A stretch of 64,000 bases of DNA from assembly GCA_017506865.1 (NCBI GenBank), contig JAFCMP010000518.1, positions 372,001-436,000 of the forward strand, written 5' to 3'. Position 1 is the stretch's first letter. Every line of letters starts with the position of its first letter. Shown one piece after another: positions 1 to 64,000 of this stretch. Both the position numbers and the translations under genes were made by a program. Under the pieces are notes generated by a model. The model did not search any database. It saw nothing but the letters and a program-made list of their open reading frames with translations, and had not been told where the DNA came from. The DNA is from Tribonema minus. Its lineage: Eukaryota; Sar; Xanthophyceae; Tribonematales; Tribonemataceae.

Positions 1-330
1 ATTCACGAATGAATGCATGGTGAAGTGAGGTGACTAGACTAGCGCTGTCAATGACAGATGACGTCGCCAATGAGTGGTCGCGCGAAGAGGCAGCCAAGGT
101 GAATGAATTCACGAATGAATGCATGGTGAAGTGAGGTGACTAGACTAGCGCTGTCAATGACAGATGACGTCGCCAATGAGTGGTCGCGCGAAGAGGCAGC
201 CAAGGTGAGTGAATTCATGAATGAATTCACGATGAAGTGGAGTGACTAGACTAGTGTGTCAATTCTCAAATGGTGTGCCGCCAAAGAGTGGATGCGCAAA
301 GAGGCAGCCAACCTGAATGAACGCGTGAAT
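1..330 (+). repeat. Tandem 106-bp repeat carrying a mini-exon
   Basis: Two near-identical copies start at 1 and 107, and a third, more diverged copy lies at about 213-330. Each unit has an AG acceptor-like site (CAATGACAG), about 40 nt that can read DDVANEWSREEAAK, and then GTGAAT or GTGAGT as a donor. The third copy is decayed. The unit therefore looks like a short exon with both splice sites that was duplicated in tandem. It may belong to the unrecognised plus-strand gene that follows. The first copy may be cut by the window edge. Confidence 0.6.
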
Positions 331-769
331 GAATTCACAATTGAGTGAACGAAAATGCTGGTCACTTTTTGGAAATTGGGTAAATTGGATGCATTGCATG
401 GTGCTGCCCTGATTGGTGTTGACGGCCACGCCATGAAGTCAGGCACTGCGTCGTACGCGCACAAACTTGCACGCACGGGTATGACAACCTGAGCAGTAGA
501 CTTGCCCTTTTGCTGTTTTGCTACTGCGCCGATGCAACGGGCGCAAAGGCGCCAAGGCTGAGACGCAGACTTTGCATCTGTATCCGAAGGCATGATCGCG
601 CACACTTGGGGTTCATCAGGGTTTACCCGGGCTTAGGGTTGAGGTTAGGATGAGGGGTAGGCATGTTTGTGGTGGTGTTGACTCCTTGGACTCGTGTGGC
701 ATGCCCGGGAGTGAGTGAGTCTTGCGCTAACGACCTGTCTGGCGTTATCTTGTGTTTTTCTTGCTGCAG

Positions 770-805
770 CTCATTGGTTGGGTGCTTGCGCAGGGCTGGA
801 CAGAG
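770..805 (+). CDS. Possible 12-codon exon of unrecognised gene
   Basis: The interval is bounded by TTGCTGCAG and GTGAGAG, is 36 nt long with no phase change, and reads LIGWVLAQGWTE. It resembles the start of the exon at 1899 (APLLAWVLTPEGELDE), so it could be an upstream exon of the same gene or another diverged copy of that exon. No family was recognised. The support is only the two good splice signals and the phase. Confidence 0.3.
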
Positions 806-1339
806 GTGAGAGTTCTCAGCACCATTCGACTAGGAGCCCTGTATTTGGCGACAAAACACTTCCTTGGTCGCCAAGGATGCCTGCATACCTACTCTTGTTG
901 TTGACTTGTTGGTGTACAGCAGCTACTTCTTGCAGTTTCATGTTTATGAGTGTTGATATAGTATGCATAGATGTACATGCATCTTGCAGGTAGAAGTATA
1001 GAAAAATGTCGCACACCGGTACATTTGATAAGACACGTAACACGCTCTGTGCGCTGCACTCTGTGTCAGTGCGCACGTTGTTGCTGTCGATACCTATCAA
1101 GGACCGTGTTGCGTGCTGTTTTGCTTGGAGGCAACACGATTTGGCGATGAAATGACAAAACTGCTTCTCACTAGGGTCAGTATCAGGGTTAGGGTTAGCG
1201 TGCTAGCGCGCGATGAGATTGAGACGCAGCGTTTTACATGTTGTGTCTTACTTATTGCAACGAGCAACACAGCTATCTTTGCAGGACGGGGTTCAGTGTC
1301 TTACATGTTGTGCCTTACTGACGGCGACGCACGCATTGT

Positions 1340-1898
1340 AACTTTCTGTCCTGCAGGAGGCTGTGGCACCTTGCTGGCCTGTGTTTTGACCCCTGAGGGC
1401 AACCTTGATGAGAGCGTGCAACATGCTTTGATGACTCCAACTTGAACTTTTTAAAGAGGAGCAACCATAACTCTTGATGAATTGTAATGTTCTGTCCTGC
1501 AGGAGGCTGTGGCACCATTGCTGGCCTGAATTTTGACACCCGAAGGCGAGCTCGATAGCGAACTTGAAGTTTTCAAGTGAAGCATTCAACCAGAATTGAC
1601 TTGATGAATTGTAATTTTCTGTCTTGCAGGAGGCCGTGGCACCATTGCTGGCCTGGGTTCTGACCCCTGAGGGCGAGCTCGATGAGAGCGTGCTGCATTG
1701 CTGTGCTGACTCGAACATCAAGTTTCCAAGTGGAGCATCCAACCAGAACTGACATGATTTTTCTGAATCATCTGCCCTGCAGGAGGCTGTGGCACCATTG
1801 CTGGTCTGGATATTGACACCCGAAGGCGAGCTCGATAGCAAACTTGAAGTTTTCAAGTGGCATTCTGACTTGACGAGTTGTAATTTTCTGCCCTGCAG
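1340..1898 (+). repeat. Acceptor-side exon-edge array, four decayed copies
   Basis: Four copies of the acceptor and first part of the exon at 1899 precede it, with exon-like parts starting near 1357, 1502, 1630 and 1784. All begin CTGCAG or TTGCAG followed by GAGGCTGTGGCACC or a close variant. Longer and shorter versions alternate, and each is followed by intron-like DNA with the word AACTTGAAGTTTTCAAG or a relative. Several copies contain in-frame stops. They look like tandem duplications spanning the intron-exon border, with only the last copy joined to a full exon. Confidence 0.8.
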
Positions 1899-4259
1899 GA
1901 GGCTGTGGCACCATTGCTGGCATGGGTTCTGACCCCTGAAGGCGAGCTCGATGAGAGCGTGCTACACGCTGTGATGACTGCACTACCATGGATGCAACCC
2001 AGCGTGAATGAAACGATGGCGTGGGCGGTTGACGAGACCCTCAAGGCAGACGACTATAAGGTGGATTCGTAACTGTTGATGTTTGAAATTGCCAACTATA
2101 AATATTGGTTTTTAAGGTGCAGAACAGTACATACGATCAATCAAAGACCCTCAAGGCAGATGACTACAAGGTTAACCATGAAGACTCGTGGCCAATGACT
2201 GCAGCAGCGGCGACCACGGTTATTGGTGGAAGGCACTTGCGGCTAATTATCCCTTGTCACCTAAGTAGAGCTCTACGATCTTTTGATTCTTTTTTCATAA
2301 AGAACTGTTGTTGTTTGAAATCATGACGTTTTGATGCAGACGACTATAAGGTGGATTCGTAACTGTTGATGTTTGAAATTGCCAACTATAAATATTGGTG
2401 TTTAAGGTGCAGAACAGTACATACGATCAATCAAAGACCCTCAAGGCTGATGATTACAAGGTGTACCATGAACACTCGTGGCCAATGACTGCAGCAGCGG
2501 CGACCACGGTTATTGGTGGAAGGCACTTGCGGCTAATTATCCCTTGTCACCTAAGTAGAGCTCTACGATCTTTTGATTCTTTTTTCATGAAGAATTGTTG
2601 TTGTTTGAAATCGTGAAGTTTTGATGCTTAAAAAGCACAACAGCACAGCCCTCAAGGCAGACGACTACAAGGTGAATCGTAAACTATTGATGTTTGAAAT
2701 CGTAAACTATTGAGGTTTGGAGTGCAGAACAGCACAGACAATAGATCAAGGACCCTCAGGACAGGTGACTGCAAGGTGAACCGTAAAGAATTGGTGTTCT
2801 TTGAAAGCGCAGAACAGCATGATAGATCAATGACCCTCTAGGCAGACGATTACAAGGTGAAGGGTAAACGATTGTCGTTTGAAGCGCAGAACAGCACAAA
2901 TGACCAATAAAGACCCTCAAGGCAGATTACGCCAAGGTGAGCCGTTTATGGGTTGTTTGAAGCGCTGAAAGGCACAGATGATCAATACTTTGTACAGTGC
3001 TGTACAGTAGGGGTCGTCACTCAAGGCCGGCGACTATCAGATACTTGAGATTTTCAACACGCTGGTGTACTGGGGTGTACTGCGATGATGCATTTGTGTA
3101 CCGCTCGTGTTGACAACACCACTGCCTCTGATGCTTATGCGCCTGCGCGTTGTGCGCCGCTGCAGGAGTATGCCAAGGGCATAATTGTGGAGATGCTCAA
3201 GTCACAGGGTGCGCAGGCCGCAGCCAACGCTCAGGCTGAGGCGCATCTGCAGCGTGCCAAGGTATGTATGTATGCATGCTTGAAAACAGGATGAAGCGAG
3301 ATGCCAGCTTGATGGTCATGTGTGCGCTCAGTTGTTGCCCTAACCCTAACCCTAACCCTAATGGTAGAATTAACCCCTACAGTAGCAGTGATAATGCCCG
3401 GGCTGAGGCTTACCAGGATGCCCATGCGTGCTTGCGGTTTTTTGTCTTAGTCATTATATATCACCATTACAGCGCTACAGCAAGCAGATTGAAGTTACAT
3501 GTTGCCAGAACACCACAAGAGGAAACCACAAGCATGCGGTGCTTAGCCCCAAATGTAGCTCTAAGCGTACTGCCAAAGGTGAATGCAACTGTAACAGTGA
3601 GGATTGCCCAGCCGTAGCTCCCTGTCACTCTAGACGAGACAGTATTCTGTTCTACTTGTTCATCACGATTCCATCAAGCACGTACATTCCATGGTGCTCG
3701 ATAGTTTGCTGCTATGTGCGTTCAACTTTGTATGAGCGCTGATGGCAGCAGTTTAAAATACTCTAAACTTGCCTCCACTTTGTCCTACTCACCATACTTT
3801 GCGATGTACTCCAAAGGCTCAATTTTGTAGGAGTGGTCAACTCAAGTGCTCATCAAACTTCAAGTTTACCTCATCTCGATTTTATCGGCAGATCTGTTGT
3901 CAGATTTGCTGTTGCTGCGCCCCCCCCCCCCCCCCCCTCTGATCGCTCCTAAACTCCTCTCGCCATATCTGCAGGCACGTTCCTCTAAGGACAGCATCAC
4001 CATATTGGCTGGCACAAAAGACAGCGATCACCCAGCACTTGACGATTTCGCGTCGCGCGTACGCGACAAGGGCGAAGAGGCACTGGCAGACTTGAAGTTA
4101 GACACGACAGATAGCGAAGAAGATCAAGTTGGTGACGACAGTGACATTGGCGCGAGCTTCAACAAAGACGCAAACGTGCACAAAGGCAGGCCGCAAGGAG
4201 GTGGTGCTGCCAGAGATGATGGCGAGTCTGCAGATGGTGCAGATGGTCAGGTGTCATGA
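1899..4259 (+). CDS. Unrecognised multi-exon gene, 3' part
   Basis: Three exons join in phase 0. Exon 1899-2060 (54 codons) begins EAVAPLLAWVLTPEGELDES and ends ADDYK before GTGGAT. Exon 3166-3261 (32 codons) begins EYAKGIIVEMLKSQG, is rich in Ala, Gln and Glu, and ends before GTATGT. Exon 3975-4259 follows ATCTGCAG, begins ARSSKDSITILAG, becomes acidic and Gly-rich, and ends at TGA. A short in-phase piece at about 3030-3060 (GDYQILEIFNTL) may be an extra exon between the first two. The C-terminus looks disordered. I recognise no domain, and the 5' end of the gene is not defined. The introns hold the tandem arrays described separately. Each exon is moderately supported; the assignment to one gene is inferred from phase and spacing. 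Confidence 0.5.
2185..2292 (+). repeat. Interspersed repeat family, copy 1
   Basis: A block of about 110 bp has the core GCAGCGGCGACCACGGTT, followed by a TGGTGGAAGGCACTTGCGGCTAA-like stretch and ending in a CTCTACGATCTTTTGATTC-like end. It recurs at 2475-2585 (through the 290-bp duplication), at 25020-25145 in reverse orientation, and in more diverged form at 32505-32612. No coding potential or clear terminal repeats were seen. It could be a short non-autonomous transposon or SINE-like element. Confidence 0.6.
2475..2585 (+). repeat. Interspersed repeat family, copy 2
   Basis: This copy is nearly identical to the one at 2185 because it was carried along by the 290-bp tandem duplication, so it does not count as an independent insertion. 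Confidence 0.6.
2640..3060 (+). repeat. Donor-side exon-edge array, decayed copies
   Basis: At least five further copies of the motif CCCTCAAGGCAGACGACTACAAG-GTGAA (with changes) occur near 2650, 2755, 2835, 2918 and 3020, at intervals of about 80-100 bp. Each is preceded by CAGAACAGCAC-like DNA and followed by GT. Together with the 290-bp duplication they form a ladder of about eight donor-like sites derived from one exon end. Confidence 0.75.
3338..3361 (+). repeat. Interstitial telomere-type repeat (CCCTAA)n
   Basis: Four tandem CCCTAA units lie in an intron of the first gene. The same word occurs at 18342-18380 and 57655-57684 and singly at many other places in the window, often as AGGGTTAGGGTT. 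Confidence 0.8.
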
Positions 4260-5415
4260 TAGGCGCCATCAATACTACTTTCAATTATAACAAGGGGGTC
4301 ATTGACATGGTTGTTGTTTGCCACCCAAGGTACTGTAGCAGCATTCCTGCTTGCTTGCCACTGCCGTGGTGTCCTATTAAGTGTTTTGTGAAAGTCAACA
4401 GCTGTCGCAGGCTCGTCGTGTCGCTATGTGCAGGTTGATGTTGAGACAACATGTGCAATATATCAGTAGTCGGTACTATCACGCAAGCTGGAGCAATCGC
4501 CAATGGTTGAAAACCTGGCACAGCTTTCATCACACTTGCAAGTTTACGCGGAATGAGTTCCCCCATGCATGCCACCTTCGATTCGCGGGTTGTGAAGTCC
4601 TTTGACATCCTTGTTGTCGTGACGGGCAAAATAAAACAGCATTCGCTGATGGGAGCAGGCAGGCAGTGGCAGTAGATCCGCCACAGAGCAATTCTGGGAA
4701 ATATGTAATTGCGTTCTCCCCAGGGTATATGATCATAGCATAATTTTACTATTGCAGGCATTGCAGGAGTGAGTGCTGGCACACCACGCACGTTGGAAAT
4801 TCAACTTCGAATCTGCCGTACATGGCGCGCAGGCTCAATCGAATAAGTCTGCAGCTGTTTTTTTTTCACAGGGGGGCAGATTGGAGTGCATAATGCTCTG
4901 CGCACAGGGCAAGGGCAATGAAACTTTGTTGCATGACTTGCAACAAGCGCAGCAGCAGGTGTGAGCCCAACACACGGTGAAGGTGCTTCAAGGTGCCTGT
5001 GCAACTATGCATGCCATGTGTGTGATTGGTAGCACTTCGCTGGTGGTGAGCTCTGCACCGCACGCAACATTGTGATGGTGTGTGCACAAAAACAGGTGCA
5101 TTCAGACCACATGGACTCGACTAGACTCAAGCTGAATGCAGCCATGCTCAGTACGCATCTTCACCAAGGTGGGTCAGTTGGGGGGCTGCACAGCAGATGG
5201 GCATAAAATGGGGGGGGGGGTAAGCGGGGCAGGCGAGATGTCTGGAGCAACCAAAGGCGATGGCGGCATACTGACAAGAAGCGAAAGCAACACGGCGGCA
5301 GATTTCCTATATGACATATGTACATTGTCATTTTTATCACAGAGCACGACATCAATGCGGCACAGTGAAAAAAAAAGACCACCATCACAGCATGAAATCG
5401 ACATGCCTTCATGCA
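4260..5415. other. Region without a firm gene
   Basis: One exon-like segment lies at 4872-4958 (+). It follows TTTTTTTTCACAG, stays open as GGRLECIMLCAQ...LLHDLQQAQQQ and ends before GTGTGA. A second short one near 5110-5166 reads LNAAMLSTHLHQ before GTGGGT. Neither was recognised or linked to a gene. A G homopolymer lies at 5209-5220. Otherwise I see nothing. Confidence 0.3.
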
Positions 5416-6841
5416 TCACGGCGCCCGCTTGCAGTCCTTGCAGGCAGCACGCCGCCTACCGTGCTCACAGATGCCAGCACCGCCGCACACGTTGCAATAG
5501 TATCGCCGCCTCCCGTGCGCGCATATTCCCGCCGCACTCCGTGCACTCGGAATGCTTCCTGCTGTGCTCACACAGCCTCTCGCCGCCGCAATCCTTGCAG
5601 TAGCGACGCATCTGCCGTGTGCGCACAGTCCTACGCTGCCGCAGGCCTGACCACACACACTATTCACACAGTCATTCACAGATTCATTCACAAATTCATT
5701 CACACACATTCTTGCAGTAGCGGCGCTCCCTGCCGTGCACGCAGATCCCTGCGCCGCCGCAGTCCTTGCAGGCACAACTCTGCTTGCCGCGCTGGCATAT
5801 GTCCCTGCCGCCGCACTGCGTGCACCTGCTGCGCCGTGTGCCGTGCGCGCACATCCCTCCACCGCCGCAGTCTTTGCAGTAGTAGCGCCGCCTGTCGTGA
5901 TGGCAGTTGCGCCCCCGCTTCGCTTGCGCGGGCCTGGCTTCCCCTGTGCCGTTCGCCTCCCCTGTCCCAGCTGCACCGCCAGTGCTCGCAGGCCGCAATC
6001 GCGATGCACAGGATGCAGTTGAAGTTGCTGCATGTCGGCAAGAGATGGCGTTGGCAGGACCGGCGATGCGTGCGCATTTCCTCACCGGTTTGAAATTGTC
6101 ACTGCTAGTGGTGCGGGAGTCCCAGGCGTCGCTGCTGCGCCGCTGCCTGCGCCGCTGCCACCGTCGCCCGCCGAACTCTCATCGCACGTGCTTCCAGCCT
6201 GAGCACGCTCTCCGGAGTCGCTGTCGATGTAGGTGCTGTCGCAGGCGTCCGAGCCGCCGCTGTTGCCGCCACCAGCGTCGGTGCCCTCCTCTCTTTCTTG
6301 ACAGCTGTTCTCAGCGACCTCTAGGCTGACGCTGCCAACTTCAAGTTTGGTGTCGTTGTCCAGCGAGGGATGCTGTAGTCGTCGCCGCTGCGGTCACCGT
6401 CGCGGCCAGCGTGACGCGCAGTCACCGCGCCCCCCTCACCGGTCTTGTCACAGCTCCTGTATGGGCGTTGCCGCCACCACAGTGACTGCTGCTGGTACTT
6501 GCTGTTGTCGGCGATTTGGTCTGCATTTCCGCGTGGAGCGTCGAGAGCTGATGGTTGTCCCCTCCGAGCATGCCCGCACCCTGCTGCAACTTGGTTTCCA
6601 CCCCATATGCCGTCCGCATCCCATCTGTTAGCTGCCATTGCTGCAGTTGCTCACTGCCAGCCCCCATCGCACGCTGCTGATTTTCGATTGTGATCCTCAG
6701 CTGTTCCTCCAACTCACGCAGCCTGCCCTGTCGCTGCTCGCTCGCGGCTCGCTGCCGCTTGTTCACCTCCTCCAGCTTCTGCAGCCAGTCGTGCTGCCGC
6801 CTGTTTTGCTGTTGCAGCTGAACGGTGACTATCGTGCTCAT
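5416..6841 (-). CDS. Coiled-coil protein with CGG-type zinc-finger repeats
   Basis: Reading from the right, exon 6841-6440 starts MSTIVTVQLQQQNRRQHDW and is a Gln/Glu/Arg-rich coiled coil. It ends at CCG before GTGAGG. Exon 6372-6086 joins in phase 0 after GACTACAG, begins HPSLDNDTKLEVG and is acidic and Gly/Ser-rich, ending before GTGAGG. The C-terminal part from about 5960 to 5416 encodes tandem repeats of the form C-K-D-C-G-G-x-G-I-C-x-H-G-R, a zinc-binding repeat seen in many algal and protist proteins. Three repeats are in one frame at about 5735-5895. The later repeats (to 5416) lie in other frames and are split by a 60-bp GAATGAATTTGT-like segment, so introns or indels occur there. An alternative upstream start at 7104 would add a poly-Gln stretch but is in another frame. 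Role unknown; a nucleic-acid- or protein-binding scaffold would fit. Confidence 0.6.
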
Positions 6842-7091
6842 CCTTCAGATTCTGAATCTTTACACGCTGCTGTCGGTTCTCTTGTAATATTAGACCCATG
6901 GAGTGCTCATGCTGTTGGTCGTGCTGCTGGTATTGCTGCTGCTGACGCTGTTGCTCCTGCTGCTGTTGCGCTTGCTGCTGCCTCATGCTTCTGGAAGAGC
7001 TCCGCCAACTGCATAATGATCGCCCTATCTGATGCACGAGCGATTGGCCTTGAGTCCTGTCACGCGCTGACATGAGGGCACCGTCACCCAT

Positions 7092-7193
7092 CGCCGGCAT
7101 CATCTGCGCTTCATGATCACGGGGCAAAACCAAGACTTCAAGTTGAAGTGCATGAAAAAAAATCATTCCGAACTTAAAGGTGTGTGTGTTTGA
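7092..7193. promoter_or_regulatory. Putative bidirectional promoter with ACTTCAAGTTGAAGT word
   Basis: This short interval separates two divergent genes, the zinc-finger gene (-) and the PPR gene (+). It contains GACTTCAAGTTGAAGTGC at 7136-7153, a palindromic word that recurs upstream of several other genes here. The promoter role is inferred from position alone. Confidence 0.4.
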
Positions 7194-8930
7194 ATGGCGT
7201 GGTGCACGGGGCGACTGGGCTGGCGTGGACTTAATAGTCTTCGGCTAGCCACAGGAGGGGGCGCTGCACAGCTGCATATTGCACGACGACTTCTGCAGCG
7301 CACATCCATATCCACTTCCCTTACCAAGAAGGCTGTGTTTGCTGTCGGTGGCACGCATGTTGGCTGCGTGCGGCACTGCTCTGTTCCACCAACTTCCAGT
7401 CCCAGCGGTGACGCGACCAGTATATACAGCAGCAGCCGCAACAGCAGCCGTACGCTGGAGCAACTCGTCAGCGACAAGTGCTGGACTGGTGTCTCCCAAG
7501 TGCTTTGGGGCAATCACAAGCGGCAGAGTCTCACAAATGACCAGCTGCGACTCGCGCTCGCCTCCGCCGCTGAGCCTGGCGAAACCAATGTGGCATACCT
7601 CGCTTGGCGCCAACTTCGGGCGGCCGAGGCTGCCACCACAGAAGACTGGCGGTATCTAGTGCAAGCGCAGATTGCGGCGCGCACGGTGTCCGCTGCTTTC
7701 ATGACGCTAGGCAATATGGCGAATGAGGGGCACGCGATCGATGTACCGACCTGCCACAGCGTGCTCGCTGCCGCTTCCGACACGAGAACCGCGCAGGAGC
7801 TGCTGAAGCGCATGAAGCTGTGGAGCCTCACGCCGGATATGACCACATACACCCTGGCCGTGCGCGCGTGCAGAGGCCCGCACGCCCTGTCGACGGCCGA
7901 CGGCCTGCTACAGGAGGCGAAGGCGGCGGGCCTAGAGCCCGACGCCGTCATGTTCAGCGCCATGCTCAGGGCGTGCAAGCTCTCGCGCGACGCAGACCGC
8001 GCGCTGGCGCTCTTCCGCGACATGGAGGCCGCGCCGCGCTGCGCGGAGGCGGCGGCCGACGTGCGCTCGTGGAACCGCCTGCTTGCGGCCCTCACCGCGG
8101 CGCTGCGCCCCGACGCTGTGCTCGAAACATGGGGCGAGATGGCGCAGCGCGGCGTCGCGCCCGACGAGATCTCGTACGCGTACGCGCTGGCCGCGCGCGC
8201 GGCGCGCGGCGAGCGCGACGAGCTCGATGCCCTGCTCGCGCGCATGCGCACAGCCGGCGTCGACGTCACCGGCAAGTGCCACGTTCAGATCGTGTCGGCG
8301 TACGCCGCGACGGGGCAGCTGGATGCTGCGGAGGAAGCGCTCGAGGCAGCGCTCGGCAGCGGGGATGCCGTGCCCGCCACCGCGTACACGGCCGTGATGA
8401 GCGCCTATGCGCACGCGCGGAGCCTGCCGCGCGTGCTCCACTGGCTGCGGCGCCTGCAGTCCTCGCGCGGGAAGCTCGGCTTCGGCGTCTGGGCGTGCGC
8501 GATAGAGGCGGCGCACGCGGCGGGCGACGCGGAGGCTGCGGACGCGCTCTTCGCGGAGGCCGACGCGGCGGGCGCGATGGCCGTCCTGTACCGGCGCATG
8601 CGGTGGTACAAGTCCAGGGAGGGGGGCCGCATCATGCGCGACGTGGCCTCGGTCTCGCGGAGGGCGCAGAACACGGCGCTGGACGTCTGCGCATGCGGCA
8701 GCGGCGTGGCGCGCGCGGCGGTGTGCGCGGAGGCGGCCATGCTCAGCGCCGGGACTGCACGCGCGAGGTACAGGTACAGGTACGTGTACGTGAGCGGGCG
8801 CACGCCTCACCAGCAGGCGCTCGCTGCGATGGTCGCCGAATGCGCCGAGAGCGCCGGTCTGCAGGCCGTCGCCGTTACGCATGTCCCTGGTCTGCTGGTG
8901 TTGAAAAGGCCCAGCCCGCCCGCAGAGTGA
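7194..8930 (+). CDS. Pentatricopeptide repeat (PPR) protein, organelle-targeted
   Basis: A single uninterrupted reading frame of 578 codons. The first 60 residues are rich in Arg, Ser, Thr and Leu with few acids (MAWCTGRLGWRGLNSLRLAT...), as in a mitochondrial or plastid targeting peptide. From about residue 170 to 480 there are some eight degenerate 35-residue helical repeats, the clearest being TPDMTTYTLAVRACRG, EPDAVMFSAMLRACKLSRDA and APDEISYAYALAARAA. PPR proteins bind organelle RNA and act in its processing, stability or translation. The C-terminus (VYVSGRTPHQQALAAMVAEC) is reminiscent of an SMR-like tail but I would not assert it. GC content rises sharply after about 7850, to well over 70% in the repeat region. 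Long overlapping frames on both strands at 7820-9059 are side effects of that composition. The starting ATG is the first in frame and sits just after the shared upstream region. Confidence 0.85.
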   Translation: MAWCTGRLGWRGLNSLRLATGGGAAQLHIARRLLQRTSISTSLTKKAVFAVGGTHVGCVRHCSVPPTSSPSGDATSIYSSSRNSSRTLEQLVSDKCWTGVSQVLWGNHKRQSLTNDQLRLALASAAEPGETNVAYLAWRQLRAAEAATTEDWRYLVQAQIAARTVSAAFMTLGNMANEGHAIDVPTCHSVLAAASDTRTAQELLKRMKLWSLTPDMTTYTLAVRACRGPHALSTADGLLQEAKAAGLEPDAVMFSAMLRACKLSRDADRALALFRDMEAAPRCAEAAADVRSWNRLLAALTAALRPDAVLETWGEMAQRGVAPDEISYAYALAARAARGERDELDALLARMRTAGVDVTGKCHVQIVSAYAATGQLDAAEEALEAALGSGDAVPATAYTAVMSAYAHARSLPRVLHWLRRLQSSRGKLGFGVWACAIEAAHAAGDAEAADALFAEADAAGAMAVLYRRMRWYKSREGGRIMRDVASVSRRAQNTALDVCACGSGVARAAVCAEAAMLSAGTARARYRYRYVYVSGRTPHQQALAAMVAECAESAGLQAVAVTHVPGLLVLKRPSPPAE

Positions 8931-10338
8931 GACGGTGGTTGTAGACTGCCTGGAAGCAGTGCGTTGCACATTGCTGTGAGTGTTGCTCGTGCCCTGGGCA
9001 TCACAGAGGCATCGCGCCCGCTGGCGTGGTTTCAATACTCCCATGGACATTAGCTGCATGCATCGTCATCAGGTCTTGAAGCGGCAGCAGCGTGCATCGG
9101 TTACGTTTAGGCAGCGGTGCACAGTGCGGCACGAGGCACGATGTCAATGGCACTTCTTGTTGGCATTCACGCTGCAGTTGCAGTTGCTGTGGAGGACCCG
9201 CCCCTTGACTTTAAGTTCTTGCTGGTGGTTGTTGGAAGCATGCATTGCTAGCTGTTTGGTGTTGTAAATGTCCATGTCAATTTCTTGCCGTGCGGCAAGC
9301 TGCTTCAAGGGGGATATGCATACTTGCAAGCACCGGTCCCACATGCATATATACACCCATGTCATTCCATGCCCTATCATAACAGCATTACATGCATGTA
9401 AGAACGACCCGCACAGCAGCGTGGTGTGCAACTGCATTGCAGCAAAGAAGAGTGTACTCTCGGCCGGCGTTGTGTACTATGTTGTGCTGGCATGCGTATC
9501 CTATGCGGCGATCAAGTCTGCAAGCCTCGAAGCTTTTTGATTCATTGTGCACTTCGGATTTGTCACAAAGGGTGTGCTCTGGTTGGATATTTGATCGCAT
9601 CTGCATGGCGGCAGGTTGCAGTGGACGTAATGCTGAGATGTTCAAACAGACCATACAAGTGCCTGCAGGCCTACCTTGTAAGCGCTACTTGTTTTTTTTC
9701 TGATTCCTCATGCAAGGCGTCCTATCATGTGAGGATGGTCAGGGCTTCAGCGACAGAAGCTGAGAGCAAAAGCGGTACCATGTTGTCTGAATCATGTTTA
9801 TCATGATTCATCAATGATCTATCACACACACAAGAGCTGTGCATTGCCAAATGACAGCCTCTAGCATGACTAAACTTGTTTTTTTGCGCATGCATGCATG
9901 GTTTTAAGGGGGTGGCATGTGGCATGCTGAGTGATGTTGATTTTGATCACAAGTATGCATGAAGCCTTGCTCAGAGATAACCGTGGCAGAATTGACAGAC
10001 GAACTTTCCACGTGAACTCTTTGTTGAAATTTGATGTTTTTGGCCGCGTTCGGTAGGGATTAGCGCAGATTTGAGCACTGATGCGCCATCCGCGGTCGCG
10101 GGACTGAGGAACTTTCCTAAGTCAGAACTTTCTGTAACGGGATTTGCGTGAAAGCTCCTCGTCGTTACGAGGCTCTATCGCTGCCCAATTGGCCTCTCGT
10201 AGCGGCCTACAGGCAAGGCAGTAAGGGCGAGGAAAGGCTGCACAGGCTAAGCACCAGAAGGGGAGATCGCAGCAGTGACAGCGGCAAGCGGCGACAGTAA
10301 CACCAAGCAGCGCGCGGCAGCGGCAGCCAGGGACAACG
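8931..10338. other. Intergenic and 5' UTR region upstream of EFHD-like gene
   Basis: Short hydrophobic frames occur at 9139-9249 (MSMALLVGIHAAVAVAVEDP) and 9436-9540 (AAKKSVLSAGVVYYVVLACV), the latter closing with TGA. They could be exons of a small membrane protein but splice sites are not convincing. From about 10040 to 10338 the DNA becomes GC- and CAG/AGC-rich and leads into the ATG at 10339, which suits a promoter and 5' UTR. Confidence 0.3.
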
Positions 10339-13300
10339 ATGGCTAACAACGAGCTGGTGAGTGCACGTGACTCAAGCGTAACAGCGGCGTAGACGACGAG
10401 CGCGCGCGCATGCCACTCAGCAAAGACGGCCATGCGGTCACGACGATAGCGATACTGCAGTGGTCAGAACACAGCGGTCTATGCAGCTTCTGGCTGATCG
10501 AAATGTCGGTGTCAAGGCGTGCATCAGCTGAACAAGCCAGGTCCTGCTCCTCTTGCCCGTCTGCTAAGCTTTCTTGCGTTGCAATTCGACATCGGCAGAT
10601 AACAGCCTGTGGCGTGGCGTGGCACAAAAGCTGCTAGTAGTAGTACATGGAGCGATTCATGCACTAACAGCAGGTGCATCTGAACATGAAGTCTCGTTGT
10701 CATCGGGCACTTCGAGACCGTACACCATGTATTGAATGGTTATGTGCTCGTTTCAGGTGGCTGTAGTGGCAGCAATGCTGGCATTAGTCCGGTTAGCAAG
10801 GTGCAGGCAGACCCTGCAGTCTGATGCGCACACACCGAGACTGCGTTCATGCAAAAGAAAGCAAACTGGTAGGTACAAGTGTACATAGAAGTAGACATCT
10901 GCTCAGGGGCCGCCAAATGTCTTGGAGATGTTGCAACAGAGCAGAGCAGCTACTGTCGTGGCATCACATGCGGTGGTAACACTGCAATGTTTTGACAAGT
11001 CCGCATCAGAAACAGTGCTGGCTGTTCAAGTGTCAGTTATGAACCTTGCTTGGTTGTGGAGTCCCCTAGCTACGAGAAGTACATGAACTTCAATTGCATG
11101 CCCCACAAGCGCAGTGCTCGGCTTGTACTATGGCTTTGGCATGACGTGAGGTCTGCCCCTAGGGTTTAGGTTAGGGTTCGCCTCACCCTATCCTTAAGAA
11201 AGGCATGTGTGTGCCTTGCACTTTTCTCATTGTAGCCTGTGCAGCGCGGTGTCTGTAGCTGTGCTCAGCGCAGGCTGCATCTGCATGCATACATACATAC
11301 CCTACATGCGCGCGCCCACATTGCAACCGTATCCAATGACCACCTGACTGACCACGAAACCTGACAGTGAGAAATGAGCAGGCACACGGTTTATGCAGCT
11401 CTAAACTCATGTTGTAGATACTGATTTGGTCGCTGCGATGCAAGATTCAGCATTTCTTCTGCGCCGCAAGTGACGGAGGACATGACAGTCTGAAGCAGTG
11501 CTCACAACTCAGTGAGGCGCACCATTTTAGAATCTGAAGTTGAGACCCTGCGCAATGCTTGTGGCAGGGTCAGGGTTGAAGTTCGGGTTAGGTCAGGTTA
11601 ACCCAGTTGGACTGGTGCTGGACCGACGGTGCTGCTGTGTACCGTTGCTTGTTTTAAAAAAGTGCACCAGGTTGTCCATTCTTTGGGTGCTGAAGCAGCT
11701 CAACCTTGAGCCTCAGAGAATGAAGCACTTGGAGCGATGGCGAATCTGGATGTAGAACGTTCCAAAGACCTCTGGGTACTTCAAAGATAATTGCACGAAC
11801 CATGTTCTTCCAACCACTACCCCCCTGAACCTATGTCAAACTGAGCCTTGATCCATACATACCTACTCTTTGTGCCCCGTGCCCTGCTTGCCAATGGCTT
11901 TGCATCTTCAGGCGGCAAAACTCGCGAGACGTCAGGAACTATGCGCAGAGCACGCACCCCCCCCAAAGCCCAAGGGGGCCGGCGGTGAACTGGCACGGTG
12001 AGTGACTCGTTCATGACCGAGTGACTCACCATGATGCTTCAGAGCTCTGTGACGTATTGTGCCGCCGGTTCAAGGGATTGGCACGTTGCGCCACTGCCCT
12101 CACTGCTGAGAATGACGACCTGCTGAACTTCAATTACATCAAGTTGCTACTGCTTGATCTGCTCACACTTCAGAGTACTTTTGCTTTGCCGGACTTGTGC
12201 TGACGCCCAGTGCTGTGGGTATGTATGTATGCATTATATACTTCTATGCAGGATGCTCAGCAAGCGCGCTGAGCTGGCGGAGCCTGCGCCAGTGCTCCCC
12301 ACACAAGCCATGGAAGACAGGGTGCGTTTCATGAATGAAGAAGAAACTGGAGGGTGCAACGAGGCGTTGACATGTATATGTGTCTAGGTCATGGATGGGC
12401 TGCTGTCTACACCTCATGTTTGTACAGGTTTTTGAAGTACACGTAGATTCTGTTCTACAGCCTTTTGATATCTATCGTCTGGGCTTGTTCGCGCCATGAG
12501 CAAGAACTGACGAAAAGTACACGCATTTTGAAGTGTAGCAGAGGAGGCGCCTTAGTCATAGGACCTTTGGAGTATATTCGAGGTGTCGTACTACATAGTA
12601 CTTATACAGCCAGCCATAGCAGCTGGGAGATGCACACCGACTCTCTAACAATGTCATTGTGTCGTTCAGAGCTGGCTGCATCTGGAGCTCACAAGTCCAG
12701 CCCTTCTGGTACGCTTTGTATTCGTGAGAGTGTCGCTCAGGGCTAGGGTTAGAGTGAGTTTCCCTACTTGGTAGCTGTAGGGTTACTGGCCCTTGATCCG
12801 AACCCTATTGATGAAACACTCAGCACGGCTGCATGCTGCTCACTGCTGCACCGCACAAGCGGGCGCATGTGCAACTCTGCGAGGCGCTCCCTGACCGTTT
12901 GTGATAACTAAGCTTCAATCCCACACCTATCCTCAACGCTGAGTTCCAACCCCAAGCTATCCCCAATCCTAACATAACAACAACACTTACCTGAGCCCTC
13001 CTCATAAAAACTACCCTAAAAAAATTGCGGCATGTTGCTCACTGCTGCGAACGCGCCTTCAACGCTGCAAAACAATGAACTCATCATCGTGAATAGCGCT
13101 GAGCACTGCCATGCGTTGATTGCTGCTGCAGCGCACGAGCGGACGCGCCTTCAACCCTGCAAAATCATGAACTATAACTATACATTCATCATCATGTTCA
13201 GCGCTGAGCACTGTCATGTGTTGATCACTGCTGCAGCGCGCAAGCGGACGTGCCTTCAACCCCGCCACGGAGTTCTCTGAGTTCTCCCGCAAGGAGATCA

Positions 13301-15470
13301 CAGAGTACACTGCGGCCTTCCGGACGTACGACGTGGACAAGTCAGGGACGCTCAACATCGAGGAGCTCAAGAGGATGATGGAGAAGTAAGTGCTCATTGG
13401 CCTCACCATATTACCCCTGAAAGCGTCTGACACCCTATTCTAAAGCCTCCCACCCCACGAACATCATATCTGCAGCTGGTCCTTAATGAGGCGTGCATTT
13501 GAGCACAGTCCCCTCCCTGGTGCCCAGGCCACGTGGTTATGCGCAGCGCTGCGCACCTATGACCTTTGTTCTACATTGATCCCCAGTCCATGTGTAAAAT
13601 GAGGTCTTGTGAGCCGGTGCTTGACAACGTGTCCTCTGCACAGCTGGGCCACCCTCATACGGTTACGGCTGCATGGATCATGATGCGCGCGAGGTAGACT
13701 AGAACCACGAACACGATATCAAACTTCAAGTTCAAGTTCAACCGACTCGCACATTTGCTGTATTGTTTTTCCTGCAAGTACAGGCTGAGCCACCCCCAGA
13801 GGCGCAAAGCGCTGTTGCCATCATGCGCGAAGTAGACTAGAACCACGATTGCGATCGCTGAGAGAGAGTTCTGATCAACTTCAACCAACCCTCACTTTTC
13901 ACGCTTTGCCACTTTAATTGCTCGTACAGGCTGGGTCACCCCCAGGCACACACAGCGCTGTGCGCCATGATGCGTGAAGTAGACCAGGATCACGACGGCA
14001 AGATCAGTCAGATATATAACATCAAGTCCAACTTCAGCAACACTTACACGTGCTATACTGTGTTTTCTGTACGTACAGGCTGGGCCACCCCCAGACACAC
14101 ATAGTGCCGTGTGCTATGATGCGCGAGGTAGACCAGGATCACAATCACGAGGTCACTCAGATATCAAAGTTCAAATTCAACTTGAACCGACACTAACATT
14201 TGCTATGTTGTTTCCTGAACAGGCTGGGCCACCCCCAAACGCACACAGCACTGTGCGCCATGATGCGCGAGGTAGACCAAGATCACGACGGCGAGATCAG
14301 TCAGAGAGAGTTCTTCAGCATCTTCAGGCGCGCGCGTGACGGGTCCCTGCAGAACTGCCAGGGGCTACAGGAGATGGCAACCAGGTCAGTGGTGGATACA
14401 CTTTCAAGTACACGAGTACATATTTGTGTGTTGATGAGATACAATGTACACATTTGTGTGTTCATGAAGTTGCCTGTACGAAGGGTTGAGGTTGAGTTTA
14501 GTTACTAGTAGATGGAAAGCAAGTCTGTGGTTACTTTCAAGTAAGCAAGTACACATTGCTGGGCGCTGTCGCGCTCGAAACGAGATTAATGAAAAGTAGA
14601 CGTTTCGTACTCGTGAAATCGCCTGTTGAGGTTGAGTGTAGGGTTACCAGTAGGTGAATCTACCCCAAGGCTGTTTCCATGTGCTCACAAAGTCCCTCAA
14701 GTTCCTACATGAATGGGCGGTGCGAAGCTGCACATGAAATGCATGCTGATGTTCATCATCATGCCCTTTGTCGGCTGCATGTCGACTCATTGTAACTGTT
14801 GTCATCTTCGGGTCCTGGAAATCCTGGGCCATGGTGTTCGTGCGTTCCCCTGAGGCGTAGAATGAGTTTGGTTTTGCCGCTTTAAAGCTCAGCTTCAGCT
14901 TCTTCCTGCATCATTCTCCGGTTGTAGCACTGGCGGCTGTATACACACACGTTGTTACTGTAAACATAACATGGCATGCACTGACTCAACACGATCGAGC
15001 TCTGTTGCTGCCCTGAACTCTCATGCGCTGATGTACACACAATTGGTAGGGCCCTTTTTGACTTCAAGTTGAAGCTTTGATGCCAGGACCAGCACACACA
15101 CAAGGGCTCCCACAAGCTACCTTCACCTCTTGATTACTTCACACACCTCTGCCATCACAAATTGAAGTTGAAGAGTATGCATCTAGACGGCGCTTCTGAC
15201 TTGTCAATTCCCCCCCCACCCCCCCCCCCCCCCGGCCCCCCCCCCGCGCCCCCCCCCCGCAGCCTGTCCTGCATCGACGTGTCCGAGGTGGGGGTGGGGG
15301 GTGCCAAGTCCTTCTTTGAGGCCAAGGCAAACGAGCTGAAGCGTTCCAAGGAGGCGGAGGATGAGGTGAAGGCAGAGCAGGCTGCGCGCAAGGAGTCCAT
15401 GCTGGCGGAGGTGCAGCGCAAGACGGACTTCAAGGACCGCCTCAACAAGTTCAACAAGGGGGGCGCATGA
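10339..15470 (+). CDS. EF-hand protein of the EFHD/swiprosin family, six exons
   Basis: Exons 10339-10356, 11912-11997, 12252-12321, 13237-13385, 14223-14384 and 15263-15470 join with matching phases into 230 codons plus stop, close to the 240 residues of animal EFHD2. Every intron is GT-AG. The N-terminus MANNELAAKLARRQEL matches the ELATKLSRR region of swiprosins. FNPATEFSEFSRKEI (65-79) matches the family's FNPYTEFKEFSRKQI. EF-hand loops are DVDKSGTLNIEE (90-101) and DQDHDGEISQRE (126-137), both with all calcium-ligand positions filled. Next come the swiprosin-like signature IDVSEVGVGGAKSFFEAK and a charged C-terminal coiled coil. The family binds calcium and, in animals, actin; the role here is inferred. 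Decayed copies of the exon 4 and exon 5 edges fill introns 3 and 4. The 3' end of the last exon (CAACAAGGGGGGCGCATGA) is duplicated once just downstream. Confidence 0.93.
12815..13236 (+). repeat. Acceptor-side array before EFHD-like exon 4
   Basis: Three decayed copies of the acceptor and first bases of exon 4 lie at about 12838, 13042 and 13126. Each has CACTGCTGCAG or a relative, followed by CGCACGAGCGGACGCGCCTTCAACCC-like DNA, and the intervening AATCATGAACT...CAGCGCTGAGCACTG segment is also repeated. The real exon begins at 13237 and alone continues past CCCCGCC. Confidence 0.8.
13640..14222 (+). repeat. Acceptor-side ladder before EFHD-like exon 5, four copies
   Basis: Exon-like parts begin at 13644, 13794, 13930 and 14079, with the true exon at 14223, giving spacings of 136-151 bp. 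Each copy has a TACAG or CACAG acceptor, GCTGGGCCACCCCCA-like DNA and the EF-hand loop region, then breaks off into intron DNA containing CTTCAA/TTCAAG words. The two distal copies carry TAG in the loop. The copy at 13930 still encodes a good loop (REVDQDHDGKIS). None of the four has the donor end of the exon, so splicing into them could not rejoin cleanly to exon 6. Confidence 0.9.
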
Positions 15471-17195
15471 GCAACTTCAACAAGGGGGGCGCATGAGCAA
15501 CTTCAATATCAAGCCCACCAAAGGGGGATGTGAAGGGTGCCTTTGCCCCGGGGGGGGGGGGGGGGGTGGCAATTTCTGTTTATTGTTGAGTGAGGGGTTG
15601 CAGGGAGTACGGGGGGGGGTGGCGGGGGGTGGGGACAGGGGGTACAGTGGCTCCAACGCATTGATTGATTGGCGCGCCGGTTCGATTGGGAGTGCGTTTG
15701 GGGTTGACTTTGTGCCGCGCTGTGGCCAGACAGAAAGGGACACCCATGATACACCTTTTCGCCCTGCTGCCTCGCCTGTCTGCATGCAGATAAAGGGTAA
15801 GCTGGGGGGGGGTCTTCCCAAAGCGCCATGTAGTATTCGCATCGCTTCGAGAGCCGACGCTTCATAAACACTTTTACTTAGAGGTATATGGGGTCAGCGG
15901 GGACAGACTGGAGGGGGGGGGGGGGGGGCAAGAAACGGAGGGCTGTAGCAAAGATTGATGTTGGCTGCATTGAGTGCGGAATCTCACAAACTGCAATGGT
16001 GACGTCCAAGTTGCTTAAATTTACAATTGTGGTGCCGCATTCATTGTTCATGGCGGAGAATGTTGCGTTGCGTGCAATCTGCATTCAGTTTGCTGCACAT
16101 TGTTGCTTTCACTGCTCTCAGCGGTGCACTTGTGATGGTATGAGTACGTGTTGTTGATCTTGGCTGAGGGTGCAAGAATTCCCAGCTGTGTAGCAACAAT
16201 GGTGAACTTTCGCATAGACTAGAATCGACGTATCCACCGATCATGTGACAGTATCAGGGCAAGTAAGGCGCAGCTTGTTAATAAAAGTGCAAGAGAGAGC
16301 TGATTCCCGCTGGAAGCAAAGGTTCACATCACTTCACAAGCCGAGGTGGGAAAATGCGCAAGGCAACAATGAGTTTGGATGGTCAGCAAGTTCAGCACAG
16401 TGTTTGCGTGCAAAGAAAGCGTTTGTGTGTTGTCTGCTTGCTGCACAGAGTCGACAAGCGTCACAGTTGTGCACCATAGGGGACGCGACGTACATCCTAG
16501 GTACTGCAATGGCCATTTCAGCTTCTGCCCACAGTCGCCATCATAATGGTCCACACGACGTGAACAGAAACAGCAGGTACTGTCTACTGCAAAGAGATAT
16601 ACAGGGTAGGTATCATACACATGCAGCATCGCTCAACAAGTTTGCCTACACCCGTGCCATCATGACTGTTCACACTACATGAACAGATACAGCTGGTACT
16701 GTCTACGGCAAAAAAATACAGGGTGTATATCATGCACATGCAGCATCGGCGATGCTGCATGTATCGCCCGACAAGTTTGCAAGTGCAACAACGCTCAGCG
16801 GTTACCACTGCAGACACCCATGACTTCAACGAGCCAGTGACATATTATAATGGCTCAAGCTGCACATGTACAGGGCAGCGAATGGCAAAGAGATAGAGGG
16901 TATGTATCATGTACATGCAGCATTGCTCAAGAACCAGTTTACAAATGCAACAATGCGCAGCGGCTACCACAGCAGCCGCCCATGACTTGAACGAGCCAGT
17001 AAAATGATGGCTCGAGCTGACCATGCACAGAGCAGCGAAAAGCGCACAGAATTGTAATCAAGTGCGGCAACCTGAACATGTCCCGCACTTCACAGCAGCT
17101 CACACTCCATGCGCTAAGATCCACTTACAAAGTGCAGCAGAGTTGAAGTATAACATCAAGTTGAAGTACTGAAAAAATAACGTCTATCATCATTG
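15471..17195. other. Intergenic region with G/C homopolymers and minus-strand tandem units
   Basis: 15545-15900 holds several long G runs. From about 16480 to 17060 a unit of about 150-190 bp is repeated three or four times. Read on the minus strand it contains CTCTTTGCAG-like acceptors followed by VDSTCCFCSRRVDHYDGDCG or a decayed relative (VDSTSCICSCSVNSHDG). This looks like another exon-edge array, but no gene could be assembled around it. Confidence 0.45.
16480..17060 (-). repeat. Tandem exon-like units of unknown gene
   Basis: Repeated words include ATGCAGCAT(C/T)GCTCAA, CTGTCTACTGCAAAGAGATA and GACTTGAACGAGCCAGT, at successive positions across 16550-17000. On the minus strand the best unit (about 16516-16603) is open and Cys-rich between an AG acceptor and CCATTGCAG. 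Function unknown. Confidence 0.45.
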
Positions 17196-20100
17196 CTATT
17201 GTCTCTGAGGCCCCAGTTCGCGAGACGAGATGCCCTGCTCCGTGAGCAGGTGGACCACCACGCCATGGCCGCTGAGGCAGTCGCGCTCGAGTGCTGCCAC
17301 GAGGCAGTGCTCAGCAGTGTCGGCCAGTTCTTCTGGGGTCATGTCGGGCCTGCAGGAGCACATGACACACGCCGCGTGCGTGGGTTATGATCGGCATGTA
17401 TGCACAGCGTGGCTTGCATTGCGAGAAGAAACTCTGAAACATGACACATGCCGCGTGGTTTATTATGGGTATGCGCAACCTGGCTTGCATTGCAATAAGA
17501 AACTTTGAAACATCTGTTACGGAGCAGAGGACTGCAGGAGTTCGCGCGTGTACCTCACTTCAGCATCACCAGCAAAGACGGGCCTCAGCAGTGTTGGCCA
17601 ATGTCACCACATGAGCGGAGGATGACAGTGCAATGATTGTCAAGTCAGCAAAATAGCAGATGCGCTCGATGCTCATCAGCAATGACAAAAGTGTTGAGAT
17701 ACTGCAGTCGCATCCAGGACTCAGGCACATGATGCTATTCTTTCGATTTCAGGAACTAATTTTAGGGTGCGGTAAGGCGAATGCACCCACTAGCAAGTGG
17801 CCTCAGTATCAATCCTCTTCGTAGCCCCCCCCCCCTCCCCCCCCCCCCCCCCCACACACACACAACACAGGGTCAGTGTATTTCAAGTGGTCCAAAGCTG
17901 ATGTTGTGCACTTTTGACGCCACAGGCCAGCACAGGGGACATGACTGCCTAGATTATGCCAGCTGAAGCCCCCACATGTATGCGGTGTCAGTCGCAATGA
18001 CAGCAGCCCACTCTTCGGGCCTTATGCGCACATGCAGCAGATAGCACATCTGACATATCGAGGCATGTGTATGCACCGGCATAGGAGACATGACTGCCTA
18101 GATTGCAGCTGGCGTATACGCCAGCTGGAGCCCCCGCATGTGCTCGGTGTCAGCAGTCCGCTCTTTGGTCTGATACGCACATGCCGCAGAGAGAGCACAC
18201 CTGACATACTCAACTGTGAATTGAGTAGACTACAGCGTTCGGGGTTTGAACGTGCGTAGGTACGCCATTGCCCTCTAACACTAGCACAAGTGGGGCTAGG
18301 ATAGGGCTGTAACTTTCTGTTAACTCCCGGACAAGCCGCTGCTAACCCTAACCCTAACCCTAACCCTAACCCTAACCCTATCCCAGGCTCAAAGTCACCA
18401 GGCCACTGTGTTGCACAGCAGCTGGATCGTACGAGTACACAGCTGCACTGTACATGCAGCGCACTGCGCACTTCCGCAATTGGTCATTCATCCTGAACTT
18501 CTTTTGTCAAGTACATGTTCTTAGCATCAGATGAGACAAAGACCAAAACCATGCCAGTTGAAACGCCAAGCACCATCTGCAGAATGCCTCGCATGGCCCA
18601 TAGTCTACTACGTACAAATACCTTTCAAAACGCGCAATCTGAAAATGGAACGCGTCAAGTGCTGCAAGTTCAACATGTCAAGCCTGCCAACGGGCAACTT
18701 CACATCTTCACCGTCGCATCACCTGCCTATAGCACGCTTCGCACAGCTTTTATAAAGCCTTTGCACAGACCCCCTTCGCAGTGAACACGCAAAAAACTCC
18801 AGATCCTGCGAGTTGAAGTGGCAACTTGAAGTCACCTGTAGAACGCCTCGCACAGCCCATAGAGACTCTCCGCGCTCGTCCCCATCACCGCAAACCCGTC
18901 CTCCGCCCCACCCGCCGCCCCCAACACGTCGTGCGACCGCACGAACGCCTCTGCGCTCCTCGTGAGCCCCGCCACTATGGTCTCGCAAAAGTAGGGGGAG
19001 CGGCGCCGCGCGTACAGCATGCTGCTGAGCAGTGCTGCAGCTGCTGCCGGCTGCAGCGGCCGACCTTCCGTGATGGTGTAGCTCGCCGCCGCTGCTGCCA
19101 GATCCTGCAAAACGGCACACAGGTCATCATGGCCTGAGTTGAGTGACTGCCGTACGATACAGCGCCTATGATACTCACATATCAATACATACCCATGGTC
19201 ATGGTATACATCTGCCTGTTCGTGGTGGTGTAGCTCGCCACGGCCGCTGCCAGATCCTGCGTACGACACGTAAGCCAGCATGGCCTGAGTCACAGCTGTA
19301 CGGTACAGCGCCCATATTATTATTATTACCCATACATATATACATACCCCATGGTATACATGACACAGGCTGCGACACCCATCTGTCGATACCCATGATA
19401 AAAGTATAAATCTGCCTGCTTCATGATAGTGAAGCGCGCTGCCGCTGACCCTGCATACGGCGCAAGGCACCATTTGTACCTGACCAAAAACCAAGATGGC
19501 GTTGGTGCAAAAACACAGCGTGTCACGTAGATTGCCGTCGCAGCTGACAGATCCTGCACGTGGCACGCAAGTCCTTGTGTACAGTTGTCATCAAGTGTCA
19601 TGTCTTAGCACCAGCCGCTGCTGTACGCAAGTGCAAATTGGCTCTACGATTGATAGCCATGTTTGAAATTTCCCAATCGGTAAAGTTCATGATATCCTGT
19701 CCATCACGCTGTAGTTCACCGCCGTGAGCGCTAGCTCCTGCACGCAAGTTGTCAAAACTGAGGTTGAAGTTGCAGTTGATAAGAGTGCTCAGAAGCGCAA
19801 TTGCTGTTCTGGCTGCAGCGGTGCGCCAAAGCGTCGGCTGGACCTGCTGTGCAACTGAACGATGATGTAGAAGTTGAAGTTGAAAACTTGATGTCAATTA
19901 AAGTTCTAGACTTGCTGTGCAACTACTGTGTAGACATGAAACATGCCGCCGAACTACGCTGGCTGTGAGCTGCAACAACTGCAGGCCCCAACTTCAAGAT
20001 TGTCCGACGTCACATCAGTCCACGCTCAGCATTGTACAAGGCCCATGTACGAGTATGACGCTGGCAAAGATAGTGATCACAGGGGTATACTTCAAAACAA

Positions 20101-21174
20101 CAGGGGTCTACTTCAAAACGCACTTCATACTGTGAGTCACCTGCATCAGTGTTTGAACATCGGTGGTGAGGCCGGTGAATGCGCACAGCAGCCGGCTGTG
20201 CAGCTTGAGCACTCTCCGCGCGTTGTCGGACACCAGCTCATTTCCCTTGCCAAAACGCTTGTCCACCGCCACTGCTAAGCACTTCCTGCCTGGTGCCCCC
20301 GCAGCAGCAGCAGTTACATAACAGTTACATAGCAGATCAGAGTAAGCTGAGAGCAGAAGTCAGCGCTCACCACCATAGTGAACGCAGCACACTGCTGCTT
20401 GATGATTGTGTTTTCACGAGTCGGACACTCTCGTGCCATGCACCGTTGCACTTACTTTAACAGGGCATGCCACAGGGTGTCGATTTCTCACAAGACCTGC
20501 AAGTGGCGACTTGCCACAACACCAACATCGTCTGGTGGACAGCAGTGGTGCTTCAATGATTCCAATGCTGGAGAGAAAAAGTGACCAAGCATATGACAGT
20601 AACTGCTTACAGAAGTGTGCACTGCTGGCTGCCAGTGGGACTTTCTGCACTGTGGTCTGCGAGTTTGATACATTATCACTAGCTCCAGTGAGGCGGCTTC
20701 TGTAGTCATAACCTTATTGGCAGGTGCAATATCAGATCTGACAAGGCTGGTCTGTTGACTTTGGCACACAACATGCATGCGAGCCTTTCACGTCTGACTC
20801 CAGGAACCCTATTTTGAGATCATCCGGCTAAGCTCGATGGCCAGTACATTTGCAGTGAACACTGAACTTGACTTTATACAAACTATCAAGAGTGTGACAT
20901 AGCTTGTACACAGCAATGCCGATTTCTATATGAGTCATCCCCATTGAACTGATATACTTCACGACACATGCGCCAAGCAAATTACACAAGCGCCAGCAAC
21001 GTACACCATGTACAACGGCAACGGCACCCCTCGCATACCTGCCATCACCAGACAAGATCCGCCATTGAGCTCTAAAGGCGACTGCTGCTGCGCCAGTGCA
21101 GCACCAACAAGGGCAGCCCCCACCAGCAACAGCCGCCGAAAGTGCGTGCAGCCGCAGCACACCATTATCCCCAT
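17196..21174 (-). CDS. PSMB3: 20S proteasome subunit beta type-3, four exons
   Basis: Exons on the minus strand are 21174-21039, 20289-20141, 19104-18836 and 17349-17196. They join in consistent phases to 235 codons and a TAG stop. The product contains NGGSCLVMAG, a RKCLAVAVDKRFG stretch, the CAFTGLTTDVQTLMQ signature (animal beta-3: GLAGLATDVQTVAQ), YTITEGRPLQP, YFCETIVAGL, SAESLYGLCEAFYRPDM (animal: CAEQMYGMCESLWEPNM) and the C-terminal ALERDCLSGHGVVVHLLTE. Beta-3 is a non-catalytic subunit of the 20S core. Family members are about 205 residues. Here a 30-residue N-terminal extension (MGIMVCCGCTHFRRLLLVGA, then ALVGAALAQQQ) is unusual and looks like a signal or anchor sequence. Only two Met codons precede the NGG motif, so the extension is real unless a further 5' exon exists. 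Exon-edge arrays lie in introns 2 and 3. Confidence 0.93.
17350..17610 (-). repeat. Acceptor-side duplications next to PSMB3 exon 4
   Basis: Two units containing ACATGACACA(C/T)GCCGCGTG...GGCTTGCATTGC(G/A)A lie at about 17358-17435 and 17437-17510. A decayed piece of the exon edge (GGCCTCAGCAGTGTTGGCCAATGTC) follows at 17582-17606. Confidence 0.6.
17930..18215 (-). repeat. 145-bp tandem duplication in PSMB3 intron 3
   Basis: Two units, about 17930-18070 and 18076-18215, share GACATGACTGCCTAGATT, GCCAGCTG.AGCCCCC.CATGT and CTCTTCGGGCC/CTCTTTGGTCT followed by GCGCACATGC. The second unit contains a short inverted repeat, CTGGCGTATACGCCAG. No coding sense was found. Confidence 0.7.
18342..18380 (+). 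repeat. Interstitial telomere-type repeat (CTAACC)n
   Basis: Six and a half perfect CTAACC units lie in PSMB3 intron 3. This is the longest telomere-type run in the window and supports a TTAGGG telomere for the organism. Its internal position shows that such tracts are not confined to chromosome ends. Confidence 0.9.
19105..19760 (-). repeat. Acceptor-side ladder before PSMB3 exon 3
   Basis: On the minus strand, decayed copies of the exon 3 start (GATCTGGCAGC.GC.GCGAGCTACACCA) end near 19257, 19460, 19555 and 19740. They are separated by repeats of CATACCCATGG(T)ATACAT- and TCATGGCCTGAGT-containing DNA. The intact exon begins at 19104. Divergence increases with distance from the real exon. 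Confidence 0.85.
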
Positions 21175-22454
21175 GGAGCTCCTGGCCTGAGCTTGCTATG
21201 CTATGAGGGCTGCGGGCAGCAAGCTGCTGCGAAGTTTTGCAGCCTGCTGACAAAGCAACCGTGAGGAAGGAACCCCCCCCTTCCTTGTCAACAAGCTCAA
21301 ATGCAAACTTCAACACCAAAACTTCAACTTCAACTCTTTCGAAACTGGGTGGTGGTGGTGGCTCGCCACAAAGGGCCTAGAGGGGCATGCCCTGCCGCTG
21401 TGCTGCACTTGGCGGCCTTTTTTAAGATATGCGCCGGTGCCTGCCCGCCTTGGATGCTTGTTGACGTCTGCTAGGGTAGGGTTCTTGGGCATGTTTTTTT
21501 TACAGGTCCCCACAAGTGCTCCCACGCATGAGCAAATGCCGGGGGGGGGGGCAGCCGGCGGTCAAGCGCACTGTGCTTCTTCACCATTTCTGTACTTTTA
21601 TTCCTGCATTGTACATGAATTCCAGCCTGTACATCTTCAAACTTGTCCTATGTGCATCCACATCATTGAATGCCGACGAGTCGACTGCGTTCTAGGCAAA
21701 AAGCAGTCCGCTAGGACACAAGCAGTGCATGCATGCATACCACAGTACTTTCAAAGTATCGCCAGGACCAAGAGTTCCACTTTGACGCATAAGCAACAGC
21801 GGTTCTGCAAAGCTGACCTCACTGCCACAGCAACGGCACAGTAACGGCACTGGTAATTATATAGCAACATGCGGCATGACCCACTTGACGGCAGTGACAC
21901 ACTTGACAGCAGAAATGCAACACAGGCAGCGATGCAAAAATACTTGCACCTAGCCGCAGGCTTTCAAGTATCATTGTGCAGGAACCCTTCACCATCCAGC
22001 AGCATGCTCAAGCGCAACTACTACAGTCTCTGTCGTCGTGGACGCAGGAGCAGTGTGAATGCAGCCTGATGCAAACAGACTTGTGCAAGCACGTGGTGGC
22101 TTGGCTGCTGTGCTGACGAAGCTATTCGGGACGCAGGCTGTGCGCTGTCATCTCATGTAGGTGCCCAACCCAATTGTACAAGGCATCTGATGCGCCACGC
22201 TATGCCAGCTATGCACACGCGGCTTGGTAGGGCGGACTGCCTGCCAATCGGCAGATCCCCTGCTTCATGCCTGAGGTTAACGTCGCAAGTGGATGCCCTG
22301 CTTCGCAAATTGTGTCCGGTGTTGATGCGCCCAGCACCTGTTGCTGCAGCTTCGGCTACATGACACTAGATACTCAATCCCCAACGCTGCGTGTCGTGCG
22401 CCAACCAATGTACAAAGCTCAGCCACGGCGGTTCAAAAGCGCTGCTTGGCCAAC
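21175..22454. other. Intergenic region between PSMB3 and CIAO2B
   Basis: The PSMB3 upstream side contains AACTTCAACACC...AACTTCAACTTCAAC at 21307-21337, a candidate promoter word. A possible plus-strand exon, 21982-22116, follows TCATTGTGCAG, reads EPFTIQQHAQAQLLQSLSSW... and ends in TGA; it is not recognised. Nothing else is clear. Confidence 0.3.
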
Positions 22455-22677
22455 TGCTCTGAGCACTGCTGCTCAGCACCACTGCTGAGCCAGACGCTCT
22501 GAGTAGCTCTGAGCACTGCTGCTCACACAGCGTCACCAGAAGCAGCACTGCTCAGCCGATCGTTCTGAGCATCGCTGCTGAGCAATCGCTCGAGGCAACG
22601 TCCCGCCGATCCCTGGTAGCAGCTATGCTCAGCCTGTATGTCTGAGCTGACCCCCCAATAAGTTTGAGCGCTGCTGC
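22455..22677 (-). repeat. Array derived from the 3' end of the CIAO2B coding region
   Basis: Words of the type GCTCTGAGCACTGCTGCTCAGC recur six or more times. They match the end of the last CIAO2B exon and its stop (minus strand GCTCAGAGCGATCGCTGA and following bases). The array lies immediately beyond the stop codon, so edge duplication here involves an exon-to-3' UTR border rather than a splice site. The units are partly self-complementary. Confidence 0.7.
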
Positions 22678-25600
22678 TCAGCGATCGCTCTGAGCGATGC
22701 ACTTGTTGACGACGCCGATGAGATGGGCATTCTCAAGCGCCGCCGCGACGCGCTCCTTATCATTCAGCTGCTTGTTCACTGCGAGCGGGTAGCAGGCGCA
22801 TCATAACAGCAACAACAGATATCACGAACGTTAAGTCTGGTGTGATCCCCTTGCTATAATCAAACCCAACAGTGCGCTCAACACTGCGTGTGATCACATC
22901 GTGCCTTTCCATGACCATCGCTGTGTGAGACCTGTTCACCTAGCGACTGTACTCAACTACATTGAACTCCAGAGTGGTGCGCTTTCATTCCGCTGCGTGT
23001 TCATGGCGCGAGGGCAGCAAATGCAGCGGAGCGAACAGCAGCCGACGTCACCGCTGATCACAAAGTGACAACGTGCCGTCGCTCAGATGGGGTATATACG
23101 GACATTGGTTATGATCAAATAGTTGATGCTGACGCGCACCTCAAAGCTCTCACTACAGAATAATTGTTGCTCATAAGCTAGCGACCTAGTGTAACTTCAA
23201 GTCAAGCATTCGGCGTAACTATTTCCGCGCTGTCCCTGCGTGCTGCGATGAGTTTTTCACATCATGCTGATAGCAGCCCTAAAGCACAGCGCGGCAGGTT
23301 GCGCTACTCTAGTTGCCAAGCCTTCAAATACAGGTGCATTACTCGCCTGCAGCCCGAGTGACCACATCATCAACTACAGGTGGGGAAAGTCAATATGGAC
23401 TTCAAGTTGACGTGCCGCACCTGCGTGCTCTGATGAATGCGTCCCGGGGCTGATGCTGACGCGCACCTTGAAGCACAATAACAGGTTGCGCACCTCTAAC
23501 CTTACAGTTGGCAAACACATGTGTATTTACCGCCTGCAGCCAAGTGACCGTATGCAACACTTGGGGTGGAAACAATTATAAACTTCAAGTTGACGTGCCA
23601 AACCTGCGTGCTCCGATGCGTGCGTCCCGGGGCTGATGCTGACGCGCACCTTGAAGCGCGGCGGCAGGCTGCGCAGCAGCTTGACGCGTATGCAGAGTCC
23701 AATGAGCGTTGCCATGCTGCAGTGAGGTATGGTTGGTGTGAAGCGCACGTCTACAGCGCTGCTGCCGTCATCCACTTCAATCTGGTCCAGCTGCGGGGCA
23801 GCGGAGATAGGGTGCGTTTGGTTATCAGGTTTAGGGCGAGGGTTACACAGCCCAGCATTTAGGGTCGCAGTTAGTGGAACACACTTCTACAGCATTGCTG
23901 CCGTCGTCCACCTCAATCTGGTCCAGCTGCGGGGCGGCAGAGATAGGGTACCAATGAGCATCAGGGTTTGGATTAGGGCTAGGGCTTGGCAGCCCAGCAA
24001 TTGGGATTTAAGGTAGTGAAGCGCACGTGTACAGCACTGCTGCCGTCGCCCATCTCGATCTGGTGGGTATGTATAGGTGTTAGAATACGCAGCCCAGCAG
24101 TTAAGAGTTAGACTAGTGGAGCACACAGCTGCCGCGCTGCTGCTGTCATCCATTTCTGTCTGATCAGCTGCAGCGCGGCAGATATATATGTAAGCATGGG
24201 GGGTATCTAAAAGTATGTGCAGCCCGGCATTTAGAGTTACTGTCAGGGTTAGCGCACGCCCACCACGCTGCTGTCGCTGTCCTCCACAATGCGATTGCGC
24301 TGCAACGCAGCAGCAACATAGGTAGGTAAAGGTATGCACAACACGAGGTCAGTGACAGCAGCCAATGATGGCAAAAAGTGCAGCGGTTAGCGTTTGCACA
24401 CATGGTCATGGGTCACAATGGTTACTGAGCACCGGACGCTGGACAAATAGTGCGCAAGTTGATGCATCTAAATGAAATATTTGGCATGCTGACGATCATC
24501 AGGCTGCCACCAGTGCCATATATACAAGAGCGCAGCATCACAGAGTGAGTGCCCCGTATGAGCTGAGTGAACAGCAATACTCAGCCATAGCAATACCAAG
24601 GAAAACACATGTCGGCGAGATGGCCAAAGCCATGTCATCTTCAGCTTTGTCGCCTCCTGTAACACTGAAAGCTGTTGCTACCAACAGTAGATTGTACGCC
24701 TTTACGGCAATTGGCATGACACTCAGGCCTCATACTTTGTGTCGCGTCAGCCGCTATTTTGGCGCAAATCACCGCTCTCCGAGTGTCGTGACAGAAGCTG
24801 GTCATTTGGCTTAGGCAGCACCCGTTGTGAGGCTGGCTGCTCCAGTGCCATATAGAAGGGGAAGTAGAAGTCATTAGGTCCTTCAATGTCTACAGTGCCT
24901 CCAGTGTCTTCTGCTCGCTCGTTGGCTGCATGCTCATGTTTCAAGAAAGGCCGATAACAAAGGGGGTGTCAATCTGTTCAGCTAACCGGCTCCCCCGGGT
25001 AAAAGCCGATCAGTTGGCTTAGCCGGGTTCAGCCGACAACTATGATGGAAACGATTCAAAAGATTGTCGAGCTCTAGGTAACAAGGAGTGGTTGGCCGCA
25101 AGTGCCTTCCACCAATAACCGTGGTCGCCGCTGCTGCAGCAATTGGCCACGAGTCAAACAGTAACACCGTATCCACTAGTCAAAAATACTTCTGTGTGCA
25201 AGCTTTTAGCGTTCGACGCGTGGGTGTTCGGTATTGGAAAGGTCTCAAAGGTTGGGTAGGCCAGCTCCAGCTGGTTAGCCCAACACAGGAGGTTCAGCAG
25301 CCACTGATGATGACAATCGCTTGTAGACGTCAACTGCCAGCAAGCAGTGTTGACCGTGTCAATTGGGAACAGCTCGTGAGTTTTAGGTACCCAAGCCTAC
25401 TTCACGTATTATGTGCCTTCACAAGAAGTGTTGGTCTGGTGACAACGCACGGTTGCATAACCATCCGACAACAATCACTCACCGTAGCGACCTGCAGCTG
25501 CTCCAGCGTGAGAGGATGTTCGGGGTCGTTGACATGCCTGATCAGCTCAAATATTTCCGCTGCATCGATCTCATCCCTAGCTCCAATCTCATCGTCCTCG

Positions 25601-25689
25601 TCCAGCAAGCTTAGATCCTTCTCTTTGCGGCTGGCCACTCGAGGGGCGAACACAGTGGGGTTAGGATTCTGCTTCTCTCCGAGATCCAT
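22678..25689 (-). CDS. CIAO2B: CIAO2B (FAM96B/MIP18), cytosolic Fe-S targeting factor
   Basis: Exons 25689-25483 (69 codons), 23790-23604 and 22778-22678 join in phase to 164 residues; the human protein has 163. The N-terminal exon contains [20 protein letters not shown] and PLTLEQLQV, matching the human [27 protein letters not shown] region. The second contains [20 protein letters not shown] and [20 protein letters not shown], and the third [20 protein letters not shown]. The reactive Cys of the family (HCSM) falls at residue 93, as in human. The protein works with CIAO1 and MMS19 to insert Fe-S clusters into cytosolic and nuclear proteins, including DNA polymerases and helicases. The exon 1 donor was set at ACG-GTGAGTG because this keeps a gap-free alignment with the family. 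Exon 2 is flanked on both sides by arrays of its own edges. Confidence 0.95.
23205..23603 (-). repeat. Donor-side copies of CIAO2B exon 2
   Basis: The real donor is at 23604. Decayed copies end near 23427 and 23239. The copy at 23395-23490 shares GACTTCAAGTTGACGTGCC, CCTGCGTGCTC(C/T)GATG and CCGGGGCTGATGCTGACG with the true exon end and intron start, at a period of about 180 bp. Confidence 0.8.
23791..24310 (-). repeat. Acceptor-side ladder before CIAO2B exon 2
   Basis: The true acceptor is at 23790. Copies of CTGCTGCCGTC.TCCAC.TCAATCTGG(TCC), with GCTGCGGGGC.GC as the minus-strand acceptor region, lie near 23935, 24060, 24160 and 24280. They are separated by intron DNA with TAGGGTTAGGGTT-type words and GCAGCCCAGCA. 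Divergence grows with distance from the exon. Confidence 0.85.
25020..25145 (-). repeat. Interspersed repeat family, copy 3 (reverse)
   Basis: The reverse complement contains GTGGCCAATTGCTGCAGCAG, then a CGGCGACCACGGTTATTGGT core and TGGAAGGCACTTGCGGCCAA, ending near TCGTTTCCATC. It aligns with the copies at 2185 and 32505. The flank includes TGGCTTAGCCGGGTTCAGCC, which matches an RNA polymerase III A-box word (TRGCNNAGYNGG), but no properly spaced B-box was found. Confidence 0.6.
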
Positions 25690-26884
25690 GGCTGCGGCTC
25701 GTCAAATGCCTCACCAGTGCAGGGTGTCTGCTAATGTATGTACCTCAGCTTTCTCAGCTCGAACTACTGCACACAGGTGGAACACAAAAAGAGGGACTCG
25801 CCACTTGAAGTGTCGCTTGAAGTTGTGTTTTATATTGCACGTGAGCTTGTGCAGTGGGGCGTGGTGCGAGCACGGCTAACAATGGCGAGCTTGCGCAAAT
25901 CCGAAAGCCAGCTATGACCCTAGCCAGCTGTGAAAATCACAGCTTGCATGAAACGGGCTCAAGGTTAATTTCTCATTGACAGAGACTATCCTCTGTGCCA
26001 ACTGGCCAGCAAGTCAGCAGCCTGTCGTTGTGCATGGGTCCTTGACTTGACTGACACCAGAACCTCAGTTGTACAGGTGCACTCTTCCTGTCCTTAGAAT
26101 GTACATGTTTTCATCAATGACAGTGTACTGTATGCTCACTTCATGGTGCATCATTGCAGGCAGTACGCGGCGCAACACGCAACACCTGCCTTGAGCTGCG
26201 TCAATCAGTGACTGAGCACTGTGCGCTGAGCTGAGCGCTGTGTGTCATCTTGGCAGGTGGCGCGAGGCGCTATGAGCCCATCCTCTACCGCAGCAGTGAC
26301 GCCTGTCGTGGAAGGAGTGGTGCTGCATATGCATAGATATCTCTGGCTGCGCCCGGGAGCCGTCTACAGCTAATGGCTTTGGCCGGCCGTACATGCATTG
26401 AAGCCACAAGGCAGGTATACATGTAGCACACAACTTCACACCTTGAATTCAACCTGGACTTATCATCAATTTGTGATTTCACGGTGCCTCCATGGTGCAA
26501 GCTGCGACTTGCAGCACCGACAGCTACTGGCGGCTGCGCTTGCGTTCTCAATTGATGGTGCGCAGGTGCGCAGCCAGTGTTGCAAAGTATGGAATGTACG
26601 CATATATCTGCCAGTGTGCCTCTTTGCATGCATCAGTTTGCAGTGCTATAGTATACTAATACCTCGCCAGTGATGCATCAATGAAGCCGTCAAACAAACG
26701 TGGTCCGTGGATGACACCAGCTGACACCAGGATTGGTATAAGAGTTACAGTTGCGTTGAGTGACCTGTTCATGTTCAGTAGGCATGGTTGGGGTGGTTTA
26801 ACAGTTGGTTACCAACTCAGACAGGCGCATGCAGTACGCGCTGTTCTAGCAATGTAACTGCCGTGGACTGTTGCCGTTGCACAG
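25690..26884. other. Region upstream of CIAO2B and of the topoisomerase-like exons
   Basis: CACTTGAAGTGTCGCTTGAAGTTG at 25802-25825, about 115 bp upstream of the CIAO2B start, carries the recurrent promoter-associated word. A possible short plus-strand exon near 26515-26563 (HRQLLAAALAFSIDGAQ, between TTGCAG and GTGCGC) could belong to the following gene. Otherwise I see nothing. Confidence 0.35.
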
Positions 26885-27640
26885 GTTGAAACAGCTGGCC
26901 AGCAATCGTAATGAAATCATCATGGCTACTGAGGACAGAGAGGCGGAAGCCATCAGCTGGCACCTGGTGCAGGCACTGCAGCCGAAGGTGAGGGTGCAGC
27001 TGCATTCACATACGGCAACATTGAGTCTACACGTGGCGCGCTCAGCACTGATGTAGGACTATGAGGTTCCAGTCTAGTAGGCTCCTTCTTGTGCCAATGA
27101 CAGGCACTGCAGAAGTACAAACATACGACACACTGTAATGCATTCAGTAGCGATCTTGCACTTCAGCATTTGATGACCTTGTTAGCATCGTCGTTTACGG
27201 CTAGACTCTTGTGAGCGCTTTAGTGCGCGACACCAGAGGTCTTGCGTGTTGGCTTGCATCCTAACCCTCATCCTAACACCACACCAACAGTGCGCCAAGG
27301 ATGCAGGTGTGGATTATCACATGGATTTTACAACTCTAAACCTAAGCACAGCAGGGGGGTCTTTATCCTGAACCTCGACGCTCGGCATTTGTCGTCCGCA
27401 GATGGCATGATTGCAACAAAAGCTATAGCAGAGCAAAGTTTGCGACATCAAATTGGTGGCGCTGCTTGTCATACGCTTCTCTAACTTCAAGTGAACGGTG
27501 CGTCACCCCCGTCAGGTCCCCATCAGCAGCACGGTGTTCCACAAGATTACAGGGGCGGCGACTGCTAACGCGCTTGCTGCCGTGGGCGACATTGAGTACA
27601 CGCCGCGGGAGACTCAGGAGGCGCATCACGACATCGACAG
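26885..27640 (+). CDS. Type IA topoisomerase-like fragment (Toprim region)
   Basis: Exon 26885-26987, after CACAG, encodes LKQLASNRNEIIMATEDREA followed by EAISWHLVQALQPK and ends before GTGAGG. Exon 27516 onward joins in phase 0 and encodes VPISSTVFHKITGAATANAL. Together they resemble the TopA stretch LKxALxxADxLYLATDPDREGEAIAWHL...VPVxRxVFxEIT. The family relaxes negatively supercoiled DNA through an active-site tyrosine outside this fragment. The acidic motif DPDREGE is altered here to EDREAE, one residue shorter, so the domain may be inactive, a pseudogene or a specialised paralogue. The second exon stays open to about 27690, but where it ends is unclear (GTACAA at 27641 is a weak donor). 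Other exons were not found. Confidence 0.45.
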
Positions 27641-29884
27641 GTACAAGCCCTATGAGAGGGTTAGGGAGGGTTGTGCAGTAGGGTTAGGGTCATAGGACCT
27701 CAGCCTCAATCAGGTCGCCCTTGCTCTGATTGTTTTCATTTGCATTTCAAAGGGAAAGGTATCGACCCCCTGGGTAACGGTCATGATGATAGCTGGTTGA
27801 GGATAGGTTTATCCCACAACTTCAAGAATCATTGATAGGCACTCAATGTGTTGCAAAGGTTGCAAGTGATCAGGGCAGGAAAGCAGGGATAGGCCTTAGG
27901 GTTGCACGCCGGCAATCGTGCGAGTCGTTGTTGCAATTAGGGGTTTGATGTGGAAGTATCTCCTAGACTAAGCATATGTTTCCATATTTTCCATGTATGT
28001 CTACACATATTGTGGATGGTTGCCACCCATATTTTGCGTCGTTGCACCACTTTTCAAAAGATGCTGCTTTCACTACCTGTAGTTTGGATGCTATGCGCTA
28101 GCTGCTACGACTCATTGGTGATTGTGCACTTGTCAATGCGCTCCTCGCTGACAGGATACGCATCAGCAGCATACACGCTCAACACGCCAATGACAGCAGC
28201 ACACGCGGTGTACTAGGCAGACAAGAGCTGCAGCAGCAGCCTACCTGTAACTGAGGCGCAGTGCGCGCACACAATGGGAGGAGGGGATGGCAGGGGACAC
28301 TATTGCTGTGCTGGTTGAGCTGCCACAGTGAGGCACACGGTGGTAATGTTACTCACATGCTCGCTGACGACTACGATATGTCCGTTTGTCTGATGTGGGT
28401 ACACTAAATAAACCGCTAGGGCTGGGAGGTGCACCATGGTGAGAGGGATGGACAACTTCAAGTTTGAGGGACGCTGCAGATAAAAAAGCATTTGAACGAG
28501 TATCTATTGAGCATGATGATGTGCACACTGTAGTCATCACGCAGATGCAAGACATACATGTAGACGGACGAGTGCACGTGCACCGCACACGTGAAACTAA
28601 GTAGCATGCAAAAAGTAAAGAGAGCAGCGCTGACATTACCACAATACACTCAAATATACATGTGCTGAAATCACGGCATTTATGGTGTGTCTGCGAGCGC
28701 GCATGCTTTCAATGCATGCACGTATTTTCATATGATTGAATTCGAACATGTGCATACACTGCGCAGTCTGCGTTCGTCATGCTACCTTGCAAGTACATGC
28801 CGCTTCGCCTGCATGCACAGACGGGCCCTGTGCGGCGTGCCACAAGGTATCATGCTGTAGCCGTCGCATGCTTGTATGCCCTGCTCAATGTGCTCCTGAT
28901 TGGCCCATGCATAAGGCGAACACCATACCCAAGGCGTGGCTCCATCACCCTTGCTCATATGTGTACGCCTCTAGCGGGTCTTCGTGCTGAGCTCTGTGGA
29001 ACCCCAACCTTACTAGTAGACCCCTTGGTTCATGTACACGAGGTACTGTGTAGAGGGTCTGTCAGGGCATTCTCCCCCTACCTCGTAAGCATGCACATGG
29101 CAATGCCCCAGCAACCCCCCCCCCCCCCCCCCCCGTGCACCCATCTGCACATGTCGATTTGTATGCAGCTTGAAAGTTCAGCATCAGCACTCATCATTCA
29201 TACTTCGCAGTACGATATATGACAATATGACTGGGATCCCTTGTCGGCAGTTGCTTCCCTCCAGTTGCATCTGTTTGGTGCCAGTGCACGTTCTTCACCA
29301 TATACATTGCTGGCTGCGCATTAATGACGATTGTCGACTTCATTGGTGCCTGCGTGTGGTTAATATACATACTTCTATGTGACACAGTGTCAGGCTCACA
29401 TTGTACAGAAGTTTTGTTCAGTGTGCGCTGCATGCAGTGCGTGTGCGGTGATATGCAGTGCAGCGTTGTGCAGGCAAGATTTGATCATTACAGCCCTTTG
29501 TTGCTCGAGGATCCTGCTGCAACCATGGCACAGGCTGCTGACGCAGCGACAGTGACCGCAGGTCCCCCGCGCGCCGCGCCATTGAGTCTATCCACGCTGC
29601 GGCGCCGTTGTGCACGCCGCCTGCACCGTTCACCACACTCCTGTGTACATGTGGCATGGCCACAGAGCATGACGTGTGATCGACGAAAGATAGTACCAGA
29701 ACTTTCCCGCAAACGCAAGAAACGTTTTGCCGTTGACGTTAACGGCTTGAAGTTGAAGGAGGGGCCACGCGACCAGCAACGGCAGCAACGGCAGCCCCAG
29801 GCACCCAGAGTGCTAGCGCGCCTTCATCAATCACTCTTACCGCCTCGAAAGCACAGCGTCTGAAACCCGAAAGCGTAATCAGAC
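27641..29884. other. Region without a firm gene
   Basis: 28736-28849 (+) is open and Cys-rich (CIHCAVCVRHATLQVHAASP...CAACHK before GTATCA). 29525-29863 (+) is an open frame of 112 codons starting MAQAADAATVTAGPPRAAPL. It is basic, has KRKKR, and ends just before the next gene, so it may be a small gene or leader DNA. A run of C lies at 29117-29134. GCTTGAAGTTGAAGG at 29747 precedes the next gene by about 140 bp. None of these is recognised. Confidence 0.3.
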
Positions 29885-31250
29885 ATGATGGGAGCGCGCA
29901 TCCTGCTCTGCTTCGCCATGGCCCTCACCACCGCGTACAGCTGCACGACAGAGGTGTGGCAGGCTGGCGGCGTGAAGAAATGCGTTGACCCCTGCGACTA
30001 CAGCAATGTCGTCTGGGACAGGCAGGGTGAGTGCAGATTCTGATGCTTAATTCAGCTACTGATTCCGGGCCTGCGTGAATGTTCTACTCGAAGCTGTGCA
30101 TCAGTGTGACCTCGAGTAAGTTTCGCGCTGCAGCGCACCATAAGTTGCGGTAGGCGACTGGCAGCGCTCGCACCTGGCTCCGCGGAACCACACTGCATCA
30201 ACAATCCGGTTCGAGCTCAGGCTTTGCAATTCGTCTGCTGCCTGCCACAGGTAATGCGATCTGCCTGCAGTACCAGCTGACTTCAGGCGGTAAACAGATC
30301 TGGTGAGAGGCATATACAAGGTCTTTGGTTGTGTAGGCCAAGACTTGGTCTGAATACACATGTAGCAGCCACTTCAATGCCAGCACAGTCGCAGGCTGAG
30401 CCTGTCTGCAGTACATTTGATTGGCTGCTGAAGCATCTACTTGCCAATCGATGACGTTTGCTCAAGAATTCTCTAGACTAGAGCGAGCATCAGGATGCAT
30501 GCTGATTTAAGAGGCAACAATTTTGCCGCTGCGGATCTGCTGTTTTCTTTGTGCAGCAGTATAACATCTGTTATCGACGATTGTTCATGCGCACGCCCTG
30601 GAATGCCTTAAGTGTCGCCCGCTGTGCATCAGTTGTTACAGGCCCGGGGGCTTAGTGCACCACGTAAACAGATATATCCACGTCAAGCCTTGAAGCATTC
30701 AAGTAAAGCAATCAAGTATTGCCATTGCTACTATGTGAGATAGGGATGCGGCGCTGGACTGCGGCTGTTACATCGCAGCAGCAAACGAATCGGTGATCAA
30801 CGTGTATGCTGCAGCACGTTCAAGCTTCGCACCTTGCTGCATGCCCATGTTGATGGTACTCCTGCATGATCGTAGCGAACAAACATGGCTAGCAATGAAT
30901 CCAGAACTCTTTTTCACAGCAGCTTCTGGCATATGCAGCGGCTCACAGCAAAGCTAAGCATCCTCATGCACTGTGGCACCGCTTCAAGTTCTACTAGTAG
31001 TTCCTCACACTGTGGCAATATATTGCGACGTCATGTCTACTGCCGCAGCCCGTGGTCCAACATTGCGTACGACTTCGACGGCACGCCGCTCTGCATTGCC
31101 TCGTTGAACAACTGCGAGCTGTGCAAATCCTCGAGCATTGCCTACGACCACAACCACAAGCCCGTGTGCGTGCCCACGAGCCGTGGCTACAGCTGCCCCC
31201 CCGAGAACATCAGGTACAACGCATCGCACGACCCCTACTGCACCGTGTGA
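29885..31250 (+). CDS. Secreted protein with four C-x14-C repeats, three exons
   Basis: Exons 29885-30026, 30251-30302 and 31049-31250 join in phase (1, then 2) to 131 residues and TGA. Residues 1-19 (MMGARILLCFAMALTTAYS) are a clear signal peptide. The mature part holds four 16-residue units that each start and end with Cys: CDYSNVVWDRQGNAIC (37-52), CPWSNIAYDFDGTPLC (65-80), CKSSSIAYDHNHKPVC (90-105) and CPPENIRYNASHDPYC (114-129). The consensus is C-x2-[SE]-[NS]-[IV]-x-[YW]-[DN]-x6-C. The first unit is split across exons 1 and 2, and the Cys that opens the second is split across exons 2 and 3; both read correctly only with these splice sites, which supports the model. I do not recognise the family. 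It is likely a small disulfide-rich extracellular or vacuolar protein. An alternative start three bases downstream is equivalent. Confidence 0.8.
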
Positions 31251-34200
31251 GCGCGCACGACGGCAATGCGGCGACTGGGAAAGCGCTTCAGGGCTGCGCA
31301 CCCCACTTCGCCCCACAGCCACTGTTCAACTCGGTGGTGGTGCGCGTGCCTTCCACAGAGCACCCACTGCGAGCCTGACACCGGGCGTCTGCAGTTGCAA
31401 TTGTGCAGTACTACCGGTATGCGTCATTGCTCATGAGCTGCAGCGTACGGACACTAGAATCTGTAGATGGTATATTGTTGGACACCAGCTGATGTAGAGT
31501 TTCAATGGCAAAGACTTGAGAGAGCTGTATGCATCTTGCGCTGGAGTGTTGTGACACGCCAGTATTCAACGGCTGCGCCTGCCAGTGCTTTGCAGTTGAA
31601 CTGGTGGAGCACATTATACACTAGAGAAGAGAAAGGGAGGGCTTGGGGGGTGCCGTAACTTGATGTGAAGAGATGCCGTATGTGCCATCTTGATTCCACT
31701 TGAGTAATGTGCTCTGCTCAAACAGCCGCACTGGGTTGGCGCGCTGCAACTGCGCTGCAGGCCAATGGCATGTGTTAAGACGTGTGGCAGACTTGAGTGA
31801 ATGACATCCATTCTGCATACATTTCAGACTCTGATGTTTCAGCTCTTTTGTCTGCTTGCTGTCATTGTGAGGTACAACCATGATACCTGTCGACTTGACC
31901 CCACAGGGACAAGTACTGTTTGGTCAAACTTTAAAGTGTAATCTGGAGATGCGTAAGAAAAGCTACAACATCGCAGTCTCACACATCGGCCCATTGTCAA
32001 TTTTGCGCACTGTCTGATGCTGACACTACAAAGCCTCGTATTCCAGAGGCCTCCAGTGTCTCCGTGTGCATGCCATAAGTGAATGCTGATATACTTTTGT
32101 GATTGATCAGGACTTCATGCGAGCTCAGGTCCTGATGATGCCATGCAACTGCCAGTGTAATGCATGTTCTTTTGGTACAAAAGTGGTGTCCTACGTATCA
32201 ACACTAGGTGGACTTGCACCTGGTATAGTCTTGCCAAGGGTTCTCCCTGCAGTGCGGCCAGGTGTTTCTTTGGACACGACTCGGAGCATCGACAACTGTT
32301 ACACCTCGGTGCACACTACCAGTGTATTAGTGTTACTGTTGACACTTGCAGTGCGATGGAGTTTGTATCTTAGGTCCATTTTGCAACAAACACCACACCC
32401 TCTCTATAGTTGACATTGGGGTGTTCAAGGTTCTCAGACAGGTGCTTCAAGTTGACGCCATGTGCGCCTTGAAGTACTACTGGTAGTGGTAATAGTAGTC
32501 TGAAGATCGTGGCCGATTGCTGCAGCAGCGGCAACCACGGTTACTGGGGGAAGGCGATGGCGGCTAACCACACCTTGTCACCTTGTCGCCTACAGCTCTA
32601 CGTTTTTTTAATTCGTTTCCATGCCATCAGTGATGCACTATTTTAGTAACTTAGAAATTCTGGAGTCACCTGCAGAGGATGTGCATTGAACTGCAGTCAC
32701 AAATAGCAGATGCATCATTATTGGCAGTTTGCTTCACTTTTGATGCAAAACTGTTCAATGAGGCCTTGCAAACGAACACCATAGCGGTAGTCATAACCTT
32801 GATACAACGGCATTATTGTGTGACGCATATAGCACCTTCAACAGCGAATATATTGCCCGAGACTCGGAGCAGACTAATTTATTCAGTCGACTGAACTCTG
32901 ATCAACTGGTCACTGCAGATCATCTTTGCTTCGCATCAGCTCTGACACATCCATCCTGCTGCAGGGGTGCATTGGTCGTCTGCTCGTTTCTGCAAAACTT
33001 TCTGGACCCTCCTCTCCCAGCGGTCACTTTGAGGGGGGTCATGATCAAGGGGTCCAGTTTTGACCCCTTCTAGTTCGGGTCGTTGCACGTCAACCGCCCA
33101 GCTGTGACCAAGTCAGAGTGCCGAGAGCAGAGCTGGCGACCACCGCGAGATTGTTCGTGGAGACTTCGCCGACGAGGATGGACGCACACGCAGTCGACCA
33201 TAGGCAGCAGCGGCGCGAAGGTGATGTAGCAAATACGCAGTCCCGTTTCAGATCTCAAGTTCACCTTTGACCGCATAGTCATCGCAAGCCTTGGCTGTTG
33301 CTGCTATGTACGACTGCTTCACAAGTGCCTTAAGTAGATCTGTGCCCCGATCATACCATCCCGGTGTGGATGCAGTGTCGCGTCCGCGTGTCGTACATAT
33401 CCTGCTTGGCTTCGCCACACAACAGGCTGCTTGTCGTCCGCACTGCACATGCCAGCAAATCGGCCAGCTCCTCGTTCGATACCTGCGCACAGCCTGCTGT
33501 AGATATATTTGGTGTCGATAGCGCGAGTGTTGCTGGCCCGAGGCAAATCTGTGCACACAGCTGCGTGACGCCAGGAGTAGTGTCAGGTCATCCATGCATG
33601 CCGAGCGACATGGCTGCGGCTGGTCTGCAGCTGATGTAGCAGCAGCTGATTGGAACATGGCATCCTGCATAAGCCTGGTGGTCCTAGTCTGTGCTACCAG
33701 AACGGATGAGCTACCGAAGCATGACTAACCTGCAGTGCCTTTCACCAGTGCCCGGATGCACGGATTCGGTATGCTCACATGTAGTGATCAGTGTCGCGCA
33801 CCAGAGAAATTGAGACAGTGATGACATGCTCAACATTCAGAACTTTTGTTCTGGGCAAGCTGATAAAGTATTGCCGCTCTCGCATCATAAAGCTAGGTTT
33901 GAGCTACGGCAACCAGCGCTGCGAATAGCTGCATGCATTTCGACAAGAGACGCTGCACAGTCGCAGTCAGCAGTGCTGGCGTGTTGTCGAGTGAACTTAT
34001 TGCCGCCAGTTGCTGCTGTTTCTCTGTTGTGATCATGTGTCAAAAATAGTACTTGGATGTAGATCATCGTGCTATATGTTATACTTTATTTACTTCCGTT
34101 TGAGGGGCGCAAACCCTATTTCGGACCGCATCGTATACATCTGTCACAATTGTGCTCCTATAGAGCACGTGCACGTTTTTGCTGCTGAAATATCTCGAGC

Positions 34201-34459
34201 ATACACAAACACTCACAAAGCAATTTGCAGTTGAGACTCAACTTTGTAGACCTCGCTCAGTCAAGTTGTCACCGCTACCGCAGTGCCCTGCCAAGCGGCA
34301 CAGGTGCGCCAAGCACAACGCTCATCGACACGTTCTCGCTGTCTTTGCTGTGGTTGATTTTGCAGTACACCTGGAAGATCAATGTCGGGGCAACAGCGCT
34401 CAGGCATGCTCGGGCAGTGCTCAACCTTGCTATTATAGCGCTCAACACTGGAGCTTCAG
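31251..34459. other. Region with only scattered exon-like fragments
   Basis: Open segments with plausible borders include 32676-32790 (+), RMCIELQSQIADASLLAVCF after CACCTGCAG, and a minus-strand piece ending near 33270 (GTDLLKALVKQSYIAATAKA then CDDYAVK before GTGAAC). No family was recognised. A diverged copy of the interspersed repeat lies at 32505-32612. Confidence 0.3.
32505..32612 (+). repeat. Interspersed repeat family, copy 4 (diverged)
   Basis: It shares GTGGCCGATTGCTGCAGCAG, then CGGCAACCACGGTTACTGG and GGCTAACCACACCTTGTCAC, with a CTCTACG...TTTAATTCGTTTCCAT end like copy 3. Confidence 0.55.
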
Positions 34460-36285
34460 CATTCGCAAGCTGTTGGGGCTACTGGCCGTCAGCTTGTTGA
34501 TTTCGTGCGCCCATGCTGGTAAGTCATGACCGCCACATATGTTGCAGTCATCTGAGTTGAAGTGCCGATACTGCACAGCCGGTTTGTAGGGGCACTGTAC
34601 GAGCCTGTTATTTTCGAGCCTGATACGCAGCACTCAGAGGCACTAAGTAGAATCGTTCAGATTCCAGCACGTGAAGCACAGCGTGCACATCAACAATCAG
34701 CAACCTTGGGGAACGTTACAGCCAGCCAGCACACACCTTGCCAGTATACAATAGTATACTATCTGGGTCAGGCTAGCCACACACAGTGCTCCACGGCATG
34801 CGTCCTGTGGAGCATGCGCCACCGCTTGTCATGTACATAGACGCGTTGGCCCATCAGACTCCAGGCGCCATTGACACGCAGACATGTCATACATGTGAAG
34901 TGGATACTCACCACCTGCATCAACGATCATGCCACATTTACAAATTTTATTACTTCTCGCTCAGGGCGCGAAAAAGCCCAGATGGTCGATGTCCAGCCTG
35001 CAACCAGAATCTTCATGTGTCCTTGTGAACACCTTTTAAGAAGTGTCTCAATGCGCATTGCCAAATCACATGTAAACGTCATCGCCATATAGCACCTCCC
35101 CCCCTCGAGTCCTCGTCCATCTGCCCCCCCTTACACTCCGCCATGTGCTTCACAACTCACGAAGAGTACGCCATGTGGATGGTACTACATTTGTACTGCA
35201 TACCTGCCCCCCCCCCCCAGACCCCCCGCGATGATACACGTCCCCCAAGCACGGCGTCGCCATCGGCATGGCCATCTCTCACAATCACTTCTAAACGTTA
35301 TACATACCTACCTCCCCCCCCCCCTAGACCCCCCGCGATGCTACGCGTCCCCCAAGCGCGGCGTCGCCATCGGCATGGCCATCTCCCACAATCGCTTCTA
35401 AACGTTGTACTACATACCTACCTGACCCCCGCAGACCCCCCGCGCTGCTACACGTCCCCCAAGCGCGGCGTCGCCATCGGCATGGCCATCTCCCACCCCG
35501 AGGACCTGCAGGCGCTCGCCCCCGGCGTCACATGGTTCAACAACTGGGCCATCTTCACCAACATCCCCCCGCACCTGCGCCCCTCCATCACCTTCTTCCC
35601 CCTGACCTGGGGGGCCAAGGGGGTGCGCGCGCTGAGCGCTGACACGATGGCGGAGCCGGGGGGCGTCCTCGTGGGCTTCAATGAGCCAAACTGGCACCGC
35701 GTCGAGCCGGAATTTGCGGCGGAGATGTGGGGCGAGGTGATCGCTGCCGCCAAGAAGTACAAGTTGAAGTTGGCGAGTCCGTCCGCGACGGGCCCGATGG
35801 GCTTCTTCCCCGCGCAGGGGCTGGCGGACGAGAGCGGAAAGGTGTCCGAGATGGGCGTGAAGGCGCGGCGCGATGCCGTCCTGGGCATCACGTGGATGCG
35901 CGACTTCATCGCGGCGTGCGAGAGGCTGTACGGCACGGCGGCGATCGACTACATCAACATCCACTCGTACACGTGCAGCACGCACGCGCTGGACTTCAAC
36001 ATCCGCGAGCACGTGCGCGCGTTCCCCGGCAAGAAGATCATCATCACGGAGATAGCGTGCGGCCAGGCGATGCGTAATGGCCATCCGCGGCAGCAGCTGT
36101 CGTTCATGAAGCAGGTGATCCCGTACCTTGAGAACTCAGAGGACGTTGTCTACTACAGCTGGTACAATGGCCCCAGGCCCACTGCACGCAAGCCGGCGCC
36201 GCACGGGGCCCCTACGCTGTTCGGACTCGAGCCAGGTCAGCTGACACCACTAGGGCGTGAGTACCGGAAGAGGGTTTGTGTGTGA
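34460..36285 (+). CDS. Secreted GH128-like glycoside hydrolase (Asl1-type)
   Basis: Exon 34460-34518 encodes a hydrophobic signal sequence (RKLLGLLAVSLLISCAHA) and ends before GTAAGT. Exon 35435-36285 joins in phase 1 to give AHADPPRCYTSPKRG and runs 282 further codons to TGA. The second exon has the hallmarks of the Asl1-like/GH128 fold: GVTWFNNWA near the N-terminus, VGFNEPNWH (about 35670-35697, Glu of the acid/base type), INIHSYTC, IIITEIACG (about 36037-36063, Glu of the nucleophile type) and VVYYSWYNGPRP. GH128 enzymes cut beta-1,3-glucans, so a cell-wall or storage-glucan role is likely. The first exon with the start codon was not found; exon 34460 needs an upstream exon ending in phase 2. 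Two decoy copies of the second exon's start lie upstream of it. Confidence 0.8.
35211..35434 (+). repeat. Two exact-period (107 bp) copies of GH128 exon start
   Basis: Exon-like starts at 35221, 35328 and 35435 (the real one) are each preceded by a C-rich tract and an AG. Each continues ACCCCCCGCG.TG.TACACGTC and CCAAGC.CGGCGTCGCCATCG then GCATGGCCATCTC. The two decoys then diverge into ACAATC(A/G)CTTCTAAACGTT...ACATACCTACCT. The identical 107-bp period and high identity point to recent duplication. Confidence 0.9.
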
Positions 36286-38050
36286 ACGAAGGCTGTGCTG
36301 ATATGTCAGCAGCGCTTACTGCATGGAGGCTAAAGGGGGGTGAGGTACACCCAGGTGTAGTACTAGTACGTGCAGCAGCAGCACTGCATGCGCTCATGCT
36401 TTTACATTCGTTACTCTGTGCAGTACACCACGCACAATGAAGACCACACAGTGCGAGCATGCAAGAAGTAACAATTGCCAGCGGCACACGGTGCTGCATC
36501 ATGGGTGCGGCTTATTTAGCATACTAGCCTACACTAAGGTTTGATGTGAAGATCGCTGACGCTTCGCGCGACTCACACCTTTTCAGCCCCAGGCCATAAG
36601 GCCCGTCATTGCGCGCATATGTGCACGCTGTAGGATGCTCACCTTTCAAGGTGCCCGTTTACTGTCAACATTGACTGTTGTCATGCTCCAGAGCGTTACG
36701 GGAGAGTACATTGATGAGAAGCCGCCGTACTGTACTTGAACGCAAGTCATTTGAGCACTTTCTGAGCGGCAGGTCATTGCGGCGCAGCTGTCACAACGGT
36801 TACGCTGACAGGGATCTACCCTGCCACCGGCGGCAGTGCTTAGCAGCCCATGTAGCTATCTAGTGTGCTGCCCCCCATTCTTGTGGGTCAACAATGGTCA
36901 ATTCTACACTAGCTGTTGACTTCAACCAGCCCATGTTATTTTCTTGTTGCCTGCTGCGCTCTGTATGTGCTGCCACCTTTTTTTTCAATTTTTTCGTCCA
37001 ATTTATGACAAATGGTATGTTATACAAAATGCCGTTGATCATGGTACTACTAAAGGGCGCAAACCATTTATCTTGGCATAACGCTACACAGCGTGTAGAA
37101 TATGATGCTGTACAGGATAGGTCAACGTTGATGAGGAGCCCTTGCTGAATGCTGACTTGCTGAACTTTCACCATGCAGTGTCATATAATGTTCCATATGC
37201 TCAGGAGCTCATGGTGCATGCATGTACGTTGGTCACTTTCGCTTGACGGGCACAAACAGTATGCCAGCTGCAAGATATGCAGCTCCGAAAGAGTTGCAAG
37301 ATATGCAGCTCCGAAAGTCTGATGCCCGTGCAATGCGTTTGCTCACAGCGCACATATGTAAGCTGCCAGTTGGAAGCAAGCGTTTCATCGCGCTCAGCCA
37401 GGCCAGCTACAGTTGAGCCTCCAGGATGCACGGCAGGTGGCGCGCAGGTTCGTTGCGGAAAGGAGTGGTCGCCGGACGGTCGGGCAGGACCAGGCCCAGT
37501 TGTAGCTACTCAGCACCTGGGTGCGGCGAGTGCAGGAAGTGCGCCCGGGTCTCTGCCACAACCGGCACGTGCAGATATAGCGGCTGCGCAACGTGAAGGC
37601 GCACCAGTGCGCCACGCAACCTGTTGACTCAGAGTCCTATGATAAAGGTGTCGCGTCCCCTGATTGCAGGCACGGCGGGGCACCCATTGGCAACAGAAAT
37701 GGGTGTGCAGCACGCTGCCCGGGGCTTTGCCACAGAGACACCAACGACGCGTAACCAGCTCCAAGCTCAGCGCCCGTCGCAGCGCCAGCTGAAAAGCTAC
37801 AACTTGGGCCATACGTGCGGAGCATAGCATCCCCCCATGGGCAGGACACTTTCACATAATGATCAGAGGTCTCTTCAGCAGTGCTTCGCTGTCGATGCTA
37901 TCATGAACGGAAACCATGCACGTCTTCACAATGTTGTGGGTTCACTTGACCAGGTTGTTGAACCAGCAAATTCATCATGACACAGTGTTGACGTTGATCG
38001 GTGCAAGACGACACACGTTGTCAACAGATTTAGCATCACACATAATTACC
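36286..38050. other. Region without a firm gene
   Basis: Short open stretches exist at 36690-36741 (SVTGEYIDEKPPYCT then stop), 36894-37148 and 37410-37630 on the plus strand. None has convincing borders or a recognisable product. The segment ends at the retroelement insertion site. Confidence 0.3.
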
Positions 38051-38054
38051 AAGT
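38051..38054. repeat. Target-site duplication AAGT (left)
   Basis: AAGT immediately precedes the left LTR and is repeated at 48163-48166 immediately after the right LTR, the 4-bp duplication expected from integrase-mediated insertion. Confidence 0.85.
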
Positions 38055-38438
38055 TGATACAGCAAAGCAGCCTGGACTCCATGCCTTGAGCAATAGAGCT
38101 GCTGAACTGCTAGTGACATCAAAGTGCAGCCAACTTGCAGGGCAAGCATCAGTGGAAGCAAGCAAAGACACACCTGTGTAGACATGGCTGAAGAAGGAGA
38201 GTGAGCCCAGTGAATATGGCTCAGCTCCAGAGGTCTTGCTGTCTCCCAGCCGGGATGGTCTCTTGTTGCTTGCCTTGTAGGTGCCTTGAGCACTTGTTGT
38301 TGAAGCAAAAAAAGAGCCTTCCTCCTAGTTGCTGGCACAGGACTTGAAGTTGAAGTACCGGTCCGGAGAACGGTCTCCTCCTTCCAGAGCTCCTGGCATT
38401 TCATGCTACTCGTAGCATAAAACAGAGAACTTGTATCA
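38055..38438 (-). repeat. LTR (3' copy relative to the element)
   Basis: 384 bp, beginning TGATACA and ending TGTATCA on the plus strand, so the ends are a 7-bp inverted repeat with the canonical TG...CA. It contains GACTTGAAGTTGAAGTACC (38341-38359), the same word found upstream of several host genes. Confidence 0.95.
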
Positions 38439-38450
38439 TCCCTCTTCTTT
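38439..38450 (-). other. Polypurine tract of the LTR element
   Basis: On the element strand this reads AAAGAAGAGGGA directly against the 3' LTR, the position and composition of a plus-strand primer. Confidence 0.8.
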
Positions 38451-38686
38451 GAAAGGGCCGCCGTCCGCGGCGCCCACTAGACTGGTGCGCGGGAGTCGAC
38501 GTTTTATGATACTTGATGTTCAGCAATCCGCCTGCTCCGTCGCATCATAGCCAGGTTCTTGTCTAGGTCTAGGGCGTGTCACTGTTCACCGTTCCTCCAC
38601 GCCAAGCGCGTGAGCTCAACACGGCTTCAGGGTCAACACCAATGCTTCATCGCTCCTTCGCACCACGCGTGCGAGTTCAACGCGAT

Positions 38687-39043
38687 TCAACACTTGCGCA
38701 GGCGTTTTTGGGGTCTAGTATCCCCGGTCTCGTGACTCGCGGGTAGCAAATCAATTTGTATGTCGGCCTTGAGCGGCTCCTCGGCGAGCTCGCGTGCCAG
38801 CATGAGATTCCAAGATGAAGGTTCAGCCTGAGCGTCATCACGGTAATATTCGGCTCTGAGCTTCAAACGCTTCTCTAGAGGCTTTTGTCCTCGCGTGTTG
38901 GGGAACTCCGCATCAAAAGTGAATTCTCCACGATCGCGCTTGACGGATACAAGCCTAAGCAAGACGCCGCGGCTCCATCCAGAAGGGAACCGGTAGCGGA
39001 GAACTTGGCCAACGTAGAGTGGTCCAAAGTCAGTTGGCAGCAT
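38687..39043 (-). CDS. Small third frame of the LTR element
   Basis: A 118-codon frame overlaps the 3' end of pol in another frame and begins MLPTDFGPLYVGQVLRYRFP. It has a short beta-rich stretch reminiscent of an SH3- or Tudor-like fold and ends basic (RPQKRLRKC). It may be an accessory product or simply an open frame; no homologue was recognised. Confidence 0.4.
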   Translation of the reverse strand: MLPTDFGPLYVGQVLRYRFPSGWSRGVLLRLVSVKRDRGEFTFDAEFPNTRGQKPLEKRLKLRAEYYRDDAQAEPSSWNLMLARELAEEPLKADIQIDLLPASHETGDTRPQKRLRKC

Positions 39044-42000
39044 GGACTCACAGTCACTCTTACATTAGCAGGCGGGGCAGCCGAAAGGCTGGAGTCAAAG
39101 GTAGGTTCTGGCTTGTTGCGTTGACGCGCCAACCTACGCAGTCTGTCGCGCACGCCTTCGGCCATGAGCTTAGCGGCTCGTACCTGAGAAGACGTTAAGT
39201 CCTCCCATGTGCCGTCAGAGTAGCGTACACGCCAGCGGGACTGCGCAAAGTCACGTACCTGGCCCCACAAGTAGTCGGTCGAGTTCGGCACATCATTGAC
39301 TTGCCGGACCACTTGCGTGCCGCAAGGGTATCGCAGCAATGCAGCATCTTTGGACAGCGTGCGGTCTTCGCGAGGAAGGTGGCGCTCAGCATATGAGGGA
39401 ACGTTGCCTTGGTGCTTGAGCTCATACAAAGCATGAAAAGTGTCCAGTACCCATGGTGGTACGAACAACAGTTCTACAAGCTCTTTCTCGCGCACCCACT
39501 CTGAAGTAGTGCCATCGCGCGCCAGCCACTTGTATGACCAGCCGCCGTCCTCATCAGCTCTACGGTCTAGTATCTGGCACAATCGCTGGTCAGGGTCCAG
39601 CTGGTGCAGTTGCGCAGAGTCCAGGAGGGCATGTACTCCCTCAATGTCAAGTCGCACAGGTCTGGGGTGATATGGCTTCATGTTTTCAACATGCGCGGTG
39701 GTCTCGCGTATGCGCGTGCCCATGAGTTGGCATTGAAAAGAAAGCCCTGAATCACCATACGGAGCCACTAGCTTCCAGGGGCCAGTGAAATGCTCCTCAA
39801 TGGCACTTGCGCGGCCGCGTGAAGGTGGTTTCTTGATCCACACATAGTCACCGACCTCCAAGTGCACAGTGCGTTGGATTTGGTCATTGCGAGCTTGGAT
39901 GCGTTCAGCACGTTGCTGCAGCGCCTCGCCGACCGCCTCCTCAGCAAGCTTGAGATTTTCTTGCAGACGCTTTACCTCAGCATGTAGGTCTTGCGGGCTT
40001 GTAACCTCAGAGGTCAAAGCGTCAAGAGGAAAGCGTGCTTCGCGACCATAAACACAGAAGAATGGGGTCAGACCCGTCTCCTCTCTAGGCGTGTTCCTGA
40101 GCGCAAATTGCACGACATCAAGATATACATGCCAGCGTGCCTGGTAGCGAGAACAGAGTCTAGCAAGCGCTCTCTTGACGCGCCCATTCATGTTCTTGAC
40201 GACGCCGTTAGACTGGGGGTGATACGCGCTGGTTTCGATTTTGTGCACTTTAAAGAAGGTGCAGAGCGTGGTTATCAACGCACTCATGAATTCTGCGGCT
40301 CTGTCAGACACTAGCTCCTCCACAAGCGCGCCGCACTCAAAGAGTACTCCTGCCAGCAGGGGCGCGGCCTCAGCTGCTGATCGTGTCTTTACGGGGAAAA
40401 GCCAACAGTAGCCTGACCTAGCTTCAGTGATGATGAGCAAGTATCGATGCCCTTCTGAGGAAAGGACGCCGACTTCGGTGTAGTCCACATGCAAGCGTTG
40501 CCACATGTGTGTAGATGGCATCAGTGCTTGCTTGTACCTGGCAGTGGACTGCGGTTTGGTTTGTTGACAAGAGACGCATGAGCGTACGTAGTCTCGGACG
40601 TCAGCGCCTAACCCTCTCCAATACATGCGTTCCAGCACCTTGGCGTGCGTGGCAGCGGTCGAGGGGTGTTGAGCACTGCCATCATCATGGCAAAGACGGA
40701 GTACGAGTGGCTTCAAAGTGTCAGGCACCACCCACTGAGTGATAAGGGAGCCCTTCTTGGACCGACTTGCCATGAAGTGCACGAGCAAACCGTCAGGTTC
40801 AGCTGTGAAAAACTCTTGGTTCTGGCTGACAAACTTGGCAAGGCTAGGGTCAGGGGTCTGGCCTTGTGTTTCCAGATAGCGCTTCACAGATGAACAGAAA
40901 TGGTCACTTTCCTGCCAACGCACAAAGTTTTTGCGTTCCAGCATAGCAGGTGAAGACTCTAGGCGTGAGTCAGACTCTCCAGTCCGAGTTGACGTATTGT
41001 CATCTGAAGTGTCTGCTTCAGCGTCTTCAGCTTCAAGGGCAAGGTCAGTGGTTTCGCTAGTCTCGGTTGGAGCAGTTGCATCTCTAAGCGGCGAGAGCAT
41101 CGCAGCGCAGCTGTCCCAAATGTGCTCAGAATACGAGCCCAGTTTCAGATTGCGAAGCATGGAAACGAGGGGAGTGGTTTCTGGTTCTGGTTCACCTCCC
41201 TCTTCTTTGAAAAGCGCGGTGTCTACGCACGCGCTCTCGTGCATGGTATCACTGAGGTCATGTACCTCTTGGGGTGTCAATGTACCCATGCGGCTGCTCA
41301 GTTTTGTAGATATTTGTGCAAGTTTATTAAATTTAAAAGCCGTGGCTCCTGGGCATGCCGTATAAGCACCTATACGGCCTAGAAATGCTGGTGAGTCTTG
41401 CCATTGTTCATCTTCAAAACGTACCCCAGACGGAGGTGCAGGTCCAGCATTGGTGCAGTCGGGCCACTGCTCGTCAGCGTGCTCGTACTGCCTAGGTCCG
41501 ATGATCTCCGTCATCTGAGGCATGCGTGAAGGGCAGTCTGCATTGCCATTGTCTTTGCCAGGCCTGTGTACGACCACGACGTCGTATTCCTGGAGACGCA
41601 TGGCCCAATGTAGCAGCTTGCTATTGTGGTTGTTCAACGTCAAGAGCCAGCGAAGCGCAGACGCGTCGGTTACGACGGTTACAGGTCTGCCCCAAATGTA
41701 ACCGCGGAAGTTGTTCAAAGCTAGCACCACAGCCAGACACTCTAGTGCACTAGCACCAAGTTTTGCGTCCTGCACTGAGTTAATCTTGCTGAAAAATGCC
41801 ACAACTACCTCTCTGGCAGGTTTGCCGTCAACTGTATTCACACGGCGCGTGCTGGCCCAGGGGAAGTCCTTGTGCCGTTCACGTAGTTTGTCTAATGGCA
41901 CGAATTGAGATAGAACGCCAGCAACGGCTAGCTTGCTTGCGTCTGTATGTACTATAAAAGGTAGGTCAAAGTCTGGGTGCATGATCACAGGAGCATTTGA

Positions 42001-45000
42001 CATGGCATGCTTGAGTTTGGCCAGCGCCGCTTGGCGGCGTTTGGTCCACGACATGTCAGCGCTATCACGCGTACACTCGACTAGGGGAGCTGCAATATGC
42101 GCAAAGCGGTGTATGTAGCGCCTATAGTAATTGAAGCATCCCATGAGGACTTGTATTAGCCGTTTATCTACCTTGCCGTCCCTGTCCACGGGCGGCATCA
42201 TGTCGACCATGGCTTTTACTTTGTCCTCACACGGCTTGATTCCATACTTGCCCACCTTATGGCCTAGATATGTAACTTCTTCGGCAAAGAGTTGGCACTT
42301 GTGTCTAGACACACTCATGCCGTACTCTTCCACGCGTCGAAGTACATCGTCCAAGTGAGCTATATGGTCTTCGAGATTCTTGCTGTGTACGAGCACATCA
42401 TCAACGTACACACACGCATGCGTTTGCCTGGCTGAGCCTAGGAGCTCATGCATGCATCTGGTGAATATACTTGGCAAGCACACCAACCCAAACGGCGCAA
42501 CCTTGTACTCCCAGAGCGAGCCATCAGGTGCCCGGAATGCCGTCTTACAGGTTGACTCTCTGGTCATGGGTATTTGCCTATAACCAGAAGCAAAGTCTAG
42601 CGCCGAGAATATGCGCGAGCCCGAGCATTTTTGAACCAAGTCGTCCATATTGCCGAGCCCATACGCATCGCGGCGTGTAACTCTGTTGAGCGGCCTATAG
42701 TCAACGCAGAAACGGACCTTGTCCTTCTGAGTCACTAGCACTGGATTGCTAGCCCAAGGACCATTGGCAGGTCTGATCTGTCCGCGTTTGCGCTCATTTT
42801 CAATGGCTTCAAATATGATTTTAGCTTCGCGTTCAGCCCACCTGCGTGCCCTGTCGGCGATGGGCGCCGCGTCGCCAGTGTCAATGTCCACGTCGAAACG
42901 GTCCGTCACCTTGGGGTCCTTGGGGTCCTTGGCAAAGGCACCTCGTCGCCGGCGAAGTACCTCCATAGCGCGGTCATAGTAGGTGACGCCGTGTCGATCG
43001 CGTTGCTTGAGGATGTTGAAGATCTCGCCGTTCTTGTCACACAGCACTTCACGTAGCTCCTCGTCCGTGCAAGTTCCCAGCGAGGCATTGTGCTCCTCTG
43101 CCACCTTGTGTCTGAATGCAGCTCGTTCTGCCTCAGCGCGCGTGGCAGGGTCTGGTCTCGGCAAGTCGTGTTCTGGCACACACGAGGGGTCTGGCTGCTG
43201 CACAGGTCTTGATCTGTTTACAGCAGGTGTGTCTGGTGCGTTTTGCCCAAGGTGTCTCAACGCAATTCTTGTCAAGTTAGTCACAAGCTCCTCTTTGCCA
43301 ATGTCTAGGCTGCAGATCATGCCAGGGGCCTCAATGACGCCCAGCACTGCACCTCTAGGCACAATTACTGGCGCAGTGGAAGTGTTCTCGACTAACATCC
43401 CTAGTGGCTTGTTAGGTGCTACAAAGTCCACCGTATCCATGAGAACGGCACCTCTGGTGGCCAGCCTGTTTGCCATCACTGACGCCTCTGGCGCGTCAGG
43501 GATGAGTAGCACTTCAACAGGGCCTGTGCACTGTACTGGATGTGACACTACTTCAATGGTTTTAGCGGTGTCAGCTTTAAGCACCTGGTCGCACGTTGTA
43601 CGCAGCAAATAAGTGCGACTAGGCAAAGTGGGCCTCTGAGAAGACTTGGCTCTTGTAACACCCACCTTGATCGTGTTGGCAGCTGGGGGGTCTAGAGTCC
43701 CCAACTTAGCTAGTTCATGCATGGCAACAGCAGGTCCAGCGGATCCAGCGGGGTGGAATCGCATGCCACGTTCATAGGTGATGGACGAGCCAAATTTGCC
43801 AAAGAAATGTGACCCCAAGATTGCCTCGTAAGGCAGGTCCACCACGTAAAAAGCGTGTATGAATATGGTGTCTTTGAAGCGCACCTGGGCGTGCACTACA
43901 CCTGAAATTGGCACAGACTTCTTGGCGTCTGCAAGTTCAACCGTGGTAAAATCACCCTCGGAGAGCGGGCAAATTGAACCCGGCGGCAACTGGTGTGCGC
44001 GTTCTGTGTTGATGAATTCGGCCTCGGCGCCGTTATCCACTAACGCGTCAAGTACCAGTTTTTGTATGCCGTTACCAACTTGTGTGCGTATTGGCATGTG
44101 CACAAAGCCATTCTTCTTAGGTCTGCCGACTGCACGTGCCCTATGTAGAATCTTGGGAGGCTTGTCACGTGCTATGCGCCTGGGTTGAGCCTTGAAAACA
44201 TCGGTAGCAATGCTACTAGCACTAGGCTGCTGAGCATCTGCATCGCTGTCAGTGTCGCTCATTTCTCGCATTGCAACAGCACGTGGCGTCTCGACATGCG
44301 GCGCATGAGAAGCATGAGGAGTCAAAGGCTCTTCCTCATCTTCACCGTACGTCCAAGGCGTCTGCGAAACCGGTGCATCACTTCCAGGCCGAAATGATGC
44401 AAGTATGGCTTGGCCTACATTGCGTGTAAAACGCTGGAAGTTCCGCACGCAAGTACTAGCTAGGCGCAGTATTACAGGCAGATCAGGGCTGGAGTCTACC
44501 ATCCATTCTGGCGGGGGAGAAGTGCGATCATGCACTACAACCTTACCTGGTGAGACGCCAGTGGCATCACGAGGGCTTGGCCACTCCTCCGGCAAGGCGG
44601 CGATCGCGTGCAAGGCAAGCATGAGCGCTGACACGCAATTGGGTTGCACTAAGTTTGCAGCCCAGCGCTTCATCTGAGTGATGGTCCCGGAAGGATGTGG
44701 CTCAAAGTAGCCCAGCAAGTTCATGACCTGATCAACAGTCAAGACAAGGGCCTTATTAACCGGTCCCGCGTCTTTCTCACGTGGCTGATAAGACGAGGAG
44801 GGGCCCCGCCCAGGCTGGCGAGTAACAGGGCTAGGGAGCGGCATGTCAGTAGACAGCACGCCTTGCGTCCTGGGTTGCCTCGGGTCCCAATAAAACGTGT
44901 CATGGGAGCAACCAAGATGTTCACGGACCGTACGTGGCTTGCTGGTGCGAAAGCGCTCATTGAGAATTGCATTCAAGCGTGCAAATCGTTCAGGCAACCG

Positions 45001-45924
45001 AGCAGCATTTGCAGCTGACACAGTATAGACGCGCTCGCGTGAAGATGCACCATTAACGTCGGTCCCACGAAACTGCACCTCATAGGTGGAGTACCCCTTT
45101 GTACCCACGACGCGGCAGAAGTCACGCCATGAGCTTGATAGGAGCATCCTAGGCACGTTTTCGTTGATGACTAGAGCTGGCAGGCAATCGGCAGCAATCT
45201 CCGCAACATGTACAAGCGTGCGTGCTGCATCGCCTTCAATCCCCATTCCCGCAGGGGAAAACTCAACACAAGAAGATGTATTCCAAATCGCGTCTGGCTT
45301 GAGGTGCTTGAGCCTCTCGCGAACTTGGGGGCTAGATACATCTGCACATATGACCTCGGTGTCAGGGAAGAGTTTGCTGTACTCCTCACATGTACGCTTG
45401 CAGTTGTCTACCGCTAAGACCACCTGCACGTCAACGTCTGCTGCACGTGCGAACTCCTGCAACCCCCTATGTACACCCCCTATTGCACAGCACAACTCTG
45501 CCACCCGCAGCCGCCTTCTGTCCGAACGCCCCGCGTCGGCATCAGACGCCTCCTTAGTCTGCGGATATGACACGGGCGAAGTGGTGGAAGTAGGTGCAAC
45601 GCATCTGGGGTCAGAGTCAGAAACGTCGGTCTTACCTGGCTGCGGAGTAGCAACATCATGAGCGACATCTTGCGCTGCAAGCGGCGCGCAACTGGTCGTG
45701 TCACTGGTGCCCAAAGCAGTCAAGGGTGCGCTAGTGTCAGGTGCGCATACTGCTGGAGCGTCACTGGCATCTGGAGCAGTCAAAGGTGCGCTGGTGTCAA
45801 GTGCGCGTACTGCTAGCTCACTATGCGCATACAAGAACGTGGCTAAGAATACAAGTGCCAACGGTCTTGTCGAGCATGCGCGTAGTGACTTGTGTGCCGG
45901 CCTCAGTCGCCGCTGGTTGCACAT
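38875..45924 (-). CDS. Pol-like polyprotein with N-terminal C5 DNA methyltransferase
   Basis: A 2,349-codon frame of the LTR element. Approximate parts by residue: Asp/Thr/Ser-rich leader (1-135); cytosine-C5 methyltransferase (137-441) with AELCCAIGG (AdoMet-binding motif I), SSCVEFSPAG (motif IV with the catalytic Cys), INENVPRM (motif VI), SSRERVY (motif VIII) and a C-terminal LTVDQVMNLLGYF...ANLVQPN segment (motifs IX-X); an acidic linker; retropepsin-like protease (620-720); reverse transcriptase (1015-1240, YVDD at 1173-1176); RNase H (about 1290-1440); integrase with its zinc-binding head and core (about 1720-2000); a chromodomain-like segment (about 2110-2165); and a Tudor/SH3-like tail. 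The methyltransferase spans about 44602-45516. The gag-like frame overlaps this one by about 100 bp in a different frame, an arrangement that Ty3/gypsy elements commonly handle by programmed frameshifting. Confidence 0.93.
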   Translation of the reverse strand: MCNQRRLRPAHKSLRACSTRPLALVFLATFLYAHSELAVRALDTSAPLTAPDASDAPAVCAPDTSAPLTALGTSDTTSCAPLAAQDVAHDVATPQPGKTDVSDSDPRCVAPTSTTSPVSYPQTKEASDADAGRSDRRRLRVAELCCAIGGVHRGLQEFARAADVDVQVVLAVDNCKRTCEEYSKLFPDTEVICADVSSPQVRERLKHLKPDAIWNTSSCVEFSPAGMGIEGDAARTLVHVAEIAADCLPALVINENVPRMLLSSSWRDFCRVVGTKGYSTYEVQFRGTDVNGASSRERVYTVSAANAARLPERFARLNAILNERFRTSKPRTVREHLGCSHDTFYWDPRQPRTQGVLSTDMPLPSPVTRQPGRGPSSSYQPREKDAGPVNKALVLTVDQVMNLLGYFEPHPSGTITQMKRWAANLVQPNCVSALMLALHAIAALPEEWPSPRDATGVSPGKVVVHDRTSPPPEWMVDSSPDLPVILRLASTCVRNFQRFTRNVGQAILASFRPGSDAPVSQTPWTYGEDEEEPLTPHASHAPHVETPRAVAMREMSDTDSDADAQQPSASSIATDVFKAQPRRIARDKPPKILHRARAVGRPKKNGFVHMPIRTQVGNGIQKLVLDALVDNGAEAEFINTERAHQLPPGSICPLSEGDFTTVELADAKKSVPISGVVHAQVRFKDTIFIHAFYVVDLPYEAILGSHFFGKFGSSITYERGMRFHPAGSAGPAVAMHELAKLGTLDPPAANTIKVGVTRAKSSQRPTLPSRTYLLRTTCDQVLKADTAKTIEVVSHPVQCTGPVEVLLIPDAPEASVMANRLATRGAVLMDTVDFVAPNKPLGMLVENTSTAPVIVPRGAVLGVIEAPGMICSLDIGKEELVTNLTRIALRHLGQNAPDTPAVNRSRPVQQPDPSCVPEHDLPRPDPATRAEAERAAFRHKVAEEHNASLGTCTDEELREVLCDKNGEIFNILKQRDRHGVTYYDRAMEVLRRRRGAFAKDPKDPKVTDRFDVDIDTGDAAPIADRARRWAEREAKIIFEAIENERKRGQIRPANGPWASNPVLVTQKDKVRFCVDYRPLNRVTRRDAYGLGNMDDLVQKCSGSRIFSALDFASGYRQIPMTRESTCKTAFRAPDGSLWEYKVAPFGLVCLPSIFTRCMHELLGSARQTHACVYVDDVLVHSKNLEDHIAHLDDVLRRVEEYGMSVSRHKCQLFAEEVTYLGHKVGKYGIKPCEDKVKAMVDMMPPVDRDGKVDKRLIQVLMGCFNYYRRYIHRFAHIAAPLVECTRDSADMSWTKRRQAALAKLKHAMSNAPVIMHPDFDLPFIVHTDASKLAVAGVLSQFVPLDKLRERHKDFPWASTRRVNTVDGKPAREVVVAFFSKINSVQDAKLGASALECLAVVLALNNFRGYIWGRPVTVVTDASALRWLLTLNNHNSKLLHWAMRLQEYDVVVVHRPGKDNGNADCPSRMPQMTEIIGPRQYEHADEQWPDCTNAGPAPPSGVRFEDEQWQDSPAFLGRIGAYTACPGATAFKFNKLAQISTKLSSRMGTLTPQEVHDLSDTMHESACVDTALFKEEGGEPEPETTPLVSMLRNLKLGSYSEHIWDSCAAMLSPLRDATAPTETSETTDLALEAEDAEADTSDDNTSTRTGESDSRLESSPAMLERKNFVRWQESDHFCSSVKRYLETQGQTPDPSLAKFVSQNQEFFTAEPDGLLVHFMASRSKKGSLITQWVVPDTLKPLVLRLCHDDGSAQHPSTAATHAKVLERMYWRGLGADVRDYVRSCVSCQQTKPQSTARYKQALMPSTHMWQRLHVDYTEVGVLSSEGHRYLLIITEARSGYCWLFPVKTRSAAEAAPLLAGVLFECGALVEELVSDRAAEFMSALITTLCTFFKVHKIETSAYHPQSNGVVKNMNGRVKRALARLCSRYQARWHVYLDVVQFALRNTPREETGLTPFFCVYGREARFPLDALTSEVTSPQDLHAEVKRLQENLKLAEEAVGEALQQRAERIQARNDQIQRTVHLEVGDYVWIKKPPSRGRASAIEEHFTGPWKLVAPYGDSGLSFQCQLMGTRIRETTAHVENMKPYHPRPVRLDIEGVHALLDSAQLHQLDPDQRLCQILDRRADEDGGWSYKWLARDGTTSEWVREKELVELLFVPPWVLDTFHALYELKHQGNVPSYAERHLPREDRTLSKDAALLRYPCGTQVVRQVNDVPNSTDYLWGQVRDFAQSRWRVRYSDGTWEDLTSSQVRAAKLMAEGVRDRLRRLARQRNKPEPTFDSSLSAAPPANVRVTVSPCCQLTLDHSTLAKFSATGSLLDGAAASCLGLYPSSAIVENSLLMRSSPTREDKSL

Positions 45925-47041
45925 CTAGCGCTTCTAGCACATCTTGCGTGGAGCTAGTGCAATGACCGCTGTGCCCGAGTTGCACTGGCGCGTCAACATC
46001 CATGAGTGCACTAGGCAAGGTGTGGAAAGCGGTGAGCGAACACTCACTTGTCTTGGCGCGCTTGGCGCGCAACTCGTCGCGGCGCTTCTCCAGCTTGTCG
46101 TGGGGCCTCTTGGCGGCCTTCAGGCGCTCGATGCGGTGCTCGTACCATTCCGGGCACTCTTGGCAGTGCTCCCGGAGCTTGTTCTCTCCACCGAAGTGCT
46201 TGTGGCACCCGAAGCACTCGTCACTGCCGGAAGCCTTGGCCTTGTCGCTCTTGGGCTTGGCCGGCTGCTTGGCAGGCTTAGCAGGAGCCATTGCCGCAGC
46301 CCTGGGGTGGCCCTCGTCCGAAGTGTCCATGGCGTGGGCAGTAGGCAGAGGACGCCGCTCGCGCTCCTCGTAAAGCTCCTTGATCTTGGCGTCCGCGGCT
46401 AGAGTGTCGCGCTTGGCTTTGTCACGAGCAGCGTCATCTTGGGTAATGCGCTGGCCAAGCTCGACCTCGATGCCGTGGGCGACGCGTTCGACGTCCTCAG
46501 AAGAGGTCGGGGGGACGGCGGCGACGCTTGGAGTTGCAGCGGTGCCGGCGCTGAAGAGTATGGCTGGGTCGAGGCTAGCAGTGGTACTAGCAGCTGGACG
46601 CACCGAAGCGCTCACGCGCTCTGCAGCACGGCGCAGAGCCTCGTCGCTAATAGCGGGGAGAGCAGCGCGAAGTCCTCGAACAATGTCGTCCATCTGCTCT
46701 CGACCATCACCGGAAGCCGGGGCAGGTGCGGCGGATGTCGCGACCGGCAGGTTTCCGGAGGACGCGGGGGGACCTTGAGCTTGAGCGGCAGTGACAGGCG
46801 GAGTGGCAGTCGGTGCAGTCCCAGCGCTCGCGGGGATCGAGGCGACCGCAGCCGACATGCCGCCCTGATCGGCAGGAGGCGCCGACACAGGGTGCACAGG
46901 GGGGGGCTGTGCCTGCGGATCCGCACCGCCACCGCTACTCTCACCGCCGGTTCCCGCGCCACCCGTTTCCCCAACGGAGGCTAAGCCCGTCGCAGGCTGC
47001 TCGGCGTTGCCAGCGTGGATAGCACTTCCTCCCTGAGACAC
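45821..47041 (-). CDS. Gag-like frame of the LTR element
   Basis: 406 codons. The N-terminal half is Ala/Pro/Gly-rich and low-complexity. A middle helical, charged part (VERVAHGIEVELGQRITQDD) is followed by a Lys-rich stretch and a Cys/His cluster, CFGCHKHFGGENKLREHC, that looks like a zinc finger rather than the usual CCHC knuckle. Position upstream of pol, size and the nucleic-acid-binding character argue for a Gag role; sequence similarity alone does not prove it. Confidence 0.65.
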   Translation of the reverse strand: MSQGGSAIHAGNAEQPATGLASVGETGGAGTGGESSGGGADPQAQPPPVHPVSAPPADQGGMSAAVASIPASAGTAPTATPPVTAAQAQGPPASSGNLPVATSAAPAPASGDGREQMDDIVRGLRAALPAISDEALRRAAERVSASVRPAASTTASLDPAILFSAGTAATPSVAAVPPTSSEDVERVAHGIEVELGQRITQDDAARDKAKRDTLAADAKIKELYEERERRPLPTAHAMDTSDEGHPRAAAMAPAKPAKQPAKPKSDKAKASGSDECFGCHKHFGGENKLREHCQECPEWYEHRIERLKAAKRPHDKLEKRRDELRAKRAKTSECSLTAFHTLPSALMDVDAPVQLGHSGHCTSSTQDVLEALDVQPAATEAGTQVTTRMLDKTVGTCILSHVLVCA

Positions 47042-47760
47042 ACAACAAAGTTGGCAACTCGTCGCCAGTACGCACTTCCGTGTAGAGCGGGCAAACGCTC
47101 AAAATGTGCGCGTCGACGGCGTGCCAGAGCGCTCAAGATTTTTCAAAGTGCTCAAAGGTTATGCAATCTGCTCAGAGGTTATGCAGAAGCCGATAATTCC
47201 CTTTTCCACTTGAAAAAGCGTGTCAGGGTCGGCCTAGGCAGGTCTAGCCAGCGTGTGGACAACTCCACATTGTCAACTCAAAATGCGTCGGGGTGATCAG
47301 TCCCGTTGCATACATGAGTTTTCACGCTGCACGCAACATTGTGCCGAGGTGCACGAATCAGAATCAGTTAGCGGCGCTCACACTAACTGACGGAAAACGC
47401 TGTTGCATGGTTGCGTGTCCATGCTCACGGATTCCTCAAAGTAGCTGGAGCACCTAGTCTGACAGTATAGCCAGTCGTGCCTAGCAGCCGTGTGCTGGAA
47501 GGGAAACACCGTGAGCTTCGTTGATCGCATGCTGTCGTCTGCAGGACTAAACAGCACGGACTTGCCATAGCATGCGAGCAACTGATAGACGCTGGGCAGT
47601 CTTAGTACATAGCAGCGTCCCTATGTGTCTGTTGCACCGCCAACGCGACCCCGTCGCGGACGCAGTACTTCAGAACACCTTCGTGGCCTAAGTGCACGGC
47701 ATTAAACTGTGTCGGAGTAATCGACAGAGTCTTCACAGTCTAGCACCGATGTTGTCGCCG
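47042..47760 (-). other. Leader region of the LTR element
   Basis: About 720 bp lie between the primer-binding site and the gag-like frame, with no coding sense seen. This would be the untranslated leader where packaging signals are expected. Confidence 0.5.
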
Positions 47761-47778
47761 GCAAGTGGAGCTGAGCCA
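47761..47778 (-). other. Primer-binding site of the LTR element
   Basis: On the element strand TGGCTCAGCTCCACTTGC follows the 5' LTR with no gap. It begins TGG, complementary to the CCA end of a tRNA. The tRNA species was not determined. Confidence 0.8.
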
Positions 47779-48162
47779 TGATACAGCAAAGCAGCCTGGA
47801 GTCCATGCCTTGAGCAATAGAGCTGCTGAACTGCTAGTGACATCAAAGTGCAGCCAACTTGCAGGGCAAGCATCAGTGGAAGCAAGCAAAGACACACCTG
47901 TGTAGACATGGCTGAAGAAGGAGAGTGAGCCCAGTGAATATGGCTCAGCTCCAGAGGTCTTGCTGTCTCCCAGCCAGGATGGTCTCTTGTTGCTTGCCTT
48001 GTAGGTGCCTTGAGCACTTGTTGTTGAAGCAAAAAAAGAGCCTTCCTCCTAGTTGCTGGCACAGGACTTGAAGTTGAAGTACCGGTCCAGAGAACGGTCT
48101 CCTCCTTCCAGAGCTCCTGGCATTTCATGCTACTCGTAGCATAAAACAGAGAACTTGTATCA
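47779..48162 (-). repeat. LTR (5' copy relative to the element)
   Basis: 384 bp, differing from the other LTR at three positions. The promoter-type word GACTTGAAGTTGAAGTACC is at 48065-48083. Confidence 0.95.
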
Positions 48163-48166
48163 AAGT
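48163..48166. repeat. Target-site duplication AAGT (right)
   Basis: Matches 38051-38054; see there. Confidence 0.85.
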
Positions 48167-48894
48167 GCCTGCTCAGACGTGCTTGCTGTACTACTAGTAG
48201 CTAAAGCATGTACTGCGAGCGACAGTCAAGGCTAGCAGACGCCAGTGCCAGTGCAGGTGGCGTTCGAGTCACTTGAGGCATGATGCAGCTGAACCTAGGT
48301 CACGTCCATCGGGAAACTTAAAGGACACACACACGACACAAGTAGCACTGTGTACCTGCATTGTGCACGATGATCTGCAGCTGCTTGTGCTGTGAATGAA
48401 AGGGTTTATGCTTGTGCTAGTCCATTGCAGGATATGCTTACACCTCGGGTTATGAGGTAGAATTAGCACTGAGCAGCGATGTCGCCGTTGATCAGCCTTG
48501 CAAGAAATTCTTGCTGGCACTGAGGCGTCTCGTGATATCGACTTCGTGTTCGTGTCAAAGTACTCACTGCTGATCCTCTTGGCTTTGTTGCTGGGTCATT
48601 GCTTGCACTCTGAAGCCTGCGGCGTATATTCGGCATGTGCGCAGCTCTCGGTCGTGTGCTGATCATGAGTGACACGGGCATGTGCGATTGTGTCTCGGCC
48701 TGCAGCAGTGGTGAGTGGCGCGATCATGCAGGCTATCTCAAGGTGTGCGTTCCCCCAAGATATCGTCAGCACGGCATAGTTTCGGAAGCGTCGATTCCGC
48801 GAAGCCTCCACTTCGATCAGGAAAACGGGGAACTTCAACGAATAACTTCAACCGTAACTTGAAGTTTTGCACTCTTGAAGTTTATTGCTGTGTG
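48167..48894. other. Intergenic region upstream of ankyrin gene
   Basis: No gene was seen. AACTTCAACGAATAACTTC followed by AACCGTAACTTGAAGTTTTG lies at 48830-48868, about 30-60 bp upstream of the ankyrin start, as a candidate promoter word. Confidence 0.4.
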
Positions 48895-49734
48895 ATGATG
48901 CAGACCAGGGCTTCACGGAGGGCGCAGGTAGCAGCTGCAAATCCGCTTCTCGATGCAACGCTAGCTCAGCACACCCTGGCCTTCCTCCGGTCGTCTCTTA
49001 TAATCAGAAGCACTTGCCGCGCTTTCAGAAGCGCCATCGAGGCTCACGAGGCCGAGCACAAGCACCACACAGTGGCTGCAGATGCGGTCGGCAACGCCAA
49101 TCTCATCGTGTGGGCGGCCCGCAACGGTCTGGATCCGAAGCTGGCACAGGCGTGGTGCGCAAGCTACGGCAACCTCGAAGGCCTGCGCCGGCTTCGCTCG
49201 GTGTTTGGCCTCCCACACATTCGGGATTGCTGTTGCCTGGCTGCTCGCGGCGGGCATCTAGAGATGCTGCAAGGGCTGCGGCGGAGCGGCTGCACCTGGT
49301 GCGCGCGCACGTGCAGAGAGGCTGCACACGGCGGACACCTGGAGCTGCTGCAGTGGGCTCATGCCAACGGGTGCCCTTGGGACGAGTTGGCATGCGCGAA
49401 GGCTGCAGGGGGCGGGCACTTGGAGATTCTGCAATGGCTGCGTGTCAACGGGTGTCCCTGGGACGAAACGACATGTTCATTTGCTGCAGGGAGCGGGCAT
49501 CTGGAGGAGCTGCAGTGGGCTCGTGCAAATGGCTGCCCATGGGACGCAAAAACATGCAGTGAAGCTGCAATGGGTGGGCACTTGGAGGTGCTCCAGTGGG
49601 CTCGAGCCAATGGGTGCCCCTGGGACGAGTGGACATCTGATTTTGCATTCTACTATGGGCATGTTGAGCTGCTGCACTGGGCGCTAGCCAACGGGTGCCC
49701 AACACATTACCCTGAAGCGTTTTTGGACTTCTGA
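48895..49734 (+). CDS. Ankyrin-repeat protein with F-box-like N-terminus
   Basis: A 279-codon single-exon frame. The start at MMQTRASRRAQ was chosen because the frame upstream runs through the CTTCAACGAATAACTTCAAC promoter-like DNA. Residues 15-50 (NPLLDATLAQHTLAFLRSSL...CRAFRSAIEAHE) resemble an F-box-like helical head common in this protein class. From about residue 80 there are seven or eight 28-residue ankyrin-type repeats with the pattern GGHLEVLQWARANGCPWDE-x-TC-x-x-A. Such proteins are expanded in many protists and large DNA viruses and probably act in protein-protein recognition, possibly as ubiquitin-ligase adaptors. The last repeat (GHVELLHWALANGCPTHYPE) is degenerate and closes the array. 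The units are similar at DNA level, so the gene can gain or lose repeats by slippage. Confidence 0.88.
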   Translation: MMQTRASRRAQVAAANPLLDATLAQHTLAFLRSSLIIRSTCRAFRSAIEAHEAEHKHHTVAADAVGNANLIVWAARNGLDPKLAQAWCASYGNLEGLRRLRSVFGLPHIRDCCCLAARGGHLEMLQGLRRSGCTWCARTCREAAHGGHLELLQWAHANGCPWDELACAKAAGGGHLEILQWLRVNGCPWDETTCSFAAGSGHLEELQWARANGCPWDAKTCSEAAMGGHLEVLQWARANGCPWDEWTSDFAFYYGHVELLHWALANGCPTHYPEAFLDF

Positions 49735-52700
49735 AGCACTGAGGGAGTACCTGAAGTATGATGTTTGAGATCGCTTCAGGTGCGTGCACAGCTGACAACA
49801 CCTATAAGTGCATCGACTGTTAAAAGAAGGATGACTCTGTCAGTCACATCAGTCGTGCCCCTCAAGGCACCTGAGGCCTAGGCTTGCCGATTGTCCACGC
49901 ATATACATGACACAGTATAGTAGAAGTATATGACTGTAATGTATGAGTGGTTTAGCCTTGGCAAAACGAAACGATCATCGGCTCTTTATTGCATTCTTGG
50001 CAGCACGATCACTGCCTCCATTTTAAAGTTCCCATGCTCTTGTTTGCCACTTTCTCCGCAGCGGCGCATGGCCATTGTTCTTTGATTTGTCAGGAATGTG
50101 TGTCAGACTGACTATGAATCATATTCTACTCACAAGCGCTGCCAGAGAAAAAAAGCATGCCGCGCGGTACATTCAAAGCTACTTGTTCAGTCAGCTGCAG
50201 CGCGCAAGCTGGCTATTGTTTCGTACAGCTGCCGACCAATTTAATTCACACCTGACACGGACCTCTGCTACCCTACAACCTACCCTTTTGTGCCCTGCTA
50301 AACCAGCTTGTATCCTCAGTCTGCTGCGGGAGCTTCACAGAATATCCTCAAGACGGCAAGGAGAGGCAGGCAGAAGTGCGTTTTGGTGGTGCGGATGCAG
50401 AAACACCTGCTCGGAGCTGAACGTTTCAACACGGAGCCGAATCTGCTGGCGCTGCAGCAGCCGTACATGTTGTGCTGGACTGCCACAACAGCCCTGGAGC
50501 AGGTGAAAAAAACATATGCTACTATTGTAGTACAATTGCACTTTCAGTGCGAAGTAATTCATTTGATCGTGTGCGCAGTCATTGTAGAGTAGGTGTGTTC
50601 TGTTTCTTGTAGCTGTAAATCAGCACATGTAGCATGTTCAACAAGGCGTCACTACCTACTTGTGACAACTCTGCGCTGCAGACAACACAACAGTGTTGAT
50701 GCCAAGCCAACTTGAAGTATGCACATAGCATCGCCTGATGGTAATGGAGCAACTTGAAGCTTGTTGTCATGAATTACTGCATACTGGCATCACAGCAGCA
50801 CATCAGCTTTTGGGTTATGCGCAGCAGATGTTCACGACACCCGAGCGCACCGCTCATCAAGAGTAGGGGTTGGGCATGCATGACGCTGTCATACTACTTT
50901 ACTTGATGGAAGTGCATGTTGTATGTGTGTATTTGTTGCACACAACACCCACTGCAGCTACGCCCTCCTCGATCGATAAATGCCATTCACACAACAGCTG
51001 TAATTGTGATCGATGATGTAGCCATTGCTCATTCAGCATGATGCCCAATACACAATGTCAAGCATGCAGCTTTTTGCGCTCCAGTCGTGAAGTGCAACCA
51101 CTCATGCCACTGGTGCCCCTTCTTTCTTTTGGCGCAGGAGCCAAGTGTGGATCATGATGGTCCGGCAAGCAGACCAATTGGTCTTAGTCAGAGGCCATGC
51201 GGCTCTAGGGCTGTGCTCAAGAGGGCAAGGACGGGATATCTTTTGGAGGGCAGTAGTCGCCAAGCGTCGGATCCTCGCTGCTGTCAGGACGTGTCTGCCG
51301 CAACAGCCTGAGCCCACATAGCGGATCTCGGGTGTGAAAAGGGAGGGTGTGCAAATGCATGGGAGGATTGCGAGTGGGCTTAGTAGCATAGCTGGTGTTC
51401 AAGCTGTTGAGGTACGGTTCACTTGTGTTCTGTTGGCGTGCAATCTGGCTGCTTTAACGCATCAAACAGCCGTGGGCCATGCGTAAATAATATTACAAGA
51501 CGGCACAGTGGGCAGGGGTGCCACGATTGCGCTGTCGAGAGTGTTGTCATATTCTTGAGGATTTATGTTGCCCCGTTCCCGCCCTCTGCACTGCTTACTA
51601 ACCGCTGTAGCACTCTGTGTCGTCCGTGGCTGTGTATACTCTGAGCGTGGTCACTCAGTCTTTTGCACAAAGAGTACTAGACTCTAGCAGAGTTGTTGAA
51701 CTTCGGAACTTGCTGCAACAGTGCTCAATGTGCAGGGGAATGCATGCACTGTGGCTGCGCTGCTGCCTTCCAAGAATTCATACAGTCTCTCTCCAATGGA
51801 AGCTGCATTCAGCCAATGCTGGACACCAACTCTGTCTAAAAAGAAAAATATGTTGAACGCCTGATGCTGAACGCATTGTGCCTAGTGCTGCGTGCCTAAT
51901 CTTGCTGCCAGAGCCATTATTGCAGGACTGTACTGTGTTCGCCAGTGTGACTGCTAGCATACTATTGCAGTATATTTTGACTCTGAATCCCCCCAAACTC
52001 ATGAGGCCTGAAACTTACTGGATGCAGTTTGCCTCAAAAAGTGCTTTTATGTTTGTCACAGTCGGACAATTGTCGTACTTCCCAAGTTCTGAAGTATTGA
52101 GCTACATGTAGCAACACCAGGAGGGCTTGACCAGGCCTGGCCAGGGCGGTGATGAGTGATGAAGGCACAACGCCATGATATAGTCGCGACAATTATCCTG
52201 GACAGATGAAAGAATAGTCTCACATGCAGACCAAGACCACCCAGTGGCCATACTGTTGCAAGCGCCTCCAGGGAGTGTGCGCTGCAGTAATCAGTCAGAC
52301 TGGTATGTAGAATTGACAGAGCATACTCATGGGCGGCGCTGGGCGCTGACCAATCTGGTACCCGCCACTACTATGTGCCATGCATGGGTCAGTCGCCGGT
52401 ATGACCCTGCGAGGAAAGTTCCCAGCAGGAGAGTTCCAGAGCTGCATAACTTCAACCAAATCGACCGGCCGCAAGAAAGTCAGTCCTTTGTCGATAGCGT
52501 CAACGCTACGCTGCATTGCGCACGGATGAGCAAGCAGGCGGGAGCGCTGGACGCTAAGGTGTCGTGCAGACAGCACTCCGGGTGTAATCATGGTAAGGCG
52601 ATAGAACTGCTTGCGTCACATGTGCTTGCCAACATGAACCACACTAGCTCGATTTTGCTTGGCCCCCGTTGCATGCATGTGTGATTGGTCTTCACGGATT

Positions 52701-52972
52701 TGTGCCGTCTGCTCTGTAAACCTCTTGCGGTGTCTACATTGCCGACGCAGCGTCAGGCCAAAGTCTCGCTCTGCGATGCTTGTATATTTTAGGAAATGCT
52801 TGAACCTCGAGTGCGAGACTACTCTGTACAGTACGCGCAAGAGAAGATAAGACAGCGGGACGCGCTTGCTGTAGCTCCCCTCGTTGATTAAAAGCCACGC
52901 AGCATGTTTGCAAGCTGCGCAATGTGACGACGTCGAGATCTGACCTGGTGGCGCGCTCTTGACCGCGCAGCA
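49735..52972. other. Region with exon-like fragments only
   Basis: 50344-50502 (+) is a plausible exon (NILKTARRGRQKCVLVVRMQ...PYMLCWTATTALEQ before GTGAAA). 51139-51311 (+) follows TTTTGGCGCAG, is open in two frames and ends in a stop. Neither could be assigned. The rest looks non-coding. Confidence 0.3.
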
Positions 52973-55900
52973 ATGAAGTTCGCCAAAGCCATAGGGCTGA
53001 TCGACCACCCTCAAAGCTCGCAGCCCTTCACCTATTCTGGCACCGTTTTCGAGATCCTCGTATGGGATGTCAAGCTCTGGTTCCTGATTGGATGGATGCT
53101 GTTCTGGCTGATCCTTCGGCACACGGGCTGCATCGACCCTGCAGAGATCCCCACTGTTGCTGGCAAATACCTCGGGTACAACCAGGCGGTGCTGTCCTTC
53201 CTACTGGTATTCTTCCTCAACTCGTGAGTGATGTACCAAACGGCGGCTGAAGCAAGCAGAATGTCATTCATGGTCTGGTGCACAGTGCTGAAATTTGTGT
53301 CTGTTACGGCACGCATGGCCTCACGAAGGCCGTGCAAACACTACGTGAGGCATCGTCGCGACCCAAGACTTAGTGCAATTTAGGTTTACGCGTAGAGCAA
53401 TCGTGATACAGGCCGACAACCAGCAGCAATTGCCTCAGCTGTGCAACCAGCAAATTGCTTCACGTGCATGGCATGTAGGCTTTCTAGACTCATATCAATG
53501 AAGCGCATGCCTGCTTGACTGCTAGCTACATGCATGCAGGATTGATGACTCAGCTGCACTGTCATGAGAGCAAAAGGGGTACTGAACCTATTAGGTCATT
53601 GCTTCTCTGTTTGCAGCACCTACAATGAGTTTAAGGAGCAAGGCCGCGCTGCAGTCGCCGGTGGCAGTCCCTCTGGCACAGTGAGTACATAATCTATAAC
53701 ATTATGCGTGGCATTCGGCACAGACATGATGTACACTCTGGCACGGTAAACCACGCCATAATCTATTGCGCATTGCATCTGACCCACATATCAATTACAC
53801 ACAGTGTGTGTGTGATACACCTAGGTTGGCTGACTCTGGCGCCTTGCACCATGAGCGCAATGTTCATTTCTGCACCTTGAATTTGCGGAATGTTACTGCC
53901 TGTTGTAGGCATGCTGATGAGCTGTGCAACATGTATGCTGGCAGCAATCACCAAAGTGATGATTTTTGCACTGTGGCTCAAACAGTTGTTTGTGCAGCAG
54001 TCTCCAGTGTAAACCGCGCACACACAGTTTTTAAGGTCTGTCGCGCGATCGAGCAGTGTCAGGTCATACACATCTCAACTCCCGAATGTGCAAACACCAA
54101 TTTCATCACCTCGATGATGATGCTCAGGCAGTCATCATGGCCAAGGTGTTCTTCAAGCACGAGCCTGCACTTCAGGAGCGCGTTGTGAGGCTGGTCAACG
54201 CTGCGCACTACCTGAGCTGGATGGACCTGGCGCACTACTACAGCTGGACGGAGCTGCTTGAGAGGGGCCTGCTGACAAAGGTATGTATGTACGTCACTAA
54301 TGCAGCTGCTGACAAGGGTATGTATGTACGTTACTACTACAGCTGGATGGACCTGGCCCACTACTACAGCTGGGCAGAGCTGCTTGAGAGGGGCGTGCTG
54401 ACAAAGGTATGCATGTACGTTACTACTACAGCTGCTGACGAAGGTATGTATGTACGCTACTACTACAGCTGCTGACAAAGGTGTGTATGTACGTTACTAC
54501 TACAGCTGGACGGAGCTGCTTGAGAGGGGCCTGCTGACAAAGGTATGTATGTATGGTGTCAAAGCTAGGCGGGTGTGCTCACAAAGTCAGGTTGCGTTCA
54601 GAGGCGAGGTAGCTACATATGCTGGCAATGATAGACATAGGCATGCATGCTGGCAAAGGCATTTGTGTGTACTGACAGCTAGAGGCCGCATACATGGTGA
54701 CAAGGGTACGTAGGTATGTTTTCGATGGTGGAAGGCATGTAGCTGGCAAGGGACAAGGGTATTTGTAGGTACGTTTCTGATGGGGGGGGGAGTATGCATG
54801 CTGAAAGGGGTAGGCAAGCAGTCACCTGCATGTGCACATGCCAGCCGCCTTCTGAGTGCGAAGCCGAGTGCTCGGGATGGCCTCTGGCTGCTGCACACGC
54901 GGCGTGCAAGCAGCAGTACCTTGACAATACATGTACAGAACTCTTGCATGTATGAAAGATAGTGCGAGAGACAGACGCAGAGGTATCGCATGTATGAGCA
55001 GGATTATGGCATGTGAAGTATGAAAGACAGTGTGAGAGATAGATGCAGAGTCATGGCAACTTGTTCACCGAGGGCATGTGTGCCCGCTGGTGTCACCAGG
55101 CACATAATCACTGGGGCCTTGTCACTACAAGAACCGATAAACTGCGCACGCTCTGCACTTCTTCAGCCAAGACCTTGCTACACAACTTGCCAAATCTACA
55201 TCGACTAATGGACTAGACCATGTAGATGTCAGTCAATTATACATGGCAAGATAGCAGCTTACTACAGCGCCTTCTGAAAGCTTGCGCCACCAACATTGCA
55301 TATACGTATGTCTGCGGCAGGTGGAGATCAGCGCCCTGAAATCAATTCCCGCCTCCAAGAAGAGCCCCATTGCCATGGTCTGGGCCATGGAAGAGGTGGC
55401 CGCGTATGCTGAGCGGCAGGAGCGGGCGCTGGAGCAGTGGCTGGCACTGCCTGATGCGCAACGGCTGGGCAGCAAGCCTGCCGCCGTTCACGATCTGGTC
55501 ATGATGCGTCTGATTGGTGAGCACTGTCAACACTTGAATTCAGTGATGAAATCGCCTGAGGCGCAACGGCTGGCCAGCAAACGCGCGTCTGTTCATCATC
55601 TAGTCACGATGCGTCCAATTGGTGAGCAATGTCAACACATGAATTCAATTATCAGCATATGAACTCAGTTGTCATCACATCAATTCAGTTGTCAAACACA
55701 TGCAATTCTAACTCTGCCTGAGGCGCGCAGCGGCTGGGCAGCAAATCTGCCGCCTTTGCAAGATCTGGTCATGATGCGCTTGATTGGTGAGCACTGTCAA
55801 CACATGAATTCAGTTGTCAGCACATGAATTCAGTTGTCAACACATGAAGTCAGGCGCAATGGCTGGGCAGCAAACCTGCCGCTGTTCAGGATCTTGTCAT

Positions 55901-58388
55901 GATGCGCTTGATTGGTGAGCATTGTCAGCACATGAGTTCAGTTGTCAAGCCCAGCACCTGTGCAAGCCTGCGGCCGTTCATTCTTACGTCATCATGCGTT
56001 TCATTGTATGACTTCGTGATGACTTTAATGCTGCGCGCTTTGATGCTCTGCTTTGCTTGCAGAGCTTCTCACATGATCTTATAAGAAAAGCTGAGAAATG
56101 TTCTTTCTGTAGTTTACCCATGTGCCTATGCATGAGCTACTTACAACTCATGACCTCATGCAACGTACAACTACTGATTTGTTGCTTGTTGTTGCGAGCC
56201 GATTCTGTTGATGAAAAATGTGCCGCACATGGCATGCCTCATTAACGGCAGGCAATGCCTTCCGCCTTTTGACGTGCAAACTTCAACTTGCTACAGCTCC
56301 CGGCTTGCTGCCGCCTACAGATACTCTCAACGCTCACTCTACAATGCGCTGACGATTATGCCGCAGCCGGCAGTCACATTCATGAATCAGTGAGTGCGGT
56401 CATTGCGTTTTGAAATTGTAGTTCTCTGCTTCACTGCTGTACGCAGACTCGCTCCACGAGAGCTGCTTCCGCCACACGCAGCAGGCCTCATGTGCGGGAG
56501 GCAGTTACTTTCATGAATTCACAAATTCGGCCCCCGAGAGCGCTTTGATACGCTTTGTTGTGTACTTGTCACAGCACGCACACTTCAACTCTGCTTGCTT
56601 CAACTTCAACTTTCTCGCTGCCGAACGCGCGCAGACTCGCTCAACGAGGGCCGCTCCCGCTACAACGCGCTGGCCATTTGCCGCAGCGTTCAGGTCCCAA
56701 CCATCTACACGCACATGCTGTTCTGGCTCATGACGGTGTTCCTGCTGGTGCTGGGGTTCTATGCCGGTGAGCACTGACTGATTGTGCTGAGCGCTGCTGC
56801 TGGTCGTAGTGTGTGGGGTATGTATCTGTATGAATAATGCTGCGGCAAACGAACGAATTTGATATGCACATGTTGAAAGGTTGTTATGGCTGAATTGAGG
56901 TGTAGTACTGACAGATGGAGCAACCAAAGTTCAACGCCTGAAGATGATTACTAGTCAGGTCCACAACAGCGATACATGCGGACTGTTACACGCGAGCCGG
57001 TCAATGACATGCGCCATGTTTTGAGTGTATGATCGCTAACACAAGTGCTACGGTCCCTTCAGAGCTATTACAAATTTCGTAACTTCCAAGACATGCATTC
57101 TTACTACCTTCCCAAAACGTGCTCTCTTTTTCACATGTACTACACTATGCATCCACCGACTCAGCAAGGATCAGATCACAGACTCATGTGTGCATTTTAA
57201 GCCACCTCGTTGATATTTCCCCCTCTGCGATGGTATTCTACAGGCATTGGAAGCGAGACCAGTGCTGACGAGGTTGCGGACCAGTCTTGGTGGATTGGAG
57301 GCTACATACTGGTCACACTCAGCTTCCTGGGCGTGTTTGATGTGGCCATGGCACTCAGGGAGCCCTTCGGCATCGACTCCGGCTTGGACATTGACCCGTG
57401 AGTATGTGCGCTGTGCCTTGGACTAACCATAATGACGACTTCAATGCCCGCGTATGCTATTTCGACTTCGAAGTATGAGGTTTGGGCACCTCAAAAGCTT
57501 GCCCCAAGGGGTGACATTGACCCGTGATTCTGTGCGCTGTGCCTTGGCCTGACCATAACTGTGAGGTCAAGACAGCTACTGCTGTGCCTTGGCCTAACTA
57601 TGAGTATGACGTTAAGAACGCTGTTTCGTGAAGTTATGCGGTTGTGGAGCCTAACGCTAACACTAACCCTAACCCTAACCCTAAGCAGACACTTGCCCCG
57701 ATGATTACACTGACCGTGAGTTTGTGCTGTGCCTTGGTGCCTTGGCCTGAACACAGCTACACGATTGACTACAGAATTGATGTCCAAGCATTAGCTATCT
57801 TTGTGTGGCATTGCAGAAACTTGCTCCGATGGTGAGTCTGGGGTCTTTCCACAGATCTGCGCCCTTGTTCATTGGCCAGAGGGTATGCTTTGATATCGTG
57901 TACTTCATGTGGCTGTATATTCAATTGTCTGGTTGACGCTACGAGACTTGATGTGGTTTCCTTACCATGATGTTGTATCGGGAGCGCTCCTCGACGTTCA
58001 TAATGTGCACGCGACAGCAGCATCATCTGTACTACCAACTGCAATGCAAGCCTCAGCATCCGGCGCAGCCAACTGCTATGCAAGCCTCTGCATCCGGCAC
58101 AAGCGCAATCTGACGCGCCACTGACCATGTCCCCTGTTTTTCAGGCTGATCTTTGTGGAGGGCAACATGAAGACACACAAGGCCATTCTAGACATGCCCA
58201 CCATGCTAGAGTTGGAGCAACCGCAGAAGCCCAGCTTCGACATGTTCATGCGGTCCAAGCCAGCGGAACTTGCAGGGGACTTTGCACCTGCCGCGCGGGG
58301 GCCCTCCTACGTTTCCACCTACAAGGCGCCCGACAATTCGGAGATGAGAAAGATGCTTTCGGCGCGTCTGCCGAAGGATGCCGAGTAG
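52973..58388 (+). CDS. Bestrophin-like anion channel, seven exons
   Basis: Exons 52973-53223, 53617-53680, 54128-54280, 55321-55516, 56635-56766, 57244-57397 and 58145-58388 join in frame throughout to 397 residues and TAG. All introns are GT-AG. Family features: an N-terminal SGTVFEILVWDVKLWFLIGW membrane segment, the NAAHYLSW...YSWTELLERGLLTKVE region that corresponds to the bestrophin NLSH...F.T...GFMTxxE stretch, VQVPTIYTHMLFWLMTVFLL (compare IPLVYTQVVTLAVYSFFL), and GVFDVAMALREPFGIDSGLD leading to DIDPLIFVEGNM (compare VAEQLINPFGEDDDDFE). Bestrophins are pentameric anion channels; algal members pass chloride or bicarbonate and several sit in plastid thylakoids. No obvious targeting peptide is seen. 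The C-terminal 60 residues are likely disordered. Introns 3, 4 and 6 begin with tandem copies of the preceding exon end, and intron 4 also contains decayed copies of the exon 5 start. Confidence 0.9.
54281..54760 (+). repeat. Donor-side ladder after bestrophin exon 3
   Basis: The true donor is at 54281. Copies of GCTGACAAAG-GTATGTATGTACG with variable lengths of preceding exon follow at about 54318, 54407, 54444, 54481 and 54541, with more decayed ones to about 54755. Two copies (ending 54406 and 54540) include the LDxx-type exon segment GAGCTGCTTGAGAGGGGC. The reading frame stays open through the first three copies, to the stop at 54473-54475. Confidence 0.9.
55540..56010 (+). repeat. Donor-side ladder after bestrophin exon 4
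   Basis: The true donor is at 55517. Copies of GGCGCAACGGCTGG.CAGCAA, then the VHDLVMMRLIG-coding stretch and ATTG-GTGAGCA, end near 55621, 55786 and 55916, with a decayed one near 55998. The intron parts share CAACACATGAATTCAGTTGTCA. Period about 105-165 bp. Confidence 0.9.
56290..56500 (+). repeat. Acceptor-side copies before bestrophin exon 5
   Basis: Two decayed copies of the exon 5 start (ACTCGCTCAACGAGGGCCGC in the real exon at 56635) begin near 56320 (after GCCTACAG) and 56447 (after TGTACGCAG). Confidence 0.65.
57398..57740 (+). repeat. Donor-side copies after bestrophin exon 6 and telomere-type run
   Basis: ACATTGACCCGTGA followed by TGTGCGCTGTGCCTTGG occurs at the true exon end (57388) and again near 57512 and, decayed, near 57705. 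A CTAACCCTAACCCTAACC run lies at 57655-57684. Confidence 0.75.
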
Positions 58389-60092
58389 ACTGGGGGACGA
58401 ACCGTACACGAGCATGGAATACCTTTGCCGGTTAAATGCGTATGCGCAGAGTGAAGTTCAGTGTTGAAGTGTGACGTTCCCCGTGCGCAAGCGAAATGCG
58501 CACTGCGCACGCGCAGCAGAATGCGTCATACGAAGCGCACCGAGCGCGCAGTGCAGCGGCCACTGAGATAAGCCGCAGCATAGTCATGCGTCCGCTGTAA
58601 GTCGATCCAGTCTTCTCAGCACGCGAGAGTACCAGCGCGCAACCGACGCAAGAACGTGAGCAATGGCAGAACTGAACTTCAATATTTCATTGCTGAATAA
58701 TTAAATACTTGGGGGGAAACGCAAAACATCCAGTCATCACTGACCCTGAACATCATGCCTATGCCTTCTGTTCTGGGCTCCGTGTGCATGCGGCATCACT
58801 CCTCAATGCCATTGTTTGCACTTTACGGAAGCATGTAGCCGTGCAAGAGCTTTGGGTGTGTATTTCTGTGCGTGGCATGCACTGGCCTATGCTCAAGTCA
58901 TGCTCGACTCTGTGCCCCGCTCCCTGCGCAAATGGCAGATGTATGTGGTAGATGCATGATGTCTAACCCTAACCCTGTGTTGTGCGGCTTGCATGCTGTG
59001 CCCTGGTTGACTAATTAGGCTCTGTGGACTTCTAGTTGAAGTCATCGCAGGTGCTTGCAGCGTGCGTGATGATCGAGTGCATTGAGGGTCTGCTTGCTGG
59101 CACAGATGAAGTAGCTGCGCTGCTGCAATGCAGGGCTCAACAGCAAATGCCGCACAGAGATCCAGCAACTGATCACAACCACACATGCAGTGAATGACTT
59201 TGGTGTCCACCAAAGCCTGCAGCAGGTCTCTACAGTGTTGCAAGGTGAAACAGAGAAACTGCATGCTCAATGCAAAGTCAAGAGTGAACTGGACCAGCTC
59301 TGACATTGCAGCAAAGCAGCAGAGGAGAGCGGCCAAGTTGCCACATGGAAAGCTGCACAGCAATTGATGCACGTAATAAGAAATGTATTAATGGTGCAAC
59401 ACAACAGGAAGAGAGGAGGAGAGGGGCGGCAGCCCGTGTTACATAGGTATCACGACACGGTCGGTCACTACGGCACATGACCGCTTTTTCGCCCAATGCA
59501 AAGTGACACTTGCAGCACGCTACCGCTGCCACCGCTTTTTGAGGTTCAGTGACGCCATGCATAACATTGGTGCAGAGTGCAATCCAGCTTCGCAATGGCG
59601 TGATGCTGTCACAGTGCGCAGCCTTCTCAGCATGACCTACTCATTCAGTGGTGGACCATGTTACACTAGTGACAGCAAATCCTCATAGGACCCTGGAATC
59701 CCATACACTCGGCGAACCCGAAGCGCGAACGCTCTTAATAAGCCTCTTTCGCAGCGTGGAGCGGTGCTGCCCCAGCTCAAGCGAGCCCTATTGCTCTTGG
59801 AGCATCTGCACGCCAGCTGCATCAGCGCTCAACTTGCCCGCATGGCCTGCAAATAGCAAGCCGATGACCATATAAATGAGATTTTGCTGACCTTAGAGGT
59901 CGCATGCGCCTCATTACCGCAGCGCATTACCTACTAGTAGTACATGCCTTACACAACACACCTCCATACACACCAACGCGGACACACAGCGGCACTGCCT
60001 ACCACGCCCGCTCGCTCACATGCGTCATGCACCGCACCCCAACCTCCCTCACACCAAGCCCTAACCCTAGTTGTCATCAACAGCAGCGCTCA
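58389..60092. other. Intergenic region between bestrophin and helicase genes
   Basis: A plus-strand segment at 59051-59197 follows CATCGCAG, stays open (VLAACVMIECIEGLLAGTDE...) and ends in TGA; it is not recognised. No other gene was seen. Confidence 0.3.
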
Positions 60093-61055
60093 TCAGTCAC
60101 TGTCCATGACCTCCAGCGCGTCAGCAGCCGTTCCACCGCCCAGTGGCAGTGCACGTGCCCTGGCCAGCGCCTTAGCGGCGCCGCCATCGGGGTCATCGAT
60201 ATCGATGGCATCATGCGAACCCGTGCCTGCAGACGCAGGAGCATGTTCCCGCGCCATCGCAGCGCCACCATCCATCACCATCACACCAGGGGCGTTTGCG
60301 TGTCCCATGGCAGCACCGGCGGCGCCGCCGCTGCCGCCACAACGATTATTACCCTCTGCAGCAGCAGCAGCGCCAGCAGCAGCACCAGCGTCTTCAGTAG
60401 ACGCGGCAGCAGCGGCAGTGCTGCCGCCACCGCCGCCGCCGCCGCCGTCATCGCCGCCAGCAGCCGCCTGCGCCAGCTTGGCCTCGCGCCACCGCTTGAA
60501 CTCCGTGTAGCTCTTGCTGAGGCGCAGCTGCAGCTGTGTGCGCGTGAGCGCCACGCCGACGGCGTTGGCCAGCTGCACGCCGAGCACCGCGGGCTCGGAG
60601 CGCTGCCACGCGTCTGCCGGCAGTGCCGCCCACGCCTCCGTCGCCGCCATGCACGCGCCGCACAGGCCGCGCGATGTCATCATGCTGCCGCCGCCGCCGC
60701 CGCTGCCGCCGCTGCTGCTGCGCTGGGGCGTCGACGGCGCGGCGGCAGCAGCAGCAGCAGCAGTGCTCTCGACAGCGGCGACGCAGACACCGCCATCGGG
60801 GAGCCGTTGGCGGCGGGCAGCGGCGCACGCGGGGAGGCAGCGGCGGCGGCGGCGGCGATCGGCGAGCCGAGTAGCATGGGCGAGTGGGGCAGCTGGGAGC
60901 GGGAGGAGGTGACGACGGCGGTGGCGCGGCGGTGTGTGCAGGTGCAGTCGGCGGTGCGGTCAGGGGCGTCTTTGGTCGCGAGAAATTTGCCAAAGTCGCT
61001 GCCCAGCTGCACGCGCGGCCACTCGCGGCCCTTCGTCTGGTGCACTGAGCAATGC

Positions 61056-61102
<47 letters not shown>

Positions 61103-63765
61103 ATGCGGGGGGCGTGAGTGCGTTGTGTGTGTGTGTGTGGCTTCGCATGATTGGATCACGGTGGTGATTGAATGGCGATGCTGCCTAGAGCGACGGGCAG
61201 ATCACCACAGCAGAGTGCACGTGCATAATTGTCATCATACGATATGGACTACACAATGGCAGCAAGATTTACACTTCTGGAGTATCGGTATGTATCCTGT
61301 GGCATTGTTGCGCCCTGAGCCAGAGTCAATGCAAGTTTACACACATCAGGTGTACACGCTTGTGGCAAGCTTGATTGTGATCATCTGAGCACTTTCGCAC
61401 CCTGGGCGAGGGTTGATGCAAGTGCTACACATACTTCTACAAGAAGTGATTGTCGATGCGCAATAAGACACTTCCAAGTTGTCATCAGATACGCGCAGGC
61501 TCTGATAGCAAGCATGACATCAATTATCTTTTTTTTTTTTTTTTTTTGCGCCTTAAGCAAGCAGTACTCGGAAGGTACACTTACAAACACTTACTTGCGT
61601 ACGCAAGAAGTACTCAGAAGGTACACGTACAAACACTCACCGGTGCAGATGACGATCTGCGCGTCGCGCTCCTCCGCCGTCTGCGCCCCCTGCAGCCGCG
61701 CCATCAGCTCCTCAAACGCCTGAGCGCTGCCTAGCCGCTCAGACAGCGCCTTCACCAGCGCGCACTGATTCATCATGGGCAGATCCTCGTCCTCCTCGGC
61801 CTACTCGTACACCGCAGCAAACGACGTCAGCGCGGCGCCGCCATTATAGTAGCTTGCGCGCGCCCCGCGCTTGAGGTCGTGCAGGTTCCCCAGGATGCGC
61901 AGGTAGGCGGCGAGCGACTGGTCATCACGCATGATCACGTGGAGCCGCGCCACGCTGCCGGTGAGCACTGCCGCGGCAGCCGCGCCCGCTTCCTCGTCGA
62001 TGTCGGCGTCAGTGCTCAGCAGCACGCCCAGCCCCAGCGCCGCGATCGCCGCCTCCACCACGCCGCGGTTCGTGTTGCACAGCACCGTGTACGGGTGCGC
62101 GAGCGCCGTTGGGACCTCGCTTGAAGTTTCAACTTCAGTTGAAGTTACAACTTCAGTTGAAGTTTCATGCCCATTTGAAGTTTGAGGCCCACTTGAAGCT
62201 GATGTTGGGCTTGAAGTTGAAGTCGGGCGCGACCACTCCAGAACCTCCCCACGCGCTGCCGCGCCGCCCACGATGGGCGGTGGCAGGTACGGCGGCACGC
62301 CGGAGGCGGCAATGCGCCGGTCCGCTGCCGCGCGAGCCGCAGCCATGGGCCGAAAGTGATGATCGAAGTACGCGTTCACCTCGGCGGCGATGGCGGGGCC
62401 GAAGCGCCAGGACGTGCGCATGGTGTACACGCACAATGCGCGCTGCGCAGTGGCCTGCGGCAGTGTCGCCAACGCCTGCTCCATGCTGTTGGTGGCGCTG
62501 CGGAACTGGTAGATGGACTGCAGGGGGTCGCCCCACCAGGTACATGATTGGGGACGGGGGCGGGGGGGGCGTGCACGGCGGTGCGCACGCGCGCGCGCGC
62601 GCGCATGAGGGACATCATGGAGGCCTGCACGTCGTTCATGTCCTGCGCGCGGGCAGAGTTGAAGTAGAAACAAGATTGAGATAAGTTCATGTATTCCATA
62701 GTATATCAAATGTGACGTGCCGCATAAGCGGTGGATCGGCACACAGGCCGTCAAGAGGGGAGTTTTGGCATGCGAACAGCGCTGACATGCTGGCAGAGAA
62801 CACCGCCACGAGTGCTCTCCCAATGGTGATGTGCGCACATCGATTGGGAGCGTCACAACTCGCAGCCCGCATATCGCTCCGCAAAGCTGTACAACCCCCA
62901 GAAAAAACAGATGCAATGTCAGCTGTGTGCAGCCAACAGAGCAGCACCAGAAGGAGCCCAGCACATACTTCGATATGACTGCAAGTGAGTACGACAGACA
63001 TGCCAGAAAGCCTGCACGTCCCTCAACTCGTGCTACAGTGCCAAACCTAGTGCACAGGCAAGACAACCGCATGGTGTTGCGTTGAAATGGGGTCAGGGCT
63101 GGAGTTGAACCCTAACGCACGGGAACGACGTTCACATCATGCAGCTAAACGGGCAACAGATGGCTTGCACGATTGCTGAGCAGGTCCTCTTCTGCATCAC
63201 CAGAACCATTGCGCGCATGATGATTGTACAACCGGAAACCGTTGTCCGTACAATTGACAACTGAACAACGGCATAACTGGCACTAAGGGCTGCTATTGCT
63301 GTTGCTCCTGTCGCTCATGTGCGCACCGCCCGTGCCGTGTATGCACAGTATTTCCATCCGTACTGTATGTGTACAGTGTCTTCCATTCATGCACGTCACA
63401 AACGGCAAAGCATCTAAAGTTAGCCGTGCTGCATCTAGAGTTGATGACACAGCGGCATACTTCAAGTTTGAAGGATCTTGTACCTGTGCTTCGTCCACCA
63501 GGACATGGTCAAGCGCGGAAGCCGTGCTGTGTAAGCGTTTCCACATCTTCCATTCGTGCACCTTGTACAACGAAGACCAACCATCTGCAGTTAGTCATGC
63601 TGCACGTACGGTGATGTGTGTCTGGCTGGCGTACTTCAAGTTTGAAGTAGTGTGTACCTGTGCTTCATCTACGAGGACGTAGTCAAGTGCGGCGGAGGAA
63701 ACGCCGCTGGTGCCGCGGGGCGCAGACCAGAGCAGCGTGTCGTGAGGATGCTCCAGCATGTAGAT
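60093..63765 (-). CDS. FBH1-like superfamily 1 (UvrD-type) DNA helicase, partial and disrupted
   Basis: Minus-strand exons: 63765-63658 (36 codons, IYMLEHPHDTLLWSAPRGTS to YVLVDEAQ, motif II), 62642-61641 and 61044-60093. Across them lie DMNDVQASMMSLMRAR, GDPLQSIYQFRSATNSMEQ (motif III type), TMRTSWRFGPAIAAEVNAYF (motif IV), VHQTKGREWPRVQLGSDFG (motif V) and VGVALTRTQLQLRLSKS (motif VI). The order and spacing fit F-box DNA helicase 1, a 3'-5' helicase that curbs recombination; the Walker A exon lies beyond the window. As read, the middle exon changes frame twice in G/C runs around 62525-62580 and has an in-frame TAG at 61801-61803. The last exon changes frame once in a poly-Ala/CTG linker near 60720-60790. 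These could be true decay, strain variation or sequence errors. The (CT)n pyrimidine tract of the last intron lies at 61061-61098. The 494-codon plus-strand frame over 59904-61388 is a shadow. Confidence 0.7.
61061..61098 (-). repeat. (CT)n microsatellite as polypyrimidine tract
   Basis: About 19 GA units on the plus strand are CT on the helicase strand, a few bases upstream of the CATTGCTCAG acceptor at 61045. The tract therefore doubles as the splice-acceptor pyrimidine tract. Confidence 0.8.
62110..62226 (-). repeat. ACTTGAAGT-word array inside helicase coding exon
   Basis: Nine or ten copies of CTTGAAGTT or AACTTCA words are packed in about 115 bp. On the coding strand they translate, in frame, to a low-complexity Thr/Ser/Glu/Val stretch (STEVVTSTEVETSSEV). 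It interrupts the region between helicase motifs and looks like an in-frame expansion of a word that is otherwise non-coding here. Confidence 0.75.
63470..63657 (-). repeat. Donor-side copy of helicase motif II exon
   Basis: A decayed copy of the exon end (minus strand GACCATGTCCTGGTGGACGA followed by AGCACAG-GTACAAG) ends at 63484, 174 bp from the true donor at 63658. The intervening intron units share TACTTCAAGTTTGAAG and TCCATTC(A/G)TGCAC. Confidence 0.85.
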
Positions 63766-63859
63766 CTGCGGCCGCAAGCCCGGCAAGGGACACACAGGCA
63801 TCAGTGGGACTTGTGTCATGACGAATTTCAGCAGGCGGGCATGCAAGCACTTTCTGTCC

Positions 63860-63960
63860 TGTCGCTGCGGAATGGTCCAGCCGCGGGGCGCAGACCAGAG
63901 CAGCGTGTCACGAGGATGCTGCAGCATGTAGATCTGTGGCCGCGAGCACAGGAAGAGATG
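63860..63960 (-). repeat. Acceptor-side copy of helicase motif II exon
   Basis: A copy of the exon start (IYMLQHPRDTLLWSAPRG) begins at 63933, 168 bp from the true start at 63765, and breaks off into intron DNA after the shared GCGGGGCGCAGACC segment. Confidence 0.85.
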
Positions 63961-64000
63961 CATCATTTGGGATTTGTGTGATGGGTTCAACACGTTGATA

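Follow-up and report, generated by a model that had tools for sequence, protein, structure and literature searches.

What gives rise to the repeated exon edges found in introns of the alga Tribonema minus? The question is raised by a stretch of 64,000 nucleotides, here called the window, in which ladders of duplicated exon edges were confirmed. Using TRF and self-BLAST, we recovered the arrays that an earlier note on this DNA had named, and direct repeats at most 1.5 kb apart account for 11.6% of the window bases. With short simple repeats set aside, our reading of the self-BLAST, the sequence and the predicted exons gave 20 local tandem arrays (Table 1): 14 contain an exon edge, three do not clearly do so, two are coding repeats and one lies in a retroelement. 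An exon edge is thus present in 14 of the 17 non-coding, non-retroelement arrays. A search of the window with Rfam at gathering scores returned no family.

Table 1. Tandem arrays in the window (positions from its first letter; decoy distances in bp from the functional site)
Positions	Strand	Gene or class	Feature	Evidence
1..347	+	First gene	Donor-side array, 3 copies, period 106, cut by window start; exon 164-204 predicted only	TRF, BLAST, sequence
1335..1982	+	First gene	Acceptor ladder, acceptor before predicted exon 1899-2060; decoys -116, -269, -396, -542	BLAST, sequence, predicted exon
2046..2987	+	First gene	Donor ladder after exon 1899-2060	TRF, BLAST, sequence
5431-5899			Coding repeat	
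13047..13265	+	EFHD-like	Acceptor-side array of exon 13237-13385	BLAST, EFHD2 alignment
13680..14314	+	EFHD-like	Acceptor ladder, exon start 14223; decoys -144, -293, -439	TRF, BLAST, EFHD2 alignment
16537..17039	.		No assigned exon edge (counter-example); one place in genome	BLAST
17360..17513	.		About 10 bp from predicted minus-strand exon 17349-17259, not crossing	BLAST, predicted exons
17927..18208	.		No assigned exon edge (counter-example)	BLAST
19069..19361	-	PSMB3	Acceptor ladder, exon start 19104; decoy -152	BLAST; Proteasome Pfam
23325..23675	-	CIAO2B-like	Donor-side copy of 3' edge of exon 23790-23604, at +183	BLAST
23738..24186	-	CIAO2B-like	Acceptor ladder of exon 23790-23604; decoys -136, -377	TRF, BLAST; Pfam PF01883
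35191..35496	+	GH128-like	Acceptor ladder, period 107; decoys -107, -214	TRF, BLAST; PDB GH128 matches
45700-45814		Retroelement	Array in retroelement	
49239-49701			Coding repeat	
54207..54553	+	Bestrophin-like	Donor-side array of exon 3, nested 37-bp repeats; decoy measurement gave none	TRF, BLAST; Bestrophin Pfam
55447..55947	+	Bestrophin-like	Donor ladder of exon 55321-55516; decoys +105, +270, +398	TRF, BLAST
57387..57558	+	Bestrophin-like	Donor-side copy of exon 57244-57397 at +126; exon part aligned 11 bp only	BLAST
63379..63692	-	Helicase-like	Donor-side copy of exon 63765-63658	BLAST
63712..63983	-	Helicase-like	Acceptor-side copy of exon 63765-63658	BLAST; UvrD-helicase Pfam just at cut-off

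Eleven of the 14 edge arrays lie in genes supported by Pfam (EF-hand, FeS_assembly_P, Bestrophin, Proteasome and UvrD-helicase, the last with a match just at the cut-off) or, for GH128, by PDB matches. The other three belong to the first gene, which has no Pfam match and whose arrays were assigned from a gene model and a reading of the sequence. The unit pair in its second donor-side array is 290 bp long (96%, TRF), with decoys measured at +290 and +611 and further ones recognised by eye. In the EFHD-like gene homology fixes the functional copy, because exons 4 and 5, when joined, align to EFHD2 without a gap through the functional junction.

Beyond the window, gene models came from a small HMM trained on the same loci where it was applied; its seeds were two frames, the PSMB3 pieces and splice strings, all taken from the window. 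The window loci themselves were excluded from the out-of-window array and ladder-edge counts. CAACTT motifs and motifs of telomere type occur frequently in the loci. Antenna proteins of the chlorophyll a/c type were among the best PDB matches for the alga; an exon-wise search, which could overlook a split gene, gave no match to the RuBisCO small subunit.

In the measured ladders the unit is one splice site flanked by exon and intron. The repeat unit has a median of 128 bp, mostly 70-250 bp, its reach into the exon is broad, and the aligned intron part of some copies amounts to a few bases only. In many of the nearest decoys, though not all, the combined length of the aligned exon and intron stretches comes close to the spacing, which is what true tandem copies should show. 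Between some copies, however, lies sequence that does not align (at the L032 acceptor, 77 bp align at a spacing of 129), and here later deletions or some other process must be invoked. In general, the ladders have the make-up of boundary-crossing tandem duplications, being direct adjacent copies of one splice site with exon and intron. In the measured ladders such duplication leaves decoy splice sites on both the acceptor and the donor side, just as the earlier note had proposed.

A mobile or RNA-templated process, such as an introner-like element or reverse-transcribed pieces of pre-mRNA, might also insert junction fragments beside their source. It would fit the junction bias described below, as well as the copies that end at the splice site or within a few bases of it. 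Yet the copies are nearly all direct and local (321 direct against 6 inverted repeat pairs within 2 kb), and every copy measured carries its own gene's exon. We regard insertion of this kind as very improbable.

The claim that nearly every multi-exon gene carries ladders proved too broad. They were present in only about half of the sampled introns (18/38) and at 22 of the 76 sampled exon edges, all in conserved housekeeping genes; two donor positions were corrected by hand for this comparison and for that of intron lengths. The distribution is uneven, from none at L036, a CCT gene locus, to nine arrays at L038. Introns at ladder-bearing edges are longer than those at the other edges (median 937 vs 634 bp, P = 0.004). 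Growth would have this effect, but the chance of finding a copy also rises with intron length. No significant difference in exon GC was seen between ladder edges and the other sampled edges. As possible causes, GC content, poly-C tracts and splice-site strength showed no clear difference over both edge types.

Arrays proved to be more frequent at exon borders than uniform placement predicts, and here the expectation of the earlier note held. Among 39 protein-anchored introns of proteasome and CCT genes outside the window (two protein families only), 24 of 29 arrays touch an anchored exon, against 12.1 expected under uniform placement (P = 3e-7, with arrays treated as independent). Leaving out one marginal array (L032, 6103), which depends on an 18 bp profile run-on, gives 23 edge arrays and P = 3e-6. 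When all 47 adjacent-anchor introns were taken, 32 of 42 arrays lay at an edge (14.2 expected). With predicted instead of anchored edges the count was 18 of 29 against 12.5 (P = 0.013); of the 11 arrays that missed an edge, five include exon sequence. Stops did not disqualify an anchor. The anchored-edge and predicted-edge tests omitted two profile hits as anchors, L032 at 4414 and L031 at 5917, because each repeats a stretch of the neighbouring hit. Both were kept in the ladder-edge count, where the L032 piece supplies 2 of 32 ladder edges.

Wider counts were also made. At three further chaperonin loci every one of the 10 arrays reaches over the edge of a predicted exon; three of these arrays are protein-anchored, and in four the overlap is only 9-17 bp. 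In a broader count over predicted genes, from which the L032 piece alone was dropped, 31 of 57 arrays cross a predicted edge (11.6 expected), 8 are mixed and 18 are intron-only, with 39 additional arrays outside genes left unclassed.

Part of this pattern could arise without any preference for junctions. If tandem duplication were uniform and neutral and exonic events were purged, the enrichment at edges would be only apparent, produced by the conserved and hence detectable exon half. We simulated uniform duplication with decay, indels and deletion under the same BLAST detection as was used for the data; the results depend on model choices. Equal-weight simulation yielded a mild detection excess of 1.16-1.42 times the placement null, which speaks for uniform duplication, as do the near-neutral decay of the decoys (see below) and the weaker P value of the predicted-edge test. 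However, in the equal-weight settings tried edge arrays made up 34-45%, against 83% observed, and the probability of at least 24 of 29 was 5e-5 or less. A preference for edges also holds among arrays with a best pair of 83% identity or more: 7 of 7 in contiguous introns (expected 3.1) and 10 of 14 in all adjacent introns (expected 4.1). We therefore find uniform duplication an unlikely account. An edge weight of 3 in the simulation gave P = 0.008, and weights of 6-20 fitted. It is quite probable that duplication is biased toward junctions, by about 6-20 fold in the model.

Decoy copies decay close to neutrally. Divergence between functional copies and decoys is about 11.5% for exon sequence and, more than 20 bp into the intron, about 20-22%, a ratio close to 1:2 that is expected if only the decoy of an exon pair drifts. 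The splice site is kept in 33 of 39 acceptor decoys (AG) and 29 of 39 donor decoys (GT; one miss is an off-by-one edge placement at CIAO2B), against 30.5 computed for neutral decay.

The decay with distance described in the earlier note was seen as a weak trend only and is not regular. Using similarity values carried over from the divergence comparison, we set the nearest and the farthest decoy of 20 ladders against the functional copy. The nearest was the closer match in 12 ladders and the poorer one in 5, with 3 ties (sign test P = 0.14, Wilcoxon P = 0.04).

Selection might instead maintain the duplicated edges, as back-up splice sites or through intron length or splicing regulation. Compared with each other, acceptor decoys do agree best over the first 20 bases of the exon (0.955, 0.905), and their exon part is less diverged than the far intron (0.86 vs 0.75); this similarity near the site could reflect some constraint or a detection bias. 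Functional donors with ladders also score below other donors (P = 0.025), though with both edge types pooled the splice-site score does not differ (P = 0.74). Against selection, too, stand the retention of AG and GT at about the neutral prediction and the equal divergence of exon and intron among donor decoys (identity 0.83 vs 0.82). Such maintenance therefore seems to us a remote prospect.

Many decoys retain a plausible splice site, which would be in keeping with alternative or mutually exclusive exons. Duplication of mutually exclusive or cassette exons, however, implies whole-exon copies with both splice sites, and this is not what was found: a repeat copy spans 1 of 72 anchored predicted exons, itself a decoy piece, and none of the functional exons. 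Some decoys, for example in the first gene, have in-frame stops, recognised by eye, and the EFHD2 homology requires the proximal copy only. It is thus exceedingly improbable that the copies serve as such exons.

We observed direct local copies, junction-crossing geometry, near-neutral decay and, in our sample, a junction excess. The likely explanation is that small tandem duplications recur and are tolerated since the exon-proximal copy still splices, with a bias toward junctions added. Small direct tandem duplications would arise repeatedly in genes of the alga. When an event spans exactly one exon edge, the exon-proximal copy would stay joined to the full exon, so the mRNA would be unchanged, provided that this copy is used. 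We infer its use in vivo from the sequence, with a check by homology in the EFHD-like gene only. The remaining copy would become intron and decay more or less neutrally as a decoy splice site. Repeated events at one edge, together with nested duplications within copies, would build a ladder and lengthen the intron, while duplications inside an exon are presumably purged by selection. Taken as a whole, the interpretation in the earlier note, that introns in this genome grow by tandem duplication across exon-intron borders, is partly supported.

The excess at junctions might stem from staggered breaks (opposed nicks) on the exon side or next to the exon that are filled in and end-joined, which we offer tentatively. 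Fill-in and end-joining of staggered breaks is a described route to small tandem duplications in other species. It is conceivable, if doubtful, that tandem duplication in this lineage has its hot spots at junctions, owing to some feature of transcription, splicing or exonic chromatin, and that introns lengthen mainly by accretion at their edges. If so, much unalignable intron sequence would be the sediment of older ladders.

To our knowledge, intron lengthening without mobile elements is poorly documented. With datable exon-edge copies in one genome, sequence alone is enough to measure the rate of intron growth, its age and its bias. The ladders also provide natural sets of competing splice sites that differ by degrees in quality, and they point to a bias linked to junctions, which none of the uniform neutral models tried could reproduce. 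This makes them a promising system for studying intron growth.

Among known systems, introner elements are dispersed families that supply intron sequence in algae and protists; the invasive introns of Amoebophrya are reportedly an example. In contrast to these dispersed elements, ladder copies stay local and the measured units carry their own gene's exon. In the excerpt of PMC8355091, small tandem duplications are attributed to CST and Pol alpha-primase, which fill in the ends of breaks, and are introduced as the most frequent class of short (<100 bp) insertion in the human genome. These are likewise direct head-to-tail copies, but exon edges are absent from the excerpted account.

Intron gain of the Rogers type, as excerpted from PMC4974935, proceeds by exonic duplication of AGGT, after which the donor of one copy pairs with the acceptor of the next. 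It resembles the ladders in that an intragenic tandem duplication alters intron content. We rejected it for the measured ladders, where sites of like kind align, acceptor with acceptor and donor with donor, about a splice site already present. A related process is called ubiquitous in eukaryotes in a title cited in the excerpts of PMC2809761 and PMC4974935.

Searches of the open-licence PMC literature listed no report of pervasive, junction-biased exon-edge ladders. The single earlier case, as far as the excerpt of PMC4974935 goes, is the potato RdRp gene, where a direct tandem duplication running from an intron's 3' end into the 5' end of the exon that follows gave a new intron and an extra exon in a single event in one gene. 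Both systems share a boundary-crossing direct tandem copy that duplicates the parent's splice signals. Unlike the potato copy, those of Tribonema decay as decoys within an old intron, on both sides, many times and with an excess at junctions.

The genome sampled comprises 158 Mb in 554 contigs, and the introns, according to the gene model, are of the eukaryotic GT-AG type. Within the window, Tandem Repeats Finder and self-BLAST, followed by reading of the sequence alongside gene predictions, gave 20 arrays: 14 with an exon edge, 3 without a clear edge, 2 coding repeats and 1 inside a retroelement. This recovered the arrays named in the earlier note, which had described exon edges repeated together with their splice sites and adjoining intron; as claimed there, the 14 edge arrays occur on donor and acceptor sides and on both strands. 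The host gene has family support for 11 of them, while the other 3 lie in the first gene, which lacks such support. Exons 4 and 5 of the EF-hand (EFHD-like) gene, once joined, align to EFHD2 without gaps, and thus the copy adjoining the full exon is predicted to be the functional one.

Other features of the window are listed in the table. Part of a long minus-strand frame in the LTR retroelement matches the C-5 cytosine DNA methylase family PF00145; methyltransferases within retroelements are already known. The 111-bp element has at least 41 matches, reported after 40 of 2121 initial candidates had been scored, and among the matches listed those outside the window are 92–95% identical and lie on many contigs. 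Self-BLAST placed one copy within the donor ladder of the first gene, where it was duplicated along with the ladder. The Cys/His-rich repeats have no match in Pfam and presumably resemble EsV-1-7 type repeats. No array was seen by window self-BLAST in the pentatricopeptide repeat gene. Short interstitial CCCTAA tracts are frequent (16/26 sequences). Elsewhere in the genome, antenna-protein genes have fucoxanthin and ACP-type chlorophyll a/c proteins among their best PDB matches, and an exon-wise genome search, which a split gene could escape, gave no match for the RuBisCO small subunit. The source is therefore likely an alga with chlorophyll a/c.

Features of the window and their coordinates
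Feature	Position	Description	Source
LTR retroelement	38055-48162	384-bp terminal repeats, 99.2% identical	self-BLAST
111-bp dispersed element	2183-2293, 2474-2583, 25049-25155, 32501-32618		
Short telomere-type interstitial tracts	18342-18384, 57650-57684	CCCTAA	
Cys/His-rich repeats	5416-6178	minus-strand frames, YYCKDCGG...HGRRR pattern	
Ankyrin-type coding repeats	48931-49734	NGCPWDE motif	
Pentatricopeptide repeat gene	7194-8930	single open frame	

Outside the window, proteasome and chaperonin exons were found by profile, a small gene model was trained, and local direct repeats were sought at 25 loci. At the predicted edges, a repeat with an intron-side partner crosses 18/72 acceptors and 14/65 donors; 2 of these 32 crossed edges are part of a decoy piece. 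As background, about 16% of intron positions fall in repeats that have their partner on one specified side, decoy copies included. Counted by array, 31 of 57 extend across a predicted edge (11.6 expected), and under a stricter null, with copies collapsed first, 18 of 29 do so (12.5 expected, P 0.013). Exon sequence is present in 5 of the 11 arrays missed by this test: two are exon-end copies extending 2–3 bp beyond the splice site, two lie at a donor apparently misplaced by the gene model and one is entirely within a predicted exon.

When profile anchors were taken as exon, free of splice prediction, 24 of the 29 arrays (39 introns) touched exon against 12.1 expected (P 3e-7; 23 arrays and P 3e-6 without one marginal array). 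All seven arrays whose best pair is at least 83% identical lie at an anchored exon (3.1 expected). At three further chaperonin loci, all 10 arrays run into a predicted exon at one of its edges, 3 of these being protein-anchored and 4 overlapping by 9–17 bp only. These loci contrast sharply, with nine arrays in L038, one in the third and none in L036. At another sampled locus, L017, local direct repeats make up 52% of 10 kb; the next highest value among 20 loci is 22%.

An apparent edge excess might arise from conservation of the exon half of each repeat. In our simulations, neutral duplications were placed uniformly and left to decay through substitutions, indels and deletions, with random insertions added in some runs, and arrays were detected in the same way as in the real loci. 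With equal weights, 34–45% of arrays fell at edges, and the probability of at least 24/29 was at most 5e-5; a first small simulation with a slightly different count gave 17/54 and 41/116. Weighting edge events by 3 raised the probability to 0.008, and weights of 6 to 20 fit. Since equal-weight simulations fall short of 24/29, the junction excess exists, as far as two protein families and the simulation model can show. The suggestion that arrays are more frequent at exon borders than uniform placement gives is thereby borne out in this sample.

Within 2 kb, 321 pairs are direct and 6 inverted. The median unit is 128 bp (quartiles 102–165; 127 arrays, coding and window arrays included). For many of the nearest copies, the lengths of aligned exon and aligned intron sum to roughly the spacing, while others hold extra unaligned sequence. 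No functional anchored exon has a whole-exon copy; the one exon spanned, of 72 anchored, is itself a decoy piece. Between functional copy and decoy, divergence is about 11.5% in the exon and about 20–22% in the intron beyond 20 bp, the pattern that drift everywhere except in a constrained functional exon would give. Compared with each other, donor decoys are equally diverged in both parts; in acceptor decoys the exon is less diverged, its first 20 bases least of all. Decoys retain AG in 33/39 cases and GT in 29/39. On the whole, decoy evolution is near neutral decay, and selection for decoys finds little support. Of the proposed decay with distance a weak trend stands, the nearest decoy being more similar to the functional copy than the farthest in 12 of 20 ladders, but regular decay does not (the reverse holds in 5 ladders, and 3 are ties).

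Duplication across one splice site would be almost cost-free, because the exon-proximal copy preserves the reading frame and the other can be spliced out; repeated events there would lengthen the intron. In the sampled loci, introns are longer at edges with ladders than at other edges. Tolerated duplication and intron lengthening require no new mechanism, but the junction excess does. More frequent breaks or fill-in repair in or adjoining exons would yield it and may be the cause; small tandem duplications are known to result from fill-in at break ends (PMC8355091). GC content and poly-C tracts, compared between ladder edges and other edges, gave no clear lead.

Direct repeats at new introns are discussed for Daphnia and Drosophila in PMC2809761. 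The AGGT duplication model, described in PMC4974935, has a geometry unlike that of the ladders here. The nearest known case, in potato, is one boundary-crossing duplication, which created a new intron (PMC4974935). Given this single event, and with no earlier account of pervasive exon-edge ladders found in the open-access literature, the ladders described here are a variant, in pervasive form, of a known process of boundary-crossing duplication.
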